Origin: Metabacillus halosaccharovorans
Lineage (GTDB): Bacteria > Bacillota > Bacilli > Bacillales > Bacillaceae
Assembly: GCF_002019635.1 (NCBI RefSeq)
Contig: NZ_KV917371.1
Span: forward strand, 1,904,001-1,968,000
Direction: 5' to 3'
Length of the DNA: 64,000 nucleotides
Program-made: the position numbers and the translations under genes
Notes under the pieces: model-generated
The model's database searches: none
What the model saw: only the letters and a program-made list of their open reading frames with translations
Told to the model about the DNA's origin: nothing
Shown here: positions 1-64,000 of the stretch, piece after piece
How the letters are laid out: the number at the start of each line of letters is the position of its first letter
How positions within the stretch are numbered: position 1 is the first letter of the stretch

Positions 1-39
1 GGAATTGGTATAATGAAGAAAAAATAACGGAGCGATGAT

Positions 40-1578
40 ATGGCGTTTGAACAGGATTTTGTCTATTGGTCATTGGTTGAACAATTAGTTGTTGACCAAA
101 ATTATTCGATTTTAGCAATATCACAGGATGGAAATGAAATGATCCTGCAGCCTTATCGAAAAAAGCAATATTCTATTATTCGATTAAGAAGAGCTGATGT
201 TGACTGGGGAAATACACTTGCAGTAGATATTGAACAAGCGGGAAAGCGATTTGAACAATTAGTAAAAAATGGAGTAAGAGGACCAATAACAGTTTTAAAT
301 ATTTACTTTTCACCTTTAGCTCCGGTAGACGATTATCCTGAGGTCTTTGTAAAAGGATATAGCGGAGGACGTAAAGGGAATATTGATATTACTTCCATGA
401 TGATAAGAAATGATAATCTTGAAGAAAGCATGGAGAAGATTCAACAGGCAATGTCAATTCAATTAGACATCGAAAACATACTCGACGATAAAGAGATAAA
501 TTCGGAGGATATTCAGTCTATACGAACAAAGGTTATTACTCATCAGAAAGAAATGAGGGATGCTGAAAGAAAGTTATTTCAAAATGGGAAACCATTCTTC
601 ACTAACGTTTTTTTAGCACTCCAGATTGTTATGTTTCTTGTTTTAGAGCTTAATGGAGGAAGTACAAATACTGAAACATTAATACAGTATGGTGCTAAGT
701 TTAATCCTCTTATCTATGAAGGTGAATGGTGGCGTTTTGTTTCTCCAATTCTCTTACATATAGGTTTTATACATTTACTTATGAATAGCTTTGCTTTGTT
801 TTACATAGGACCAGCTGTAGAACGTGCATATGGAAAATGGAAATTCTTGTTCATTTATTTAGTTGCTGGTGTTTCAGGTTCAATTGTCAGCTTTGCATTT
901 AGTCCGTTTCTATCAGCAGGAGCCTCAGGAGCTATTTTTGGGTGTTTTGGGGCTTTGTTATATCTTGCTGTATACAATCGGAAAGTTTTTTTTAGAACAA
1001 TGGGCTCTAACTTATTAATAGTTGTGGGGATTAATTTAGCCTTAGGCTTTGTCATTCCTAATATTGATAATGCTGGTCATATTGGAGGATTAATTGGCGG
1101 CTTTTTAGCTGCGCTTATTGTACAGCTACCACATCAGAAAAAAGTGTTGATTAGACTAATTGGGATTGTTGGCACAGTTGTGCTCTTATTTGGATTGTTT
1201 CAATACGGAATGAGCCAAGCAAAGGAGCAATATCCTGAATATATTGCATTACAAGGTCAAGAACTTATTCAAAATGAGAAGTTTGAAGAAGCTTATCGAT
1301 ACCTTAGTAAATCTATTTCTAATGATCATAACTCAAATGATGTCATATTTTTAGCTTCGGTAGCAGCCATCCAATTGCAAAAGTATGATGAAGCAATCGA
1401 TTATCTGCAACGTATCATTTCAGTTGATGACAGCTACCATCAAGCACATTATAATCTAGCGCTTTTATACACTAATCAGCAAAATATTGATCAAGCGATT
1501 GAAGAAGTCACAAAAGCATTAAAATATGATCCGGATAATAAAAAATATCAAGCGTTGAAAGATGAATTAACTCGCTAA
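40..1578 (+). CDS. gluP: Rhomboid intramembrane serine protease GluP (YqgP-like) with TPR tail
   Basis: Membrane protease of the rhomboid family, 512 aa, close to the usual length of the Bacillus GluP/YqgP proteins. The N-terminal ~190 residues are soluble. The membrane domain follows (about 190-395) with the catalytic Ser296 in a GASGA motif and the partner His347 in an AGHIGG motif. The C-terminal ~110 residues form tetratricopeptide repeats that probably bind partner proteins. The reaction is cleavage of membrane proteins within the bilayer; in B. subtilis the family is linked to magnesium-transporter quality control. It is the first complete gene of the window and converges on the minus-strand gene that overlaps its last codon. 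The bases before it (1-39) may hold the last codons of an upstream gene but are too short to assign. Confidence 0.93.
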   Translation: MAFEQDFVYWSLVEQLVVDQNYSILAISQDGNEMILQPYRKKQYSIIRLRRADVDWGNTLAVDIEQAGKRFEQLVKNGVRGPITVLNIYFSPLAPVDDYPEVFVKGYSGGRKGNIDITSMMIRNDNLEESMEKIQQAMSIQLDIENILDDKEINSEDIQSIRTKVITHQKEMRDAERKLFQNGKPFFTNVFLALQIVMFLVLELNGGSTNTETLIQYGAKFNPLIYEGEWWRFVSPILLHIGFIHLLMNSFALFYIGPAVERAYGKWKFLFIYLVAGVSGSIVSFAFSPFLSAGASGAIFGCFGALLYLAVYNRKVFFRTMGSNLLIVVGINLALGFVIPNIDNAGHIGGLIGGFLAALIVQLPHQKKVLIRLIGIVGTVVLLFGLFQYGMSQAKEQYPEYIALQGQELIQNEKFEEAYRYLSKSISNDHNSNDVIFLASVAAIQLQKYDEAIDYLQRIISVDDSYHQAHYNLALLYTNQQNIDQAIEEVTKALKYDPDNKKYQALKDELTR

Positions 1579-2444
1579 TTGTTGATATTTTGAATGAACT
1601 TAAAAGGTGTTCCATCTTCAGATTGAATGATAACAATTAAATGAGAACGATCCTTTGCAAAAAGAAGGAGAGGCATTGTACTACCAATTGGTTCAATGAT
1701 CTTTCCTTCTTTTGTTTTTAGACCTAAAAAGTAATTTTTATATAGACCTTCCCACAAACTACCAATTATCTCTTGAGTTTTTTCTTCAGAAAATCCCGGT
1801 AATGGACGAGTTTGATAATGAGCAAGCTCAACAAGGGGAATTGGACTGTATTGATTTATATCAATTTTGAAATGTTGAAGTAATTCATTCCAGCTAAATT
1901 CTAAATGTTGTTCTGCTACTTTATCTAGGATATCCTTCCACTCTTGTTCTTCTTCTGTTTGAGGTGTTTTAAATGAAAAGAGTTTGGTAAATTCTGAATC
2001 AATGACATACAGATGGTCAGTGGACATTTTTTGGACACTTCGTATTTCATCTTCATTCAAGTGAACTTCACCGTAATGCAAACTTATCGCTTCGTAGTGG
2101 CTGCTGTCTTCTCCGCTTACTTTATTGAACTGTGCCAGCTTTTGGCTTTGGTCTTCCCATTCTGATAGAGTTTTTACAAGTTTCCCGTCTGAAAAGAGAA
2201 GAGATAAGTCTTGTCTTAGAAAGGCTTGTTTATCAGTAATCGATGTTACGTCCCACTCGATTATGTACTCATCATCATCTTTCTTGCCAACAAATTGTAA
2301 TAGAGTAGAAGCTTTTGTAAATGAAACTGTATCAGTTATAGGGAAAAAAATAATACTCTCACGTGCATTTTGCCCTTTAAAAAAATATAGAAACATAGAT
2401 GTACATAAGGCAAGAAGGATCAATACCATCCATTTTTTCTTCAT
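1575..2444 (-). CDS. Membrane-anchored protein of unknown function
   Basis: I do not recognise this protein. From the ATG at 2444, which has a GGAGTG ribosome site seven bases upstream, it is 289 aa: a short basic N-terminus, one hydrophobic segment (about residues 5-22) acting as signal or anchor, then a hydrophilic, charge-rich extracellular part without cysteines. It is convergent with gluP and shares its last four bases with it. Its position between gluP and a spore germination gene offers no clear functional link. A start three codons further upstream is also open but lies too close to the ribosome site. Confidence 0.7.
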   Translation of the reverse strand: MKKKWMVLILLALCTSMFLYFFKGQNARESIIFFPITDTVSFTKASTLLQFVGKKDDDEYIIEWDVTSITDKQAFLRQDLSLLFSDGKLVKTLSEWEDQSQKLAQFNKVSGEDSSHYEAISLHYGEVHLNEDEIRSVQKMSTDHLYVIDSEFTKLFSFKTPQTEEEQEWKDILDKVAEQHLEFSWNELLQHFKIDINQYSPIPLVELAHYQTRPLPGFSEEKTQEIIGSLWEGLYKNYFLGLKTKEGKIIEPIGSTMPLLLFAKDRSHLIVIIQSEDGTPFKFIQNINN

Positions 2445-2594
2445 TTCAATCACTCCGGGAAAGACAGGTTGCTAAAGTTTATGTGCAAATGTACGAATAT
2501 ATGAGTACAAGCTGGAAAGAAAATATACAGGTATGTTTTACCAAATTTCCGTCAATGATGAGTAACAAATAGTGAAACGAAATGGAGTAAACAA

Positions 2595-4058
2595 ATGTCT
2601 TATGAAGTTGATAAAAAAATAGCGACAAAAAGTTTACAAGAAAATACAGCTTATTTAAGCGAACGTCTGGGAGTTAAAAAAAGCTTTGACGTGATCCAAT
2701 TAGATGTTGAGTATGCCGGGCGTGAAATGGCTTTATTCATGGTTGATGGGTTTGTTAAGGATGATATTCTTCATTACTTAATGAAATATTTATCCGAACT
2801 GACACCGGAACAAATTGAAGAACATACACTTGAAAAATTACTAAAAACGTATATTCCTTATGTTGAAATTGATAAAACAGATGATTTAAATACTGTTGTG
2901 CAAACAGTTTTAGCAGGCCCAACAGCTCTCGTTATTGATGGGATCGATCAAATTATCTTAATTGATGCCCGTACATATCCTGTACGAGGTCCTCAAGAGC
3001 CTGATATGGAACGTGTTGTCCGCGGATCAAGAGATGGTTATGTCGAAACAATTGTATTTAACACAGCCTTAACTAGGAGACGGGTAAGAGACCGGTCGTT
3101 AAGGATGGAATATTTACAGGTGGGACGACGATCAAAAACAGATGTGGTTGTTTGTTATTTAGAAGATATCGCAGATTTGTCACATGTAGAAGACTTAAAG
3201 AATTCTTTGCAGGCAATTGACACAGATGGTCTTCCAATGGGTGAAAAAACAATAGAAGAATTTATTTCAGGTAGGCATTTAAATCCGTATCCTGTTGTAA
3301 GATATACAGAAAGACCTGATACTGCGGCAGCACATCTTTATGAAGGTCATGTAATAGTTTTTGTTGATGGTTCACCAAGTGCCCTTATTACTCCTACAAC
3401 ATTCTGGCATCATTTACAGCATGCTGAGGAATATCGAAACAAACCCATAGTAGGGGCTTATTTGCGAATTGTTCGATTTATTGCCGTATGGGCATCAATT
3501 TTCATTTTGCCGCTTTGGTATTTATTAGCGAAACATCAGGAACTATTGCCCGATAATATAAAATATATCGGGATAGAGGATGCGGGTCAGGTCCCATTAC
3601 TTGTACAATTTTTGCTAATTGAATTAGGAATAGATATCCTGAGGATGGCTGCTATACATACACCATCATCCTTAGCTACTGCATTGGGATTAGTGGCAGC
3701 CCTAATGGTTGGTCAAGTAGCCGTTGAGGTAGGGTTGCTTACAAATGAAGTTATTCTGTATTTGGCCATTGCAGCGATAGGTACATTTGCAACTCCTAGT
3801 TATGAGTTAGGTCTGGCTAATAGAATATATCGAATCATTTTATTAATTTTTACTGCTTGGTTGGGTATAATTGGTTTTGTTGTTGGAATTACAGGGTGGA
3901 TCATTATGCTTTCACGTATGAAATCATTTAATGTACCTTACTTATATCCATTTATTCCATTTAACTATCGGGCAATGCGGGATGTATTATTTCGCGCACC
4001 AATGCCATTGAAAAACAGAAGACCACCGTTCTTGCATCCCCAGGATCCGGACAGGTAA
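2595..4058 (+). CDS. SpoVAF-like GerA-family spore germination protein
   Basis: This 487-aa protein belongs to the GerA/SpoVAF family of spore inner-membrane proteins. The N-terminal ~290 residues are soluble. About five membrane segments follow between residues 290 and 445. The sequence ends in a short basic tail with KNRRPPFLHPQDPDR, and the PYPVVRYTERPD stretch before the membrane part is typical of SpoVAF. The B. subtilis homologue ends the spoVA operon and acts with a partner as an accessory channel in germination. Here it stands alone, outside any spoVA operon, with a terminator 80 bases downstream, so it may be an orphan paralogue. Expression in the forespore is expected from the family; I could not identify a convincing sporulation promoter. 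Confidence 0.85.
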   Translation: MSYEVDKKIATKSLQENTAYLSERLGVKKSFDVIQLDVEYAGREMALFMVDGFVKDDILHYLMKYLSELTPEQIEEHTLEKLLKTYIPYVEIDKTDDLNTVVQTVLAGPTALVIDGIDQIILIDARTYPVRGPQEPDMERVVRGSRDGYVETIVFNTALTRRRVRDRSLRMEYLQVGRRSKTDVVVCYLEDIADLSHVEDLKNSLQAIDTDGLPMGEKTIEEFISGRHLNPYPVVRYTERPDTAAAHLYEGHVIVFVDGSPSALITPTTFWHHLQHAEEYRNKPIVGAYLRIVRFIAVWASIFILPLWYLLAKHQELLPDNIKYIGIEDAGQVPLLVQFLLIELGIDILRMAAIHTPSSLATALGLVAALMVGQVAVEVGLLTNEVILYLAIAAIGTFATPSYELGLANRIYRIILLIFTAWLGIIGFVVGITGWIIMLSRMKSFNVPYLYPFIPFNYRAMRDVLFRAPMPLKNRRPPFLHPQDPDR

Positions 4059-4067
4059 CTTATATAT

Positions 4068-4117
4068 CAAAAGGCAGGCTCAACTATAATTAACGGGTTC
4101 GGTTTTCGAGTACAAAA
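4068..4117. repeat. Left arm of a ~50-bp inverted repeat
   Basis: Ten bases after the spoVAF-like stop codon begins a sequence (CAAAAGGCAGGCTCA, then CGGGTTCGGTTTT, then AGTACAAA) that recurs in reverse complement at 6247-6296 with only a few mismatches and a one-base length difference. The two arms bound a 2.2-kb segment with a small membrane protein gene and a decayed transposase gene. No target duplication is visible outside the arms. Confidence 0.8.
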
Positions 4118-4121
4118 ACTT

Positions 4122-4276
4122 AATTCGCACACTAATTAGCAGTCCAATTCGTAACTGAATTGGACTGCTTCTTTTTGTTGATATAGCGGGCAATTATGTA
4201 CGTTCTATGCTGTTTTAGCACTTGAATTCGCCCCCCTTTTTGCAGAGTGACAGAAGTTATTGTCAGCGTGCGAATT
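4122..4276. repeat. Small MITE-like segment with 12-bp terminal inverted repeats
   Basis: The segment begins with AATTCGCACACT and ends with AGCGTGCGAATT, inverted copies matching at 11 of 12 positions. It contains no open frame, only the hairpin at 4138-4169. Size and ends resemble a miniature inverted-repeat element, but I see no target-site duplication. With the adjoining repeat arm it fills the 340 bases between the spoVAF-like gene and the next gene. Confidence 0.3.
4138..4177 (+). terminator. Rho-independent terminator after the spoVAF-like gene
   Basis: Perfect 13-bp stem (AGCAGTCCAATTC pairing with GAATTGGACTGCT) with a six-base loop, followed by a T-rich run. It lies 80 bases beyond the spoVAF-like stop codon in the right orientation. 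Confidence 0.8.
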
Positions 4277-4398
4277 GGTATGTTGAAAACAGAAAACAGG
4301 TTTCTGGATATTTATGTTAAAATGGTGTATAGGCTTATTCAACTAACGATGCAGGTTAGCATTACACGACATAAATAAAAATATATGGAGGTCTAGTT

Positions 4399-4683
4399 AT
4401 GTGGGTAATATTTGGGATTATTGCAATAGTAACAACTTTTATAAATCTTTATATGTATAAAGCAGGAAAGGATTATAAGCTCGCTATGGCGATGGCATTA
4501 TCATTTACAGCATTAACAATTTGTGCAGATTACAGTTATCTAACTCGGTGGGTAAAAGCGGAAGATTGGGCGGCTTTATCGGATGTAATACCTGGTATGG
4601 CAAGGGCATTTTGGTTTTTGACAATTGTTTCTATCTTACTAAATATAGCACCCATATTTTTAGAACGGAAACGTAAGAAATAA
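4399..4683 (+). CDS. Small integral membrane protein of unknown function
   Basis: This 94-aa protein has three likely membrane segments (about residues 2-20, 28-46 and 67-88) and a basic tail (ERKRKK), which places the C-terminus in the cytoplasm. A good ribosome site (GGAGG) lies nine bases before the ATG. I do not recognise the family. It sits inside the segment bounded by the inverted repeat arms, upstream of and convergent with the decayed transposase gene, so it may have travelled with that segment. Confidence 0.65.
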   Translation: MWVIFGIIAIVTTFINLYMYKAGKDYKLAMAMALSFTALTICADYSYLTRWVKAEDWAALSDVIPGMARAFWFLTIVSILLNIAPIFLERKRKK

Positions 4684-4842
4684 TGACTTATTGTGTAAGT
4701 CTGTATGTATAACTACCATGAAAATTAACTTCTGTAATAAATTGAAAAAGGCAATACTGAAGAAGACGCAGCTCATTCGTTTTTTTAAAAAGAGGAGAGC
4801 GCCAATTTCATTGATCTATGTTAATTAATAAATTGGTCTGGA

Positions 4843-5851
4843 TTAAGAAGCTTTAGGTTCTTCGAGCGTAACGGTGTATCCTAAACTTTCGAGTCGTCTC
4901 AGTGAATGTCGAACAATTGATTGTTGTCTCTGCTTATCAAAGTAGTCTTCGCCTAAGTCTACATACATTTCTTTTCGGGTTAAGAGATAATAAGAGATAC
5001 GGTAACATTGCGTGAGCGACTACAATACCAGCACGATTCTTGCCTTTTCGTGATGCTGTACGCCAATACAGTGCTCCGAGATAGTTTTTTGATCCTCTAA
5101 CTGAATGAGCTGCTTCGGTTAACGCCGATCTTTTAGTTTTAGCCGATTTTCTTTTTCCTGCACTTTCGTTTTGCCCAGGAACTAATCCTGCCCAAGAACG
5201 TTTTAACATGAGACGTTGATGTGAATTGATATAGCCTCTTAGGGCGAGTTCAAGCTCTTCTTTCTTCTTTTTCATAGTGCGTCGAGCAAAGTTTGCTAGT
5301 TTTTCAGGATCCTCCTCATCATCAGCTATGGCATCGAGCATATCACGAGCCGAAACACCCAGAACGTCGGAAACAACAGATCCCAATTTAATGTTTGCAC
5401 CTTCTAACACCTTCTGGATTCTGTTATGTTGCCTGGCTCGTTCTTCAATAATACTTCGGCGATAGCGAACTAGCTCACGCAGTTCACGTTGATTTCGATC
5501 TGGAATATAACTTGCTTTGAGTAGTCCGTGGCGAAGAAGTTTGGCAATCCATTCTGCATCTTTCACATCTGTTTTGCGTCCAGGTACTGCCTTCATATGT
5601 TGGGCATTCACTACTAGAAATTCAATATCCTCAGCCTTTAGTAAATTCACAATAGGTTTCCAATAAACACTTGTGCTTTCCATTGCGACATGGGTACAGT
5701 TATGTTGTTTAATCCAGTTAACCAACTGTAATAGAAATACAGTTTTAGTAGAAAACGTTTGAATCTCCTTTCCTTCAGCTGTCATAACACAGGCAGTAAT
5801 ATTGTCCTTATGGACATCCATACCGCATGCTCTTTCAATGACTACATCCAT
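4843..5851 (-). pseudogene. IS110-family transposase (DEDD recombinase), broken
   Basis: The N-terminal half is well preserved: ACGMDVHKDN carries the first catalytic Asp of the RuvC-like domain, MESTS the Glu, and GRKTDVKDAEW the last acidic pair. Two lesions follow. First, LMLKR runs directly into SWAGLVPGQNESAGKRKS, so the roughly 80-90 residues that normally separate these parts (helical linker and start of the Tnp20 domain) are missing, and a few residues after KSAKTK are also gone. Second, a frameshift near 5000 moves the natural C-terminus (YYLLTRKEMYVDLGEDYF and on to EEPKAS) into another frame that stops at 4843. The start at 5851 (MDVVIERACG) has a ribosome site; an earlier start is unlikely. 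The gene should be inactive. Confidence 0.85.
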
Positions 5852-5869
5852 TGAAAACATCCTTTCTAC

Positions 5870-6110
5870 GGCGATCACTATAATTAGAGGCTGGTGCAAC
5901 AACCAGAATTAGGATTAATCTACCATGTGTGCTTCCCGTAAGGGAGTGACAGTCAGTGGTGCACCGTGGTCGGTGGAGTCAGACTAACGGATGGGCTCTA
6001 ACGCACCATAGTTCAGCGACCTTCCTCTCCCAGCCGTAGAATCAGTATTGACGGTTAGTGACCATTTTCATTCTCTGTGGTAAAGCGATGATTTTTGCGC
6101 TTCATGGATG
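5870..6110 (-). ncRNA. Candidate IS110 bridge-RNA region upstream of the broken transposase
   Basis: IS110 elements carry, in the non-coding end before the recombinase, a structured guide (bridge) RNA. The stretch here lies in that position and orientation, is clearly richer in G and C than its surroundings, has several self-complementary pieces (for example TGTGCTTCCCGTAAGGGAGTGAC) and no open frame. Family knowledge and position support this, not a verified fold. The bases between it and 6153 show nothing else I recognise. Confidence 0.4.
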
Positions 6111-6152
6111 GCTAACGGGTGCTTATCTTCAATAACGTGCTACTATAAAGAA

Positions 6153-6184
6153 AGCTCAGAGCATAATGGCTCCGAGCCTTTTTT
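6153..6184. terminator. Hairpin terminator between IS110 remnant and cstA-like gene
   Basis: GCTCAGAGC pairs with GCTCCGAGC and is followed on the plus strand by CTTTTTTG. Read on the minus strand it is GGCTCGGAGC-loop-GCTCTGAGC followed by TTTCTTTAT, so it could also end the cstA-like transcript, whose stop codon lies about 110 bases upstream on that strand. Confidence 0.6.
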
Positions 6185-6246
6185 GTGCTAATTTTACTGC
6201 TAAAGTGTTCTGATAATTCAACTGGAAAAAGCATTGCAAATTCGCA

Positions 6247-6296
6247 GTTTGTACTTCAAAACCGAACCCGTTAAACTATAATGAGCCTGCCTTTTG
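6247..6296. repeat. Right arm of the ~50-bp inverted repeat
   Basis: Reverse complement of the arm at 4068-4117. It begins two bases from the stop codon of the cstA-like gene, so each arm lies immediately downstream of a coding sequence. Confidence 0.8.
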
Positions 6297-6297
6297 T

Positions 6298-7728
6298 TTA
6301 AGCTGCTTTTTCAAAAGGTATAGGATTATTTTTATGACGTTTCAGCTGGATTAAGAACCAGATAAATACAGCTAAAAAGATAAATGCACCGCAAATCATT
6401 GAAGTTTGATAAGAAAGTTGGAACCCTTCAGGTGCATAAAAGATATAAGATCCTGTGACAGCTGTCATAAAGAATGCTGGAACAGTGGATATCCAATGAA
6501 ACTTCCCGTTTTTCAATAAGTACATGGCTGCTGTCCATAACATAACTGTTGCAACAACCTGGTTTGTCCATCCAACATAACGCCATAAAAATGTGTAATC
6601 CATTTGTGTTAATAAATAAGTTGGAACAACTACTGGAATCGTCATAAGAACAGTTTTCATTTTTGAATCAAAATTACCGAACTTACTTACTAATTCGACA
6701 AGCATCATTCGTGATGAACGTAAAGCTGTATCGCCAGTTGTAATAGGTAAAATGATAACCCCTAAAATCGCTAATATTCCTCCAAATTGTCCTAACGTTG
6801 TTTTGCTAATTTCATTGACAACCCCAGCAGTTCCACCCTCTGCAAGTGCTCCTTGAAGCCCGTCGGTACCTCCAAAGAAAGTCATTCCAGCGGCAGCCCA
6901 TATTAATGCGATAATTCCTTCAGCAACCATTGCACCGAAGAAAACTCTTCTGCCATCACTTTCTTTTTTAAGTGTACGGGCCAAAATCGGACTTTGTGTA
7001 CTGTGAAAGCCAGATATTGCACCACAAGATATTGTAACCATTAAAAGAGGCCAAACAGGAATTTCTCCAGGATGCAGATTTTCGAAAGTAAGATTAGGGA
7101 TCGAATGATCCATAAAAAATAAGGCAAAGCCAATTGACACAGCCATAATAATTAAAATAAAACCAAAAATAGGATAAATCTTTCCAATCAATTTGTTTAT
7201 TGGAAGTACAGCAGCTAAAACAAAATAAACAAAGATAAGCAATAATGAAGATGAATAGCTTAAAGGAGTAAGCTGTTCAACCAATTGTGCAGGACCAGCT
7301 GTAAATGCAGCTGCAACTAATATCATCAGAATGATTGAAACAATATTAATAACCGTTTTTACCGTATTTCCTAAATACCGGCCAACTAGTGTGGGATATT
7401 GCTCACCACCATGTTTAATTGAAAGCATCCCGGAAAAATAATCATGGACAGCACCTGCAAATAAACAGCCAATTACGATCCAAATAAATGCAACAGGACC
7501 ATATAAAGCCCCCATAATGGCTCCGAAGATAGGTCCAAGCCCTGCAATATTTAAAAGTTGAATCAAGGAAGCCTTCCACCAGCTCATTGGCATATAATCC
7601 AAGCCATCTGTTTTTGTGAAGGCAGGAGTGATCCGGGTGTCATCTATTCCAAAAACTCTCTCAACTACTTTTGAATATATGAAATATCCTGCAATTAATA
7701 ATACTACTGATAATAGGAATGTAGCCAT
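6298..7728 (-). CDS. CstA-family carbon-starvation membrane transporter
   Basis: This 476-aa polytopic membrane protein of the CstA family has more than ten hydrophobic segments. The early region SWWKASLIQLLNIAGLGPIFG and the later SGFHSTQSPILARTLK and TTGDTALRSSRMM stretches are family hallmarks. Members import pyruvate or peptides when carbon is scarce. It is shorter than the ~600-700-aa enterobacterial type and matches the short Bacillota form. A ribosome site (GGGGGAA) lies before the ATG at 7728. It is a single-gene unit on the minus strand, divergent from yqgQ-glcK. Confidence 0.88.
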   Translation of the reverse strand: MATFLLSVVLLIAGYFIYSKVVERVFGIDDTRITPAFTKTDGLDYMPMSWWKASLIQLLNIAGLGPIFGAIMGALYGPVAFIWIVIGCLFAGAVHDYFSGMLSIKHGGEQYPTLVGRYLGNTVKTVINIVSIILMILVAAAFTAGPAQLVEQLTPLSYSSSLLLIFVYFVLAAVLPINKLIGKIYPIFGFILIIMAVSIGFALFFMDHSIPNLTFENLHPGEIPVWPLLMVTISCGAISGFHSTQSPILARTLKKESDGRRVFFGAMVAEGIIALIWAAAGMTFFGGTDGLQGALAEGGTAGVVNEISKTTLGQFGGILAILGVIILPITTGDTALRSSRMMLVELVSKFGNFDSKMKTVLMTIPVVVPTYLLTQMDYTFLWRYVGWTNQVVATVMLWTAAMYLLKNGKFHWISTVPAFFMTAVTGSYIFYAPEGFQLSYQTSMICGAFIFLAVFIWFLIQLKRHKNNPIPFEKAA

Positions 7729-7972
7729 TTGTGTTCCCCCTCACGATACACGTTGTAATAGGTAACATTATTTTAAACTTGTATTTATCAAAATTCAATA
7801 TATTTTTTAGAAAAAATAAATTATTCAGAAAAATTTATAGATACTTAATTTTATTGATGTCGAAAGTATGGTTTTTTATGGATTGTGGAGATCTTTAGTA
7901 TATCGAAATATTATTAAAAGGAAATAAGAAAAATATATTCATCAATTAACAAGTATATTTTTAAACGTTTTC

Positions 7973-8000
7973 TTGACGCTTCGTTGTTTTTCTTTATACT
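7973..8000 (+). promoter_or_regulatory. Sigma-A-type promoter for yqgQ-glcK
   Basis: TTGACG, a 16-base spacer, then TATACT, ending 60 bases before the yqgQ start. The rest of the 332-base divergent region between the cstA-like gene and yqgQ is AT-rich. An imperfect cre-like AAACGTTTTC lies just upstream of the -35 box but is too degenerate to call. Confidence 0.55.
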
Positions 8001-8060
8001 TTATAGTAGTACTAAATTAATAGTGTAAAAGTGATTTTTCAGATTGAAGTAGGTGATCAT

Positions 8061-8255
8061 GTGAATACCATTTATGATGTACAACAACTGTTGAAAAAGT
8101 TCGGCACGATCATATACATAGGTGACCGTATAGCTGATTTAGAGCTTATGGAGGATGAAGTTAAGCAATTGTATCAATCTGGTCTTATCGAACCAAAGGT
8201 TTACCAAATGGCTATCCTTCTTCTTAGACAAGAAATCCAAAGCTTGAAACGGTAG
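8061..8255 (+). CDS. yqgQ: YqgQ family small protein
   Basis: A 64-aa soluble protein of the DUF910/YqgQ family, placed directly upstream of glucokinase as in B. subtilis. I chose the GTG at 8061, giving the family's usual N-terminus (MNTIYDVQQLLKK-type) with an AGGTGAT ribosome site just upstream; the open frame continues 30 bases further upstream without a better site. The fold is known to be a small helical bundle. The function is unknown, though constant linkage to glcK suggests a role in sugar metabolism. About 100 bases separate it from glcK. Confidence 0.85.
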   Translation: MNTIYDVQQLLKKFGTIIYIGDRIADLELMEDEVKQLYQSGLIEPKVYQMAILLLRQEIQSLKR

Positions 8256-8353
8256 TAAAAAGAGATCATTTATAATGAGAGTAACATTCCAAAAAGAAAT
8301 GTGAAAACGTTTGCTAGAGGATCTATATATAATAGTAGGAAAAGGTGATGGAA

Positions 8354-9310
8354 ATGAATGAACAATGGTTAGTAGGTATTGATTTAGGCGGAACAACAAT
8401 TAAAATGGCATTTATTAATTATTACGGTGAAATTGTTGAAAAATGGGAAATTCCAACTGATAAAACAGGTAAAACCATTACTACAGATATTGCCAAAGCA
8501 ATCGATACAAAACTTGAACAAATGGGACTAACAAAGGCGAAGCTTGGTGGAATAGGAATGGGAGCACCTGGTCCGGTTAATTTAGAAAAAGGTCTCATTT
8601 ATGAAACACCAAACCTTGGCTGGGAAAATTTCCCCCTTCGTGACCATATTGAACTGGAAACAGGGTTGCCTGCTGTAATAGACAATGATGCCAATATTGC
8701 TGCACTTGGTGAAATGTGGAAGGGAGCAGGAGATGGAGCTAAAGATTTAATATGTGTAACACTTGGTACTGGTGTAGGTGGAGGGCTTATCTCCAATGGA
8801 GAAGTTATACACGGCATTAATGGTGCAGGTGGAGAAATCGGACATATTACTGTTGTTCCTGATGGTGGAGCTTTATGTGGTTGTGGTAAAACAGGCTGTA
8901 TTGAGACAATTGCTTCTGCAACTGGTATAGTCAGAATCGCAAAAGAAAAACTACAATCTTCAGATGAAGTGAGTATTTTAAGAAAAAATTCAGATTTAAG
9001 CTCAAAAGATGTTTTTGACGCTGTTGAGCAAGGTGATGCACTTGCCGAGGAAGTAATAGATTACGTTACTTTCCAACTTGGTCTAGTCTTAGCTAATATT
9101 TCTAATGGGCTTAATCCAGAAAAGATTGTTATTGGTGGCGGAGTGTCTAAAGCAGGAGATCTTCTCATTTCAAAAGTGGATCACTACTTTAAACGGTTTG
9201 CTTTCCCGCGTGTGGCTCAGGCAGCTTCTATTTCAGTGGCAACACTTGGAAATGATGCAGGTGTGATTGGTGGAGCATGGTTAGTAAAAACCAAACTTTT
9301 AAATAATTAA
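8354..9310 (+). CDS. glcK: Glucokinase, ROK family
   Basis: Cytoplasmic kinase that phosphorylates glucose at C6 with ATP. The protein is 318 aa from the ATG at 8354, which has an AAAGGTG ribosome site eight bases upstream and matches the B. subtilis N-terminus; GTG 8345 and ATG 8348 are alternative starts. The N-terminal phosphate-binding motif GIDLGGTT is at residues 8-15. The ROK zinc-binding cluster [10 protein letters not shown] begins at Cys175, preceded by a GEIGHITV stretch that binds sugar. It is probably co-transcribed with yqgQ and followed by a terminator. Confidence 0.95.
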
Positions 9311-9329
9311 ATGTGAATAGGTAATAGTA

Positions 9330-9363
9330 AAAAGGAGCTTCGTTTCATGATGCTCCTTTTCCA
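9330..9363 (+). terminator. Terminator after glcK
   Basis: AAAAGGAGC pairs with GCTCCTTTT across a 13-base loop, starting about 20 bases after the glcK stop codon. Confidence 0.7.
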
Positions 9364-9539
9364 TTACTTCATATCCTTTTAGAGAATAGGGCGAATTTAT
9401 GACATTCATTTTTCAGAATCTTTAAACTTTATATACAAACGAAACTTTTTAGGTTTTGAAACGTCTAATAGTAGGGTATAGAGAATATGCTAAACATTAT
9501 AATTCTATCAAGCTATTGTAATGACAATATTAAAAAGCA

Positions 9540-9568
9540 TTGATTTTTTGTAAAGAAAGTATTAAGAT
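9540..9568 (+). promoter_or_regulatory. Possible promoter of yqgS
   Basis: TTGATT, a 17-base spacer and TAAGAT, about 90 bases before the yqgS start. Apart from this and the glcK terminator, the 346-base gap holds only AT-rich sequence. Confidence 0.35.
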
Positions 9569-9656
9569 ATGTTTTAGTGTGTAGCATTTAACCTAATAAT
9601 TGGAAAATATAAAAGAGATAAGCGTGTCTGTCCTATGGGATGAGGAGGTAGTAGCT

Positions 9657-11558
9657 GTGCGCAAGAAATCTTTTTCGAAAATCTCATTTTTACTCTTAGC
9701 AACATTATTTCTTTGGATAAAAACGTATATTGTCTATAAAACTAGCTTCGATATAAAAATTGAAAATTTCACACAAGAGTTTATTTTGTTTATAAACCCA
9801 TTAAGCTTTTTATTATTACTATTCGGGTTTGGGTTGTTCCTGAAAGAAAAAAATAGAAACCGATATATCTTTGGAGTAAGTATCTTTGTAACAGTACTTT
9901 TACTTGCGAATATGGTCTTCTATCGATTCTTTAATGATTTCTTAACAATACCGGTATTATTTCAGACAAGCAACATGGGAGATTTAGGAAGTAGTATTAC
10001 AAACCTATTTTTACCAACAGATATTTTAATGTTTGTTGATCTTGTCATTCTATATTGGTTATTAAGAAAACCCGCGTTTAGAACTTTGTCGGTTTTAACC
10101 AAAAAGGAAAAATCAGCTTACTTTCTTTTAGTTGCATCCGTTTTTTTCTTTAATTTAGGATTAGCTGAAGCGGAACGCCCACAGCTCTTAACTCGTTCAT
10201 TTGACCGCGAAATGCTTGTGAAAAATATTAGCGTATTTAACTTCCATATCTATGATGCTGTCCTTCAATCTAAAACGTCTGCTCAACGTGCTTTAGCAGA
10301 TAGTGACAGCTTAACTGAGATTGAGAACTATGTGAATGCAAATCGTAAAGAGCCGCAAGAGGATCTCTTTGGAATTGCAAAAGACCGAAATGTAATATTA
10401 TTATCACTTGAATCCTTACAAAGCTTTGTTATTAATGAGCAATTAAATGGAGAAGAGATTACTCCGTTCTTAAACGACTTAATCAACGAAAGCTATTACT
10501 TTGAGAACTTTTACCACCAAACGGGTCAAGGTAAGACATCTGACTCGGAATTTTTAGTGGATAATTCTTTATATCCATTAGGAAGAGGAGCTGTCTTCTT
10601 CACAAATAGTAATAACGAGTATACTGCTACACCTGAAATTTTAAAAGAACATGGATATTACTCTTCGATATTCCATGCAAACAATAAAAGTTTTTGGAAT
10701 CGTGATCTAATGTATCAAGCGTTCGGATATGATCGTTTCTTCGATGTGAATGATTATGAAGTCACAGAGGAAAATTCAATTGGTTGGGGATTAAAAGATA
10801 TTGACTTCTTCGAACAATCTGTTCAGCACATGGATGAATTACCACAACCATTTTATACGAGATTAATCACTCTAACGAATCACTTTCCATTTGAATTAGG
10901 GGAAGAAGACCGATTCATTGACGAATTTGATTCAAACAGTAAAACATTAAACCAGTATATTCCGACAGTTCGCTATATGGATGAATCTGTCAAACGTTTC
11001 TTCGAAGAACTAAAGAAAACAGATGTATATGAAAATTCAATTATCATTTTGTATGGTGATCATTATGGAATTTCAGAAAATCACAATGTGGCAATGGAGA
11101 AATTTTTAGGAAAAGAAATTACGCCATTTGAGTCCATTCAATTACAACGTGTTCCATTTATTGTTCATATACCGGGTGTTACTGATAAAGAACCTCAAAC
11201 TTTTACAAAGGTTGCAGGACAAATTGATATCCGTCCAACAATCATGAGCTTACTTGGTATCGACGCAAGTGATCAAATTCAATTTGGTACAGATGTTTTC
11301 TCTGAAGATAAATTATCATTTACGGTCCTAAGGGATGGAAGCTTCATCACAGAGAATAATATTTACACGAAAGGTTTCTGTTATGATAAAGAAACCGGTG
11401 AGCCGACAGATCAATCCGTTTGTGAACCATATATGGAAAAAGCAAAACAAGAGTTGAATTATTCTGATGAAGTGATTTATGGAGATTTACTCCGTTTTTA
11501 CGGAGATAACGCTACAGAAGTAGGCGAAACAGAGGCTGCTGAGTCTAAAGAGGAATGA
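9657..11558 (+). CDS. yqgS: Lipoteichoic acid synthase-like phosphoglycerol transferase (YqgS)
   Basis: LtaS-family membrane enzyme that builds the glycerol-phosphate chain of lipoteichoic acid from phosphatidylglycerol. From the GTG at 9657 (strong GAGGAGG site) the protein is 633 aa. Five membrane segments fill the first ~170 residues. A linker follows, then an extracellular sulfatase-like domain with the catalytic Thr294 in [10 protein letters not shown] and metal ligands in LSLES and YGDHYGIS. The open frame extends 19 codons upstream without a usable site. One of several LTA synthases expected in the genome. The position after glcK matches B. subtilis yqgS. The acidic C-terminal tail is variable. 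Confidence 0.92.
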
Positions 11559-11561
11559 TAC

Positions 11562-11597
11562 TTTAGGACTGACTTATTCAAAGTCAGTCCTTTTATA
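11562..11597 (+). terminator. Terminator after yqgS
   Basis: AGGACTGAC pairs with GTCAGTCCT across a short loop, followed by TTTTA, directly after the yqgS stop codon. Confidence 0.75.
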
Positions 11598-11676
11598 TTT
11601 AATTAGATAATTAAAACAACAATTGGTCAAATCAATCATAGGCTATAGTAAGTAATTAGGTATTGGAGGTTTGATG

Positions 11677-12603
11677 ATGACCATTCAAAAAAATACAGAA
11701 GTCAATGATGGGAACCTTCTTTATACAAAAAAGCCCTATAGTTCTGATGAACTGTATGATGATCTTGTTAAACTAGAAAATATGTATCCTTTTATTAAAC
11801 GAAATATAATTGGTTATAGTGTTTTAGGTAAACCAATTATGGAGGTCATGGTCGGAAATGGACCTAAGAAAATTCATATGAATGGATCCTTTCATGCTAA
11901 TGAGTGGATTACGACAAGTATTATGATGCATTGGTTACATGAGTATCTTGAATTAGTAAGTAAAAACTCATCCGATAAAGAACAGGGTATGATCGATCTT
12001 TATAAAAATACGTCACTATCATTTGTTCCAATGGTAAATCCTGATGGAGTTGATCTTGTTTTAAATGGGATTCCTGATATAACTGAGTATGAAGCTGCTC
12101 TTTTGCAGATGAATAACTTAAGTATTGATTTTTCACAATGGAAAGCCAATATTAGAGGTATAGATTTAAATAATCAATACCCGGTTAATTGGGAGATCGA
12201 GAAACAGAGGAAAATACCAAAAGCTCCTGCTCCACGGGACTATCCAGGAGATGCTCCTCTTACAGAGCCAGAAGCAATTGCTCTTGCAGAATTAGTAGAA
12301 AAAGCCAATTTTGATCGCGTCCTGGCATTTCACACACAAGGGGAAGAAATTTACTGGGGATATTTACGTAAGGAACCAGAGGAAGCTGAACACATTGTAA
12401 AAGAATTCGAAAAGCTTAGTGGATATAAAGCTGTGCGAGATATTGACAGTCATGCAGGATTTAGAGATTGGTATGTGAATAAATGGAGAAAGCCAGGTTT
12501 TACAATTGAACTAGGAAATGGCGTAAACCCTCTTCCTTTTGATCAGTTTGATGAAATCTATAAAAAAAGTAAAGGGATCTTTTATTCAGCACTTTATATG
12601 TGA
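11677..12603 (+). CDS. yqgT: M14 family zinc carboxypeptidase-like endopeptidase (YqgT)
   Basis: Peptidase of the M14 family related to gamma-D-glutamyl-L-diamino acid endopeptidases, which cut peptidoglycan stem peptides. The zinc site is visible as FHANEW (His and Glu) and the later His in LAFHTQG. The catalytic Glu is in FTIELGNG near the C-terminus. At about 308 aa it is shorter than many relatives because it has no LysM wall-binding domain and no evident signal peptide. The ATG at 11677 was chosen for its spacing from GGAGGT at 11665-11670; ATG 11674 and TTG 11671 are in frame. The position matches yqgT in B. subtilis. Confidence 0.85.
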   Translation: MTIQKNTEVNDGNLLYTKKPYSSDELYDDLVKLENMYPFIKRNIIGYSVLGKPIMEVMVGNGPKKIHMNGSFHANEWITTSIMMHWLHEYLELVSKNSSDKEQGMIDLYKNTSLSFVPMVNPDGVDLVLNGIPDITEYEAALLQMNNLSIDFSQWKANIRGIDLNNQYPVNWEIEKQRKIPKAPAPRDYPGDAPLTEPEAIALAELVEKANFDRVLAFHTQGEEIYWGYLRKEPEEAEHIVKEFEKLSGYKAVRDIDSHAGFRDWYVNKWRKPGFTIELGNGVNPLPFDQFDEIYKKSKGIFYSALYM

Positions 12604-12845
12604 AGTCTTAGAGTGGTATTTGTATCAACTTTACCACTCTTCTTTCAAAAAAAATATAAAATTTAAGATGAAATTACGAGGATTGACATAGCTTTTTAAA
12701 TGAAAAGTATGTTACTTTAAATGAGGTGTGCTCACCACTTTTTTTTGTGAATGAATGGAGAAAAAATGAAACATCTTCCATATTAAAACGTATAGTTTAG
12801 TAGGACAAGAATTATAATTGATTTTTAGGAGAGCAAGGTGAGAAA

Positions 12846-13973
12846 ATGTTGATGAGATTAACAAAGTTATTTTCCATCATGTTGTTAATCCAGCTTTTTT
12901 TATCAGGATGTATTCCATCTCATCAACAGGAGAATAACCAAGAACAACAACCTAGCAGAGAGAGAATCATTCAAGAAGAAAAAGAACCGGAAAACCAACC
13001 TGAAGAAAAGAAAATGAATCTGCAATTGGACATTAAAGAGGAATTATTTCATTCTGTTGCTGATTGGCTGGATGATGAAACAGTTCTATATATTGTAAAT
13101 AATGCTGAAGGTTCTGAAGTTCATACATACAACTTATATACAGGAGATACTAAATTATTTTACAAATCTGAAGATCCAATTGTTCAAATGAAGGCAAACG
13201 AGGATAATAGTTTGTTCTTTGTCCAAACAAGTCCATCTAGCTATGAGGCGGAATTGCTTTTTCTTAATCGTGAGGGTGATATCCAGTATCAAACAGAGAT
13301 TGAATCTTATGAACTTTCATTTACATGGAATCAAGTTAATCCTGATCAGCTTTTTGTCACAAGCTTTAATGAGGACTGGTCATATTCAACAAAAATCATT
13401 GATATACATAATAATCAGATCATGGAAAATCCTGTAGACATTCCTTTTATCCAATGGATTAACAATAATCAGGTCTCCTATATAAAATGGGATCAGGAAG
13501 AACCTTCTTTGACTGCACCATTGTATATGTATAATCTAGAAGACCATACAGAGATATTATTATCTGAACAAGTTGTATCGAATACAAATTTTCCAAATCT
13601 CATAACGACAATTGAATTAATTGATGAAAATGGGACAGCCGTTGTCCGTTTTTATGATAGTGATAGTCAGGAGAAATTAGCAGAGATGTCTACAAGATTG
13701 GTTGCTCTTTATTCTGATTGGTCTATTCCGTATCATGATTTGGACAAGGAAGAAAACTTATTTTACATTTTTGAAGTAAATGAAGAAAAAAATGATTTTA
13801 ATCTTGTTTCATTCTCACCAGATACAACTGAGAAGAAGGTCATTTTCGAAAGCATCGAGAATTTCCAAATTAAACTTTCACCTAATGGAGAATTTGCTCT
13901 TTATGGACCAAGATTTGAAAAGATTTTAGATCTAAATAATCAGTCGGTAGAAGAACTCATTTCCCTAAACTGA
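12846..13973 (+). CDS. yqgU: YqgU-like lipoprotein
   Basis: A 375-aa protein with a lipoprotein signal: basic start, hydrophobic core, and lipobox LFLSGC with Cys22 as the lipid-bearing residue. A Gln/Glu-rich linker follows, then ~310 residues with repeated short beta-strand patterns (YNLYTGDTKLFY, YNLEDHTEILL, FSPDTTEKKVIF) suggesting a beta-propeller on the outer face of the membrane. Function is unknown. The place between yqgT and yqgV matches B. subtilis. It ends twenty bases before yqgV and is probably co-transcribed with it. The 242 bases before it show only weak hairpins. Confidence 0.8.
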   Translation: MLMRLTKLFSIMLLIQLFLSGCIPSHQQENNQEQQPSRERIIQEEKEPENQPEEKKMNLQLDIKEELFHSVADWLDDETVLYIVNNAEGSEVHTYNLYTGDTKLFYKSEDPIVQMKANEDNSLFFVQTSPSSYEAELLFLNREGDIQYQTEIESYELSFTWNQVNPDQLFVTSFNEDWSYSTKIIDIHNNQIMENPVDIPFIQWINNNQVSYIKWDQEEPSLTAPLYMYNLEDHTEILLSEQVVSNTNFPNLITTIELIDENGTAVVRFYDSDSQEKLAEMSTRLVALYSDWSIPYHDLDKEENLFYIFEVNEEKNDFNLVSFSPDTTEKKVIFESIENFQIKLSPNGEFALYGPRFEKILDLNNQSVEELISLN

Positions 13974-13993
13974 GATTGAAAGGACGAATTTTT

Positions 13994-14305
13994 ATGGCAA
14001 TAGTAGATGTAACCGTAATTCCTGTAGGTACCACTACACCAAGCGTTAGTGAATATGTTGCTGATATTCAACACATTTTAAAGAAATTTGAAGACGAAGG
14101 AAAAATTAAATATAAATTAACACCAATGAATACCATTATTGAGGGAGAACTTCCTACTCTTTTTCAAGTAATATCAGCCATTCATGAGGCACCATTTCAA
14201 AAAGGAATTCAAAGGGTTGCAACAAATATTAGAATTGATGATCGTAGAGATAAAAAAACAACGATGGAAGGCAAATTGGAAAGTGTTGAAAAACATTTAC
14301 TATAA
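13994..14305 (+). CDS. yqgV: YqgV, MTH1187/thiamine-binding family protein
   Basis: A 103-aa cytoplasmic protein of the MTH1187/YqgV family (DUF77), a ferredoxin-like fold that forms tetramers and can bind thiamine-like ligands. The conserved N-terminal strand VDVTVIPVGT and the ML/ATNIRIDDR end region are visible. I chose the ATG at 13994, which follows an AAAGGA ribosome site; the open frame extends only six codons upstream. It shares a transcript with yqgU and is ended by the strong hairpin at 14319-14347. Confidence 0.87.
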   Translation: MAIVDVTVIPVGTTTPSVSEYVADIQHILKKFEDEGKIKYKLTPMNTIIEGELPTLFQVISAIHEAPFQKGIQRVATNIRIDDRRDKKTTMEGKLESVEKHLL

Positions 14306-14318
14306 TGAGTGAAAGTAA

Positions 14319-14347
14319 AAAACCCCTTAGCCGCAGCTAAGGGGTTT
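14319..14347. terminator. Bidirectional terminator between yqgV and yqgW
   Basis: Perfect 12-bp stem (AAACCCCTTAGC and GCTAAGGGGTTT) with a four-base loop. The A and T runs on both sides let it serve both convergent genes. Confidence 0.9.
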
Positions 14348-14357
14348 GCATTTCTTG

Positions 14358-14531
14358 TTAATGCGCAGTCGGAAAGCCGTGATGGATAAATGTCATGACA
14401 GCAAACCATCCGAATACAGCTAATGTACCAAATGCAAAGAATGCACCAAGTAGGTTCTTGTCTTTTAGTGAACGAATAAATCCGAAGATCGCAAGAATGG
14501 TTACAAGTGCGAAGATAATAACTAAGCCCAT
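14358..14531 (-). CDS. yqgW: YqgW-like small membrane protein (DUF2759)
   Basis: A 57-aa protein on the minus strand, easily missed because of its size. It starts MGLVIIFALVTILAIFGF, has a short basic cytoplasmic turn (RSLKDKN), a second hydrophobic segment (GAFFAFGTLAVFGWFAVMTF) and ends IHHGFPTAH. Two membrane helices are clear. A GGGGG ribosome site precedes the ATG. Size, topology and place between yqgV and yqgX match the DUF2759/YqgW family. Function is unknown. Confidence 0.85.
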   Translation of the reverse strand: MGLVIIFALVTILAIFGFIRSLKDKNLLGAFFAFGTLAVFGWFAVMTFIHHGFPTAH

Positions 14532-14794
14532 TAAAAAGCCCCCTTACTATGTAGATCATTTTCGTAAAATCATGTTTGATTTTTCATAAACTTAAATATA
14601 CAAAATAACAAGTCCTTCTAATATTTTAATCGGTTTCATAGCGTTTGTCGAGCTTATTTTCCATATCTGTCAAATACAATCCATTGTCTTATTAGCATAA
14701 CCAGTCTTAGCTAAACTTAAGCATTTGTCTGATTATCAACATTTGATAGAATAGTGTACAATAAAATTAACTGTGAAAATTGGAGGAATATACA

Positions 14795-15427
14795 ATGAAA
14801 TGGAGACAACTTCCGTTAGGACCGTTACAAACGAATTGTTATCTTTACTCAAATGAACAAAAGGAATGCTTAGTTATTGATCCGGGCGGGGATGGAAATA
14901 AATTAATTAGTATTCTTCAACAACAACAATTGAAACCAATTGCCATTCTTCTTACTCATGCTCATTTTGATCATATAGGTGCTGTAGATGATGTTCGAAA
15001 GCAATGGAATATTCCGGTTTATGTACATAAAAATGAAAAAGACTGGCTCTCTGATCCTTCGAAAAACGGATCACAATTATTCATGGCCGGAGCAGTGTCA
15101 GTGTCAGACCCTGATGAATTAATAAAAGGGGAAGGCCGATTAGAAATAGGCAGCTTTGTTCTCGAAGTATATGAAACACCTGGACATTCACCAGGGAGTG
15201 TTTCCTATTATGCGAAAGAAGCTGATGTTGTGTTCTCAGGGGATGCACTTTTTGCAGGCAGTATTGGACGAACTGATTTACCAGGTGGAAATCATGAACA
15301 ATTAATAAAGAGTATTCATAATAAACTTCTTATCTTACCTGAAGAAACAATTGTATTATCAGGACACGGACCTGATACAAGTATTGAACAGGAAATGGAA
15401 ACCAATCCTTTCTTAAACGGATTTTAA
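14795..15427 (+). CDS. yqgX: Metallo-beta-lactamase-fold hydrolase (YqgX)
   Basis: A 210-aa cytoplasmic enzyme of the glyoxalase II-like metallo-beta-lactamase group. The metal motif THAHFDH occupies residues 54-60; further ligands are in TPGHSPGS (His), SGDALF (Asp) and LSGHGPDT (His). B. subtilis YqgX has been implicated in low-molecular-weight thiol and methylglyoxal chemistry. The ATG at 14795 has a GGAGGAA site; the frame is open five codons further. It is convergent with yqgY. Confidence 0.9.
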   Translation: MKWRQLPLGPLQTNCYLYSNEQKECLVIDPGGDGNKLISILQQQQLKPIAILLTHAHFDHIGAVDDVRKQWNIPVYVHKNEKDWLSDPSKNGSQLFMAGAVSVSDPDELIKGEGRLEIGSFVLEVYETPGHSPGSVSYYAKEADVVFSGDALFAGSIGRTDLPGGNHEQLIKSIHNKLLILPEETIVLSGHGPDTSIEQEMETNPFLNGF

Positions 15428-15431
15428 TATC

Positions 15432-15466
15432 AAAAAACAGGCAGCCAATTCGCTGCCTGTTTTTTG
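15432..15466. terminator. Bidirectional terminator between yqgX and yqgY
   Basis: CAGGCAGC pairs with GCTGCCTG across a six-base loop, flanked by an A run and a T run. Confidence 0.88.
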
Positions 15467-15472
15467 ATGAAA

Positions 15473-15721
15473 TTAATGTCCCATATTTTGTCCTGGAATC
15501 ATCATAAATGTTGTCCAGTACGTAAATCCGACAAAGAAGATCGTGAGGTAAGCACCAAAAATGTAAATGTACATACGCTCGGATAATTTTAAGTAAGATA
15601 AGAAGACAAAAAATCCGGTTTGTCCGAAAAAGAGTAAGGAAGTAGTCTTCATGTCACCAAGATAAAACATAACAGCGAAGATTCCTGTCCAGAAACCTAA
15701 TACCCGGAACATACGATCCAT
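15473..15721 (-). CDS. yqgY: YqgY small membrane protein (DUF2626)
   Basis: An 82-aa protein starting MDRMFRVLGFWTGIFAVMFY with three hydrophobic segments (about residues 5-22, 28-44, 52-72) and a hydrophilic end (GQNMGH). It belongs to the DUF2626/YqgY family found at this place in Bacillus. The ATG at 15721 follows a GGAGG site; an upstream extension of the frame lacks one. Function unknown. The 349 bases between it and mgsR contain only AT-rich promoter-like sequence, including TACAAT at 16003-16008; I could not identify the sigma-B promoter expected for mgsR. Confidence 0.87.
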   Translation of the reverse strand: MDRMFRVLGFWTGIFAVMFYLGDMKTTSLLFFGQTGFFVFLSYLKLSERMYIYIFGAYLTIFFVGFTYWTTFMMIPGQNMGH

Positions 15722-16070
15722 ATGTATCCCTCCTTTGTTGACTTTGCCTCGGCTTGAAAATGAGTCATAACGACAAAAATCTGATCCTAAAAGTGCATAA
15801 AAAATCATCTTCATATGTTAGCTTTTGACAAATATTAGTATGACATACAAGTCCACCACTCTAATCATTATAATGTACCCTTTATATAATTGTAAATAGC
15901 GTTTACAACGTAGTATTCACAATCTAAAAAGAAAATATAGATGTGTAAGATTGTTTGGTAAAAAATGAAGTAAATAACTATACATAAGTTATACAAATAT
16001 TGTACAATTAAGGCGACGACGATCTGAGACTAATAGTAAATCATTAATAAATACCCGAGGAGGATGTATT

Positions 16071-16451
16071 GTGAAACATCTAACATTTTACAGCTACCCA
16101 AGTTGTACATCATGCAGAAAAGCAAAACACTTGTTAAAAACACAAAATGTTGACTTTCAAGAACGACATCTTTTCCGTGATCCGCCGACAATTGATGAAC
16201 TAAAAGATTTGCTAAGGCTTACAACAGATGGTATAGATGAAATCTTAGCAACAAGAAGCCAAACATACAAAGATCTAGAATTTGATGTTAATGAACTGTC
16301 ACTATCTGAGTTACTCAAACTTATAAATCAGGACCCTAAGTTGCTTCGCCGCCCTATTATTACTGACGGTCAGCAATTAATTGTTGGATATAACCTTCAT
16401 GAACTAAGTAAGGTTGTGAAAAAGAAGGAGGTACAACGGTCAGTATCATAG
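16071..16451 (+). CDS. mgsR: Spx-family regulator MgsR (YqgZ)
   Basis: A 126-aa thioredoxin-fold regulator of the ArsC/Spx family. A redox-active CxxC pair lies near the N-terminus (YPSCTSCRKAK). The RPI motif near residue 93 (LLRRPIITDG) is typical of Spx proteins that bind the RNA polymerase alpha subunit. Length and neighbours (after yqgY, before tRNA-Gln) match MgsR of B. subtilis, which modulates part of the sigma-B general stress response. The GTG start has an excellent GAGGAGG site. It is followed at once by a terminator. Confidence 0.88.
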   Translation: MKHLTFYSYPSCTSCRKAKHLLKTQNVDFQERHLFRDPPTIDELKDLLRLTTDGIDEILATRSQTYKDLEFDVNELSLSELLKLINQDPKLLRRPIITDGQQLIVGYNLHELSKVVKKKEVQRSVS

Positions 16452-16490
16452 AAAAAGACGTCTGCTTGTTTAAGTGGACGTCTTTTTCAT
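16451..16490 (+). terminator. Terminator after mgsR
   Basis: GAAAAAGACGTC pairs with GACGTCTTTTTC across a 14-base loop and overlaps the last base of mgsR. Confidence 0.85.
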
Positions 16491-16493
16491 AAG

Positions 16494-16565
16494 CTGGGCT
16501 AGCTGGATTTGAACCAACGCATGACGGAGTCAAAGTCCGTTGCCTTACCGCTTGGCTATAGCCCA
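16494..16565 (-). tRNA. tRNA-Gln (anticodon UUG)
   Basis: The minus strand reads TGGGCTATAGCCAAGCGGT at the 5' end, ACGGACTTTGACTCCGT for the anticodon arm (anticodon TTG, codon CAA), GTTCAAATC in the T loop, and TAGCCCA closing the seven-base acceptor stem, with G as discriminator. CCA is not encoded. It is a solitary tRNA gene between mgsR and comGA. Confidence 0.96.
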
Positions 16566-16643
16566 ATGATTTTTTTTATAGCTTGTTCATATGTACAAAT
16601 ATATTATGTGTAATTTTCCATTTTCTATTCAAAAAGAGATAGA

Positions 16644-16710
16644 AAAAGCAGGTTTTCACTCTATTAAATATAAAAATTAAATAGGCGTATTTAAACTAAA
16701 ACGAGATTTT
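16644..16710 (+). promoter_or_regulatory. Two ComK AT-boxes upstream of comGA
   Basis: Two perfect AAAA-N5-TTTT boxes: AAAAGCAGGTTTT at 16644-16656 and AAAACGAGATTTT at 16698-16710, separated by 41 bases. A -10-like TACAAT follows at 16740-16745 with no good -35, as expected for a promoter that depends on the activator ComK. The spacing is unusual: known K-boxes use 8, 18 or 31 bases. Confidence 0.7.
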
Positions 16711-16775
16711 GCTCATGTGCAGTTTACTTGAAAGTTTTGTACAATGATTTTAGCTTAAGGAAAGGAGAAAATAAG

Positions 16776-17843
16776 TTGCAATCCATCGAACAAATTAGTG
16801 AGCGTATTATAGAGGAAGCCTGTGCATTACGAGCCTCAGATATACATATCATACCAAGGGAACATGAAACCCTCATTCAGTTCCGGGTTGACGATGATTT
16901 AATTGAAAAACACTCAATGAAAAAACAAATTTGTGATCGTATGATCTCGCATTTGAAATTTCTTGCTTCAATGGATATTGGGGAGAGAAGAAGACCGCAA
17001 AATGGAGCCTTATCACTTTCAACAACGAATATCAATGTTCATCTAAGACTTTCAACACTACCTACAATTTATGAAGAAAGTCTTGTAATACGGATTCTGC
17101 CTCAAGAAAAAATTCCGCCAATTACTCACTTATCTTTGTTTCCTTCCACAACAAAAAAACTATTATCTATCTTAAATCACTCACATGGATTAATGATTTT
17201 CACAGGTCCGACCGGTTCAGGCAAAACGACAACATTGTATTCACTCATCCACTATGCCAAGCGACATTTTAACCGTAATATTATCACCCTTGAAGATCCC
17301 GTTGAAACAAAAAGTGAGGAGGTACTGCAAGTTCAAGTTAACGAAAAAGCAGGAATTACTTATGCAGCTGGATTAAAAGCAATATTAAGACATGATCCCG
17401 ACATTATTATGGTTGGAGAAATAAGGGATCGAGAGACAGCACAAATTGCAATTAGGGCGAGCCTAACGGGACATTTGGTACTCTCGACAATGCACACCAG
17501 AGATGCGAAAGGAGCTATATACCGGCTGTTGGAATTTGATGTGACCATTTCAGAAATCGAACAAACATTAATAGCTGTGTCAGCACAAAGATTAGTTCAA
17601 TTAAAATGCCCGTTTTGCGAGGGTCATTGTTCTCCCTTCTGTAAAAAACTTAGACAAAAAAGGCGATTAAGTATTTATGAATTACTATATGGAAGAAACC
17701 TTTCTGCTGTTATAAAGGAGGCACAGGGAGAAGTAAGCCAATACCATTATCCAACACTTAAGGATGTAATTAAGAAGGGAATAGCACTAGGGTATCTATA
17801 TCCGAATTCGTATGATCGATGGGTATTTCATCATGATGAATAA
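16776..17843 (+). CDS. comGA: ComGA competence pilus ATPase
   Basis: Type II secretion/type IV pilus-like assembly ATPase that powers the transformation pseudopilus. At 355 aa it matches ComGA. Walker A GPTGSGKTT is at residues 144-152, an Asp box in VGEIRDRETAQ, and the His box in STMHTRDA. A CPFC/C cluster near residue 270 is the family's zinc site, although its third and fourth cysteines are spaced unusually. TTG at 16776 follows an AAAGGAG site; the earlier in-frame TTG at 16728 lacks one. First gene of the comG operon. Confidence 0.94.
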   Translation: MQSIEQISERIIEEACALRASDIHIIPREHETLIQFRVDDDLIEKHSMKKQICDRMISHLKFLASMDIGERRRPQNGALSLSTTNINVHLRLSTLPTIYEESLVIRILPQEKIPPITHLSLFPSTTKKLLSILNHSHGLMIFTGPTGSGKTTTLYSLIHYAKRHFNRNIITLEDPVETKSEEVLQVQVNEKAGITYAAGLKAILRHDPDIIMVGEIRDRETAQIAIRASLTGHLVLSTMHTRDAKGAIYRLLEFDVTISEIEQTLIAVSAQRLVQLKCPFCEGHCSPFCKKLRQKRRLSIYELLYGRNLSAVIKEAQGEVSQYHYPTLKDVIKKGIALGYLYPNSYDRWVFHHDE

Positions 17844-18864
17844 AAAATGGACATTACATGATCAAACAATGATTTTAAAAAGATTAAGTGATTTATTAGA
17901 CAAAGGTTATACATTAAATGAAGCATTAAACTTTATCTCTCTAAATGAACATGGTTTTAAGAAAGTCGATTTACTTCAATGTTTAAAAAAGCTTTCATCT
18001 GGTGTTTCTCTTCGTTTAGCATTAAGTCAACTTCATTTCCATCGTGATGTGATCAGCTATCTTTATTTTGCGGAGCAACATGGTGATTTGGAATTTTCCT
18101 TACGGGAATGCAGTGATATCTTGCAAAAAAAGATTACCCAAATGGAAAAGCTAGCAAAGCTATTACGATACCCGATATTTCTAATAATCACTGTTGGCAT
18201 AATCTTGTCCATCGTTCACTTTATTATAAGTCCCCAATTTGAACAGCTGTATCAGTCAATGAATATTGAAGCAAGCTTTTTCTCCCTTTTCCTCATTGTA
18301 TCCTTTACAGCTCTGAAATGGTGTAGCTTTTTTGCGGCAGGTTTATTCGTTTGTTTACTTAGCTATTACTATTATTTCTTTCGAAAAATGCCAGTTGAGG
18401 AGCGAATGCTGCTAGTCATAAGAATTCCAATAATAAAAAGGTTTTTTACTATTTTCAATAGTTATTTTTTTTCTTTACAGCTTAGTAATTTGTTAAAAGG
18501 AGGAATGTCAACTTTTGAGAGTTTGAAAGTATTTCAAAATCAAGATATTTTACCTTTCTTTCAAGTGGAGGGGTCTTACTTAATCAATCGGTTAAGTGCT
18601 GGAGAACAATTACACACAATTATTGAGAATCGAGGTTTTTATGAGAAAGAGCTGCCATTAGTGATTTTACATGGACAAGCAAATGGTCAGCTTTCAAGAG
18701 AGCTTTATACTTACAGCCAACTCATTATCGAAAAACTTGAGCAATCAACCCTTAAAATGATGACCATTATCCAACCGGTTATTTACGGATTTGTCGGAGT
18801 AATCATCTTGTTCGTGTACTTATCGATGCTACTGCCAATGTATAAAATGATGGAAAGTTTATAG
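17833..18864 (+). CDS. comGB: ComGB competence pilus membrane protein
   Basis: Polytopic inner-membrane platform protein of the GspF/PilC family, about 343 aa, with one GspF domain in each half and membrane segments at about residues 110-130, 165-185 and 315-338. It acts with the ComGA ATPase to assemble the pseudopilus. The gene overlaps comGA by 11 bases at the ATG pair 17833/17836; the frame is open seven codons further upstream and the ribosome site is weak, consistent with coupled translation. Confidence 0.9.
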   Translation: MMNKKWTLHDQTMILKRLSDLLDKGYTLNEALNFISLNEHGFKKVDLLQCLKKLSSGVSLRLALSQLHFHRDVISYLYFAEQHGDLEFSLRECSDILQKKITQMEKLAKLLRYPIFLIITVGIILSIVHFIISPQFEQLYQSMNIEASFFSLFLIVSFTALKWCSFFAAGLFVCLLSYYYYFFRKMPVEERMLLVIRIPIIKRFFTIFNSYFFSLQLSNLLKGGMSTFESLKVFQNQDILPFFQVEGSYLINRLSAGEQLHTIIENRGFYEKELPLVILHGQANGQLSRELYTYSQLIIEKLEQSTLKMMTIIQPVIYGFVGVIILFVYLSMLLPMYKMMESL

Positions 18865-18873
18865 GAGGATCTA

Positions 18874-19176
18874 ATGAAAAAGGAAAAAGGATTTACATTA
18901 ATTGAAATGCTGATCGTTTTGCTCGTGATCTCTGTTTTACTGCTTATTACGATTCCCAATGTGACGAAACATAATCAAGGTATTCAAAAGAAGGGATGTG
19001 AAGGGCTGATTAATATGGTCCAAGCACAAGCTACCTCCTATCACATTGATAATCAGGAAATTCCCACAATGCAAGATTTAAAAGATAATGGCTATCTCCG
19101 CGAACTCCCGGTTTGTCCAAATGGAAACGACGTTGTCATCTCTTCAACTGGTGAGGTTTCCGAGGTTGGGTCATGA
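18874..19176 (+). CDS. comGC: ComGC major competence pseudopilin
   Basis: A 100-aa prepilin with the type IV cleavage motif KG-FTLIEMLIVLLVIS: cleavage after Gly7 by the ComC peptidase leaves Phe at position 1 and Glu at position 5. Two cysteines (in KKGCEG and LPVCPNG) probably form the intramolecular disulfide known for ComGC. It has a strong GGAGG site ten bases after comGB. It is the main subunit of the DNA-uptake pilus. Confidence 0.94.
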   Translation: MKKEKGFTLIEMLIVLLVISVLLLITIPNVTKHNQGIQKKGCEGLINMVQAQATSYHIDNQEIPTMQDLKDNGYLRELPVCPNGNDVVISSTGEVSEVGS

Positions 19177-19612
19177 GTATGAAAAAAATGGTTTTACCTT
19201 AATTGAATCGATTTTAGTATTATTTATTGTCAGTATAATGAGCCTTGTTTTAATCATCAATATTGTACCGATATACAATCAAAAAGTAATTGATACATTC
19301 TTACATCAATTTGAAAAAGATATGATGTATGCTCAACAATACGCGATAGTAAATAAACAAGCAACAACCATCCTTTTTGTACCAACCGAATATAGATACA
19401 CCGTCGGAGAAAATAGGATAACTTTGCCACTGCTCCAGAGAGAATACAATAACGAAATAACGATACAAGCTACTAACTTTTCAAATCGAGTCGTCTTTAA
19501 TGGTAACGGATCAATCCGCAAAGGGGGGACAATTCATATTACATATAAAAACCAAACGTACAAGGTGGTTTATTATCTTGGAAAGGGACGTTTCGATATT
19601 CAAAAATTGTAG
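19166..19612 (+). CDS. comGD: ComGD minor pseudopilin
   Basis: A 148-aa minor prepilin with the motif NG-FTLIESILVLFIVSIMSL near the N-terminus. I chose TTG 19166, preceded by GTGAGG with fitting space; GTG 19151 is also in frame and would add five residues. The frame overlaps the end of comGC by 11 bases. A GspH-like beta-rich C-terminal domain ends in YYLGKGRFDIQKL, similar to the end of the B. subtilis protein. It primes or decorates the competence pilus. Confidence 0.88.
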   Translation: MGHEYEKNGFTLIESILVLFIVSIMSLVLIINIVPIYNQKVIDTFLHQFEKDMMYAQQYAIVNKQATTILFVPTEYRYTVGENRITLPLLQREYNNEITIQATNFSNRVVFNGNGSIRKGGTIHITYKNQTYKVVYYLGKGRFDIQKL

Positions 19613-19925
19613 AGGTTTTTCACTAGCAGAAACCATGACAGCATTTAGCATTTGGCTACTAATCATAACGGTTTTCATCCCTCATCTTGTTTTACTTACA
19701 CAAGAAAGAGCTAATAATAGGCAGTCTTTAACAGCCATAAAATTATTACATGAAAAGGTCCAAGGTGTATCCTTTCAGTATAATGAAAAAATAAATGAGA
19801 CGATTATGAAGGACAATGTGGCTTATCACCTCACATGGAAGGAGGACATGTCTGATCAAAAGGCCTGTTTGGAATGGGAAAACTACTATAATAAAACAAA
19901 GTCAGTTTGCCTGCTTGTTTCATAA
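19578..19925 (+). CDS. comGE: ComGE minor pseudopilin
   Basis: About 115 aa from TTG 19578, overlapping the 3' end of comGD by 35 bases. The prepilin-type motif RG-FSLAETMTAFSIWLLII is clear: Gly before the cleavage point, Glu at +5, then a hydrophobic helix. Length agrees with ComGE. The start is uncertain because no ATG or GTG lies near the motif; TTG is the only start in the usual range. A single cysteine follows in DQKACLEW. Confidence 0.82.
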   Translation: MERDVSIFKNCRGFSLAETMTAFSIWLLIITVFIPHLVLLTQERANNRQSLTAIKLLHEKVQGVSFQYNEKINETIMKDNVAYHLTWKEDMSDQKACLEWENYYNKTKSVCLLVS

Positions 19926-20352
19926 TGAACGGGGGTATACGATATTGAATTTGTTACTTACGTTTTTTATATACATCTTTATCATATCCACCGTCACTAT
20001 CGTCTTTCATTTTCTAGTTTCTCAATCTCAGCATCCTAAGGACTTGAAACCATTTGAATGGGAATTGTTTGTTATTCAGCTTCATAAAGAAATCAAAGAA
20101 TCAAGCGATGTTGTAGTTAATGAAACTAACATTACCTTTAAGAATAAACATGGTCAACAGATTAGTATAAATAAATACAAAAATCTAATTAGAAGACAGG
20201 TAGGGGGCTTAGGTCATGAAATTATGTTATTAAAAGTTAAAACTGCTACATTTAGACAAAATGAATCAGGATTTGAGTTAGCCGTTGTTAGTGAAGCAGG
20301 AAAAAGTTATACACATATTTTCCGCTCTTATAAGGAATTAGTCGAAATATGA
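19915..20352 (+). CDS. comGF: ComGF minor pseudopilin
   Basis: About 145 aa with a prepilin-like N-terminus ERG-YTILNLLLTFFIYIFII and a ComGF-type C-terminal part (LFVIQLHKEIKESSDV, GQQISINKYKNLIRRQVGGLGHE). The conserved Glu at +5 is replaced by Asn, which is known in some minor pseudopilins. TTG 19915 keeps the whole motif; TTG 19945 has a better ribosome site (GGGGG) but would remove the Gly. It overlaps comGE by 11 bases. Confidence 0.8.
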   Translation: MFHNERGYTILNLLLTFFIYIFIISTVTIVFHFLVSQSQHPKDLKPFEWELFVIQLHKEIKESSDVVVNETNITFKNKHGQQISINKYKNLIRRQVGGLGHEIMLLKVKTATFRQNESGFELAVVSEAGKSYTHIFRSYKELVEI

Positions 20353-20729
20353 GAAATCAAAAAGGATTTATCCTTCCAAGCGTTATGGTCATTGCATTAT
20401 TTTGTTTACTCATCGTAGCACATATTTCAACAATCTTAATCAGTGAAAAGACGTTTTATGAAGAAACAAAGCAATATTATATCTTAGAAAATTTAATGAA
20501 TGTTGCCGTGAAGAAATCATTACAGGAATTAAAGAGTGGGAATACTGTTGATCATAATAGTGATATTTATCATTCAAGTAATGGATATTTTTCTTATACG
20601 GTGACAACAAGTGATGAAGTGATATATGAAGTTCAATTAACATGCAGCACGAAAGAAACGAAAGAATACACAGCATCATATAAATTCGATAAATCAAAAA
20701 ATGAAATAATATTCTGGTCTGAATATTAA
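20349..20729 (+). CDS. comGG: ComGG competence protein
   Basis: A 126-aa protein with a hydrophobic N-terminal segment (GFILPSVMVIALFCLLIVA) and a hydrophilic rest. It is the last gene of the comG operon and overlaps comGF by four bases (ATGA). In B. subtilis ComGG is processed like a pilin and completes the pseudopilus tip complex. The motif QKGFILPSV lacks Glu at +5, as in other ComGG proteins. Confidence 0.85.
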   Translation: MRNQKGFILPSVMVIALFCLLIVAHISTILISEKTFYEETKQYYILENLMNVAVKKSLQELKSGNTVDHNSDIYHSSNGYFSYTVTTSDEVIYEVQLTCSTKETKEYTASYKFDKSKNEIIFWSEY

Positions 20730-20767
20730 GAAATATGGTATTGTAGAAAGAAAACATGGAGGACCAA

Positions 20768-21286
20768 GTGTTGAAAGCAATTTATTTAACAGGTTTTATG
20801 GGAGCGGGAAAGACAACTGTTGGAGAAAAACTGGCAGCTGAAATGAATCTTCCAGTCCTGGATACAGACCAAGAGATCATTAAGAAATTAAACAAAAGTA
20901 TTAAAGATATTTTTGAACAACAAGGTGAACATTATTTTCGATGTGAAGAAACGAAAATGCTAAAAGAGTTGCCAACTGATAATATCATTATTACAACAGG
21001 CGGAGGCATCGTAATAAAAGAAGAAAATAGAGCCTGGATGAAAGAACATGGTCACATCGTCATGTTACACGCTGATCTTAATACTATTTATGATCGAGTA
21101 CACTCAGATCAGACCCGTCCATTAGCAAGCAAAAAATCGAAAGACGAGCTATATCAACTTTATAAGTCTCGTGAAAGCTTCTACAACGACTGTTCACTAC
21201 TAATTGAGACCGATCATAAAAATATTGAAGAGATTGTGAAAGAAATCAAAGAACGACTAAAAGAAAGCGAAATTGGAAATAGATAG
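20768..21286 (+). CDS. aroK: Shikimate kinase
   Basis: A 172-aa cytoplasmic kinase that phosphorylates shikimate with ATP in aromatic amino acid synthesis. Walker A is GFMGAGKTT near the N-terminus. The shikimate-binding Asp/Arg are in DTDQEI and YFRCEE, the glycine motif is TTGGGIV, and the lid arginine is in DQTRPLA. GTG 20768 (or TTG 20771) fits the GGAGG site at 20758-20762 better than the upstream ATG 20756, which overlaps that site. It follows comGG closely, but its function is unrelated to competence. Confidence 0.9.
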   Translation: MLKAIYLTGFMGAGKTTVGEKLAAEMNLPVLDTDQEIIKKLNKSIKDIFEQQGEHYFRCEETKMLKELPTDNIIITTGGGIVIKEENRAWMKEHGHIVMLHADLNTIYDRVHSDQTRPLASKKSKDELYQLYKSRESFYNDCSLLIETDHKNIEEIVKEIKERLKESEIGNR

Positions 21287-21321
21287 AGGTAGAAACCAAA
21301 ATATAATGAGGTGTTTTTACC

Positions 21322-21516
21322 TTGTCTACAAACGACTATGTAAAATATGTAACACAGCAACTGGTAAAATATATGGATACCCCAAAGGAAACGCGAAAAC
21401 TGCAAAAAGAAGAACGAAAACATCAGGATTTATCAACGTCGTATTATAGTAACCGATGGTTCGGTGTGTTACCATTCGCCCTTAAACTTCTAATGAATAA
21501 AAAGAAGAATCACTAA
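21322..21516 (+). CDS. yqzE: YqzE family small protein
   Basis: A 64-aa basic protein with the YqzE signature: TNDYVKYVTQQLVKYMDTP at the start and RWFGVLPFALKLL near the end. In B. subtilis it also follows the comG operon. The start is TTG 21322 with a TGAGGTG site. A hydrophobic patch near the C-terminus could associate with the membrane. Function is unknown. Confidence 0.85.
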   Translation: MSTNDYVKYVTQQLVKYMDTPKETRKLQKEERKHQDLSTSYYSNRWFGVLPFALKLLMNKKKNH

Positions 21517-21532
21517 TTTAAAACGGATTAAC

Positions 21533-21566
21533 AAAAAAGCTGACAATAAATTTTGTCAGCTTTTTT
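21533..21566. terminator. Bidirectional terminator between yqzE and yqzG
   Basis: AAAAAAGCTGACA pairs perfectly with TGTCAGCTTTTTT. It overlaps the stop codon of the convergent yqzG. Confidence 0.88.
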
Positions 21567-21879
21567 ATGCTTCGGGAATAACTTGAACTTTTTTAATTTC
21601 ACCTGTCTCTGAATCAAATGTAATTGTCGTATATACGGCAAAGTCCTGCATACCCTCGCGTAATGTAAATCGGTATTGTTTAACCGTAATATCCTTTTTC
21701 TTTTTATCCCAAATCTTCTGCGAAAACAATACCTGTGATAACGGATACCGTTTTTTCGTCTCTTTTACCGCCACATCTTCCCATGTTTTTTGAGAAACTG
21801 CATGTATCTCCGGAGTAAATGAAACCTGCACGGCTGTTAATCCGAATAAAACAGTAAGCAAAATCATCCATTTTTTCAC
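21565..21879 (-). CDS. yqzG: YqzG-like secreted protein (DUF3889)
   Basis: A 104-aa protein with a signal peptide (MKKWMILLTVLFGLTAVQVSF, probable cleavage after IHAVS) and a single compact domain of the DUF3889 type containing KRYPLSQVLFSQKIWD. In B. subtilis yqzG lies between yqzE and tapA-sipW-tasA. Here the same neighbour yqzE is kept but the other side is sinI/sinR and the eps operon. The GTG start at 21879 has a GGATGG site. Function unknown. Confidence 0.83.
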   Translation of the reverse strand: MKKWMILLTVLFGLTAVQVSFTPEIHAVSQKTWEDVAVKETKKRYPLSQVLFSQKIWDKKKKDITVKQYRFTLREGMQDFAVYTTITFDSETGEIKKVQVIPEA

Positions 21880-22028
21880 GTATGAACACCATCCTTAATA
21901 TGTATTTTTAACCAATGGAAAAAAATTCATACATTTGTTGTTGGATGTGATAGTGGTGAGGGGGATATCGGAATTAGAAATGCTGGTGGAGGGGATTAAA
22001 TATCCATGATCATTAAATAATAGGCAAA

Positions 22029-22058
22029 ATAAAAAGGTCGTCAAGAAGACGCCCTTTT
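22029..22058 (-). terminator. Terminator of the sinR-sinI unit
   Basis: On the minus strand AAAAGGGCGTC pairs with GACGACCTTTT (one mismatch) followed by TATTTT. It overlaps the sinI stop codon. Confidence 0.7.
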
Positions 22059-22197
22059 AATTTTCAGAAGTTCCACCTTGTTGAAGAAATGCTTGAATTT
22101 GATCAAATGATAATCCGATCTTTTTCGCTTCTTGTATCAATTCCAACCATTCCATATCAATTTGATTATCGATAAAATGCTTTGAAATTTCAGTCAT
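22057..22197 (-). CDS. sinI: SinI-type antirepressor
   Basis: A 46-aa protein on the minus strand: after an unstructured start it has MEWLELIQEAKKIGLSFDQIQAFL, which aligns with the SinI core D-x-EW-x-EL-x-x-EAK-x-x-x-IS-x-x-EI-x-x-(Y/F)L that binds SinR and blocks its tetramer interface. The gene lies directly downstream of sinR and overlaps its last eight bases (ATGACTGA), so translation is probably coupled. This is the reverse of the B. subtilis order, where sinI precedes sinR and has its own Spo0A-controlled promoter. Confidence 0.82.
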   Translation of the reverse strand: MTEISKHFIDNQIDMEWLELIQEAKKIGLSFDQIQAFLQQGGTSEN

Positions 22198-22573
22198 TCG
22201 GCTTGTCCTCCTGAATTAGGATGTTTTGATTTTTTGTACTTTTCCACTTTTGAAATTTCAGGTAATCCCGAAATTCTCTAAAATCATTCTTGCTCATGCC
22301 TTCTTCAATAGCTTTATGTAACAACTTACTCCACTCTTCATCAAAAATAAACTCATTTGAGTGATCAGCAGCAGTAGGCGATGATCCTAATAAATCTTCT
22401 ACCTCTATTTCCAGAGTTAAAGCAATCTTTTTTAAAAACTGAAGCGAGGGATTTTTTTGTACATCTCGTTCAATATAACTTAAATAAGATTTTGATACAC
22501 CTGCCAGCTCGGCTAACTCACTAATAGAATAACCCTTCTCTTGCCTCAACTCCCTTAATCGTTCTCCAACCAT
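22190..22573 (-). CDS. sinR: SinR-type biofilm master repressor
   Basis: A 127-aa repressor. The N-terminal helix-turn-helix is nearly identical in pattern to B. subtilis SinR (MVGERLRELRQEKGYSISEL, then GVSKSYLSYIERDVQKNPS). The C-terminal dimerisation/SinI-binding part is EEWSKLLHKAIEEGMSKNDF followed by REFRDYLKFQKWK. The ATG at 22573 has an AAGGAGA site; the frame is open nine codons further upstream. It is divergent from epsA across a 410-base region with three 16-bp operator-like palindromes, so it probably represses eps directly and may regulate itself. Confidence 0.92.
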   Translation of the reverse strand: MVGERLRELRQEKGYSISELAELAGVSKSYLSYIERDVQKNPSLQFLKKIALTLEIEVEDLLGSSPTAADHSNEFIFDEEWSKLLHKAIEEGMSKNDFREFRDYLKFQKWKSTKNQNILIQEDKPND

Positions 22574-22701
22574 GCTTTGGTCTCCTTGTCTATATAACAA
22601 AAATTTTCTTCACAAAGTTCATTATATGAAACATTTTGTTCTTAATAAAATAACGTAAAGATGTGGAAATAAGAGGTATTTAAAGAAAAAGTGCAATAAG
22701 T

Positions 22702-22717
22702 GTTCTTTTTAACGAAA
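22702..22717. promoter_or_regulatory. SinR-type operator (GTTCTTTTTAACGAAA)
   Basis: Form GTTC-N8-GAAA with the GTTCTTT half-site. It lies 128 bases upstream of sinR and 280 bases upstream of epsA. It is one of the weaker matches of the set. Confidence 0.45.
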
Positions 22718-22883
22718 AAATGACAAATTTAAGAGTTTTTTTATTTAGGTAATTTATCATATATTTGTAAAGAATGTAATATTCTTTATTTTATGTATAG
22801 AGTTAATTTATTGACTTAACATGTAAAAGAATAAGACTTGAACTAAAAACAACATGAAAAAACACAAAATTCACTAAAAAGGA

Positions 22884-22912
22884 TTGACTTGTTCTTTATA
22901 GTGAACTATCCT
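22884..22912 (+). promoter_or_regulatory. eps operon promoter with operator filling its spacer
   Basis: TTGACT (22884-22889), 17 bases, TATCCT (22907-22912). The spacer contains GTTCTTTATAGTGAAC at 22891-22906, a SinR-type site with both GTTC and GAAC half-sites, so a bound repressor would sit between the -35 and -10 boxes. The epsA start codon is 72 bases downstream. Confidence 0.75.
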
Positions 22913-22951
22913 AGTTTTAGAGAACATGATCTCATGATTATTTAAATGTGT

Positions 22952-22967
22952 GTTCTTAATTAAGAAA
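22952..22967. promoter_or_regulatory. SinR-type operator (GTTCTTAATTAAGAAA)
   Basis: Contains the perfect 14-bp palindrome TTCTTAATTAAGAA and lies just before the epsA ribosome site, 61 bases from the operator in the promoter, so cooperative or looped binding is possible. Confidence 0.6.
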
Positions 22968-22983
22968 AGTAGGTGGCGGGTGT

Positions 22984-23724
22984 ATGTCTAGCTTTCAAAA
23001 GCTTGAAGATAGACGTTTAAATGAATTTAAGCAGTCCAAAGAAATTGATTTGAAAGAAGTGTTCATGATTATAAAAAGGTACGTTTGGATCATTCTCCTT
23101 ATTACGATCCTTTCAACTTCAGCGGGTGCCTTTTACTCTATGTCAACTTACAGTCCTTTGTATCAATCAACATCAAGGATTATTATTGGCGCAGATAGTA
23201 ATATGATAACAACATTAAAAGTCATCATTCAGGATTCCACTGTACTAGAAAAAGTTGTGCAGAAACTAGATCTCCCTTATTCTGCAGAGTCACTTAGTGG
23301 AAAAATTAGTGTTGGAAGTATAGAAAATTCTCAAGTTGTAACCATCAGTGTTGTTGACTCTAATCCAAAGCAAGCTGCTACGATAGCAAATACTGTTGCT
23401 GAAACATATAAAGATGAGATCCCAGCAATAATGGATTTTAAGGATGTTAGATTACTGTCTGAAGCAAAAGAAATTCCATTCCCGATAAATGAAAATCAAA
23501 ATAGAACCATTATTATCGCAGCTATAGGTGGTATAGTCATTGGAATTGGGCTAGCATTTTTACTGGATTCTTTGAATAACAGCATTAGAAAAGAACATGA
23601 AGTGGAAGAATTACTCGGTATCCCTGTTCTTGGATCCATAGATAAAATGAAAAAGAATAACATGCAAAAGAAAAAAGGCAAGAAAACAAGTTTTGAACAG
23701 AGGAGTGAGACACTTGGTTCTTAA
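22984..23724 (+). CDS. epsA: EpsA, polysaccharide co-polymerase / tyrosine kinase modulator
   Basis: A 246-aa membrane protein of the Wzz/YveK class. An N-terminal cytoplasmic stretch precedes the first membrane helix (about residues 34-54). An extracellular coiled region follows, then a second helix (about 175-195) preceded by the Pro-rich motif PFPINENQNR, and a basic cytoplasmic tail (MKKNNMQKKKGKK). It sets chain length and activates the partner kinase EpsB. The start has an AGGTGG site. It overlaps epsB by 11 bases and is the first gene of the eps operon. Confidence 0.9.
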   Translation: MSSFQKLEDRRLNEFKQSKEIDLKEVFMIIKRYVWIILLITILSTSAGAFYSMSTYSPLYQSTSRIIIGADSNMITTLKVIIQDSTVLEKVVQKLDLPYSAESLSGKISVGSIENSQVVTISVVDSNPKQAATIANTVAETYKDEIPAIMDFKDVRLLSEAKEIPFPINENQNRTIIIAAIGGIVIGIGLAFLLDSLNNSIRKEHEVEELLGIPVLGSIDKMKKNNMQKKKGKKTSFEQRSETLGS

Positions 23725-24382
23725 ACTGAATAAGAAAAAGGCACTTAAAGAGATGACTAAGCGCCATTTTGTTACATACACAAATCCTGGTTCAGAAATT
23801 GCAGAACAGTATAGAACAATAAGAACGAATATACAATTCTCGTCTATTGATGAGAAATATAAAACATTGATCATTACTTCTCCTTCTTCTTCAGAAGGGA
23901 AAACGACAGCTGCCATCAATTTAGCCATTTCAATATCTCAACAAGGTGAAAGGGTCCTTTTAATAGATGCAAACCTTCGGAAACCTAAATTACATATATC
24001 TTTTAACCTAAAAGATTATCATGGTCTAACCGATGTATTGATTGGAAGAGTGGGTCTAGAGGAAGCCATTTTTCAAACTCAAATTGGTAAGCTGGATTTG
24101 TTAACAAGTGGTATTATTCCCTCAAACCCTACTGAAATTATTGGATCAGATGCAATGAAGTATTTACTTAAGGATATAAAAGAGGAATATGATACAGTTA
24201 TTTTTGATAGTCCACCAGTATTAGAAACCACGGATACAAAACTTTTAGCAGGACTATGTGACGGTGTTGTGATGGTCGTAAAGGGTGGAAAGACTGATAG
24301 AGAAAAAATAGTTGAAGCTAATCGGTTATTAAAGCTTGTCAGGGCAAAGGTATTGGGAGTTATATTGAATGAAAAATCATAA
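23714..24382 (+). CDS. epsB: EpsB, bacterial tyrosine kinase lacking the C-terminal Tyr cluster
   Basis: About 222 aa from TTG 23714 (AGGAG at 23701); GTG 23705 is a close alternative. It has the BY-kinase nucleotide site: Walker A SPSSSEGKTTAAINLA, Walker A' LLIDANLRKP and Walker B TVIFDSPPV. It forms the cytoplasmic kinase half of the EpsA-EpsB pair that controls polymer export. The C-terminus ends at KVLGVILNEKS, with no run of tyrosines for autophosphorylation. The DNA just after the stop encodes none in any frame, so this is not a simple frameshift. Confidence 0.9.
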   Translation: MVLKLNKKKALKEMTKRHFVTYTNPGSEIAEQYRTIRTNIQFSSIDEKYKTLIITSPSSSEGKTTAAINLAISISQQGERVLLIDANLRKPKLHISFNLKDYHGLTDVLIGRVGLEEAIFQTQIGKLDLLTSGIIPSNPTEIIGSDAMKYLLKDIKEEYDTVIFDSPPVLETTDTKLLAGLCDGVVMVVKGGKTDREKIVEANRLLKLVRAKVLGVILNEKS

Positions 24383-24396
24383 TTTGGGCTTTTGAT

Positions 24397-24412
24397 GTTC
24401 GTTATAAAGAAT
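24397..24412. promoter_or_regulatory. SinR-type operator-like site (GTTCGTTATAAAGAAT)
   Basis: The same GTTC-N8-GAAT layout, with G in place of T at position 5, located between the epsB stop and the EAR element. It contains TATAAA and may mark an internal promoter or a roadblock. Confidence 0.45.
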
Positions 24413-24417
24413 AATAG

Positions 24418-24540
24418 TTTGTTAGGCGATGTCTCCTTGCCTTTATCAATGGAGGCACTCGGCCATGCTGTGGGTTGAAACTAACCTTAGACGCGAGTCG
24501 TCATTAGCATGGTGTGAGGAAGGGTTAGATGCCCTATTAA
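24418..24540 (+). ncRNA. Candidate EAR element (eps-associated antitermination RNA)
   Basis: In B. subtilis and relatives a conserved RNA between epsB and epsC lets RNA polymerase read through terminators inside the long eps operon. The sequence here lies at exactly that place, is rich in complementary segments (GCCATGCT with AGCATGG; GGTT-GAAAC-AACC; GAAGGGT with CCCT) in an otherwise AT-rich region, and encodes no protein. The call rests on position and pairing; I could not score it against a covariance model. Confidence 0.7.
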
Positions 24541-24596
24541 TTAAAATAATCACTTATAAATCTTAACTGATCGAGACTTATAAGTGATTATTTTAA
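24541..24596. terminator. Perfect 19-bp inverted repeat after the EAR element
   Basis: TTAAAATAATCACTTATAA and its exact reverse complement, separated by 18 bases. On either strand the stem ends in a T-rich run, so it could terminate transcription. It lies inside the eps operon directly after the EAR candidate, a place where antitermination would be needed. Confidence 0.6.
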
Positions 24597-24612
24597 TAAA
24601 GGAGCTGAACCT

Positions 24613-24768
24613 ATGAAAGAATTTGATCGCTTTCCTAAGGTGATGAAGAAGCTCGTGCGATACATAAAACAGGAGGCATCTTTAGAACAGCTGGAGCAAT
24701 TTAAAAAGGAGCTTGACCACGCAATGGAAAAAAGAACTGTCATGTTAAAGAAAACAACAGAAAACTAA
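24613..24768 (+). CDS. Small helical protein in the eps operon
   Basis: A 51-aa open frame with GGAGC before its ATG, starting MKEFDRFPKVMKKLVRYIKQ and continuing EASLEQLEQFKKELDHAMEK. It is strongly charged with a heptad-like pattern, so one long amphipathic or coiled-coil helix is likely. It ends 16 bases before epsC, whose ribosome site lies in the gap. I recognise no family; in B. subtilis no gene is annotated here. Codon use and ribosome site make it look real. Confidence 0.6.
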   Translation: MKEFDRFPKVMKKLVRYIKQEASLEQLEQFKKELDHAMEKRTVMLKKTTEN

Positions 24769-24784
24769 ATAAGGAGGTGAGACC

Positions 24785-26608
24785 TTGTCTTATCGAAGTC
24801 GCATATGGTTGCTTATTGGCTTAGATTCACTAATTGTTTTATCCACCATCTATTTCAGCAATGCACTAATTAACCCAAGTTTACAGGCATTAACTCTTTC
24901 TATTTTTGTTATTTCTATAACTTTATTAATAAGTCATCATCTATTTTCATTTTTATTTAAGCTTTATAAAAAGGCCTGGGAATATGCCAGTATTGGCGAA
25001 CTAATCATTATATTTAAAGTTATAACTTATACTATTGTCGTAACAGCGGTTGTGCAACAAATTGTACAAAAACAAATTGATTTTCGGATCTTAGCCATAA
25101 CATGGATGATTCATCTTCTATTAATCGGTGGTTCAAGATTTTTCTGGAGAATTTATCGAGATACCTACCTGAAACATCCAATTAATAAAAAACGGACACT
25201 AATAATTGGAGCCGGATCAGCTGGAACAATGGTCGCAAGGCAGCTTCTGCATAATCGTGATGCAGAGCTTGTACCAGTAGCATTTGTTGATGACAATGTA
25301 CATAAACAAAAACTGGATATTTTAGGCATCCCTGTAGCTGGTGGTGTAAAAGAAATTGAGAGAATTACACAAGAACTAAATATTGCAAACATTGTTATTT
25401 GTATTCCATCATTAAATAAGAAGCAACTCAACCATATTTTTAGAGAATGTGCCAAAACAAATGCAAAAACACAAATGATTCCAATGCTTGAGGATTTAAT
25501 GACAGGTAAGGTTTCTGTCAACCAATTCCGTGATGTTCAAGTAGAAGATCTGCTTGGACGTGACACAATCGAACTTGATATTAATAGTATCAGTGATTAT
25601 GTGTCAAATAAGGTAGTACTTGTAACTGGTGCAGGAGGTTCTATTGGCTCGGAAATATGCCGCCAAATTTCAAAGTTTCATCCTAAAGCATTGGTTTTAC
25701 TTGGACATGGAGAGAATAGTATTTATACAATTGAAATGGAATTAAAAGAAGCGTTTAAAAATAATGGGATCGAATTCATAACTGAAATTGCTGACCTTCA
25801 AGATTTTGATAAGCTCTTAAAGGTAATGGATATTTATCAACCACATGTGGTTTATCATGCAGCAGCACATAAACATGTGCCTCTGATGGAACGAAGTCCA
25901 GAGGAAGCAGTGAAAAATAACATTATCGGAACTAAGAATGTTGCACAAGCAGCAAGTGTTCATAATGTTGAAACCTTTGTCATGATCTCGACAGATAAAG
26001 CAGTTAATCCAACGAGTGTCATGGGCTCAACCAAGAGATTAGCTGAGATGCTGATTCAACACTTTGACCAAATTAGTTCAACAAGATTTGTTGCTGTTCG
26101 ATTTGGGAATGTGTTAGGAAGTAGAGGTAGTGTTATACCACTTTTTAAAAAGCAAATTCAAAGTGGTGGTCCTGTTACAGTGACACACCCTGATATGGTC
26201 CGTTACTTTATGACGATTCCCGAAGCATCAAGATTAGTGATTCAGGCCGGAGCACTAGCAAGAGGTGGCGAAATTTTCGTTCTTGATATGGGGGAACCTG
26301 TAAAAATTGTAGATCTTGCCAAAAACTTGATAAAGCTTACAGGAAATAATATTGATGAGATCGGAATCGAGTTTACTGGTATGAGACCAGGTGAAAAACT
26401 TTTTGAAGAGCTTTTAAATAAGGATGAGGTCCACGAAGAGCAAATATATCCGAAAATTTATATTGGTAAAACGTCGCAATTATATATAGAAGAAATTGAT
26501 TATATTATCAAAAATTTTAAAACGTTGGATCGAGAGCATTTAAGAGAGACACTTTTAAATTTAGCAAATGAACGAGTAGAATATCAGAAGAAATTAGTAT
26601 CTGTTTAA
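24785..26608 (+). CDS. epsC: EpsC, membrane UDP-sugar 4,6-dehydratase
   Basis: A 607-aa protein: four membrane helices (first ~125 residues), a CoA-binding-like Rossmann part ([15 protein letters not shown], about 140-260) and an extended SDR domain from [10 protein letters not shown] at residue 281. The catalytic region [16 protein letters not shown] has Met where classical SDRs have Tyr, as in PglF-type enzymes. It removes water from UDP-GlcNAc to give the 4-keto-6-deoxy sugar used by EpsN and EpsM. The TTG start has an AAGGAGGTGAG site. Confidence 0.93.
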
Positions 26609-26624
26609 GAGGAGAGGGTTAAGG

Positions 26625-27506
26625 TTGAAGGTTAGAAAGGCGATTATTCCAGCAGCAGGATTAGGTACAAGATTTTTACCGGCAACAAAAGCAATGCCAA
26701 AAGAAATGCTCCCAATTGTCGATAAACCAACGATTCAATATATTATAGAAGAAGCGGTTGAATCTGGTATTGAAGATATTATCATTGTAACAGGAAAAGG
26801 AAAGCGGGCGATTGAAGATCATTTTGATCACTCTTTTGAACTAGAACACACGTTATTGGAAAAAGGGAAAATGGAGCTATTAAGTGAAGTTCAAAAAGCA
26901 TCCCAACTTGTCGATATTCATTATATTCGTCAAAAAGAACCTCGTGGATTGGGGCATGCTATTTGGTGTGCGCGGAAATTCATTGGCGATGAACCATTTG
27001 CAGTTCTTCTTGGTGACGACATTGTCAAAGCAGAAAAACCATGCTTAAAGCAAATGATTGAACAATATGAGCGCTACAATGCATCGATCATTGGAGTTCA
27101 ACACGTAAAAGATGAAGAAGTATCGCGATATGGAATTGTAGATGCAATGGAGATTGGGGAAAGATTTTATAATGTTAGCAATCTAGTGGAAAAACCAAAA
27201 CAAGAGAAAGCACCTTCAAACTTAGCCATTATGGGCCGCTATATCCTTACTCCTAAAATATTTGAAATGTTAGAAAAACAACAGCCGGGTTCTGGTGGAG
27301 AAATTCAATTAACAGATGCAATCGCAACACTAAACCAGTTCGAAGCAATTTATGCATATAACTTTGAAGGCAAACGTTATGATGTTGGAGAAAAAATGGG
27401 CTTCATCCAAACAACAATTGAACTTGCTCTACAGCGTGAAGATCTCAAACATGATTTATTAGACTTTTTATGCAATGTCATAGAAAAAGAAGTAACAGAA
27501 ATTTAA
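26625..27506 (+). CDS. UTP-glucose-1-phosphate uridylyltransferase
   Basis: A 293-aa cytoplasmic enzyme of the GtaB/GalU family that makes UDP-glucose from UTP and glucose 1-phosphate. The nucleotide motif [19 protein letters not shown] is at the N-terminus. Also visible are [12 protein letters not shown] for metal binding, and the sugar-binding VEKPK. It lies 16 bases after epsC, starting at TTG with a GAGAGGG site. The B. subtilis eps operon has no such gene, so this operon carries its own UDP-glucose supply; with galE downstream, UDP-galactose can be made too. Confidence 0.92.
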
Positions 27507-27532
27507 CACCTTTACCATTGGGTGTTTTTTTT
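27505..27532 (+). terminator. Terminator-like hairpin inside the eps operon
   Basis: AACACC, a ten-base loop, GGTGTT, then six more Ts, overlapping the stop codon of the uridylyltransferase gene and lying 22 bases before the epsD start. A short stem, but the T run is strong. It would need the EAR system to be passed efficiently. Confidence 0.6.
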
Positions 27533-27554
27533 ATGTTCAAAAAGGGTGAAAACA

Positions 27555-28709
27555 ATGGTAAATAAAGTGTTATTCTGTGCTACTGTTGATTATCATTTTA
27601 AAGCCTTCCATCTCCCAATCTTAAAATGGTTCAAAGAAAAGGGCTGGGAGGTACACATTGCAGCAAGTGGAGAGATGGAACTACCGTATGTAGATCAAAA
27701 ATATAATATTCCGATTCAGCGCTCGCCATTTCAAACTAAGAATATTGCTGCCTTTCAGGAACTAAAAGAAGTTATTAACAAGAATGATTATAAAATCATC
27801 CACTGTCATACCCCCATGGGTGGTGTTCTTACAAGACTAGCAGCAAAACAAGCAAGAAAAAATGGCACGAAAGTATTTTATACAGCACACGGTTTTCATT
27901 TTTGTAAGGGAAGCCCGGTTATGAATTGGCTGCTATACTATCCGATTGAGAAAGGCCTTGCTAGATTCACAGATTGCTTGATTACGATTAACGAGGAAGA
28001 TTACAATCTAGCGATTTCGCACCGATTTCGTGCTAATGATATTGAGCATGTTCATGGTGTAGGAGTAGATACTTCACGATTTAAGCCTATTGATAAAGAG
28101 GATAGGCGTGAGAGAAGAGAAAGATTTGGGTATAAAGACGATGACTTTTTAATGTTTTACGCAGCTGAGTTTAACAAGAATAAAAATCAGCAATTTTTAA
28201 TAAGGGCGTTGGCTAAAATAAAGGACTCAATTCCAAATGCTAAACTCTTGTTGGCAGGTGAAGGACTACTACATGATTCTTGTAAGAAATTAGCTGCTGA
28301 ACTAGGTGTGAATCATATGGTGGATTTTTTAGGATATCGAAATGATATTGTAAACATCCTTCCGATGTGTGATGTTGCTGTAGCTTCGAGCTTACGGGAA
28401 GGGTTGCCTGTTAATATTATGGAAGCGATGGCTTGTGGGTTGCCAGTGGTTGCGACAGAGAATCGAGGACATAATGAACTGATTGTGAATCAATATAATG
28501 GTTGGACTATTGGACTAGAAAATACTCATGATTTGGCAGAGAAAATTGTACTTCTTGCAACTGAAAAACATCTTACTACAACATTAGGAAAGAATGGTCG
28601 AGACAAAATCGAAAAGACGTATAGCGTAAACACAATTGTAAATGAAATGAGTCATCTATATGAAAAATTCATGGAAGAAATGGAGGGGATAAGATGGGTA
28701 GCCCAATAA
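27555..28709 (+). CDS. epsD: EpsD glycosyltransferase (GT4)
   Basis: A 384-aa cytoplasmic GT-B glycosyltransferase of family 4. The N-terminus VLFCATVDYHFKAFHLP and the TAHGFHFCKGSP and LITINEEDYN segments are shared with B. subtilis EpsD. The C-terminal donor-binding domain has REGLPVNIMEAMACGLP with the E-x7-E pair. It should add the second sugar to the lipid-linked primer made by EpsL. I chose ATG 27555 with an AAAGGGTG site; the open frame runs 11 codons further upstream through the hairpin. Confidence 0.92.
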   Translation: MVNKVLFCATVDYHFKAFHLPILKWFKEKGWEVHIAASGEMELPYVDQKYNIPIQRSPFQTKNIAAFQELKEVINKNDYKIIHCHTPMGGVLTRLAAKQARKNGTKVFYTAHGFHFCKGSPVMNWLLYYPIEKGLARFTDCLITINEEDYNLAISHRFRANDIEHVHGVGVDTSRFKPIDKEDRRERRERFGYKDDDFLMFYAAEFNKNKNQQFLIRALAKIKDSIPNAKLLLAGEGLLHDSCKKLAAELGVNHMVDFLGYRNDIVNILPMCDVAVASSLREGLPVNIMEAMACGLPVVATENRGHNELIVNQYNGWTIGLENTHDLAEKIVLLATEKHLTTTLGKNGRDKIEKTYSVNTIVNEMSHLYEKFMEEMEGIRWVAQ

Positions 28710-29803
28710 GAGTATTACATGTCGTTGTCAATATGAATCGTGGCGGAGCAGAAACACTTATTATGAATTTATATCGTAACATCGATCGCTCAAAGGTACA
28801 ATTTGACTTTTTGACATGTAAAGAAGGAGTATTTGATCAAGAAATATTAGACCGGGGTGGAAAAATCCATCGTATCCCTTACATTACGGATGGTGGACAT
28901 TTTCATTACATAAGGAATTTAAAGCAATTTTTTAAAGCGAATAATCATTATAAAATTGTTCACTCCCACATGGATAAAATGAGTGGTTTTGTTTTAAAGG
29001 CTGCTAAGAAAGCTGGAATTCCGGTTAGGATAGCTCATAGTCATAATACACAGAGTGAAGGTGGTTTTATTGCTAGGCTTTATAAAGAATATGCAGGTAG
29101 CAATATTGTGAAATCTGCGACCCACTATTTAGCATGTTCAAATTTAGCTGCAAAATGGCTATTTAAAAACAAAGCTGATTCATCGAAGTTGTTAAAAAAC
29201 GGGATAGATACACAGAAATTTTCATTTTCGAAGAAAATTAGAGATAAAGTGCGAATGGAGCTTGGAGTAGAGGAAGACAGTTTAGTTCTAGGGCATGTAG
29301 GACGCTTTAATCACCAAAAAAATCATGAATTTTTAATTGAGGTTTTTAATGAGCTAAAAAAGGTTGATTCTAAAGCTTATTTAGTGTTAGTTGGTGATGG
29401 TACTCTACGATATGACATTGAAGAAAAAGTGAAAAGATTGGGATTAGAAGAAAAGGTAAAGTTTCTGGGGGTTCGAAGTGATATTAATAGCTTGTTACAA
29501 GCATTTGATTTATTTGTTTTTCCATCTCTTCATGAGGGCTTACCTGTAACTTTAATTGAAGCGCAGGGATCAGGATTACCGTGTTTAATTTCGGAATATA
29601 TTACAGATGAAGTTGATATGAAGGTAGATCTCATAAAATTTTTACCGATAAATAGTGGAAATATATGGGTTGAAGAAATAAGGAAAATCTCAACTAAGGA
29701 TCAAAACCGAAATTGTTCATATCAGGCTCTATATCAACAAGGATATGATGTGAAAAATACTGCTCATTGTATGAATGATTTCTACTTGGAAATGGTGAGG
29801 TGA
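28694..29803 (+). CDS. epsF: EpsF glycosyltransferase (GT4)
   Basis: A 369-aa GT-B glycosyltransferase. RVLHVVVNMNRGGAETLIMN at the N-terminus, FDFLTCKEG, the HSHNT motif and HEGLPVTLIEAQGSGLPC in the donor domain match EpsF of B. subtilis. It starts inside the 3' end of epsD (16-base overlap) with a GGAGGGG site. Likely adds a hexose to the growing lipid-linked repeat. Confidence 0.88.
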   Translation: MGSPIRVLHVVVNMNRGGAETLIMNLYRNIDRSKVQFDFLTCKEGVFDQEILDRGGKIHRIPYITDGGHFHYIRNLKQFFKANNHYKIVHSHMDKMSGFVLKAAKKAGIPVRIAHSHNTQSEGGFIARLYKEYAGSNIVKSATHYLACSNLAAKWLFKNKADSSKLLKNGIDTQKFSFSKKIRDKVRMELGVEEDSLVLGHVGRFNHQKNHEFLIEVFNELKKVDSKAYLVLVGDGTLRYDIEEKVKRLGLEEKVKFLGVRSDINSLLQAFDLFVFPSLHEGLPVTLIEAQGSGLPCLISEYITDEVDMKVDLIKFLPINSGNIWVEEIRKISTKDQNRNCSYQALYQQGYDVKNTAHCMNDFYLEMVR

Positions 29804-29808
29804 ATGTA

Positions 29809-30699
29809 TTGAAGAAATTAACCGTATTCACTCCAACCTATAATCGAGCGTATTGTCTTCATTACTGCTATGAAAGTTTAAAGGCACAAACAAACAAAGA
29901 GTTTGTATGGCTAATTATAGATGATGGATCTTCTGATAACACAGAGGATTTAGTTAATCAGTGGAAACAAGAATGCGCTATTGAAATAAGGTATATAAAG
30001 CAAGAAAATCAGGGAATGCATGGTGCTCATAATACAGCATATGAACATATTGATACAGAATTAAATGTTTGTATTGATTCAGATGACTATATGCCAGTTG
30101 ATGCAGTAGAAAAGATTCTCTCATTCTGGGGGAAGTATGGTAATGATCAAGTGAGCGGGATAATTGGTCTTGATGCATATAAGAATGGAGAAATTATAGG
30201 TACAAAAATGCCAGAAAATATTAGTCAATCAACTCTTTTTGATCTTTACAATAAATTTAGTATAACTGGAGACAAAAAACTAGTTTATAGGTCTGAGTTA
30301 ACGAAAAAATACCCATACCCTATCTTTGAAAATGAGAAATATGTGGGGTTAGCATACAAATACCATAAGTTAGATGAAGAATATCCAATGCTATTAATAA
30401 ATGAAGTCCTTTGTATTGTTGAATATTTACCTGATGGTTCATCGTTAAATATGCTAAAACAGTATCGAGTTAATCCAAAAGGTTTCGCATTCTATCGTAG
30501 AGAGTTAATGAAGTTACAATTTGGCAGTATGAAATTCAAATTTAGGCAGGCTATTCATTATGTGTCTAGTAGTTTGATTTCTAAGAATAAAAGTTTTATT
30601 AAAGAATCTCCTTTGAAGATTATAACGTTATTCGCAACTCCATTAGGGTTACTTTTATATTTATTAATAATGTCTAAAACGAAAGCTTACTTGAAGTAG
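29809..30699 (+). CDS. Glycosyltransferase family 2
   Basis: A GT-A fold glycosyltransferase of about 296 aa. The N-terminus FTPTYNRAYCLHYCYESLKA, IDDGSSDNT and the metal site CIDSDDYMP (DxD type) are clear. The C-terminal ~25 residues are hydrophobic, suggesting membrane attachment. TTG 29809 fits the GAGGTG site; GTG 29800 in the same frame is too close to it. It occupies the place of B. subtilis epsE but is not similar to EpsE, so the flagellar-clutch function should not be assumed. Confidence 0.85.
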   Translation: MKKLTVFTPTYNRAYCLHYCYESLKAQTNKEFVWLIIDDGSSDNTEDLVNQWKQECAIEIRYIKQENQGMHGAHNTAYEHIDTELNVCIDSDDYMPVDAVEKILSFWGKYGNDQVSGIIGLDAYKNGEIIGTKMPENISQSTLFDLYNKFSITGDKKLVYRSELTKKYPYPIFENEKYVGLAYKYHKLDEEYPMLLINEVLCIVEYLPDGSSLNMLKQYRVNPKGFAFYRRELMKLQFGSMKFKFRQAIHYVSSSLISKNKSFIKESPLKIITLFATPLGLLLYLLIMSKTKAYLK

Positions 30700-30720
30700 T
30701 TAAATTAGAAAGGATTAAAA

Positions 30721-31791
30721 ATGACGGTACTATGGGCTACGCTTCTAATTGTGTTTATTTTTACTTTTTTAGCCAGATATATTCCAGCTAACAGTGCTGG
30801 ACTTGATTACACAAATTTAAGACCAAATAAGTTTATGATATTTATTGTTCTAACATGCTTGGTACTAGTATCTGGTTTAAGAAACACAATTGGAGATACA
30901 TACTTTTATATGCATGCATATGAAACAATTGATTTTACATGGAAATACACACTAGAAAATAAAGATCCGGGTTTTAGTGTTTTGCAGATGTATTTAAAGA
31001 ATATATCAAACGATCCACAAATTCTCTTATTTATAACAGCTTTGGTTACAAATTTATTAATTGTTATCACACTATATAAATATACAAAAATGGTTGAAAT
31101 TGGGTTTTACGTATTCATTACATCTGGGTTATTTACAGTATCAATGAATGGTGTTCGTCAATTTCTTGCAGCTTCTTTCATCTTTTGGGCAACTAAATAT
31201 TTGTTAACAGGTCAATTTAAACAGTATTTTTTTATTGTTCTTTTTGCTTCTACGTTTCACGGTAGTGCACTAATTCTATTGCCTATTTACTTTATTGTTA
31301 GAAGAGAAGCGTGGACAAGAGTTACATTTATATTATTAACGTTCGCAATCTTGGTTGTTTTGGGGTTTGAACAATTTTCTAAAATATTGTTTACTGTACT
31401 CGAAGATTCTCAATATGGAGATTATAGTAATTTCGAAGAGGGCGGAGCAAACATATTAAGGGTATTTGTAGATGCTGTCCCAATTGTAATAGCTTATTTT
31501 GGAAGAGATAAACTAAGAGAACTTTGGCTCAAAAGTGACATAATTGTAAATATGTCACTTATAGGGTTGCTATTTTCAATCATAGCTACTCAAAATTGGA
31601 TATTTGCGAGATTCAATATTTATTTTAGTTTATACAACTTGATATTAATATCGTGGATCATTTATTTGTTTAAAGATAATAGCAGAAGGTTTGTTTACTT
31701 TGGTTTATTAGTTTGCTACTTATTATATTTTTATTATGAGCAAGTCATATCATTAAACATGTATTATCAAAGTGATTATATTAATTTATAA
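30721..31791 (+). CDS. epsG: EpsG, Wzy-like polysaccharide polymerase
   Basis: A 356-aa membrane protein with about ten hydrophobic segments and the EpsG-family motif LVSGLRNTIGDTYFYMHAYE near residue 40, plus SGLFTVSMNGVRQFLAAS, where the Arg is conserved. It probably joins lipid-linked repeat units at the outer face of the membrane. It is 21 bases after the family 2 transferase gene with an AGAAAGGA site. Confidence 0.88.
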   Translation: MTVLWATLLIVFIFTFLARYIPANSAGLDYTNLRPNKFMIFIVLTCLVLVSGLRNTIGDTYFYMHAYETIDFTWKYTLENKDPGFSVLQMYLKNISNDPQILLFITALVTNLLIVITLYKYTKMVEIGFYVFITSGLFTVSMNGVRQFLAASFIFWATKYLLTGQFKQYFFIVLFASTFHGSALILLPIYFIVRREAWTRVTFILLTFAILVVLGFEQFSKILFTVLEDSQYGDYSNFEEGGANILRVFVDAVPIVIAYFGRDKLRELWLKSDIIVNMSLIGLLFSIIATQNWIFARFNIYFSLYNLILISWIIYLFKDNSRRFVYFGLLVCYLLYFYYEQVISLNMYYQSDYINL

Positions 31792-31802
31792 GAGGGAAGA
31801 GA

Positions 31803-31949
31803 ATGAAATCTGAAGAGAAGTTAACCGAGCAACATTTACAAGAAATTTTAGTGAATGTATATAAAAAAGGGCAAGAATTAGAAAACATCAGTGTTTTGGA
31901 ATTAATAGAAGACATTAAACAGCAATTTTTGTCATATATCACTAAGTGA
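31803..31949 (+). CDS. Small acidic helical protein in the eps operon
   Basis: A 48-aa open frame (MKSEEKLTEQHLQEILVNVY, later ENISVLELIEDIKQQFLSYI) between epsG and epsL with a GAGGGAAGAG ribosome site and tight spacing to both neighbours (11 and 13 bases). Predicted helical, with no membrane segment or cysteine. I do not recognise a family. Its compact placement argues for a real gene. Confidence 0.6.
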   Translation: MKSEEKLTEQHLQEILVNVYKKGQELENISVLELIEDIKQQFLSYITK

Positions 31950-31962
31950 AAAGGGGAGAAAA

Positions 31963-32571
31963 ATGAAACGAATTTTTGATTTGTGTGCCTCTATTATTAT
32001 TCTTATTTTGCTTTCCCCAATAATTCTTACAGTAGCGATATTAGTACGAATAAAACTAGGCTCACCAATCTTTTTCAAACAGGAAAGACCTGGCTTACAT
32101 GGTAAGCCTTTTTATTTTTATAAATTTCGAACCATGACAAATGAAAAAGATGGAAATGGTGAGTTACTGATTGATGAATATAGATTAACTTCTTTCGGGG
32201 AATTTTTAAGAAAGACCAGTTTAGATGAGTTTCCACAATTAATTAATGTGATCAAGGGAGATATTAGTTTAGTTGGCCCTAGACCTTTGTTAATGGACTA
32301 TTTAGCACTATATACAAAAGAGCAAGCAAGGCGCCATCTAGTAAGACCCGGCATAACTGGCTGGGCACAAATAAATGGACGTAATAGTCTATCCTGGGAA
32401 GAAAAATTTGAATTAGATTTGTGGTACGTAAAGAATCGGACTTTTTTATTAGATCTAAAAATCCTTTTTTATACTGTATATAAAGTTATAAGAGCAAAAG
32501 ATATTAATCAACAAGGGAATGCGACAGTCGAGAGATTTAAAGGTTCAGACATAAGAGAGGGCCAAGGATGA
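31963..32571 (+). CDS. epsL: EpsL, initiating phospho-sugar transferase
   Basis: A 202-aa monotopic phosphoglycosyltransferase. An N-terminal membrane-inserted helix (about residues 8-28) is followed by the conserved catalytic domain: FFKQERPGLHGKPFYFYKFRTM, RKTSLDEFPQL with the catalytic Asp-Glu pair, and SLVGPRPLL. It moves the first sugar 1-phosphate, probably the bacillosamine-type sugar made by EpsC/N/M, onto undecaprenyl phosphate. Strong AGGGGAG site. Overlaps epsM by four bases. Confidence 0.93.
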   Translation: MKRIFDLCASIIILILLSPIILTVAILVRIKLGSPIFFKQERPGLHGKPFYFYKFRTMTNEKDGNGELLIDEYRLTSFGEFLRKTSLDEFPQLINVIKGDISLVGPRPLLMDYLALYTKEQARRHLVRPGITGWAQINGRNSLSWEEKFELDLWYVKNRTFLLDLKILFYTVYKVIRAKDINQQGNATVERFKGSDIREGQG

Positions 32572-33191
32572 ATATTGTCATAATTGGGAATGGTGGTCAT
32601 AGCAAAGTAGTAAAAGATATTATTCTTTCAAATGAGAAATTACATATTGTTGGTTATTTAGATGAAAAATTTGAAGGTTTTTTAAATGAAGAAGAAATAT
32701 TTTACGGTCCAATATCAGCATATCAGTTTCTAATAGATATGTTTGATGAAATCAAATTTATCATTGCAATTGGACATAATCAAACAAGGAAGCAGATAGT
32801 TAATAAAATGGATCTTGAGGAGAATCTGTACATGACTCCTGTCCATCCTTCAGCAATTATAAGTCCTAGTGCTAAAATTGGAAAAGGTACAGTTGTTATG
32901 GCAAATGCTGTAATAAATGCAGATGCCTTTATTGGAGATCACGTTATCGTTAATACAGGTTCAATTATTGAACATGACAGTAGAGTAAATGATTTTGCTC
33001 ATATATCCCCAAATGCAACGTTAACAGGCTGTGTTCAGTTAGGAGAAGGTGTACATATAGGAGCAGGTGCAACTCTTATTCCAAATGTAGAAGTCGGTGA
33101 TTGGTCAACTATAGGAGCAGGCGCGACTGTCATTAATGCAGTTCCATCGAATGTAACTGCTGTTGGTATTCCAGCCAAATTAAAAATATAG
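32568..33191 (+). CDS. epsM: EpsM, UDP-amino-sugar acetyltransferase
   Basis: A 207-aa trimeric left-handed beta-helix enzyme of the PglD type: an N-terminal Rossmann-like nucleotide part (IIGNGGHSKVVKDI) and hexapeptide repeats from about residue 95 (IISPSAKIGKGTVVMANAVI and following), with the catalytic His in IEHDSRV. It N-acetylates the 4-amino sugar made by EpsN. Overlaps epsL by four bases and ends 14 bases before epsN. Confidence 0.92.
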   Translation: MNIVIIGNGGHSKVVKDIILSNEKLHIVGYLDEKFEGFLNEEEIFYGPISAYQFLIDMFDEIKFIIAIGHNQTRKQIVNKMDLEENLYMTPVHPSAIISPSAKIGKGTVVMANAVINADAFIGDHVIVNTGSIIEHDSRVNDFAHISPNATLTGCVQLGEGVHIGAGATLIPNVEVGDWSTIGAGATVINAVPSNVTAVGIPAKLKI

Positions 33192-33205
33192 GAGGAGGTG
33201 TATTC

Positions 33206-34369
33206 ATGCTGACAGATAAACAACAAGAAAGAATTTTTCTTTCTGCCCCACATATGAGTGGAAATGAAATGAAATATATTAATGATGCATTTGAAACGAA
33301 TTGGATCGCACCATTAGGACCCAATGTTGATGCCTTTGAAAAAGAAATAGCAAATTACGTAGGAGTCAGTGAAGCTGTTGCCGTTAGTTCCGGTACTGCA
33401 GCCATTCATCTGGCTCTTTCTATATTAGATGTAAAAAAGGGAGACAAAGTATTTTGTTCCACCTTGACTTTTGTCGCGAGTGCTAATCCAATTCTTTACC
33501 AGGGAGCAGAACCAGTTTTCATCGATTCAGAGCCAGAAACTTGGAATATGTCTCCGCAAGCTCTAGAGAAAGCATTAAAAGAGGCATCTTCAGATGGAAA
33601 ACTACCTAAAGCTGTAATTGTTGTTAATTTATATGGACAGAGTGCCAAAATGGATGAAATTGTTTCGTTATGTAATCAGTACGATGTACCGATTATTGAG
33701 GATGCAGCAGAATCTCTCGGCTCTACTTATAAAGGTAAAGCGAGTGGAACTTTTGGCAAATTTGGTGTTTTTTCTTTTAATGGCAATAAAATAATCACAA
33801 CCTCTAGCGGAGGAATGCTTGTTTCGAATGATGTTGAAGCTATAAAGAAAGCAAGGTTTTTGGCGACTCAGGCAAAGGACCCAGCTCCCCACTACCAACA
33901 TAGTACAATGGGCTTTAATTATCGAATGAGCAATATACTTGCAGGCATTGGTAGAGCTCAATTGGAGGTATTGGAGCAAAGGGTGCAAGCTAGGAGGCAA
34001 CTATTCAATCGGTATAACCAAGAGCTAAGTTCTATACCAGGGATTCACTTTATGCCGGAATTAAAACATACAAAATCAAATCGTTGGCTCACAGCATTAA
34101 CAATTAGTGAGGAAGTTACAGGAATTTCAGTACGCTCTATTTTAAATGCATTAGAGGAAAAGAATATTGAAGCACGTCCTGTTTGGAAACCACTGCATAT
34201 GCAACCGTTATTTGAAAGAGCAAACTACTATTCTCACAGTGAAAATATGAATGTATCAGAGAGTTTGTTCAATTCAGGTCTGTGTCTTCCTTCAGGATCA
34301 ATTATAACGATAGAAGATCAAATAAGAGTCATAAAATGTATAGAAGAATTGCTGAAATTAAAGGTTTAA
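33206..34369 (+). CDS. epsN: EpsN, UDP-sugar aminotransferase (DegT family)
   Basis: A 387-aa PLP enzyme. The PLP-binding Lys195 is in FSFNGNKIITTSSGG. SSGTAAIHLAL and IIEDAAESLGS supply phosphate and pyridine contacts. It transfers an amino group to the 4-keto sugar from EpsC. With EpsC and EpsM it completes UDP-N,N'-diacetylbacillosamine-type synthesis. GAGGAGGTG precedes the ATG. This is the last gene clearly shared with the B. subtilis eps operon; the genes beyond it are strain-variable. Confidence 0.93.
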   Translation: MLTDKQQERIFLSAPHMSGNEMKYINDAFETNWIAPLGPNVDAFEKEIANYVGVSEAVAVSSGTAAIHLALSILDVKKGDKVFCSTLTFVASANPILYQGAEPVFIDSEPETWNMSPQALEKALKEASSDGKLPKAVIVVNLYGQSAKMDEIVSLCNQYDVPIIEDAAESLGSTYKGKASGTFGKFGVFSFNGNKIITTSSGGMLVSNDVEAIKKARFLATQAKDPAPHYQHSTMGFNYRMSNILAGIGRAQLEVLEQRVQARRQLFNRYNQELSSIPGIHFMPELKHTKSNRWLTALTISEEVTGISVRSILNALEEKNIEARPVWKPLHMQPLFERANYYSHSENMNVSESLFNSGLCLPSGSIITIEDQIRVIKCIEELLKLKV

Positions 34370-34421
34370 TTTAGATGTTTATATAGTGATATATCCCATG
34401 CGAAGGGAGGTTATATATAAG

Positions 34422-35165
34422 ATGAATGAAAATACAAATAAGATCCCTAAAATTATCCATTATTGTTGGTTCGGAGGAAAAGAAAAGCCTGATATTGTGA
34501 AAAAATGTATAGAGAGCTGGGAAAGTCATTTATCAGGTTACGAAATTAGAGAATGGAATGAATATAATTTTGATATAGAAAGCAATATATATGTAAAAGA
34601 GGCTTATGAAGCTGGTAAATTTGCCTTTGTAAGTGATTATGCGAGAGTATATGCTCTCTTTAACTTTGGTGGTATATATTTAGATACAGATGTAGAGGTA
34701 TTTAAACCATTTGATGATCTATTACATAATGATTCGTTTTGGGGGTTTGAACAGGAAAACTATATTGCTACAAGTACGATAGGTACAAGGAAGGGAAATA
34801 AATTAATTCAGTTATTTTTAGATTCGTATAAAGAAAAGAATTTTATCAACGAAGATGGTAGTTACGATGATTTAACGAATGTAGCAATTGTTTCTGAGAT
34901 ATTAAAAAACAAGGGCCTAAAAATGAATGGTCAATATCAAGAAATAGAAGAGATAGGGACATTTTATCCCCAAACATACTTCTCTCCATATGATTATATA
35001 AACTGCAGAAAGTTTATTACTGATAATACGTATGCGATGCATCATTTCTATAAAAGTTGGTTATCACCAAAAACTAGGTTTAAAAGTAATGTAAAAACAA
35101 TAGTAGCTAGGGTAATAGGTGGAGATAATATTGCTAAAATCAGAAAAATAGTTTCAAAAGTTTAG
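34422..35165 (+). CDS. Capsule-type glycosyltransferase with DXD motif (Gly_transf_sug)
   Basis: About 247 aa, cytoplasmic, of the OCH1/TcdA-like sugar transferase group: IPKIIHYCWFGG at the N-terminus, FVSDYARVYALFNFGGIYLD, and the metal-binding DTD in YLDTDVEVF. Transfers an unknown sugar to the repeat unit. The ATG at 34422 follows GGGAGG by 14 bases, which is long; the frame is open 12 codons further upstream without a better site. Confidence 0.82.
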   Translation: MNENTNKIPKIIHYCWFGGKEKPDIVKKCIESWESHLSGYEIREWNEYNFDIESNIYVKEAYEAGKFAFVSDYARVYALFNFGGIYLDTDVEVFKPFDDLLHNDSFWGFEQENYIATSTIGTRKGNKLIQLFLDSYKEKNFINEDGSYDDLTNVAIVSEILKNKGLKMNGQYQEIEEIGTFYPQTYFSPYDYINCRKFITDNTYAMHHFYKSWLSPKTRFKSNVKTIVARVIGGDNIAKIRKIVSKV

Positions 35166-35173
35166 GAGAAAAT

Positions 35174-36364
35174 ATGAAAAAAATATTAATATCTTCTTTT
35201 GATATGGAAGTTGGCGGAGTAGAAAGAAGTCTAATTAGCATGCTTAACAATTTCGATTACGGAAACTACGCAGTTGATTTAATGTTATACAGACATCAAG
35301 GTGATTTTCTAGATTTAGTGTCTAATAAAGTGAATTTATTAGACGAAATTCCACAATACACAACGTATAGAAAATCAATAGGTGAAATTTTAAAAGAGAA
35401 ACAGTATTGTATAGGAGTTTCACGAATATTTTCTAAGATACACGCTGATCTTTTAGGAAAAATAAAAAAAATTGAAGAGTCAGGCTATTATCAAATGCAG
35501 CTAATATGGAAGTATGCTTTACCTTTACTTCCTAAGGTCGAGAAACAATACGATGTTGCGATTAGTTATTTATGGCCACATTATTTTATTGCTGAAAAGG
35601 TTAATGCCAAGAAAAAAATTGCGTGGATTCATACAGATTTTTCAACTGTTGAGACAGACATTCAAATGGATTTAAAAATGTGGAGGAAGTTTGACTATAT
35701 AGTTGCTGTGTCTGAGGCTTGCAAAATGGCATTCTTGAATAAATACGGTGAATTAGAAAATAAGGTAATTGTAATAGAAAATATTACATCTCCAGAATTC
35801 ATTAGAGAGATGGCTAATGAAAAAATTGATAATCCAATGATCGAGGATAATAGGTTTAAAATTGTTACAGTTGCCAGACTTTCACACGCTAAAGGAATAG
35901 ATCATGCAGTATGTGCTCTAAAAAAATTAAAAGAAAAAGGCTATCAGGATATTGCTTGGTATGTAGTGGGATATGGTGGAGATGAAGCTTTAATACAAGA
36001 TTTAATAAAAAAATCAAATCTAGAAGATAGCTTTATTTTATTAGGAAAAAAAACAAATCCATATCCATATATGAAGGAAGCTGATATCTATGTGCAGCCA
36101 TCTAGATATGAGGGAAAAGCGGTAACTGTAGGGGAAGCTCAGATACTATCGAAACCAGTTATGATTACAAATTATAGGACTGCAAAAAGCCAGGTAAAAG
36201 ATGGAGTAGATGGATATATTACTGAGTTATCAATCGACGGAATAGTTAGCGGTATCGAAAAGTTATATAATACCCCGGTTATGAGACAAGAGTTAATTAG
36301 CAATTGTATAAAAACGAATTATAGTAACAGTGTAGAGCTTAATAAATTATACAAAATATTATAG
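35174..36364 (+). CDS. Glycosyltransferase family 4 (paralogue 1 of 3)
   Basis: A 396-aa GT-B enzyme. N-terminus ILISSFDMEVGGVERSLISM; donor domain with VTVARLSHAKGIDHAV and IYVQPSRYEGKAVTVGEAQI. The latter closely resembles the matching stretches of the genes at 38623 and 39833, so the three are paralogues that arose by duplication and diverged. Good AGGAG site. Donor and acceptor are unknown. Confidence 0.85.
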   Translation: MKKILISSFDMEVGGVERSLISMLNNFDYGNYAVDLMLYRHQGDFLDLVSNKVNLLDEIPQYTTYRKSIGEILKEKQYCIGVSRIFSKIHADLLGKIKKIEESGYYQMQLIWKYALPLLPKVEKQYDVAISYLWPHYFIAEKVNAKKKIAWIHTDFSTVETDIQMDLKMWRKFDYIVAVSEACKMAFLNKYGELENKVIVIENITSPEFIREMANEKIDNPMIEDNRFKIVTVARLSHAKGIDHAVCALKKLKEKGYQDIAWYVVGYGGDEALIQDLIKKSNLEDSFILLGKKTNPYPYMKEADIYVQPSRYEGKAVTVGEAQILSKPVMITNYRTAKSQVKDGVDGYITELSIDGIVSGIEKLYNTPVMRQELISNCIKTNYSNSVELNKLYKIL

Positions 36365-36404
36365 TGAAAGAATAAGAGCTGCATCAGGTAAGGATGGATA
36401 TTAA

Positions 36405-37436
36405 ATGAGTACAAAAATAAGTGTCATTATCCCCGTTTATAATGCAGAGAAATACATTACTCAGTGCATCGAGTCACTTCTTAACCAGACACTTCAAGAA
36501 TGCGAATTCATCTTTATAGACGATGGTTCCACAGATAAAAGTAAACAAATCGTTGAAAATTATCAAAAGCTAGACGATCGTATAAAACTCTTAAGCCAGG
36601 AAAACCAAGGTGTGAGTATTGCTAGAAATGAAGGCTTACGTGTTGCTGACGGTGAATATATCGGATTTGTTGATGCTGATGATTTTATTGAAAAGACAAT
36701 GTATAAAACGCTTTATACTACAGCCAAAAGAAGTAATTATGATGTAATAATTTCAAATTACGAAAGTGAAATAGATGGACATAAGATTATTACGAAATAT
36801 CCATTTCCTATTGATACTACATTAACCAGGGGTTATATTCATCAAGAAATCTTACCATATTTTCTTAAAGAAGAAAATTTAAACACAGGGTGCAACAAGA
36901 TTTATAGAAATAAAATTATAAGAGAAAACAACCTAAATTTTCCAGAAAAAGTTCCTCTAGGAGAAGATGGCCTGTTTAATATCCTCTTTTTTAGTTACGC
37001 AAATACTTTGAAGTACATAGATTATACTGGATATTTCTATAGAGAAGTAGAGGGTAGCGCAACAAGAAACATAGCTGAAAGAGATTATTTTAAGAGGGCA
37101 ATAGAAGTATACAAAATGGAGTTGCCAACCATTTATGAAGAGTTACTTGAGAAGGAGATGATTTATAAGTTAAGGTCAACAAAGCTAATAAAAAGTGTAA
37201 TGGCTTATATACATATTTATTTTACACCTTCTAAAGAGCTTAGTTTTAGAACAAGATTTAGATATATAGGACGTATGATAAGTAATAAAGATGTTAGAAA
37301 AGCTTTGATAATCTGTTATGGAGAATTGAATAATACTACAGGAAGATATGACAAATGCATTTTAAATCTTATTAAACTAAAATCTACGATTGGTCTATAT
37401 TGTGTTACTTCATATAGTAGGTTTAGAAATACATAA
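36405..37436 (+). CDS. Glycosyltransferase family 2 (EpsJ-like)
   Basis: A 343-aa GT-A enzyme: ISVIIPVYNAEKYITQCIES, IDDGSTDKS, the metal site GFVDADDFIE and GCNKIYRNKII with the catalytic-loop acid in PLGEDGLFN. Length and motifs match the EpsJ/EpsH-type transferases of Bacillus eps operons, but I cannot say which sugar it moves. The basic C-terminal half probably associates with the membrane. Confidence 0.85.
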   Translation: MSTKISVIIPVYNAEKYITQCIESLLNQTLQECEFIFIDDGSTDKSKQIVENYQKLDDRIKLLSQENQGVSIARNEGLRVADGEYIGFVDADDFIEKTMYKTLYTTAKRSNYDVIISNYESEIDGHKIITKYPFPIDTTLTRGYIHQEILPYFLKEENLNTGCNKIYRNKIIRENNLNFPEKVPLGEDGLFNILFFSYANTLKYIDYTGYFYREVEGSATRNIAERDYFKRAIEVYKMELPTIYEELLEKEMIYKLRSTKLIKSVMAYIHIYFTPSKELSFRTRFRYIGRMISNKDVRKALIICYGELNNTTGRYDKCILNLIKLKSTIGLYCVTSYSRFRNT

Positions 37437-37451
37437 TATTGGAGGATTAGC

Positions 37452-38612
37452 ATGAAGGTCATGATGTTTGCACATGAAGGTAGTCTCAATAGAGGTTGTG
37501 AAGCAATCGTTCGTTCATCAACGGACATAATTAAAGAAAAAGTAAGTGGGGCAAAGGTATATTTAGCATCAGGAAGACCGGAAACTGATGAGATTATAAC
37601 CAAATTAGATGGAATATTGGATGGTTCCAAAAGTGCGATGAAGAAGTATTCATATGATTGGTGGATATCTTCATTTAAAGTAAAGTTATTTAAAGATGAA
37701 TCTTATTCGTTAGGAAAAATTCATCATAATATAATAAAGCACATAGATGATATGGATGTTTATTTATCCATTGGTGGAGATAACTATTGCTATGGAGAGC
37801 AACCGGGATGGTATGAAATTGATAGAAGAGTAAAGTCAAAAGGAAAGAAATTAGTTCTTTGGGGATGTTCTATTGGAAAAGAAGATATATCCGAAAGAAA
37901 GTTGGAAGACCTCAAATTATTTGATTTAATTTTAGCCCGAGAAACCCTTACATATCAAATGTTGATAAGCAAAGGGCTTACTAATGTTAAATTATGTGCA
38001 GATCCTGCATTTACGATGGAAAAGGAAGAGTTAGACCTACCAGAAGGCTGGCAAGAAGGGAATACAGTTGGTTTAAATTTTAGTCCTCTTGTATGGAAGA
38101 GAAACAAAAATTCTCAAACTGCAGTAAGCGACCTAATAAATCATATACTAGATACCACTACCATGACGATAGCTCTTACACCTCATGTAATTGATGAAGG
38201 AAATAATGATTATGAAATTCTTTATAAATATTATGAAGAATTTAAAAAAACGGGAAGAGTAGTCATATTACCAGATCATTTAAATGCAATGCAATATAAA
38301 GGCTATATAGCAAGGATGAGATTTTTTATCGGTGCTAGAACTCATGCAACCATTGCAGCTTATTCAAATTATATTCCAACGATGGTGTTAGGATATAGTG
38401 TGAAATCAAAAGGAATAGCAAAAGATCTTTTAGGAGAAGAAAAATTAGTGTTGGGTATTGAAGAAATTTCGAATAGTAATAAGCTAAAAAAATCATTTGA
38501 TGAAATGATAGGAGAAGAAGAAGAAATAAAACAAAAGTTACAACAAACCATTCCTGCTATTAAAAAGATGTCATACAAGTCAGTTGAATATCTTAATGAG
38601 TTAGTGAAGTAG
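37452..38612 (+). CDS. Polysaccharide pyruvyl transferase family protein
   Basis: A 386-aa protein of the CsaB/WcaK group, which adds ketal-linked pyruvate to polysaccharide sugars using phosphoenolpyruvate. The N-terminal GSLNRGCEAIVRSS (G-N-x-G-D/C-type motif), SIGGDNYCYG, and the C-terminal GARTHATIAAYSNYIPTMVLGYSVK stretch with the conserved His are visible. B. subtilis eps has two such genes (epsI and epsO). Pyruvylation would give the polymer negative charge. Confidence 0.85.
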   Translation: MKVMMFAHEGSLNRGCEAIVRSSTDIIKEKVSGAKVYLASGRPETDEIITKLDGILDGSKSAMKKYSYDWWISSFKVKLFKDESYSLGKIHHNIIKHIDDMDVYLSIGGDNYCYGEQPGWYEIDRRVKSKGKKLVLWGCSIGKEDISERKLEDLKLFDLILARETLTYQMLISKGLTNVKLCADPAFTMEKEELDLPEGWQEGNTVGLNFSPLVWKRNKNSQTAVSDLINHILDTTTMTIALTPHVIDEGNNDYEILYKYYEEFKKTGRVVILPDHLNAMQYKGYIARMRFFIGARTHATIAAYSNYIPTMVLGYSVKSKGIAKDLLGEEKLVLGIEEISNSNKLKKSFDEMIGEEEEIKQKLQQTIPAIKKMSYKSVEYLNELVK

Positions 38613-38622
38613 ACTGAGAAAT

Positions 38623-39819
38623 ATGATGAAGAAAAAAAATATCTTATTTGTTATGCCTAGTCTATCCGCAGGCGGTGGAGAGAAAAGTTTAATAAATTTA
38701 TTATCACAAATTAATTTTGATTTATATAATGTAGATTTGTTTCTATTTAGTAAAAGCGGAGAATTTTTCACTTTGCTGCCAAAAGAAGTAAATGTAATAG
38801 ATCCTAAAGTAAATCATCTTATTTTTACTACAACCCTAATAAAATCTGTGAAGAGCTTTTTGAAAAATAAAAAATATCAACTAGCATATTCCAGGATTAT
38901 GTTCACATTCAAAAATCGAACAATAAAGAATTCTGCTATTTCAGAACAATACTCTTGGAAGTATCTAAGTGCATCCTTTGATATTCTAGAGAAAGAGTAT
39001 GATGTAGCAATAGGGTATCTTGAAAAGTCATCTATTTATTTTGTTGTAGATAGAGTAAAATCCAAAAAGAAGATTGGGTGGATCCATACTAACTATGCAA
39101 ATTCTGGAATGGATAATAGATATGATACCCCCTACTTTAAACAGCTGGACAATATTGTTACAGTATCTCAAGAATGTGCCAATGCATTAAAAGATAATTT
39201 TCCAACCTTAACGAATAAAATTAAAGTGATATTTAATATTATATCACCCAAAGTAATAAAAACATTGTCAAAAGAAGATATACAAGATTCCTATTTATTT
39301 GAAGAAGGATATATTAATATTGTTACTGTTGCAAGATTAAGTGAAGAAAAAGGAATAGATCAAGCAATCAAATCGTGCAAAATACTAGTTAACAAAGGCT
39401 ACAAAATAAAATGGTATGTAATAGGTGAAGGGAACCAGAGAGAAAAATTAGAACAACTAATCACTATAAATGACTTAAATAATCATTTTATATTATTAGG
39501 TATAAGAGAAAATCCCTATCCTTATATAAAAAGAGCTGATATATATGTCCAACCCTCAAAATATGAAGGGAAATCTATTGCGATTGATGAAGCCAAGATT
39601 CTTAAAAAGCCTATAATTGTTACAAATTTTAAGACAGCGAAGGACCAAATTGTTTGTGGGGTAAATGGCTTAATTGTGGAAATGAGTGAGGAATGTATAT
39701 CACTAGGTATTGAAAAATTAATAAAGGAAGTAGAAATTAAAGAAAAACTAAAAAATAATTTAGCAAATGAAAATTTAGGAACTGAGGAAGAAATTGATAA
39801 GATATATACAATGTTATAG
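38623..39819 (+). CDS. Glycosyltransferase family 4 (paralogue 2 of 3)
   Basis: A 398-aa GT-B enzyme, starting LFVMPSLSAGGGEKSLINLL, with VTVARLSEEKGIDQAIK and IYVQPSKYEGKSIAIDEAKIL. It is nearest to the next gene in motif sequence. The ribosome site before the ATG pair 38623/38626 is weak. The base composition is very AT-rich, as in the rest of the variable tail. Confidence 0.84.
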   Translation: MMKKKNILFVMPSLSAGGGEKSLINLLSQINFDLYNVDLFLFSKSGEFFTLLPKEVNVIDPKVNHLIFTTTLIKSVKSFLKNKKYQLAYSRIMFTFKNRTIKNSAISEQYSWKYLSASFDILEKEYDVAIGYLEKSSIYFVVDRVKSKKKIGWIHTNYANSGMDNRYDTPYFKQLDNIVTVSQECANALKDNFPTLTNKIKVIFNIISPKVIKTLSKEDIQDSYLFEEGYINIVTVARLSEEKGIDQAIKSCKILVNKGYKIKWYVIGEGNQREKLEQLITINDLNNHFILLGIRENPYPYIKRADIYVQPSKYEGKSIAIDEAKILKKPIIVTNFKTAKDQIVCGVNGLIVEMSEECISLGIEKLIKEVEIKEKLKNNLANENLGTEEEIDKIYTML

Positions 39820-39832
39820 GAGGTGATAGGTA

Positions 39833-41020
39833 ATGAAGAAAAATATATTATTTGTAATAAACAATTTAAATTGTGGCGGTGCAGAAAAAGCTCTTATTTC
39901 TTTGTTAGAAACTTTTGATTATTCTATGTATAATGTTGATTTGTTCTTATTTAAGCATGAAGGTTTATTTTTTAACAAAATACCTAAACAAGTAAACTTA
40001 CTTGCAGAACCGTATGAGTATCAGTATTTTGATATGTCAATAAAAACAGCTATCAAAGACAGTATAAAAAAGGGAAGAACTGATATTGCTATTTCAAGAG
40101 TATGTGCTGGATATATATTTAATGTAGAAAAAAATAGAGCAAGATGTGAACAACGGGTATGGAAATATATATCTAGATCTTTAAAAACTATTAATAAGCG
40201 ATACGACGTGGCAATTGGATATCTTGAAAAGAATCCAGTTTATTTTTGTATAGACAAAGTTAACGCTAATAAAAAGATAGGATTTATTCATAATGATTAT
40301 GATAAATTGGGAATGGATCCTGAAGTTGATCTTCAATATTTTGAAAAACTAGATACAATTGTAACTGTTTCTGAAGAATGTTCTAAGGTTCTAAAACAAA
40401 GATTTCCGATATATAAGCAAAAGGTACATGTAATGCATAACATTGTATCTCCTAATGTAATCCATAAAATGTCTTTAGAACCATTTAATTTTAAAGAAAA
40501 AGGAATTAAGTTAGTTTCTGTTGGAAGATTGAATCATCAGAAAGGATTTGAAATGGCCATAGAAGCGTGTAAATACTTAATTGAAAGTGGATATGATGTA
40601 AAGTGGTATGTCATTGGAGAAGGACAAGATAGATTGAAATTAGAACAGAAGATAGAAGAAAATGATCTCCAAGAAATTTTTATCCTTCTAGGAATGAAAG
40701 AAAATCCATATCCATATATAAGAGAAGCAGATATTTATGTTCAGCCTTCAAGATTTGAAGGGAAATCCATAGCAATAGATGAGGCGAGAATACTTCATAA
40801 GCCAATCGTTGTAACAAACTTTAGCACAGCTACTGATCAAATTCAAAATGAAGAGAATGGATTAATTGTAGATATGGATGCTCAATCTATTTTTAAAGGT
40901 ATTAAAAGATTAATCGATGATAAAGAACTAAGGAAAAACATGATAGAAAGTTTAACAAATGAAAGCCAAGGAACTGAGACAGAAATACAAAAATTATACG
41001 AATTAATGAGAGTAGTATAG
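39833..41020 (+). CDS. Glycosyltransferase family 4 (paralogue 3 of 3)
   Basis: A 395-aa GT-B enzyme, starting ILFVINNLNCGGAEKALISL, with VSVGRLNHQKGFEMAIE and IYVQPSRFEGKSIAIDEARI. It is adjacent to its closest paralogue (13 bases away, AGGAGGTGATAGG site), as expected for a tandem duplication. The acceptor sugar probably differs from that of its sister, otherwise both would be redundant. Confidence 0.85.
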   Translation: MKKNILFVINNLNCGGAEKALISLLETFDYSMYNVDLFLFKHEGLFFNKIPKQVNLLAEPYEYQYFDMSIKTAIKDSIKKGRTDIAISRVCAGYIFNVEKNRARCEQRVWKYISRSLKTINKRYDVAIGYLEKNPVYFCIDKVNANKKIGFIHNDYDKLGMDPEVDLQYFEKLDTIVTVSEECSKVLKQRFPIYKQKVHVMHNIVSPNVIHKMSLEPFNFKEKGIKLVSVGRLNHQKGFEMAIEACKYLIESGYDVKWYVIGEGQDRLKLEQKIEENDLQEIFILLGMKENPYPYIREADIYVQPSRFEGKSIAIDEARILHKPIVVTNFSTATDQIQNEENGLIVDMDAQSIFKGIKRLIDDKELRKNMIESLTNESQGTETEIQKLYELMRVV

Positions 41021-41037
41021 ATAAGAGGTGCAAATAT

Positions 41038-42243
41038 TTGTATATTCAGATTGTTGGATTAATAGTAATCATATTATTCATTTTAATCATTTTGATTGAT
41101 GTCGTACCTCTTTTGAAAGATTGGGTGAATCGGATTCATATTGGAAGGTATAATGATAAGCAATTGTGGAATCAATCAATCACCAATAAAGGTATAGAAT
41201 GGTTAAACAAAACACCAAAGATTAAGGTTACCGATAATACAAGGCTAGTTATTATAGATATGTTAAAAGGGAATTATACGAAAAGTGCCATACAGCACTG
41301 GCAAGAAGCTGGATTATTACTAGGATTAACAGCGTATTTGAAAAATGACGATGACGAAAATGTGCAAAAAGAGATTATGAAATTTTTAAAATCAAAATTT
41401 GATCATAATGGACAATGGTTAAATAAGCCTCAACATGTAGATGGTGCTATATTAGCCTATGCAGTTATGAAGCTGGATTTCATAGAGAAAGATACATATA
41501 GAAAAGCACTTGATTATACATGGGAATTAATTAAAGAGCATATAGGTGAAGATGGAACAGTAGGATATAGAAAGTCTATGCAAAGCTACAGATATGTAGA
41601 TACCATAGGTTTTATATGTCCTTTTTTAATTGCTTATGGAGTTAGATACAAAAATGATGAATGTATTGATTTAGCAGTTAAGCAAATAAAAATGTATGAA
41701 CAATATGGTATGTTGGAAAATAAATTTATACCGAGCCATGCTTATAAAATAGAAAACAAGTTACCACTTGGTCTATATGGTTGGGGTAGAGGTCTTGGTT
41801 GGTACGCAATTGGTCTGATAGATTCATGGCGAGAACTTCCAAATAATCACAATTATAAAGCTGTTCTGGAAGAAAGCGTTAAGAACTTTGCTAAAGTTGC
41901 TAGAAGTTTTCAACAGGAGAATGGAAGTTGGAATTGGACTGTAACGAGAAAGGAATCACGACCCGACTCTTCTACAACAGCTACATTAGGTTGGTTTATG
42001 TTAAATTCTGCGAATATAGAAGAGATTTCGAAAGAGTGTTTAACTAGCGCAGAAAAAGCAATAAGTTACTTAATGAAAGTAACACGAAGAACTGGAACTG
42101 TAGATTTCTCTCAAGGTGATACAAAAGACATCGGGGTATATTCTATGTTGTTTAATATTTTGCCATTTACTCAGGGATTTTCAATAAGATTAATTAATTA
42201 TGTAGCTCTTCTTGGAAAAGTAAACAAAAAGGTAGTGGAATAA
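41038..42243 (+). CDS. Membrane-anchored GH88/GH105-like glycoside hydrolase
   Basis: A 401-aa protein with one N-terminal membrane helix (about residues 4-24) and an (alpha/alpha)6-barrel domain. HWQEAGLLLGLTAY, PQHVDGAILAYAVMKL, RYVDTIGFICPFLIAYG and LYGWGRGLGWYAIGLID are typical of unsaturated uronyl hydrolases (YteR type), the Asp in YVDTIG being the likely general acid. It starts at TTG with an AGAGGTG site. It would face outward and trim or remodel the polymer, or may act as a modifier rather than a hydrolase. Confidence 0.75.
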   Translation: MYIQIVGLIVIILFILIILIDVVPLLKDWVNRIHIGRYNDKQLWNQSITNKGIEWLNKTPKIKVTDNTRLVIIDMLKGNYTKSAIQHWQEAGLLLGLTAYLKNDDDENVQKEIMKFLKSKFDHNGQWLNKPQHVDGAILAYAVMKLDFIEKDTYRKALDYTWELIKEHIGEDGTVGYRKSMQSYRYVDTIGFICPFLIAYGVRYKNDECIDLAVKQIKMYEQYGMLENKFIPSHAYKIENKLPLGLYGWGRGLGWYAIGLIDSWRELPNNHNYKAVLEESVKNFAKVARSFQQENGSWNWTVTRKESRPDSSTTATLGWFMLNSANIEEISKECLTSAEKAISYLMKVTRRTGTVDFSQGDTKDIGVYSMLFNILPFTQGFSIRLINYVALLGKVNKKVVE

Positions 42244-42364
42244 GTGAGTAAATTAATATGTAAGGTACATATTTCAAGCAAAAAAGACTAAAAATTAAGA
42301 TTTAAGATATCAACTGAAGGAATGCTATTTTACTATGATGAAAAAAGATTATAGGTGATTAAAC

Positions 42365-42910
42365 ATGATGAGAAGGATAATTACATCAATAAAGGCAAGA
42401 GTTAATAATAAATTAAATCCAAAATCAGAGTTGGATTTATTAAGAGAAAGAGGATTAATTCACGGGAGTAATTTCAATTTCTTCAACAGTCATATAGATT
42501 ATGGTCATTGTTGGCTAGTTGAGATTGGAAATGATGTAACTATTACTAATAGTACTATTTTAGCACATGATGCAAGCACAAAATTGCATTTTGGTAAATC
42601 AAAAATAGGAAAAGTAAAGATTGGGGATAGAGTATTTATTGGGTACAATAGTATTATTTTATGCAATGTTAGAATTGGCAATGATGTCATAGTGGCCGCT
42701 GGTTCAATTGTCACTAAAGATATACCCGATGATAGTATAGTTGCAGGGAATCCCGCCAAGATAATTAGAAAGACATCAGATTACTTAAAAAAACACGAAG
42801 AATTTATGAAAGTTAAGCCTATATATGATACATACTGGCCTAATAAAACCCAAGGACAAATAGAAAAAATCAAAAAGGAACTAGAATATGATTTTGGATA
42901 TGATGAATAA
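42365..42910 (+). CDS. Hexapeptide-repeat O-acetyltransferase
   Basis: A 181-aa enzyme of the left-handed beta-helix acyltransferase family (CatB/LbetaH). Hexapeptide repeats run from about residue 55 (VEIGNDVTITNSTILAHDAS, then KIGKVKIGDRVFIG, IRIGNDVIVAAGSIVTKD); the probable catalytic His is in ILAHDAS. It likely acetylates a sugar of the repeat unit. Separated from the hydrolase gene by 121 bases, with a weak GGTGATTAAAC site. Confidence 0.85.
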   Translation: MMRRIITSIKARVNNKLNPKSELDLLRERGLIHGSNFNFFNSHIDYGHCWLVEIGNDVTITNSTILAHDASTKLHFGKSKIGKVKIGDRVFIGYNSIILCNVRIGNDVIVAAGSIVTKDIPDDSIVAGNPAKIIRKTSDYLKKHEEFMKVKPIYDTYWPNKTQGQIEKIKKELEYDFGYDE

Positions 42911-43030
42911 ATAATAGTAAACAGTCATAGAAAATTCATTTTAAGATGATAATAGGTTAGAGTATCCCAAACTCTCACACTATGTAGTTCTAGCCTACAG
43001 ACTTGGGAAAATGTATAAGAGGGGATTAGA

Positions 43031-44575
43031 GTGAGAGTAAAAAATTCTATTCTTAATATATCTGCTGGGATTGGAAGTCAAATCATTATTACAGCATTAA
43101 GTTTTGTTTCAAGAACAGTATTTATTAATAGTTTAGGTATTGAGTATCTAGGAATAAATGGACTGTTGACAAATATTCTTGCAATGTTGACATTGGCAGA
43201 AGCTGGTATAGGGACTAGTATCATGTACAGCCTTTATAAGCCAGTAGCAGAAAATAATCAACTAAAAATTAATGTACTTATTAAGTTCTATCGAAAAGCA
43301 TATATGATTATAGCTCTAATCGTATTATTACTTGGATTAGCGCTTATGCCTTTTCTTGGATATTTTATTAAGGATTCAAGCGTTGAACATATTTATTTAA
43401 TTTATAGCATCTTTTTATTTAATACAGTATTACCCTATTTATATGTACATAAAAACTCGTTTTTAAACGTTTGCCAAAAAGGCTACATTGTTACAGGTAT
43501 ATATTCTGTATCAGCAATTGTAACTACTATTCTTAAAATAGGAATCTTAAAGTATACAGGTAACTACATTTTATACCTAATAATAGATAGCACAATAACA
43601 ATTATTACAACCATTATACTAACCACTATAGTTAATAAAATGTATCCATTTTTAAGAAATAAAGTGACAGAAAAATTAGATAGTGAAACAAAAAGTAATA
43701 TTACTAAAAATGTAAAAGCTATTGTTTTGCAAAATATAGGAAATTACTTAGTGTTTGGTACTGATAATATTTTAATTTCTTCCTTTGTTAGTGTTGCTGC
43801 TGTAGGACTATATTCAAATTACAATATGTTAATTGAAATATGTAGAACGTTTATAAATCAAATATTTAATAATATCTACCATAGTGTAGGTAATTTAGTG
43901 GCAAATGAAAATGTTGATAAAGTTTATAGTGTTTATAAAGTATATATGTTACTTAACTTTTGGTTATATTCCATTTTTACAATTGTTTTATTAAATACGG
44001 TTGAACCATTTATTAAGTTATGGATTGGTTCAGAGTTTATTATGAGTAACGGTGTAACGATTGTGTTAATGATTATTTTTTATGAAAGAGGAATGAGAAA
44101 TTCAATAAGTACAGTCAAAACTACATCTGGTATCTTCTATGAAGATCGATATGCACCTTTAATTCAGGCGGCTATAAATCTAATTATTTCAATTGTATTA
44201 GTTCAATATATTGGAATAGTGGGTGTTTTTATTGGAACCCTTATAAGTGCGTTGGCTGTTCCATTCTGGACGACTCCTTATTTAGTATATAAAAAAGTTT
44301 TCCATAAGTCTGTTTTAAATTATTTTATAAAATATGCGTATTACGTTGTTATTGGGGTAGCAACTTACTTACTTACAAGTATGGCTAGTAGCTTTATTGT
44401 AGCAGATAATTTTTTGAAATTAATATTAATTGGTTTTATTAGTTTTATTGTTCCAAATTTAATCTATGTAGGTATCTTCTTGAAAACAGATGAGTATAAA
44501 TACATGTTTGGAATTGTAAGGATATTAATGGGGAAATTCACGAATAAATCTAAGCTAAATCAAACAAGTGCATGA
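43031..44575 (+). CDS. Wzx-type polysaccharide flippase
   Basis: A 514-aa polytopic membrane protein of the polysaccharide transporter (MATE/MOP) family with about 12-14 membrane segments. The N-terminus NISAGIGSQIIITALSFVSR and the following FINSLGIEYLGINGL motif are typical. It moves the lipid-linked repeat to the outer face for EpsG. In the operon it plays the role of EpsK. GTG start with a GAGGGGA site. The 120 bases before it contain short hairpins but no convincing terminator. Confidence 0.88.
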   Translation: MRVKNSILNISAGIGSQIIITALSFVSRTVFINSLGIEYLGINGLLTNILAMLTLAEAGIGTSIMYSLYKPVAENNQLKINVLIKFYRKAYMIIALIVLLLGLALMPFLGYFIKDSSVEHIYLIYSIFLFNTVLPYLYVHKNSFLNVCQKGYIVTGIYSVSAIVTTILKIGILKYTGNYILYLIIDSTITIITTIILTTIVNKMYPFLRNKVTEKLDSETKSNITKNVKAIVLQNIGNYLVFGTDNILISSFVSVAAVGLYSNYNMLIEICRTFINQIFNNIYHSVGNLVANENVDKVYSVYKVYMLLNFWLYSIFTIVLLNTVEPFIKLWIGSEFIMSNGVTIVLMIIFYERGMRNSISTVKTTSGIFYEDRYAPLIQAAINLIISIVLVQYIGIVGVFIGTLISALAVPFWTTPYLVYKKVFHKSVLNYFIKYAYYVVIGVATYLLTSMASSFIVADNFLKLILIGFISFIVPNLIYVGIFLKTDEYKYMFGIVRILMGKFTNKSKLNQTSA

Positions 44576-44674
44576 AGGTTTGATAAAATGTATTTGAAAT
44601 ATGTTGCCAGTTAGAAATTCTGTTTTAATAAAATATTTAGATATTAATATTATTACAAAGAACTGGAGGGAGTA

Positions 44675-44737
44675 ATGTCCGTGGAAATTTCAAATTATGA
44701 TACGAAAATTCTAAAAGGGAGAGGTTATTATGAGTAA
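44675..44737 (+). CDS. 20-codon leader-like open frame before a glycosyltransferase gene
   Basis: ATG with a very strong GGAGGGAG site, encoding MSVEISNYDTKILKGRGYYE and ending inside the start of the next gene (ATGAGTAA overlap). It could be a translationally coupled leader, or the remaining start of a deleted gene. I recognise no family. Confidence 0.35.
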   Translation: MSVEISNYDTKILKGRGYYE

Positions 44738-45785
44738 AGTTAGCGTCGTAGTACCTATATATAATGCAGAAAAAAAACTTAATAAATGCATAAAATCTAT
44801 TCTTAATCAAACATTTAAAGATTTTGAATTGATCTTAGTAAATGATGGTTCAAGTGATAATAGTTTAAATGTTTGTAAAAAATATGAGAGCATAGATAAA
44901 AGAATAAAGATAATTGACAAGAAAAATGAAGGAAGTGGTGTAAGCCGAAGAAAAGGTGTGGAAGTAGCAAGTTCTACATATATTATGTTCGTAGATGCTG
45001 ATGACTGGATTAATAGAAAGACTATTGAAGTATTATACAATGAAACAATCCAAAGTTGTGTCGATATAACGGTATGTAATATGTATAAAGTAATTGGAAA
45101 AAGCATGTTAATTAAAAAGAAAAATAAAAGCGCCTATTTTAATGAGGATAAACTTTATAATAAAGAGGAAATAAGAAGGGATTTAGTAGTAGCATACTTT
45201 TATGGACACCCGTTTCCTTCCTCATTATGTGCAAAGTTATATAAAAAAGAGCTACTAATCAATAGTGGGAAATACATAGAAAGAATACATTTCTTAGGAG
45301 ATGACCTTTTTTATAATTTAGAGATATTTATAAAAGCAAACCATGTAAAAGTTATTGACAGAACTTTGTATTATTACAATAGGGGAGGTTTTACAAGTAA
45401 ATATATGCCATATTTATTTGATGATATGATAAATGGTTATCTAATACAGAAAGAGGTAATCAATGAATATTATCTAAACACTCAACAAAAGCAATATAAT
45501 GGTATCAGTATAATGCTACTTAATACATTTAAAACATGCCTGAATAATTTATTTAGTAGTAATTTAAGTGAATTAGAGATTAAAGACTCAATATCGGAAT
45601 ATGTTTCAAACGATGAGCTGATTGAATCAATTTTTAACGAGGGTTCAATTGAATATTTTCCTATGGAGTATTTGAATGCTATAAAAGATAAAGACATAGA
45701 ATATCTATATAAATTAGGTAAAAATGCTCATAATAGGAATGCGCCTAAAAAAAAAATTATGAACTTTCTTTCAAAAGTTTTATAG
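44730..45785 (+). CDS. Glycosyltransferase family 2
   Basis: A 351-aa GT-A enzyme: VSVVVPIYNAEKKLNKCIKS, VNDGSSDNS, metal site MFVDADDWIN and PFPSSLCAKLYKK with the acid in FLGDDLFYN. Similar in layout to the family 2 gene at 36405. It is the last intact gene of the eps-like operon, and decayed gene fragments follow. It overlaps the 20-codon open frame by eight bases. Confidence 0.85.
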   Translation: MSKVSVVVPIYNAEKKLNKCIKSILNQTFKDFELILVNDGSSDNSLNVCKKYESIDKRIKIIDKKNEGSGVSRRKGVEVASSTYIMFVDADDWINRKTIEVLYNETIQSCVDITVCNMYKVIGKSMLIKKKNKSAYFNEDKLYNKEEIRRDLVVAYFYGHPFPSSLCAKLYKKELLINSGKYIERIHFLGDDLFYNLEIFIKANHVKVIDRTLYYYNRGGFTSKYMPYLFDDMINGYLIQKEVINEYYLNTQQKQYNGISIMLLNTFKTCLNNLFSSNLSELEIKDSISEYVSNDELIESIFNEGSIEYFPMEYLNAIKDKDIEYLYKLGKNAHNRNAPKKKIMNFLSKVL

Positions 45786-45867
45786 GATTAGTGGAGATAC
45801 CTAATTTGTTTGTTTTTCTGTCATCATAAATTGAAAGTAAAGTTACATTATTTTATTAATAGGAGTC

Positions 45868-46180
45868 ATGATTATATCTAAAGTAAATATTATAGTCCCT
45901 GTTTAGTTTGGGCTATTGCTATGGGAGCCTCAACTTTTATAGTATTTAGTATTAATACAAAAACGGTAAGGAAAATTATATTATTCAAGCTTATAAACTT
46001 TATTGGAAAAATTTCATTCGTTATATGTGTTTCATAAACTTGTTATTTTTACAATAGTAATGTTTTCTACGATAGATTACCTATTTGTATAATCTTAGTA
46101 GGTTCATTTATTATTTCTTTTGTAGTAGCAGGTTTAGCATATTTTGTATAGAAAAACCATCTATCAAAAAAGGGGAGCTT
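45868..46180 (+). pseudogene. Fused remnants of a glycosyltransferase start and an acyltransferase-3 end
   Basis: An AGGAG site and ATG at 45868 begin MIISKVNIIVPV, the typical start of a family 2 transferase, but a stop follows at 45904. From 45912 a new frame reads KIILFKLINFIGKISFVICVS before a stop. After a shift a third piece reads LPICIILVGSFIISFVVAGL. The last two resemble the final membrane helices of OafA-type O-acyltransferases. So two former eps genes were fused by deletion and then frameshifted. Confidence 0.6.
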
Positions 46181-46190
46181 CCTACGTAAT

Positions 46191-46449
46191 ATATTAACCA
46201 GTCAAAGCACGATGAGCAGACTATTCGTAATTATGCATAAGTTATTTAATCCTAGGATGTCTATTAAGCAGTGGCAAGGATAAACAGGCTACACTTAGAT
46301 GGGAAGTTCATATAAGGTATTGCAATATCTCGTATTCAGGGGCCCTTGGATATTGAGCCCTATTGAATACAAATTTTACAAACCTTATAAAATTGTCTAG
46401 TTTAGTGCATACGATCCATAAATGGGTTAGTAGTAGAAAAAGATTGAAG
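46191..46449. other. Non-coding stretch between the eps tail and the beta-helix gene
   Basis: No frame longer than a few dozen codons looks genuine here and I recognise no terminator of normal strength; GGGCCC and GAGCCC segments near 46341-46362 may form a weak hairpin. With the preceding pseudogene this makes about 660 bases without an intact gene. Confidence 0.5.
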
Positions 46450-49400
46450 TTAAACAACATAATTAAAAATATCATGAACTTTATAGTAAGCCCCAGCATG
46501 ATTAATACCTGTAGAGTAACCTGCACCTTTAGTATAGATATTTCTAGATAATACAGAATCCCCTTGAGTTTTAAAGTCATTATTTTTAGAGCCTTTACCA
46601 TCAAATAAATTATTGAAAATCCTATAATTCTGAGTTCTGTTCCAAACTGTCATGGTGGACTGATTAAAAGTATTATTAAATAAAGCTAAACTGCTCCCGG
46701 CACTGAAGGTAACGCCAAGTCTAGAATTAAAAGTATTTTCACTTATAATATCTCCAACCATATGCTCCCATCCATCTTCCCAGTCAATATCACACCCCGG
46801 CATTCTTCCTCCATTATTGGAAAATGTATTACCTTCAATAAGCCAATTTTGACCACCGCACATAGCAAGACCTGTACTAAAGTTACCTTCGAAAGTACAG
46901 TTTTTGATGTAACAGTTTCTCGGCATGCCAAATGTTCTTATAAAAGCAACAGCACCATTAAAGTCAGTGTCTCCTGACGAAGGAGGGGCTTCCTGGTAAA
47001 TTACAATTTTAGCGTATTTAGCATTCGGAGGTTTTGGGTAATTATAGAATTGCAAATTATACATTTGTGACTCAATATGAGTAAAGTTTTCGTTATAAAA
47101 ATGTATTGAATATAATCTCGATCTTAAATGAGGATATCCATGGTATCCCTGAGAATATCCTAGTAAATAGTATTCCCCTAACCCAGAAACGTCCATGTAT
47201 TGATTGTATCTGAAAAAATTAGTAGTCTTACTATTGTCGATATTTCCATTTTCATCTATATTACCTGGTTCAAAGTTAAATCTGCTAACAGAAATACTTT
47301 TAGTGATTTTTCCTATATTCCTATTTGCAAGTGTTCCTGTAATCACATTAAACCCTGGTGATTTACTAAAAGTGCAGGACTCATATCCTGTATTCAAACA
47401 ATCATCAATCAAAATGCTTATACAACCCTCTACAGAATCTTGAATGGTTGTTGAATCTCGCTCTCCATATATATGTGCTTTCATTAATTTTGTATTTTTA
47501 AGTTCAGTAAAATAGAACATTCTGTAACCTGAAGTAGTTAGTTTACTTGGTTCAATATTAAGAATGGAATCGCTGAAATCAATTATCATATCGGATGGTG
47601 GAAATATGGTCCTTACTGCGGGGCTAATTAAATATGTGCCATATGGAAATATAATTTTCTTATAACCATTAGCAGCTGCATAATCTAAAGCATTTTGAAT
47701 ACCATTAGTTGTAATAGTAGAATCCGTGTTATCCAATCTTATTGAAAAAAAATTTACATCAACATAATAGATTTCTTCTTCTGTCAAAGGAGTTTCAATC
47801 TTATCAACTACTGTAATATTGAAGCTTTCAGAATAAGTTCTTGTTGAATCAAATGCAGTAAGTGTCGCAGTTCCAGGAGAAACTCCCTCTACTACCCCAT
47901 ATTGCACTCTAGCTACACTTGGATTAGAGCTTTCCCAAAGCACGATATTATCATGGAAAATATCGTAAAGAAGATCTCTGGACAACGCTGTAGCCATGAC
48001 AACGAAATTATCTCCTACTTGAAGAGTATCTGTTTTTCGATTAATTGACATCCCAACAATTTCTCTTGTAGAGGAAGGTGGGGAAACAATCTGTCCTCCC
48101 ACTTTTACATGTACAAACTCTGTGAAGGTTTGATCTTCATACGTTGCAGTTACGGAAACATTTGTTTCTCCGTCAGATATACCAGTTAGTAATCCATTTG
48201 CGTCTACAGTTACATATCCTTCATTTCCGCTTTGAAATGTAATGTTTAATAGTTCTGTATATCGAGTTGGTAACCCTTGCACGGAAAGCCTTTGACTATC
48301 TCCAGAATTTAATTGTACATTAGCAGGATTCACTGAAATTCCTTCTAGCAACTCTTTATTTTGATAGTAATGAAAATTATTTCTTACCTCATTGTCACTA
48401 AGCTCACGATTGTATATAACGAAGGCAACCAATGTTTCAGGGGCTGTGTTATGTCCTACATAATTTCGCCTTAATTGTAGTGGTGATACTGCCATAGAAT
48501 TAATATACGATACAAAGTCTTGTGGTACTGGAATACGTCCATTTGCGTTAATAGCATCATTTATAAAAATGCTTGCTGTATTATCTTCATTTATTCTTAA
48601 AGTGAAAACATTAACAGCCAAGGTCCCGATCGGATTTACCAACTCTTGGTAACTTTGCCTGTAACCAGTGCTGTCTTCAAACCAAAATGAATCAATCCCT
48701 CTAGTTCCTTCACTGCCATCTGTTTTTTTGTATTTAGTGAATGAACCAGATTTAGCGGAAAGAAACTTTAAATCCTCTGTTCTCCAGTGTGAGCCGTTCG
48801 TATCATAGCTAATCATTTGAATGGTTAAACCGTCATCTAAATCGATTAATTGATTTAATGGACTTGTATTCTTAGGAATCTGAACATAATCCTGAACTTG
48901 TAACAATAATCCTTTATTATCTACATACCCATCAGTTGCACCATCATGGGTAACTCCAACTAAAGTGGCTTCAATATTGTTAACTTTATCGGAAATTGTA
49001 TTTGTGGTTACACCAGCTTTATTTGTAAAGTCATAGTGTAGAATGAGTCCATTAGTAACGATTCCGGTTTTTGTATAGGTGGCTGTTTGAATAGGACTTA
49101 CATTACCAGTGGTATCTTGTGCAAAGGCTTTCACAGTGGTTGTTTCAGTAAGAGTTAACGGGGCTGAATAAACTAAGCTTGAAGTAGTGGGTTGATTACC
49201 ATCAATAGTGTAATAAATGGTTGCAGAACCGTCTGTTGTCATTGTAATTGTTTTAGAGTTAGAAAAGGTTCCACCGGATGGTATTAATAAATTTGGAGGA
49301 GTTGTATCTTGTGCTTCAGTTGTAATAATTAGCTCTGTTTCTGGTGAATGATTTCCACCGCTGTCTCTTGCTACTATTCCAAAGCTATATTCCATTTGCG

Positions 49401-49833
49401 GAGTTAAGCCTGTTACTTCAATACTTGTACTTGTAACTGTAGCTAAGAAACTCCCATTTTGATAAACATCGTACTCCATTACATCATTAGATGAAGAGGC
49501 AGACCAAGATAAAGTTAATGAAGAAGCTGTTACATTCCTAGCTGATAAATTAGTGACTTCTTCTGGTGGAATATTTTCATGGTCGGTTTCATTATAGGAC
49601 GCTGACACTGTAGCCCGATATGGGATATTAGATTGAATTAGTACAGTTTTAAAGGGAGAGAACTTCCCTTCAAATGTTTCCTTCGCTTTAACAGTAATGG
49701 TTATACCGTGGATTGTAAAAGTAAGACTAGTTGAAATATCATCATTTATAATTTTAAAACCCATCATTTCCTCTTGATACGTTTTAGTTACACTAGAAGA
49801 GCCAACGAAAAAATCTTTTACTACTAGTATCAT
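46450..49833 (-). CDS. Large multi-domain beta-helix protein (pectate-lyase-like, possible EPS depolymerase or adhesin)
   Basis: An 1127-aa protein. Rough order: N-terminal ~80 residues resembling phage appendage proteins (KDFFVGSSSVTKTYQEEMMG); fibronectin type III (about 90-172, PPEEVTNLSARNVTASSLTL); chitobiase-like domain (about 176-252, ATIYYTIDGNQPT); LamG-like lectin domain (about 258-478); two bacterial Ig-like Big2 domains (about 480-565 and 585-665); and a right-handed beta-helix of the Pectate_lyase_3 type (about 680-1127), opening with GIQNALDYAAANGYKKIIFP. No signal peptide or anchor motif is visible, which is odd for such modules. It may bind or cut the polysaccharide made next door. 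Confidence 0.82.
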   Translation of the reverse strand: MILVVKDFFVGSSSVTKTYQEEMMGFKIINDDISTSLTFTIHGITITVKAKETFEGKFSPFKTVLIQSNIPYRATVSASYNETDHENIPPEEVTNLSARNVTASSLTLSWSASSSNDVMEYDVYQNGSFLATVTSTSIEVTGLTPQMEYSFGIVARDSGGNHSPETELIITTEAQDTTPPNLLIPSGGTFSNSKTITMTTDGSATIYYTIDGNQPTTSSLVYSAPLTLTETTTVKAFAQDTTGNVSPIQTATYTKTGIVTNGLILHYDFTNKAGVTTNTISDKVNNIEATLVGVTHDGATDGYVDNKGLLLQVQDYVQIPKNTSPLNQLIDLDDGLTIQMISYDTNGSHWRTEDLKFLSAKSGSFTKYKKTDGSEGTRGIDSFWFEDSTGYRQSYQELVNPIGTLAVNVFTLRINEDNTASIFINDAINANGRIPVPQDFVSYINSMAVSPLQLRRNYVGHNTAPETLVAFVIYNRELSDNEVRNNFHYYQNKELLEGISVNPANVQLNSGDSQRLSVQGLPTRYTELLNITFQSGNEGYVTVDANGLLTGISDGETNVSVTATYEDQTFTEFVHVKVGGQIVSPPSSTREIVGMSINRKTDTLQVGDNFVVMATALSRDLLYDIFHDNIVLWESSNPSVARVQYGVVEGVSPGTATLTAFDSTRTYSESFNITVVDKIETPLTEEEIYYVDVNFFSIRLDNTDSTITTNGIQNALDYAAANGYKKIIFPYGTYLISPAVRTIFPPSDMIIDFSDSILNIEPSKLTTSGYRMFYFTELKNTKLMKAHIYGERDSTTIQDSVEGCISILIDDCLNTGYESCTFSKSPGFNVITGTLANRNIGKITKSISVSRFNFEPGNIDENGNIDNSKTTNFFRYNQYMDVSGLGEYYLLGYSQGYHGYPHLRSRLYSIHFYNENFTHIESQMYNLQFYNYPKPPNAKYAKIVIYQEAPPSSGDTDFNGAVAFIRTFGMPRNCYIKNCTFEGNFSTGLAMCGGQNWLIEGNTFSNNGGRMPGCDIDWEDGWEHMVGDIISENTFNSRLGVTFSAGSSLALFNNTFNQSTMTVWNRTQNYRIFNNLFDGKGSKNNDFKTQGDSVLSRNIYTKGAGYSTGINHAGAYYKVHDIFNYVV

Positions 49834-50100
49834 TTTTTCATCATCCTAATTGAATGTAATTTTAAGATTATCTTTCCATACATTCGAATAACACTTCCTT
49901 TCTAAATTCTAAGTGCCATAATGTATCATATGATGCTAGTATCACGAACGGTTGGACACAGTAGAAAAATCCTAAATAAAAATTTCACAAGATGCGTAGA
50001 ATAATATCACCTTTAGCGCTATTCAAGGTATTGTGTGCTTTATTAGAAATTTTTTAGGGGGTTCAAAAAGATATTGTATTCCTCTTTAAAATATAGTATT

Positions 50101-50116
50101 GTTCTTTATATAGAAT
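50101..50116. promoter_or_regulatory. SinR-type operator (GTTCTTTATATAGAAT)
   Basis: GTTC-N8-GAAT with the perfect GTTCTTT half-site, 198 bases upstream of galE and 268 bases upstream of the divergent beta-helix gene, so either could be its target. Confidence 0.6.
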
Positions 50117-50243
50117 AAAAAGTGTGAGTTAACTGTTGTGATACCTTTTGGATAGCTAGATGTGTAATTACATATTTTAATTTTGGTTTAACATAGGGTG
50201 TTGTTTTTAAATAGCACTTAATAATCGGTAATATTATCCAGTT

Positions 50244-50259
50244 GTTCGTTATAATGAAA
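50244..50259. promoter_or_regulatory. SinR-type operator-like site (GTTCGTTATAATGAAA)
   Basis: Same layout, containing a consensus TATAAT (50250-50255) 44 bases before the galE start, so binding here would cover the likely -10 box of galE. Confidence 0.5.
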
Positions 50260-50298
50260 TTTGAGTTATACATAATACTAATCTAAGGGGATAGAACG

Positions 50299-51327
50299 AT
50301 GTCTATATTAGTAACAGGTGGAACAGGATATATCGGTTCCCATACATGTGTACAGCTACTATCTGCAGGCTTTGATATTGTACTATTAGATAACTTTTCA
50401 AACAGTAAATCAGAAGTAATAGACCGAATAAAAGAAATAGCAGGTAGAGATTTTACATTCTATCAAGCAGATCTACTTAACAAAAAAGAAATAGTATCAA
50501 TTTTTGAGAAAAACAAAATAGATACTGTCATCCATTTTGCTGGACTTAAAGCTGTAGGAGAATCTGTTTCAATACCTATAAACTACTATCATAATAATAT
50601 TACTGGAACACTTAATCTATGTAGTGTCATGGAACAATTTGGTGTTTATAATTTAGTTTTTAGCTCATCGGCAACTGTTTATGGAACACAAGATCAAGTA
50701 CCTTTACATGAAGATCTCCCTTTGTCAGCAACAAATCCTTATGGTAGGACTAAGTTAATGATAGAGAATATCCTTAATGATCTCTATGTTTCCAATACTA
50801 ACTGGAGCATTGCTTTACTTAGGTATTTTAATCCAGTTGGTGCACATTCTAGTGGTCTTATAGGTGAAGATCCTAATGGAATACCAAACAATTTAGTACC
50901 GTATATCACACAAGTTGCTATCGGGAAGCTACCGGAACTAAAAGTCTATGGAAATAATTATCCCACTATAGATGGAACAGGAGTAAGGGATTATATTCAT
51001 GTAGAAGATCTTTCTGAAGGACATATAAAAGCATTAGAGAAAGTTACAATTTCTACAGGAATAAATGCCTATAACCTAGGAACAGGCATCGGATATAGTG
51101 TGCTTGAGATGATTAATACATTTTCTAAGGCATCCGGAAGAGAAATTCCATATAAAATTACGAACAGAAGACCAGGAGATATCGGTGAAAGTTTTGCTGA
51201 CCCATCAAAAGCGGAAAAAGAGTTAAATTGGAAAGCTAAGAAAGATCTATATGAAATGTGCATTGATTCATGGAGATGGCAAGTTAATAACCCGAATGGA
51301 TATGAAAGTAAAGTTACTGTAGTTTGA
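50299..51327 (+). CDS. galE: UDP-glucose 4-epimerase
   Basis: A 342-aa extended SDR enzyme that interconverts UDP-glucose and UDP-galactose. The NAD motif is TGGTGYIGSH at the N-terminus. The catalytic Ser in SSSATVYG and the Tyr and Lys in YGRTK are present, with RYFNPVGAH and RRPGDIGESFADPSKAEKEL typical of GalE. AAGGGGA precedes the ATG. It is a single gene between the eps-like region and the lasso cluster. Together with the uridylyltransferase in the eps operon it would supply UDP-galactose for the polysaccharide. Confidence 0.94.
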   Translation: MSILVTGGTGYIGSHTCVQLLSAGFDIVLLDNFSNSKSEVIDRIKEIAGRDFTFYQADLLNKKEIVSIFEKNKIDTVIHFAGLKAVGESVSIPINYYHNNITGTLNLCSVMEQFGVYNLVFSSSATVYGTQDQVPLHEDLPLSATNPYGRTKLMIENILNDLYVSNTNWSIALLRYFNPVGAHSSGLIGEDPNGIPNNLVPYITQVAIGKLPELKVYGNNYPTIDGTGVRDYIHVEDLSEGHIKALEKVTISTGINAYNLGTGIGYSVLEMINTFSKASGREIPYKITNRRPGDIGESFADPSKAEKELNWKAKKDLYEMCIDSWRWQVNNPNGYESKVTVV

Positions 51328-51395
51328 TTAATCTTAAATAAATAATAATCATAGATTACTTAAATAATAGCAGAAGTTAATTATAACAAGGTTAT

Positions 51396-51411
51396 GTTCG
51401 CTATAATGAAT
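51396..51411. promoter_or_regulatory. SinR-type operator-like site (GTTCGCTATAATGAAT)
   Basis: Same layout as the site before galE, including an internal consensus TATAAT (51402-51407). It lies 69 bases after the galE stop and 330 before the lasso cyclase gene. Confidence 0.5.
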
Positions 51412-51583
51412 ATTTATTTTGTGCTTATATTCATTGTTTTGTAAAGTTCTTATTTGCTTAGAATAATTATTTAAATATTAATGGCAAGAGTTCTACGGTA
51501 TTTATTAAGTAAGTTGATGTATATGTTGTTTAAAATTTTATTATATAGGTAGTTTTGATTGGATTAATAGTAATAAAATGGAA

Positions 51584-51625
51584 TTGACATCCAAAATCAA
51601 ACATGATACGTTCTTTATAAAGAAT
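51584..51625 (+). promoter_or_regulatory. Candidate lasso-cluster promoter with operator GTTCTTTATAAAGAAT
   Basis: TTGACA at 51584, then a near-perfect palindromic SinR-type site at 51610-51625 that overlaps the expected -10 region. Start of the cyclase gene is 117 bases downstream. Confidence 0.55.
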
Positions 51626-51670
51626 AAAATTAAGTGTTAAAGCCCTGGTTTCTTTCTTTTTTGTTTTGTT

Positions 51671-51686
51671 GTTCTTTAAAATGAAC
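51671..51686. promoter_or_regulatory. SinR-type operator (GTTCTTTAAAATGAAC)
   Basis: Has both outer half-sites GTTC and GAAC, exactly like the eps promoter site. It lies 55 bases before the cyclase ATG and 61 bases from the previous operator, the same separation (61) as the two operators before epsA. Confidence 0.62.
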
Positions 51687-51741
51687 GTTAAGTAGGTGTT
51701 CACTTCAACCAATTCAATGGGTAACAAATCAGGAGGAAATA

Positions 51742-53673
51742 ATGAGTGCAATTGCTGGTATTTTTCATTTAAATAAAGAACCTGTTTCCATGGAACATGC
51801 AAACAATATGATGGGGATTTTAAGGAAGTTTCCAGCTAATGATGTTCGAACATGGATAAAAGACAATATCTTTCTTGGATGTCATGCACAATGGATTACA
51901 CCTGAATCTATAAATGAACAACTTCCTTATTTTGATCAAGAACGGCAAATTTCCATTACAGCAGATGCAATTATTGATAATAGAAAAGAGTTAATTAATC
52001 AGTTAAATATAGAAAAATCTTTAGGTTTAGTTATCCCAGATAGTCAACTCATACTATTAGCTTATGATAAATGGGGAGAAAACTGTCCTAAGTATTTAAT
52101 AGGTGATTTTGCTTTTATAATTTGGGATGACAAAAATCAAAAACTATTTGGAGCAAGAGACCCATCAGGTTATCGAACTCTTTATTATTGGAATGACAAT
52201 ACGAAGTTCGCTTTTTGTACAACAATTAAACCATTGTTAGCTTTGCCTTGCGTAGAAAAGAAGTTAAATGAGAGCTGGCTTGCAGAATATATGGCGATTT
52301 CTGGAATGATTGATACAGTTGATGCTTCTACTACACCTTATCAAAATATCAACCAAATTCCACCCTTTCACTCGATTACAGTTTCTAGAACTAATATTAA
52401 GTTAAATAAGTATGGTCAGTTCAACCCTGAGAAAGTACTGAAGTTAAAATCCAATAGAGAATATATTGATGCTTTTCAGGATGTCTTTCAAAAAGCAGTA
52501 ATATCTAGGTTACGTACATACCGCAATATTGGATCTCATTTAAGTGGTGGCTTAGATTCAGGATCTGTTGTTGGTTTTGCTGCAAGGGAATTAAAGCATC
52601 AAAATAAATTGGTACATACCTTTAGCTATATTCCGCCGAGTGACTTTAAAGATTACACATCAAATCACCTCATGCCTAATGAAAGCCCATTAATTAAGAA
52701 AACGGTAGATTATGTTGGAGGAGTTTCTGATCACTACTACAATTTTGATGGAGTTGATTCATATTCAGAACTTAATAGTATTCTCGATATGAATGAGATG
52801 CCATATAAATTTTTCGAAAACTCATTTTGGCTAAAGGGGATATTTGAAAAAGCACAATTAGAAGAAGTAGGTGTCTTACTAAATGGTGACAATGGGAACC
52901 TATCAATCTCTTGGGGAAATGCGTTTTATTACTATAGCGAGCTTCTAAAAAAAATCAAATGGTTTCGTCTAGCCAAAGAGTTAAATCAATATAGTAAAAA
53001 TGTAGGTGGATCAAGATTTCGAAATTTACCTGTTATTTTAAAGATGGGATTTCCAGGAGTTCGAAAAACAAAGTCAAACATGTCGAAATCTTTAGTTATA
53101 AACCAAGAATTCGCAAAGCAAACAGGTGTTTTTGATAAGTTGCAACAATTTGGACTTAATGAAACTGGTTGGTTCAGTGGGAATAATTTAAACCAACAGA
53201 GAAGGATGGTTTATGATACTATCTGCCCCTGGAATGCCGGGAATACTTTCAATACAAAGCTATCACTACACTATTCTTTATGGAAACGTGACCCCACAAA
53301 TGATATTAGAGTTGTGCAGTTCTGTCTATCGTTACCTGATGAACAATATGTTCAAGATGGAATGGATCGCGCTCTTATAAGAAGATCAACAGAAAATATC
53401 TTACCAAACGAGATTAGATTAAATCAAAGAATCCGGGGAATACAGGCAGCAGATTGGGTTCATAGAATTGCTCCACATTGGGATAGTTTAATAGAAGAAA
53501 TGAAAGAATTAAACGCTGATGAAAGAATGTTAAAGTACTTTAATAAAGAGATTATAGATAGTGCATTAAGAAAAGCAGAAGAAGGGCCTCAAAGAGAGCA
53601 GATATCAAATCCTGATTACCGAAACTTAACTCAAAGTTTAATGGTCTATCGTTTTATAAAAAATAACTTCTAA
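51742..53673 (+). CDS. Lasso peptide cyclase (asparagine synthetase-like, C protein)
   Basis: A 643-aa homologue of asparagine synthetase B that, in lasso clusters, adenylates the side chain of core Asp/Glu so that the freed N-terminus closes the macrolactam ring. The N-terminal glutaminase-like domain begins MSAIAGIF, with Ser instead of the catalytic Cys2, so ammonia release from glutamine is not expected. The ATP pyrophosphatase motif is SGGLDSGSV from Ser268. GFAARELKHQN and MDRALIRRSTENILP are typical. A strong AGGAGG site precedes the ATG. It is first in the order C-A-K-B1-B2-N-D, as in paeninodin-type clusters. Confidence 0.93.
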   Translation: MSAIAGIFHLNKEPVSMEHANNMMGILRKFPANDVRTWIKDNIFLGCHAQWITPESINEQLPYFDQERQISITADAIIDNRKELINQLNIEKSLGLVIPDSQLILLAYDKWGENCPKYLIGDFAFIIWDDKNQKLFGARDPSGYRTLYYWNDNTKFAFCTTIKPLLALPCVEKKLNESWLAEYMAISGMIDTVDASTTPYQNINQIPPFHSITVSRTNIKLNKYGQFNPEKVLKLKSNREYIDAFQDVFQKAVISRLRTYRNIGSHLSGGLDSGSVVGFAARELKHQNKLVHTFSYIPPSDFKDYTSNHLMPNESPLIKKTVDYVGGVSDHYYNFDGVDSYSELNSILDMNEMPYKFFENSFWLKGIFEKAQLEEVGVLLNGDNGNLSISWGNAFYYYSELLKKIKWFRLAKELNQYSKNVGGSRFRNLPVILKMGFPGVRKTKSNMSKSLVINQEFAKQTGVFDKLQQFGLNETGWFSGNNLNQQRRMVYDTICPWNAGNTFNTKLSLHYSLWKRDPTNDIRVVQFCLSLPDEQYVQDGMDRALIRRSTENILPNEIRLNQRIRGIQAADWVHRIAPHWDSLIEEMKELNADERMLKYFNKEIIDSALRKAEEGPQREQISNPDYRNLTQSLMVYRFIKNNF

Positions 53674-53688
53674 AAGGAGGTGATAAAT

Positions 53689-53847
53689 ATGAAAAAGCAA
53701 TGGACTAATCCTACTTTACAAGTTTTAGATGTAAAACAGACAATGTGGAATTTAAAAGGTACACACCATGATGGAGCTTGGACTGAGCACATTTCTAATC
53801 CACATGATAATGGAGATGGTACAACTACTGAATCTCAAATGAGTTAA
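53689..53847 (+). CDS. Lasso peptide precursor (paeninodin-type)
   Basis: A 52-aa precursor with an AGGAGGTGAT ribosome site, 15 bases after the cyclase gene. The leader (residues 1-19, MKKQWTNPTLQVLDVKQTM) has W-x-x-P-x-L, the variant of Y-x-x-P-x-L bound by the RRE protein, and Thr at position -2 for the leader peptidase. The predicted core begins WNLKGTHHDGAWTEHI (residues 20-35): Trp1 and Asp9 would form a nine-residue ring. The remaining tail is long (24 residues) and ends in TTTESQMS, so the last residue is Ser, the phosphorylation site in paeninodin. Core length of 33 residues is large for the class. Confidence 0.88.
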   Translation: MKKQWTNPTLQVLDVKQTMWNLKGTHHDGAWTEHISNPHDNGDGTTTESQMS

Positions 53848-53863
53848 TTTGTTACAAGCTACA

Positions 53864-53896
53864 TAACGATAGCCCTTAATATAAGGGCTATCGTTA
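53864..53896. terminator. Perfect 15-bp hairpin after the lasso precursor gene
   Basis: TAACGATAGCCCTTA and its reverse complement with a three-base loop, 17 bases after the precursor stop. The T run is short, so it may be a partial terminator or an RNA-stabilising 3' end that raises precursor levels relative to the enzymes downstream. Confidence 0.75.
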
Positions 53897-53922
53897 CATG
53901 ATGTTTAAATGGAGTGAACATA

Positions 53923-54864
53923 ATGATTGTTACTAAACGGAAAATGTCTTATATGGCATTCGGTGTTCATATTTTAAGCGAAATACCTTTACCAGAATTA
54001 TCACCAATGGGACTAGAAGATCAAGGATTTGACGTTGAAGTTGTAATAGAAGATTTAAAAATGGAGTGGGAGCATTTAGCTAAGGATAAAACTGGCTATA
54101 TTTTCAAAGAAAGTTACGTTTTATTTAGATTAGATGACATTGCAATCTTTTTAATAAAAGAAGGGAAAAAAATCTCTATATCTCCCCTTAAAGATTATAA
54201 GGAAGATATTGCAAAAATGATTGTATTAGGCACTTGTATTGGTGCCATATTGTTGCAAAGGAACATTCTGCCCTTACATGGAAGTACCATTGCTGTTAAT
54301 GGAAAAGCCTATGCAATTGTTGGTGAATCTGGTGCAGGAAAGTCAACCCTTGCTTCTACATTTATACGGGATGGATACCCAATTTTGACTGATGATATTA
54401 TAGCTGTTTCTATTTTAAACGAAAGAACACCTTTTGTTATTCCGTCTTATCCACAACAAAAATTATGGCAAGAAACTCTACATGAATTTGGAAAGACCAC
54501 GTCTAATTTAAAGTCAGTTTATGGTAGACAAACCAAGTATTATGTACCGTTACTAGCTGAATTTTTAACAAATCCATTGCCGTTGGCAGGGATATTTGAA
54601 CTGGTAAAAATAGATCAAGAAGAGGTTGAAGTAGTCACTAAAACTAGACTTGAGCAACTCTCTATTTTATACAATCATACATACCGTAATCTTATGATTT
54701 CAGGTCTAAGAAAATTAGAATGGCATTTTAAGGTATCTACTAACATTTTAAATAATATAAATGTTTACCAATTACAACGACCGATATCTCGATTTACATC
54801 TGATGAATTAGTATCAATTATTTTAGAAAAGATTAGATTAACTGAGGAGAATAATAAAAAATGA
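53923..54864 (+). CDS. HPr kinase-like lasso peptide kinase (PadeK type)
   Basis: A 313-aa relative of HPr serine kinase. Walker A GESGAGKST is at residues 134-142, and DGYPILTDD carries the acidic pair that follows in HPr kinases. In paeninodin-type clusters the homologue phosphorylates the C-terminal Ser of the precursor, and this precursor ends in Ser. ATG 53923 fits the GGAG site; GTG 53914 in the same frame is too close to it. Overlaps the next gene by four bases (ATGA). Confidence 0.9.
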   Translation: MIVTKRKMSYMAFGVHILSEIPLPELSPMGLEDQGFDVEVVIEDLKMEWEHLAKDKTGYIFKESYVLFRLDDIAIFLIKEGKKISISPLKDYKEDIAKMIVLGTCIGAILLQRNILPLHGSTIAVNGKAYAIVGESGAGKSTLASTFIRDGYPILTDDIIAVSILNERTPFVIPSYPQQKLWQETLHEFGKTTSNLKSVYGRQTKYYVPLLAEFLTNPLPLAGIFELVKIDQEEVEVVTKTRLEQLSILYNHTYRNLMISGLRKLEWHFKVSTNILNNINVYQLQRPISRFTSDELVSIILEKIRLTEENNKK

Positions 54865-55154
54865 AAACTTACGAAATGATCACATTAGAAGATATAGTTA
54901 CACAGGTTGAAGGTAATGTTTGTAGTGATATGGATGGAGAAAAAGTCATGTTAAGCATAAAAAACGGGAATTATTACAATCTTGGTGAAACAGGTGGAGT
55001 TATTTGGGATTTGATGGAAAAACCTATGAAAGTAAACGAAATAATTAAAAAAATGAAGGCAATATATGAAGTGAATGATCAAGATTGCGAACTTCAAGTC
55101 CGCTCCTTTTTAGAAAATTTAATAAGTGAAGGACTAATTGAAAAAAACTTATAA
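54861..55154 (+). CDS. PqqD-like RiPP recognition element (lasso B1)
   Basis: A 97-aa PqqD-family protein: GEKVMLSIKNGNYYNLGETGGVIWDLMEKP is the usual beta-strand and turn core (positions 28-57), followed by a helical half ending FLENLISEGLIEKNL. It binds the leader peptide and delivers it to the peptidase B2 and the cyclase. Overlaps the kinase gene by four bases. Confidence 0.92.
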   Translation: MKTYEMITLEDIVTQVEGNVCSDMDGEKVMLSIKNGNYYNLGETGGVIWDLMEKPMKVNEIIKKMKAIYEVNDQDCELQVRSFLENLISEGLIEKNL

Positions 55155-55181
55155 ATTATTTTAAAAAAGTAGGTATGCAAC

Positions 55182-55649
55182 GTGAATTCTTTAAGGAGAA
55201 TAAAGATATTTCTATTCATGGGAAAAAAATCTCAATTCCTTTTTATAGAGGCGCTTTTTTATCTAGGTATTGCTAGAATTCTTAAAAGTTTACCTTTTCA
55301 TAGAATAGTGCATTTATTAGGTGAAGAGAATAAGGAAACGATATATCAAACTACTATTTCACTGACTGATAGGAAAACATTAATTGAAATTTCCCAAGCG
55401 ATAAATACGATGAGTCGCTATACATTATGGGAAAGTATGTGTCTTGTAAAAGCTATTGCTTGTATGAAAATGCTGGAGAGGCGTCAATTTAGTTGTACTC
55501 TTTATTTTGGAACGGCGAAGGATCATACAGGTAGAATGATTGCCCATGCTTGGTTACGAAGTGGACCCTATTATCTAACGGGGTATGAAGAAAAAGAAAA
55601 ATTTACGGTAGTAAGTAAATTTGCAAATAACTTAGGGGAAAAGACATAA
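55182..55649 (+). CDS. Lasso leader peptidase (transglutaminase-like B2)
   Basis: A 155-aa Transglut_core3 cysteine protease that removes the leader after the Thr-x site. The catalytic Cys87 is in WESMCLVKAIA and His122 in MIAHAWLRSG. The expected third residue (Asp about 12 positions after the His) is not evident, as noted in some Bacillota B2 proteins. GTG start with GTAGGT upstream. Works with the B1 protein. Confidence 0.9.
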   Translation: MNSLRRIKIFLFMGKKSQFLFIEALFYLGIARILKSLPFHRIVHLLGEENKETIYQTTISLTDRKTLIEISQAINTMSRYTLWESMCLVKAIACMKMLERRQFSCTLYFGTAKDHTGRMIAHAWLRSGPYYLTGYEEKEKFTVVSKFANNLGEKT

Positions 55650-55666
55650 AAAGGAGAAAATTCGGA

Positions 55667-56845
55667 ATGGGCAATTATACACTAAGAACCGATAACGTAC
55701 CTAAAGAGCTACTGATTATACTGGATATTATAAAAGGAAATCAGATTACTACTGAATTGTTAAATGATACTGATTGGAAACTATTCACTCAGTTGTTAAT
55801 CCACCATCGATTATATCCCTTAATTTATCCCAGATTAAAAGACTATGATCAAAGTTTTTTCCCCTCACATATTCTTCAAATAATATCCTATAAATATAGG
55901 ATGAATACTATTGAAATGTTAAAGTTATCCGGAGAAATGATAGAATTAGACAGTTTGTTTACTAATAATGAAATTATGTCCATTTTTTTGAAAGGACCGG
56001 CTCTTGCCCTTGAAATATATGGTGATATAAGTTTAAGAACATCGGGTGATTTAGATATTCTTGTGTCTATTGATCAGTTAGAATCAGTTAATGTTCTATT
56101 ATGTAAGGTTGGCTATAAAAAGGATGAATATTTTTCGACAACCTTAGATGACTGGAAATGGAGGCACCATCATCTTACTTACTATCATTCTGAAAAAGGA
56201 ATAAAACTAGAGGTGCACTGGCGGTTAAATCCAGGTCCAAGTAAGGAACCTTCCTTTAGGGAACTATGGGAAAGAAGAAGTAGAGTTAGCTTTTCAGGGC
56301 ATAGCATTCATTTATTAGGAAAAGAAGATTTATTTTTGTTTCTTGTTACCCATGGAGCAAGGCATGGTTGGTCAAGGTTACGTTGGTTAGTTGATATACA
56401 TAAATTGATAAATAAAGACATGGATTGGCCATCTCTTATTAATAGACTGAAAAAATATGATTACATGAGAATTGGCGGACAATCAATTATTTTATCTAAT
56501 CAATTATTAAATACTTCAATTGATAAGTATATGACAAATGAAATAATAAGCAATTGTTCAAAAAAACTTGCAAATGAGGCTGTTTTTTATTTAGAAAGAA
56601 TGATTAATTTACATTCAGAGCCTCTTCCAGAAGACGTATCAAACTTTCATAAAAAACACATGTTTCATTTACTATCATTACGACAAAAACTACTATTAAT
56701 TTTAAGTTTTCTTTATCCATACCCTGATGATGTAGATGTTTTACCATTGCCAAAGAGACTACACTTCTTATATTTTCCTTTACGTCCCTTTTTATGGTCT
56801 TGGAGAAGAGTTAAAGGATTAAGAAAACAAACTATATCAAGCTAG
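55667..56845 (+). CDS. Nucleotidyltransferase-family lasso tailoring protein (N)
   Basis: A 392-aa protein of the NTP_transf_5 family with LKGPALALEIYGDISLRTSGDLDILV: Gly/Asp-x-Asp of the polymerase-beta-like nucleotidyltransferase core near residues 105-130, and HWRLNPGP with a further conserved region. Such genes follow B2 in paeninodin-type clusters; in pseudomycoidin the homologue is reported to add sugar to the phosphorylated peptide. AAAAGGAG site 18 bases after B2. A paralogue lies at 61275-62378. Confidence 0.87.
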   Translation: MGNYTLRTDNVPKELLIILDIIKGNQITTELLNDTDWKLFTQLLIHHRLYPLIYPRLKDYDQSFFPSHILQIISYKYRMNTIEMLKLSGEMIELDSLFTNNEIMSIFLKGPALALEIYGDISLRTSGDLDILVSIDQLESVNVLLCKVGYKKDEYFSTTLDDWKWRHHHLTYYHSEKGIKLEVHWRLNPGPSKEPSFRELWERRSRVSFSGHSIHLLGKEDLFLFLVTHGARHGWSRLRWLVDIHKLINKDMDWPSLINRLKKYDYMRIGGQSIILSNQLLNTSIDKYMTNEIISNCSKKLANEAVFYLERMINLHSEPLPEDVSNFHKKHMFHLLSLRQKLLLILSFLYPYPDDVDVLPLPKRLHFLYFPLRPFLWSWRRVKGLRKQTISS

Positions 56846-56853
56846 GAGGGTAT

Positions 56854-58647
56854 ATGATGAACGAACTTTTTTATTTTTTTAAACGATTATATACCTTATC
56901 AGGAAAGATACTTTATGTAAATGTTATAGGGATGGTGTTGATTGGAATTTTTGAAGGAGTGGGTATATTTTTACTGATTCCATTAATTGGGTTAACTGGA
57001 ATAGTAGATGTAGGTTATGACTATTCCGGCATTAACTGGATACATAATATTTTTAAAGATATGCCCCAAATGCTTGGGTTGATCATTGTACTAGGAGCTT
57101 ACGCCTTATTAATAATTGCGCAAAGTTATTTTCAACGAAATCAATCTATTTTAAATACAAAGATTCAACAACACTTTATCCGACACTTGAGAGAAGAAAC
57201 ATATAAATCAATCTTACAAGCAAAATGGAGTTTTTTTCTAAAAAAGAAAAAAACAGATTTAATTAATTTAATTTCAGTTGAATTAAATAGGGTAGCAGGA
57301 GGAACATCATTATTCCTGCAGTTTATATCCTCACTAATTTTTACCTTTATTCAACTATGCTTAGCTTTCTGGTTATCAGCATCAATGACGATTTCTCTTC
57401 TTATTTTAGGTGCATTATTACTCTTCTTCTCGAAAACGTTTGTCAAGAAGTCCAATATATATGGAGAAGAAACGATGGTTTTATCAAAAGAGTTTATAGG
57501 TGGAGTTACTGATCATTTCAATGGGATAAAAGAAATAAAAAGTAATAATCTGGAAGAAAACCATATAAAATGGTTTTATAATATCAGTGGAAAAATTGAA
57601 AGAAATATCATTAACATTGTGAAACTAAATACACTCTCTCAATTTGTGTATAAAATAATATCTGCATTTTTAATAATTACGTTTGTTTTTTTAGCAATAA
57701 AAGTTCTTAACACTCAACCTGCGCAATTAATGCTTATTATTGTCATTTTTTCAAGACTTTGGCCAAGATTAGCTGGTATTCAATCTAATTTAGAGCAACT
57801 AAGTTCCATTCTTCCTTCTTTTAAAGCATTTCAAGATCTACAATCTGAGTGTAAAAGAGCAAAAGAGCTGGATGATGAAAATTCTAAAATCATTGAACCA
57901 ATTCGTATTACGAATGGAATTGAGTGTGTAAATGTCTCATTTAAATATCAAAATCAATCTTATCACGCTCTGAAAAATATTAACTTGTACATTCCGGCAA
58001 AATGTATGACAGCAATTGTAGGTCCATCTGGAGCGGGGAAAAGTACATTAATTGATATCCTAATGGGCTTAAATAAGCCAGTACAAGGTCATGTTCTTAT
58101 TGATGGCAACCTTTTGTCAAATGATAATTTATTATCTTTAAGAAGTTCAATTAGTTATGTACCACAAGATCCTTTTTTATTTAATACCTCAATAAGAGAG
58201 AATATGCTGATCGTACAGACAAAAGCTACCGAATCACAAATATGGGAAGCTCTAGAATTTGCTGCAGCAGATTTTGTGAAGAATTTACCAAACGGGCTTG
58301 ATACGATGATAGGAGACAGAGGGATAAGGCTTTCAGGAGGAGAACGTCAAAGAATTGTCTTGGCTCGTGCAATATTGCGTGAACCATCTGTACTAGTATT
58401 GGATGAAGCAACAAGCGCTTTGGATACCGAAAATGAAGTGAAAGTTCAAGAAGCCATTGAACGATTAAAAGGAAAAATGACGATTATCGTTATTGCCCAT
58501 CGTTTATCAACGATCCGAAATGCAGATCAAGTAATAGTGTTGGAAGAAGGTAGGATAGTCCAACAGGGAGATTTTCATGAACTTGCAAAGGATAAGAAAG
58601 ATGTTTTTGGAAAGTTGTTAGAAAAACAGGTAGAAGTGTTCGGATAA
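56854..58647 (+). CDS. ABC exporter of the lasso peptide (D)
   Basis: A 597-aa fused ABC transporter: six membrane helices (about residues 15-320) and an ATPase domain with Walker A GPSGAGKST, signature LSGGERQRIVLARA, Walker B VLVLDEATSALD and the switch His in IAHRLS. It exports the mature peptide and often gives self-immunity. AGGAGGG site, eight bases after the nucleotidyltransferase gene. Confidence 0.93.
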   Translation: MMNELFYFFKRLYTLSGKILYVNVIGMVLIGIFEGVGIFLLIPLIGLTGIVDVGYDYSGINWIHNIFKDMPQMLGLIIVLGAYALLIIAQSYFQRNQSILNTKIQQHFIRHLREETYKSILQAKWSFFLKKKKTDLINLISVELNRVAGGTSLFLQFISSLIFTFIQLCLAFWLSASMTISLLILGALLLFFSKTFVKKSNIYGEETMVLSKEFIGGVTDHFNGIKEIKSNNLEENHIKWFYNISGKIERNIINIVKLNTLSQFVYKIISAFLIITFVFLAIKVLNTQPAQLMLIIVIFSRLWPRLAGIQSNLEQLSSILPSFKAFQDLQSECKRAKELDDENSKIIEPIRITNGIECVNVSFKYQNQSYHALKNINLYIPAKCMTAIVGPSGAGKSTLIDILMGLNKPVQGHVLIDGNLLSNDNLLSLRSSISYVPQDPFLFNTSIRENMLIVQTKATESQIWEALEFAAADFVKNLPNGLDTMIGDRGIRLSGGERQRIVLARAILREPSVLVLDEATSALDTENEVKVQEAIERLKGKMTIIVIAHRLSTIRNADQVIVLEEGRIVQQGDFHELAKDKKDVFGKLLEKQVEVFG

Positions 58648-58683
58648 TAGTATTTTTACTTTAAGGATTTAAGCTTAACACAA

Positions 58684-59538
58684 ATGTTCACTATCACGAA
58701 TTACTTAATTTCCATTGAAAGGACTGATAGCTGGGGAATGAGTACTAAGGGGGGGATACAAATTATTGGAGCAGCAAAGCAGACAATTAGAGAATACAAG
58801 TCTTCTAAAAATCCATTTATTAGGTGTAGTGTATCATCCTTGGCCTTTTGTTGGAATGCTTTATTGAATTTAAAGCGCTTATTTGTTGATACTGAATTTC
58901 GGTCCGTACTTTTATTGCAAATATTCGATTCTAAAAATGTCCATCAAACAACACCTCTCACATATATGGATCGATATCCTAAAATTTTTTCAGCATGTAG
59001 AGACTATTTTGGTGATAAAAAAGAATTAAAGATCCTTTCTTTTGGTTGTTCAACAGGTGAAGAAGTATTAACACTTCGTAAATATTTCCCATCTGCACAT
59101 ATTGTGGGCGCGGATATTAACAAGCGTAGCATCGCAATATGTAGAAGACTTCCAGTAGATGAAAAGATTACGTTTGTCCATTCTAGTGATAGTGAAATTC
59201 AAAAGCATGGACCTTTTGATGCTGTTTTCTGTATGGCAGTGTTGCAGAGAAAGCCACATTACATTGCTGCTAAAGGAATTAGTTCTATTAAAAAGATTTA
59301 TCCATTTGAAAAGTTTGAAAAGCAGATCATTGAACTAGATGGGTTACTAAAGAAGCAAGGGATATTGACAGTTCATTTCACTCAATACTCCCTCAGTGAT
59401 ACATCTGTAGAATTTAAGTATGAGGCTTTGGGTAATTATAATCAAAATGATTATCGATCACCAGTGTTTGATAGAAATAGTCAAATAGTAAAAAATCCAT
59501 CACTTCAGAATAGTATTTTTATTAAATCTGGGAAATAA
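58684..59538 (+). CDS. SAM-dependent methyltransferase, possible lasso tailoring enzyme
   Basis: Up to 284 aa, a class I methyltransferase with motif I ILSFGCSTGEEVLTLRKYF (CheR-like GCSTGEE), motif II IVGADINKRSI and motif III PFDAVFCMAVLQ. The start is uncertain: ATG 58684 has a weak site; ATG 58738 is inside the frame, and the domain starts about residue 85 in either case. It lies 36 bases after the exporter gene. Some lasso clusters encode methyltransferases that esterify the peptide C-terminus; here that would compete with Ser phosphorylation. The role is inferred from context. Confidence 0.75.
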   Translation: MFTITNYLISIERTDSWGMSTKGGIQIIGAAKQTIREYKSSKNPFIRCSVSSLAFCWNALLNLKRLFVDTEFRSVLLLQIFDSKNVHQTTPLTYMDRYPKIFSACRDYFGDKKELKILSFGCSTGEEVLTLRKYFPSAHIVGADINKRSIAICRRLPVDEKITFVHSSDSEIQKHGPFDAVFCMAVLQRKPHYIAAKGISSIKKIYPFEKFEKQIIELDGLLKKQGILTVHFTQYSLSDTSVEFKYEALGNYNQNDYRSPVFDRNSQIVKNPSLQNSIFIKSGK

Positions 59539-59630
59539 ATGGTTTTTAGGTTTATAGTTTATATGTTAAGGAGCTTTAAATTAGTAAATTATCGAAGAGA
59601 TCGCAGTTAACTCAAACTGGAGAGGTAAAA

Positions 59631-60509
59631 ATGAATAAGTTAAAACGAGTCCTCTTGTTTATAGTTATTGTTTTTATGATCTTAGTCATCTATACAATTT
59701 GGGACAATAACAGAGTGATAATTGTAGAAGAAGATATTTTAGTTGAAGACTTACCAGTTGAATTTGAAGAGTTTAAGATCCTGCAAGTGACAGATTTACA
59801 TGAAAAAGAATTTGGCAAAAATCAAAAAGAGCTAATTAATAAAATTAATTCTGTTAGGTACGATGTATTGTCATTAACAGGTGATTATCTAAAAAGTCAG
59901 GACAGTGAGAATTACTCAGCTACATATAAGATTTTAGATGGTATACGTAATAAGGAGCATGTCTTATATGTCCCTGGAAACACAGATCCAGCTCCATATG
60001 TCATTAAAAATAAAACTGTTGTAAGAAATCCTTTTTTATTGGGACTTGAAAAAAGAGGTGTAAAGCTATTAGAGTCTGATTACAAGATTAACCATAACGG
60101 GGTTGCAGTCCAATTTGTAAATTTTGAGGAATCTATTTTAGAGAAAGATGAGGAAAATAACTCAAGTGTGTTAATTGCTTTAAATCATTATCCGATTGTA
60201 GATACTAGAATTGATCAAATTAGGGAAAATCCAAATCAACACATTCGAAATTATGATCTTATCATGGCAGGTCATTATCATGGTGGTCAAATACGACTCC
60301 CATTTGTTGGGGCCTTATTTGTTCCTGAAGCGTGGTATGAAAGAAGCGGTTTGTTTCCTCCACAAGATCGAGTTAAAGGGTTATGGCAATATAATCATAC
60401 AAAACAATATGTAAGTGCTGGTTTAGGAAGTAGTAACGCCATCCCGTTCTTGAACTTTCGATTTTTAAACACACCAGAAATAAACGTTTTAACGTTAAGA
60501 AGGAAATAA
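59631..60509 (+). CDS. Membrane-anchored calcineurin-like metallophosphoesterase
   Basis: A 292-aa protein with an N-terminal membrane helix (about residues 5-24) and an extracellular phosphoesterase domain: QVTDLHEKEFG (D-x-H), LTGDYL (GD), VPGNTDP (GN with Asp instead of the usual His), LNHYPIV (H) and MAGHYHGGQIRLP (GHxH). The family cleaves phosphate esters outside the membrane. Its place after the lasso genes suggests removal of phosphate from the exported peptide or wall material, but this is only inference. GGAGAGG site. Confidence 0.85.
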   Translation: MNKLKRVLLFIVIVFMILVIYTIWDNNRVIIVEEDILVEDLPVEFEEFKILQVTDLHEKEFGKNQKELINKINSVRYDVLSLTGDYLKSQDSENYSATYKILDGIRNKEHVLYVPGNTDPAPYVIKNKTVVRNPFLLGLEKRGVKLLESDYKINHNGVAVQFVNFEESILEKDEENNSSVLIALNHYPIVDTRIDQIRENPNQHIRNYDLIMAGHYHGGQIRLPFVGALFVPEAWYERSGLFPPQDRVKGLWQYNHTKQYVSAGLGSSNAIPFLNFRFLNTPEINVLTLRRK

Positions 60510-60539
60510 AGAAATGCTAAAGAACTAGGAGAAATATCG

Positions 60540-60869
60540 ATGAAAATGAATAATAATAAGAGAAATACGTTTGTAAAACGAATTTGCTATTATCTAGCAT
60601 TTCTTAACTTAATAGACGGTATTCTCACGTATATAGGTCTCAAGTTAAATTTAATTGAAGAGGCCAATGTATTAATGAGAATCATTTATGAAGCAGAACC
60701 AGTTTATTTTCTAATAGTTAAGACTCTTTTATCGATATTGTTGTTTGCACTATGCATCCTTCAAAAAATACCAAACAATTTTAGAATGAAAACAATCTCA
60801 TATATAGGAGCTTCTCTATATACATTCGTACTGTTTATCCATTTTTATTGGATAGTTGACATCATATAA
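60540..60869 (+). CDS. DUF5658-like small membrane protein
   Basis: A 109-aa protein with three or four membrane helices. The motif LNLIDGILTYIGLKLNLIEEANVLM matches the D-x-x-(L/T)T...G...EAN-P/V-x-M pattern of the DUF5658 family. The ribosome site (CTAGGAG) is good. It is 30 bases after the phosphoesterase gene and probably in the same transcript. Function unknown; immunity is possible in this context but unsupported. Confidence 0.7.
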   Translation: MKMNNNKRNTFVKRICYYLAFLNLIDGILTYIGLKLNLIEEANVLMRIIYEAEPVYFLIVKTLLSILLFALCILQKIPNNFRMKTISYIGASLYTFVLFIHFYWIVDII

Positions 60870-60893
60870 TTGAGGAAAAAATTTTAAAATATT

Positions 60894-60909
60894 GTTCTTT
60901 AAAAAGAAT
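60894..60909. promoter_or_regulatory. SinR-type operator (GTTCTTTAAAAAGAAT)
   Basis: Near-perfect palindrome of the GTTC-N8-GAAT form, 100 bases before the zinc-ribbon gene and 25 bases after the preceding stop codon. Confidence 0.6.
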
Positions 60910-60945
60910 GAAATCTTGTTGTTCAATCTATTTTTTTATCTAAAA

Positions 60946-60961
60946 GTTCTCTATTGAGAAT
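60946..60961. promoter_or_regulatory. SinR-type operator (GTTCTCTATTGAGAAT)
   Basis: Carries the exact GTTCTCT half-site described for SinR (GTTCTYT) and the palindrome TTCTC-TATT-GAGAA. It lies 33 bases before the ATG at 60994 and 52 bases from the previous site. Confidence 0.65.
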
Positions 60962-60993
60962 GATTTATGAAATTGAGAAAGGGGGAGCTTTAT

Positions 60994-61203
60994 ATGTACA
61001 AAAAACTTTGTAATCGCTGTTATCATTCCTCATACAGTAGTTGTAATGTAGGCAAGTGGTTTTGTCCAACCTGTAGCCAGGACTTAACAAATATGAAAGC
61101 AATCGTTGCTAGTAATCAAATTACTGTAAACCTAAAACATAACTATCAAAAGATAACCGATTTAAGGATGAACACAAACCAAAACATTTCCTATAAAATA
61201 TAA
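60994..61203 (+). CDS. Small zinc-ribbon protein under candidate SinR control
   Basis: A 69-aa protein with two zinc knuckles: CNRC at residues 6-9 and CPTC at 24-27, with another Cys between (Cys17). The rest is basic and unstructured (KHNYQKITDLRMNTNQN). I recognise no specific family. ATG 60994 follows GGGGGAG; the frame is open nine codons further upstream. Two operator-like palindromes stand directly before it and a strong terminator after it, so it forms its own unit. A DNA- or RNA-binding role is possible. Confidence 0.68.
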   Translation: MYKKLCNRCYHSSYSSCNVGKWFCPTCSQDLTNMKAIVASNQITVNLKHNYQKITDLRMNTNQNISYKI

Positions 61204-61223
61204 AGAAATGAAGATGTATTCTA

Positions 61224-61276
61224 TAAAAAAGGAAAGGTAACCACTACTAATCAGTAATGTTTACCTTTCCTTTTTT
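61224..61276. terminator. Bidirectional terminator after the zinc-ribbon gene
   Basis: AAAAAAGGAAAGGTAA pairs with TTACCTTTCCTTTTTT around a 20-base loop. It serves the plus-strand zinc-ribbon gene and the minus-strand nucleotidyltransferase gene. Confidence 0.8.
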
Positions 61277-62378
61277 ATTTCCCTTTAGTTGATATAGAAG
61301 AAAGTAACCCGTTTCCTCTCTGTTTATATAATTGTAAATAGCTTAATCGAGTATGCTTTAGTTCGGCTGTCAATTCAAATTTCGAAGGGACGAGCCATTC
61401 AAACAATGCAATACATCGATGATATAATGTATCATAGCTATTAAACTGGTAATCGATAAAGTCTATATATAGCTTTCTTTTATCTACTCTTTCCCCAAGA
61501 ATTCCTTCATTCAGCCAACTGGTGGCATACTCTTTTCTAAAAGGTAGTTCTAATAAGTGGTTTGTATGTGGAAACATTTGATAAACAATAGATAAAGTAC
61601 GTTTAACTCGTTTAAAAGTCTTATGCTTTCTAGCCGTTTGAAAAAGCCATTCAATATCTAATTCATCATGATGCTTATGGATTATTTGGATAATATCTAG
61701 AAAATGTTTCATAGAATCTAAATTGTGTCGCCAAGCATGAAGAATGATGAAATAGAATGTATAAAAAGTCGATAATTCTTTAACAAATTGATAATTTCCT
61801 AATGGTATTGCATGATTCCACAATTCATCCATGGAAAGATTCGATGTGTTTTCTTTTAGTAAATTCCAATGAATCTCAATAAGAATTGGAATATCCGAAC
61901 CGGGTAGTGGCTTGCTAAAAGTCTTATGGAAGTGTCCTTCGTCATTTTTTTCTTCCGTTTTAAATCCCAGACTTTTAATACATTCAATTGCTTTATCAAC
62001 TTGAACTTCCTTAACAAGGATATCAATATCAGAAGAGGATCTTGCTGCAAAATCATCGAAGTATTTTTCAGAAAAAAGTGGACCCTTAAGCGGAATAACA
62101 AAAATCCTTTTTTTCTCTAACAATGATAAAACTAAATCAGTTTGACTTTTTATTAATAAATTTTGAATGAGTTGACTTTGATATTGTGATGTAAGTGCAT
62201 CTTTGAATTCAGTAGGGATCTTATCTAGATGCCTTTTTTGTTTTAAAAGAGAATATATATTTGGTCCAAGATTAAAATGGTTAAGTTCTGATTCTAGAGC
62301 TTTATATTCCTCTGCACTATAGTTTAATTGTATCGAAGATCTTTCTTTATATAATTCTTTAATAAACCTACATATCAT
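61275..62378 (-). CDS. Second nucleotidyltransferase-family protein
   Basis: About 367 aa, the same NTP_transf_5 family as the gene at 55667: PLKGPLFSEKYFDDFAARSSSDIDILV has the KG and the D-x-D metal site, and IEIHWNLL matches the EVHWRLN of its paralogue. ATG 62378 (GAGGTG site) is preferred. The frame is open 15 codons upstream, where it would overlap the exporter gene. It is the last gene of a minus-strand unit and may modify a second peptide. Confidence 0.82.
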   Translation of the reverse strand: MICRFIKELYKERSSIQLNYSAEEYKALESELNHFNLGPNIYSLLKQKRHLDKIPTEFKDALTSQYQSQLIQNLLIKSQTDLVLSLLEKKRIFVIPLKGPLFSEKYFDDFAARSSSDIDILVKEVQVDKAIECIKSLGFKTEEKNDEGHFHKTFSKPLPGSDIPILIEIHWNLLKENTSNLSMDELWNHAIPLGNYQFVKELSTFYTFYFIILHAWRHNLDSMKHFLDIIQIIHKHHDELDIEWLFQTARKHKTFKRVKRTLSIVYQMFPHTNHLLELPFRKEYATSWLNEGILGERVDKRKLYIDFIDYQFNSYDTLYHRCIALFEWLVPSKFELTAELKHTRLSYLQLYKQRGNGLLSSISTKGK

Positions 62379-62388
62379 CTGATACACC

Positions 62389-64000
62389 TCATAATGACAA
62401 CAATTTTGCACTATTTTCCTCAAAGTTTTCTTGATTTAAAGATTGAGTAACTGTTAATTTTCTATATAAACCTGGTTGTCGCATTAATTCGTCATGATTA
62501 CCTATTTGAACAATTCTACCTTCATCCAATACAACAATGACATCAGCATGTTGGATGGTCGATAATCGATGTGCAATAACTAAAGTTGTTTTTTTCTTCA
62601 TTATCCGGTCTAATGCTGTTTTTACGAGGTGTTCTGACTCACTATCCAATGCGGAGGTAGCCTCATCTAACAAAAGAATAGGAGCATCCTTTAATATTGC
62701 CCTGGCAATAGCGATTCTTTGTTTTTGACCACCTGAAAGTCGAACACCTCGTTCACCAATTTCTGTGTCATATTGGTCGGGTAAAGACATGATAAATTCA
62801 TGAATATTTGCATGGGTTGCTGCACTAATCATCTCTAATTCTGTTATATTAGGGCGCGCTAGTAATAAGTTATCTTTAATTGTACCTCCAAAAAGGAAAG
62901 TTTCTTGTGCTACTAGAGCAAACGTACTTCTTAATTCAGATAGTGTAAGTTGAGCAAGTGGTGTATCATCCATTAAAATTTGTCCTGATTGAGGTATATA
63001 AAATCCTTGTATAAGGTGAAATAATGTTGTTTTTCCGGCACCGCTAGGACCGACAAATGCGATTACCTTACCTGTTTGAATTGTAAGGTTTAAGGAATCA
63101 AAAATGATTGTTTCGGGTTCATAGGCAAATGAAACATTATGAAATTGGATCGATGTAAGTACTTTTACTGACTTTTTATATGTAGGAAGTTCATTATCCT
63201 TTAATGGGATATCTAGCACAGTTGATATTCTTTCAACGGCTGATGCCGAACTTTGAAAACTTCCCCAAATTCCAGCTAGCCCTGTTAATGGACTTATTAA
63301 ATGCTGCATGAGAGTAACAAAAGTTAACAACGAACCTACTGTGATTTGTCCATTAGAAACAAAAAAAGCACCTAAACAAAGGCTTATAATGTAAGAAAGT
63401 GAAGATATTAGTCCTCCAACAACATAAAAGGTACCACGCAGTTTTGCATTTTTCATTTCTAAGGCAAAAAAGGAGTGGTTTTGTTGATTAAACTTTCTTA
63501 TAAAAAATTGTTCAACGAGAAAAGTTCGTATGATTGAAAACCCTTGAAACGTGTCGTTCAATAGGCTATTCATATCACCAATCTTATTATAAATTTTCCT
63601 ACTATTGTTTCTAATAAGAATACCGAAGATACCACCTGTGACTACTGCAATGGGTATGATTAGAAGGCTAAGTACTGATAATTGCCAATTTATTTGGAGC
63701 ATATAAATAAAAACAGCTATAGAAATTAAAGGTAATTGAATAAGGTAAATAAGATTGCTGCCTATCACCCCATCAATGCAATTAATGTCATTTGTAAAAT
63801 GAGTCATTAGATCACCAGTACGAAATTTTGAGAGCTTATCTGGTGGTAATAACATAATTTGCTTTAGAACGTGTTCCTTTAAATCCCTTTTTATTTTACT
63901 AGTTACATAAGATTCTAAATATGTGTTAAAGAAGGTAACTAATTGCCCGATCGCTACTAGTAATATGACAATAAGAAGTAATGATTTAATTTTTTCAAAT
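62389..64000 (-). CDS. Second ABC exporter (5' end cut by the window edge)
   Basis: The frame stays open from 62389 to the right end of the window (537 residues visible), so the N-terminal ~40-60 residues lie outside. The visible part has most of the membrane domain and the complete ATPase domain with Walker A GPSGAGKTT, signature LSGGQKQRIAIARA, Walker B ILLLDEATSALD and switch His in IAHRLS. A fused exporter of peptides or lipids. It is directly upstream of the second nucleotidyltransferase gene, the reverse of the N-then-D order in the lasso cluster to the left. Confidence 0.9.
   Translation of the reverse strand, partial: FEKIKSLLLIVILLVAIGQLVTFFNTYLESYVTSKIKRDLKEHVLKQIMLLPPDKLSKFRTGDLMTHFTNDINCIDGVIGSNLIYLIQLPLISIAVFIYMLQINWQLSVLSLLIIPIAVVTGGIFGILIRNNSRKIYNKIGDMNSLLNDTFQGFSIIRTFLVEQFFIRKFNQQNHSFFALEMKNAKLRGTFYVVGGLISSLSYIISLCLGAFFVSNGQITVGSLLTFVTLMQHLISPLTGLAGIWGSFQSSASAVERISTVLDIPLKDNELPTYKKSVKVLTSIQFHNVSFAYEPETIIFDSLNLTIQTGKVIAFVGPSGAGKTTLFHLIQGFYIPQSGQILMDDTPLAQLTLSELRSTFALVAQETFLFGGTIKDNLLLARPNITELEMISAATHANIHEFIMSLPDQYDTEIGERGVRLSGGQKQRIAIARAILKDAPILLLDEATSALDSESEHLVKTALDRIMKKKTTLVIAHRLSTIQHADVIVVLDEGRIVQIGNHDELMRQPGLYRKLTVTQSLNQENFEENSAKLLSL

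Follow-up and report, generated by a model that had tools for sequence, protein, structure and literature searches.

The window, by which we mean the whole 64-kb stretch of DNA analysed here, carries an exopolysaccharide (eps) region, a lasso peptide cluster and the distal part of a linear polyphosphorylated peptide (LPP) cluster. On the minus strand lies the gene for a 46-aa SinI-like small protein (22057..22197; Pfam SinI, 42.3 bits against a cut-off of 31.4), which overlaps by 8 bp the end of a gene for an SlrR-like regulator with HTH_3 and SinI-type domains (22190..22573, minus strand). Divergent from the latter is epsA (22984..23724, plus strand), an open reading frame (ORF) conserved in place and named from its position before the EAR element and from the original prediction made on this DNA; the EAR element itself (Rfam RF01735, epsC RNA; 24424..24535, plus strand) scores 114.8 bits against a gathering threshold of 42. 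A galE-type sugar epimerase gene, assigned by family match (50299..51327, plus strand), precedes the lasso cluster.

The lasso genes, all on the plus strand, begin with an asparagine synthase-like cyclase (lasC; 51742..53673; best match NF033535, 417 against a cut-off of 525) and a paeninodin-family precursor (53689..53847; NF033524, 35.6 bits against 27), with a predicted core WNLKGTHHD... that would close a W1-D9 ring. They continue with an HprK-like kinase (53914..54864; HprK_rel_B, 31.5 against 200, below curated cut-offs), the PqqD-type leader-binding protein B1 (54861..55154; NF033536, 126.1 bits against 80), the leader peptidase B2 (55182..55649; NF033537, 99.2 bits against 33), a nucleotidyltransferase assigned by family match (NTP_transf_5; 55667..56845) and an ABC transporter read from its translation and conserved in place (56854..58647). 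The PadeA-family precursor, B1 and B2 all exceed their NCBIfam cut-offs; cyclase and kinase find their best matches in the right families, under cut-off, and their place and order fit a paeninodin-type cluster.

Beyond it lies a gene for a zinc-ribbon-like small protein (60967..61203, plus strand; true start probably 60994), with CxxC pairs recognised by eye; neither Pfam nor NCBIfam gave a hit to it at the thresholds applied. The LPP genes (61275..64000, minus strand; nucleotidyltransferase and ABC transporter) run past the window to an LPP precursor and a sinR-sinI pair. Their products include an archaeal-type/SipW-like peptidase (sigpep_I_arch, 57.2 against 51.85), a PqqD-type RRE (36.6), an NTP_transf_5 protein (125.9), an ABC exporter over its cut-off and an HprK-like kinase with weak matches only, under cut-off; no cyclase gene was seen among the ORFs of the LPP region. 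The precursor motif YxxPxVLxHQxIxFETxxS is matched in the LPP precursor of this genome, except for N at the Y position.

Operator-like sites in the window and the genome

The original prediction had listed eleven occurrences of GTTC-N8-GAA(T/A/C), and the pattern is present at all eleven, between the main genes and always upstream of one. Given here on the plus strand, they comprise an operator-like site in the distal part of the slrR-like/epsA gap (GTTCTTTTTAACGAAA, 22702..22717) and putative operators filling the epsA promoter spacer as TTGACT-t-operator-TATCCT (GTTCTTTATAGTGAAC, 22891..22906), immediately 5' of the epsA start (GTTCTTAATTAAGAAA, 22952..22967) and between epsB and the EAR element (GTTCGTTATAAAGAAT, 24397..24412). 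Two lie 5' of galE, one distal (50101..50116) and one proximal (50244..50259), the latter scoring 19.3 bits with the eps-trained matrix described below. An operator-like site occupies the galE-lasC gap (GTTCGCTATAATGAAT, 51396..51411), followed 5' of the cyclase gene by GTTCTTTATAAAGAAT (51610..51625), with a TTGACA starting 26 bp upstream, and by the proximal GTTCTTTAAAATGAAC (51671..51686). The last two stand 5' of the zinc-ribbon gene (60894..60909 and, proximal, 60946..60961). Sites 51610 and 51671 overlap an antisense ORF of 90 aa (51530-51802), and antisense ORFs of 36-55 aa run across some of the other sites; we take all of these ORFs as spurious.

The form GTTCTTT-AT-AAAGAAT is the published SinR half-site GTTCTYT arranged as an inverted repeat, with two 7-bp half-sites and a 2-bp gap in 16 bp; the second half-site frequently carries one or more mismatches. 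The same geometry is described for the SinR-1 site of kinB, with half-sites at -57/-51 and -48/-42 (PMC5733473), and SinR reportedly has an affinity for an inverted repeat about 10-fold that for a lone site (PMC3163267). The spacing of paired operators varies widely, and we therefore claim no fixed helical phase.

On both strands of the window the loose pattern GTTC-N8-GAA(T/A/C) yields 20 matches, with the palindromic sites 22891 and 51671 counted twice; 100 shuffles averaged 6.54 and reached 18 at most. The remaining seven matches (17331, 25958, 26925, 47550, 52419, 58686 and 63524) fall within ORFs as drawn, 58686 by only 2 bases and in an ORF of uncertain start. The observation that the yqg and comG gaps hold no site is borne out, the sole match in positions 1-22000 being 17331, inside an ORF. 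The positions listed originally are genuine, and the series runs on beyond the right edge of the window.

Over the whole genome, the tighter pattern GTTCKYWWWWDNGAAH has 34 matches against 35 for its reversed control, and this lack of enrichment in number directed the analysis to the location of the matches, in which alone they are unusual. Eleven of the 34 lie in the 64 kb of the window; the other 23 comprise 20 within ORFs and three intergenic ones, found in the LPP promoter just beyond the window, in the tasA promoter and in a stretch judged by eye to be terminator-like. Within the 80-kb island of this genome, non-coding DNA (10.3 kb) holds 13 matches to the loose pattern and coding DNA (69.7 kb) holds 9 (reversed control: 3 and 12, respectively). 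Eighteen pieces from 16 other Metabacillus genomes gave 120 matches in 101 kb non-coding and 75 in 593 kb coding (control: 17 and 61; Fisher p 4e-51, nominal since the sequences are related), and 11 further pieces (8 from other genera, 3 from Metabacillus) gave 72 in 52.7 kb and 59 in 390 kb (control: 1 and 50). Equal frequency of the motif in coding DNA or before unrelated genes had been named beforehand as the outcome that would speak against a common regulon; the comparison was run, and its result favours the regulon.

Recurrence across Metabacillus and the order

Across Metabacillus the operator is again found upstream of eps, galE, lasso cyclase and ZnR/DUF5658 genes, and 77 of the 91 matches to GTTCTYTAWWRWGAAH in 13 genomes lie in this island, which amounts to about 1% of the DNA (this count, the linkage count and the order totals below were summed by hand from listings). 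From the comparison of conserved places we left out the references labelled yqzE and sinIlike, whose translations were in the wrong frame and contained stops. The operator fills the -35/-10 spacer at epsA, as TTGACT-n-operator-TAT(C/T)CT, in 13/13 Metabacillus islands of this type; among islands of other genera, the TTGACT-operator-TAT layout was matched in one of seven (G067). A site like that at 22702 is present in 11 of the 13 Metabacillus islands having an slrR-like/epsA gap, G013 and G015 being without it. Between epsB and the EAR element a site occurs in 12/13 Metabacillus islands and in all seven islands of other genera. When a consistent promoter was sought over the operators, only epsA showed a clear, repeated sigma-A layout: lasC of G000 and G005 has TTGACA 26 bp upstream of the operator, and over the galE and LPP operators the scoring gave no clear sigma-A promoter. 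Before galE the operator was not found in 5 of 19 usable cases.

For the order-wide scan we used a matrix trained solely on 20 distinct eps-promoter sites, accepting scores of at least 15 bits at most 700 bp upstream of lasC. The sample comprised 109 lasC matches in 85 of 397 genomes, reduced to 107 by excluding G000 and G067, which were known before. An operator was found upstream of lasC in 94/107 genes (26/29 plus 68/78), against 0/107 in 700 bp inside lasC, a control that differs from intergenic DNA in base composition, and 0/107 with the reversed motif, which does not. The 13 lasC genes without a site belong to G368, G346, G442, G164, G344, G373, G430 and G323 (one of two), and to second copies in G429, G195, G453, G264 and G104; G346 and G442 were dropped as natural negatives because their second lasC copies carry weaker sites. 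At the island level 15 of 20 lasC rows pass with the same matrix. In four of the five failing rows (G001, G002, G007 and G011) the operator stands before a small ZnR-like or DUF5658 gene preceding lasC; the remaining failure is that of G028. Three rows, lasC in G009_408 and G018b and galE in G018b, are artefacts of contig edges and were left uncounted.

The operator also marks the LPP cluster, at 13/13 of the precursors found and, with the eps-trained matrix, at 11/11 of the LPP promoters that met the bit-score limit, against a background of 3/278 windows reaching 12 bits. As a positive control, tasA has a site upstream in 9 of the 12 Metabacillus genomes that possess the gene, with none found upstream in the other three. 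Matches outside the island, inspected for further regulon members, mostly differ between genomes or fall within genes; one recurring group is shared by G002, G005 and G007, where the site precedes an aminotransferase gene.

SinR, its paralogue and other readings of the sites

The gene in the window that had originally been called sinR proves to encode the SlrR-like paralogue, with Tyr at position 33 of the recognition helix. The true sinR (C1:1970240-1970566) lies 2.2 kb past the right edge of the window with sinI alongside; its product combines an HTH having the Ser33 helix with a SinI-type domain, and its recognition helix GVAKSYLSSIERNLQ is identical to that of B. subtilis SinR. The paralogue scores 94.9 bits against an NCBIfam SlrR equivalog cut-off of 250 and lacks Lys33, so we name it SlrR-like only. 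With sinR present in 29/29 genomes tested for it, the presence of sites cannot be correlated with the absence of SinR.

Taken together, the sites are very probably SinR operators, and SinR most likely represses the eps, galE, lasso, LPP and tasA genes together. The SlrR-like paralogue beside eps may bind these sites as well; that it, and not SinR, is their chief occupant, possibly activating transcription or forming a mixed SlrR-SinR repressor, we consider unlikely. Its gene is found in most of the island genomes read, has an HTH close to that of SinR and, divergent from epsA, shares the operator-rich gap; in B. subtilis, too, slrR presumably lies divergent from eps. Its Tyr33, however, matches neither the Lys of B. 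subtilis SlrR nor the Ser of SinR, a residue proposed as the cause of the differing SlrR consensus (PMC3163267), and the promoter of tasA, a known SinR target, has the same kind of site. Linkage might also mean that the lasso and LPP clusters merely adjoin eps and carry old eps operators without function there, given that, in most genomes checked, the clusters have eps or a SinR-family gene physically linked to them, with 23 of 29 within 50 kb. That reading is very improbable, as lasC sites are kept across many families with varied sequence and spacing, and G129 and G444 retain the site even though the SinR-family genes listed for them are some 740 kb distant or on a different contig.

That the palindromes work at the RNA level, forming hairpins for attenuation or processing within 5' leaders, is scarcely credible. 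A 6-bp stem could form within the 16 nt; the epsA site, however, lies between the -35 and -10 of a promoter predicted from sequence and would thus be upstream of the transcript, the three folds tried were weak (z-scores -1.44, 0.10 and -0.16), and no terminator-like site was found in 49834-51800. We rejected it on these grounds.

Under repression by SinR, a SinR tetramer would occupy one or two of the 16-bp inverted repeats at each promoter in growing cells, and at epsA its position between -35 and -10 would block polymerase. SinI, perhaps with the SlrR-like paralogue and its SinI-like partner, would take SinR off, so that the eps operon, galE, the lasso and LPP clusters, the zinc-ribbon gene and tasA would be freed together, with co-expression expected in matrix-producing cells. 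The original proposal that eps and a modified lasso peptide form one regulon gains support from the coding-DNA comparison, from recurrence in the genus and order and from the tasA sites. Its shared operators stand, and the set also takes in the LPP cluster and the operator inside the eps operon before the EAR element.

Relation to known SinR regulons

The SinR regulon of Bacillus subtilis includes epsA-O, tapA-sipW-tasA, slrR and kinB (PMC3163267, PMC5733473). The system described here shares with those accounts the half-site, the 7-2-7 inverted repeat, the recognition helix and the eps and tasA targets, and differs from them in having operators also before galE, paeninodin-type lasso, LPP and zinc-ribbon genes. 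It differs further in the extra operator before the EAR element, of which 26 Bacillus EAR loci showed none. In Bacillus thuringiensis, kurstakin lipopeptide genes are reported to be under SinR control (PMC3909190), a biofilm-related peptide product under SinR as the lasso and LPP products would be here.

The clusters resemble the paeninodin-type lasso and LPP clusters described from Bacilli (PMC13381572) in their kinds of enzymes, the leader motif and their linkage to polysaccharide loci. According to that work, stationary-phase Paenibacillus shows a joint increase in lppB, the lasso gene pbaB1 and an eps-related gene, and a biofilm role for LPPs is a tempting, untested idea. The words SinR, operator and repress are absent from its main text, to which the operator link between SinR and these clusters is an addition; a literature search pairing SinR with lasso peptides found nothing related.

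The shared operators suggest that the lasso and LPP peptides are made together with the biofilm matrix. More tentatively, paeninodin-type lasso peptides and LPPs across Bacillales might be matrix-state peptides and old members of the SinR regulon, made mainly by the SinR-released, matrix-producing subpopulation and acting in or on the biofilm; in Metabacillus-like genera, a SinR roadblock inside the eps operon before the EAR element might in addition tie initiation and antitermination to one switch. If the link through the conserved SinR-type operators is true, deletion of sinR should switch on the lasso and LPP clusters along with eps, which would also offer a practical route to production from silent lasso clusters.

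Operator-like sites in the window and the source genome

The window covers C1:1904001-1968000 of a Metabacillus chromosome. Its features, in order from the left, are an SlrR-like gene and the divergently transcribed eps operon, then galE, a paeninodin-type lasso cluster and a DUF5658/zinc-ribbon pair; the right end holds the distal portion of a second peptide cluster, which runs beyond the window edge to its own precursor gene, sinR and sinI. The eleven 16-bp inverted repeats (GTTC-N8-GAA(T/A/C), 22702-60961) put forward in the original prediction as SinR-type operators are all present in the sequence, and all lie upstream of genes. A tight pattern covering all eleven, GTTCKYWWWWDNGAAH, yields 34 matches in the 5.4-Mb genome versus 35 for the reversed control, so the genome-wide total is unremarkable. 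The whole-genome scan with this pattern reveals no excess in number, but an unusual location: 11 of the 34 matches fall within the window's 64 kb, every one upstream of genes, with 20 of the remaining 23 inside ORFs and 3 elsewhere. Of these three, one lies ~15 bp ahead of the second peptide precursor, just past the window, another in the intergenic stretch ahead of tasA, and the third in a terminator-like stretch. Since GTTCKYWWWWDNGAAH was fitted to these same eleven sites, other genomes provide the test that counts.

The zinc-ribbon ORF spans 60967-61203, with a better ribosome-binding site for the start at 60994. The sequence GTTCACTATCACGAAT (58686-58701) fits the consensus poorly and lies 2 bases inside a methyltransferase ORF as drawn; it would be an upstream site if the true start were the ATG near 58739.

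Conservation of the sites across genomes

The genus sample comprised pieces of 16 other Metabacillus genomes (18 pieces once joined). The possibility that the motif is equally frequent in coding DNA finds no support in these 16 genomes, where non-coding DNA (101 kb) holds 120 copies of GTTC-N8-GAAH and coding DNA (593 kb) holds 75, versus 17 and 61, respectively, for the reversed pattern in the same pieces; related genomes are not independent, and p-values are nominal. Sites recur in the slrR-like/epsA gap, in the epsB-EAR gap (EAR being an RNA antitermination element), at galE, at the precursor gene of the second, linear polyphosphorylated peptide (LPP) cluster, and ahead of the lasso cyclase gene lasC or of small genes preceding it. 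In 13 Metabacillus genomes, eps, the lasso cluster and sinR all lie in the region; 77 (counted by hand) of their 91 whole-genome matches to GTTCTYTAWWRWGAAH fall inside the fetched pieces, which represent ~1% of the DNA. All 21 genomes together contain 115 matches, versus 25 for the reversed control. Outside the island (the region with eps, galE, both peptide clusters and sinR), a consensus site precedes an aminotransferase-like gene, named by eye, in G005, G002 and G007 (pieces L173, L190 and L194, ~position 1501), a possible further member of the regulon.

A weight matrix was trained exclusively on sites upstream of epsA (20 distinct ones) and applied elsewhere. At a threshold of at least 12 bits, which 3 of 278 background windows (310 bp each) reach, it locates upstream sites in the islands for lasC in 15 of 20 usable cases, for galE in 14 of 19 usable cases and for the LPP precursor gene in 11 of 11; two further LPP promoters (G005, G007) bear a site by simple pattern, for a total of 13/13 LPP precursor genes found. 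In the family sample, 21 genomes have a strong lasC match, and in 20 of them a site precedes the gene, including G018, whose site lies ahead of a zinc-ribbon-like gene further upstream. The sole exception is G028, with no site ahead of lasC; in that genome, >260 kb separates lasC from the SinR-family genes identified. In the order sample of 397 genomes, 85 have lasC matches, 109 in all. Leaving out the source genome (G000) and G067, both known beforehand, 94 of 107 lasC genes (26/29 plus 68/78) have a site of at least 15 bits within 700 bp upstream, versus 0/107 in each of two controls, a 700-bp stretch within lasC and the reversed motif in the upstream DNA. By genome, with those two included, 80 of 85 (added up by hand) have at least one lasC bearing a site. 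A sinR homologue was present in all 29 genomes searched for it, and 23 of them (counted by hand) have a SinR-family gene on the lasC contig no more than 50 kb away.

Promoter geometry and the predicted cognate repressor

The published SinR half-site is GTTCTYT, the kinB SinR-1 site is an inverted repeat with a 2-bp gap (PMC5733473), and SinR prefers inverted repeats (PMC3163267). The putative operators described here share the kinB SinR-1 geometry, with two inverted GTTCTYT half-sites and a 2-bp gap (PMC5733473). In all 13 such Metabacillus islands the operator fills the epsA promoter spacer (TTGACT, one base, 16-bp operator, TAT(C/T)CT), which to judge by sequence is a repressor position and would place the site outside the transcript. 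Sites precede epsA in 7/7 islands from other genera, with the exact layout matched in one (G067). The known SinR target tasA has a site in 9 of the 12 Metabacillus genomes having the gene.

A further operator (24397-24412) lies inside the eps operon just ahead of the EAR (24424-24535). The equivalent site is found 18-41 nt past epsB, immediately ahead of the EAR, in 12 of 13 Metabacillus islands, in 7/7 other-genus islands (three genera) and in G009; none was found in the Metabacillus G019 locus, in G016, or in the 26 Bacillus EAR loci examined. It could be the operator of an internal promoter, or a roadblock ahead of the antiterminator.

Each of the 13 Metabacillus genomes that have the island contains two SinR-type genes, and site sequence alone cannot separate SinR from SlrR as candidate binder. 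The gene within the window, originally taken for sinR, encodes Tyr at recognition-helix position 33; its product scores best with the SlrR model, yet far under the cut-off (94.9 vs 250), and the gene and eps are transcribed divergently, an arrangement also seen for slrR in B. subtilis. It is therefore better called SlrR-like. A 46-aa SinI-like protein (22057-22197), whose gene overlaps the slrR-like 3′ end by 8 bp, suggests a dedicated antagonist of the SlrR-like protein. The second gene, 2.2 kb past the window edge, encodes Ser33 and a helix identical to that of B. subtilis SinR, features shared by 21/21 SinR orthologues read, and these point to the SinR encoded just outside the window as the predicted cognate repressor. 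In four genomes from other genera (G065, G067, G068, G070), sinR is present but lies a long way from both the lasso and the LPP cluster, and the operators are kept.

Peptide clusters and possible joint expression

For the lasso cyclase, M. litoralis SW-211 (84% identity) was the sole named relative found with the cyclase query. Lasso precursors, in the gap between lasC and the kinase gene lasK in related islands, vary: several relatives have near-paeninodin cores (AGPG..TPDAVQPD), and in the window and in G005 the core begins with Trp. A zinc-ribbon-like gene lies immediately ahead of lasC in several genomes. The DUF5658/zinc-ribbon pair persists between slrR and sinR in G012 and G020, where no lasso cluster occurs within the fetched pieces.

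The LPP cluster (61275-64000 of the window and 1275-5978 of piece L062) comes immediately after sinI-sinR in the same orientation, in the place that the tasA operon occupies in B. subtilis. Within its precursor, RPLVLEHQAIRFETAQS agrees with the LPP leader motif YxxPxVLxHQxIxFETxxS at all positions but the Y. The neighboring genes match the LPP set (archaeal-type signal peptidase, PqqD-type protein, nucleotidyltransferase and exporter), with a weak match for the kinase.

A literature search, with most subscription papers outside its scope, revealed no reported link between SinR and lasso peptides among the titles of the matches listed; the single paper pairing the two terms is, by title, on endometrial cancer. 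The paper defining LPPs, which describes co-localization of LPP loci with lasso and polysaccharide loci and a concerted rise in their expression in stationary phase, puts forward a role in biofilms as an idea yet to be tested; the word SinR does not occur in its main text (PMC13381572). Putative SinR operators at lasso, LPP and polysaccharide loci would account for such joint expression in Bacillales.
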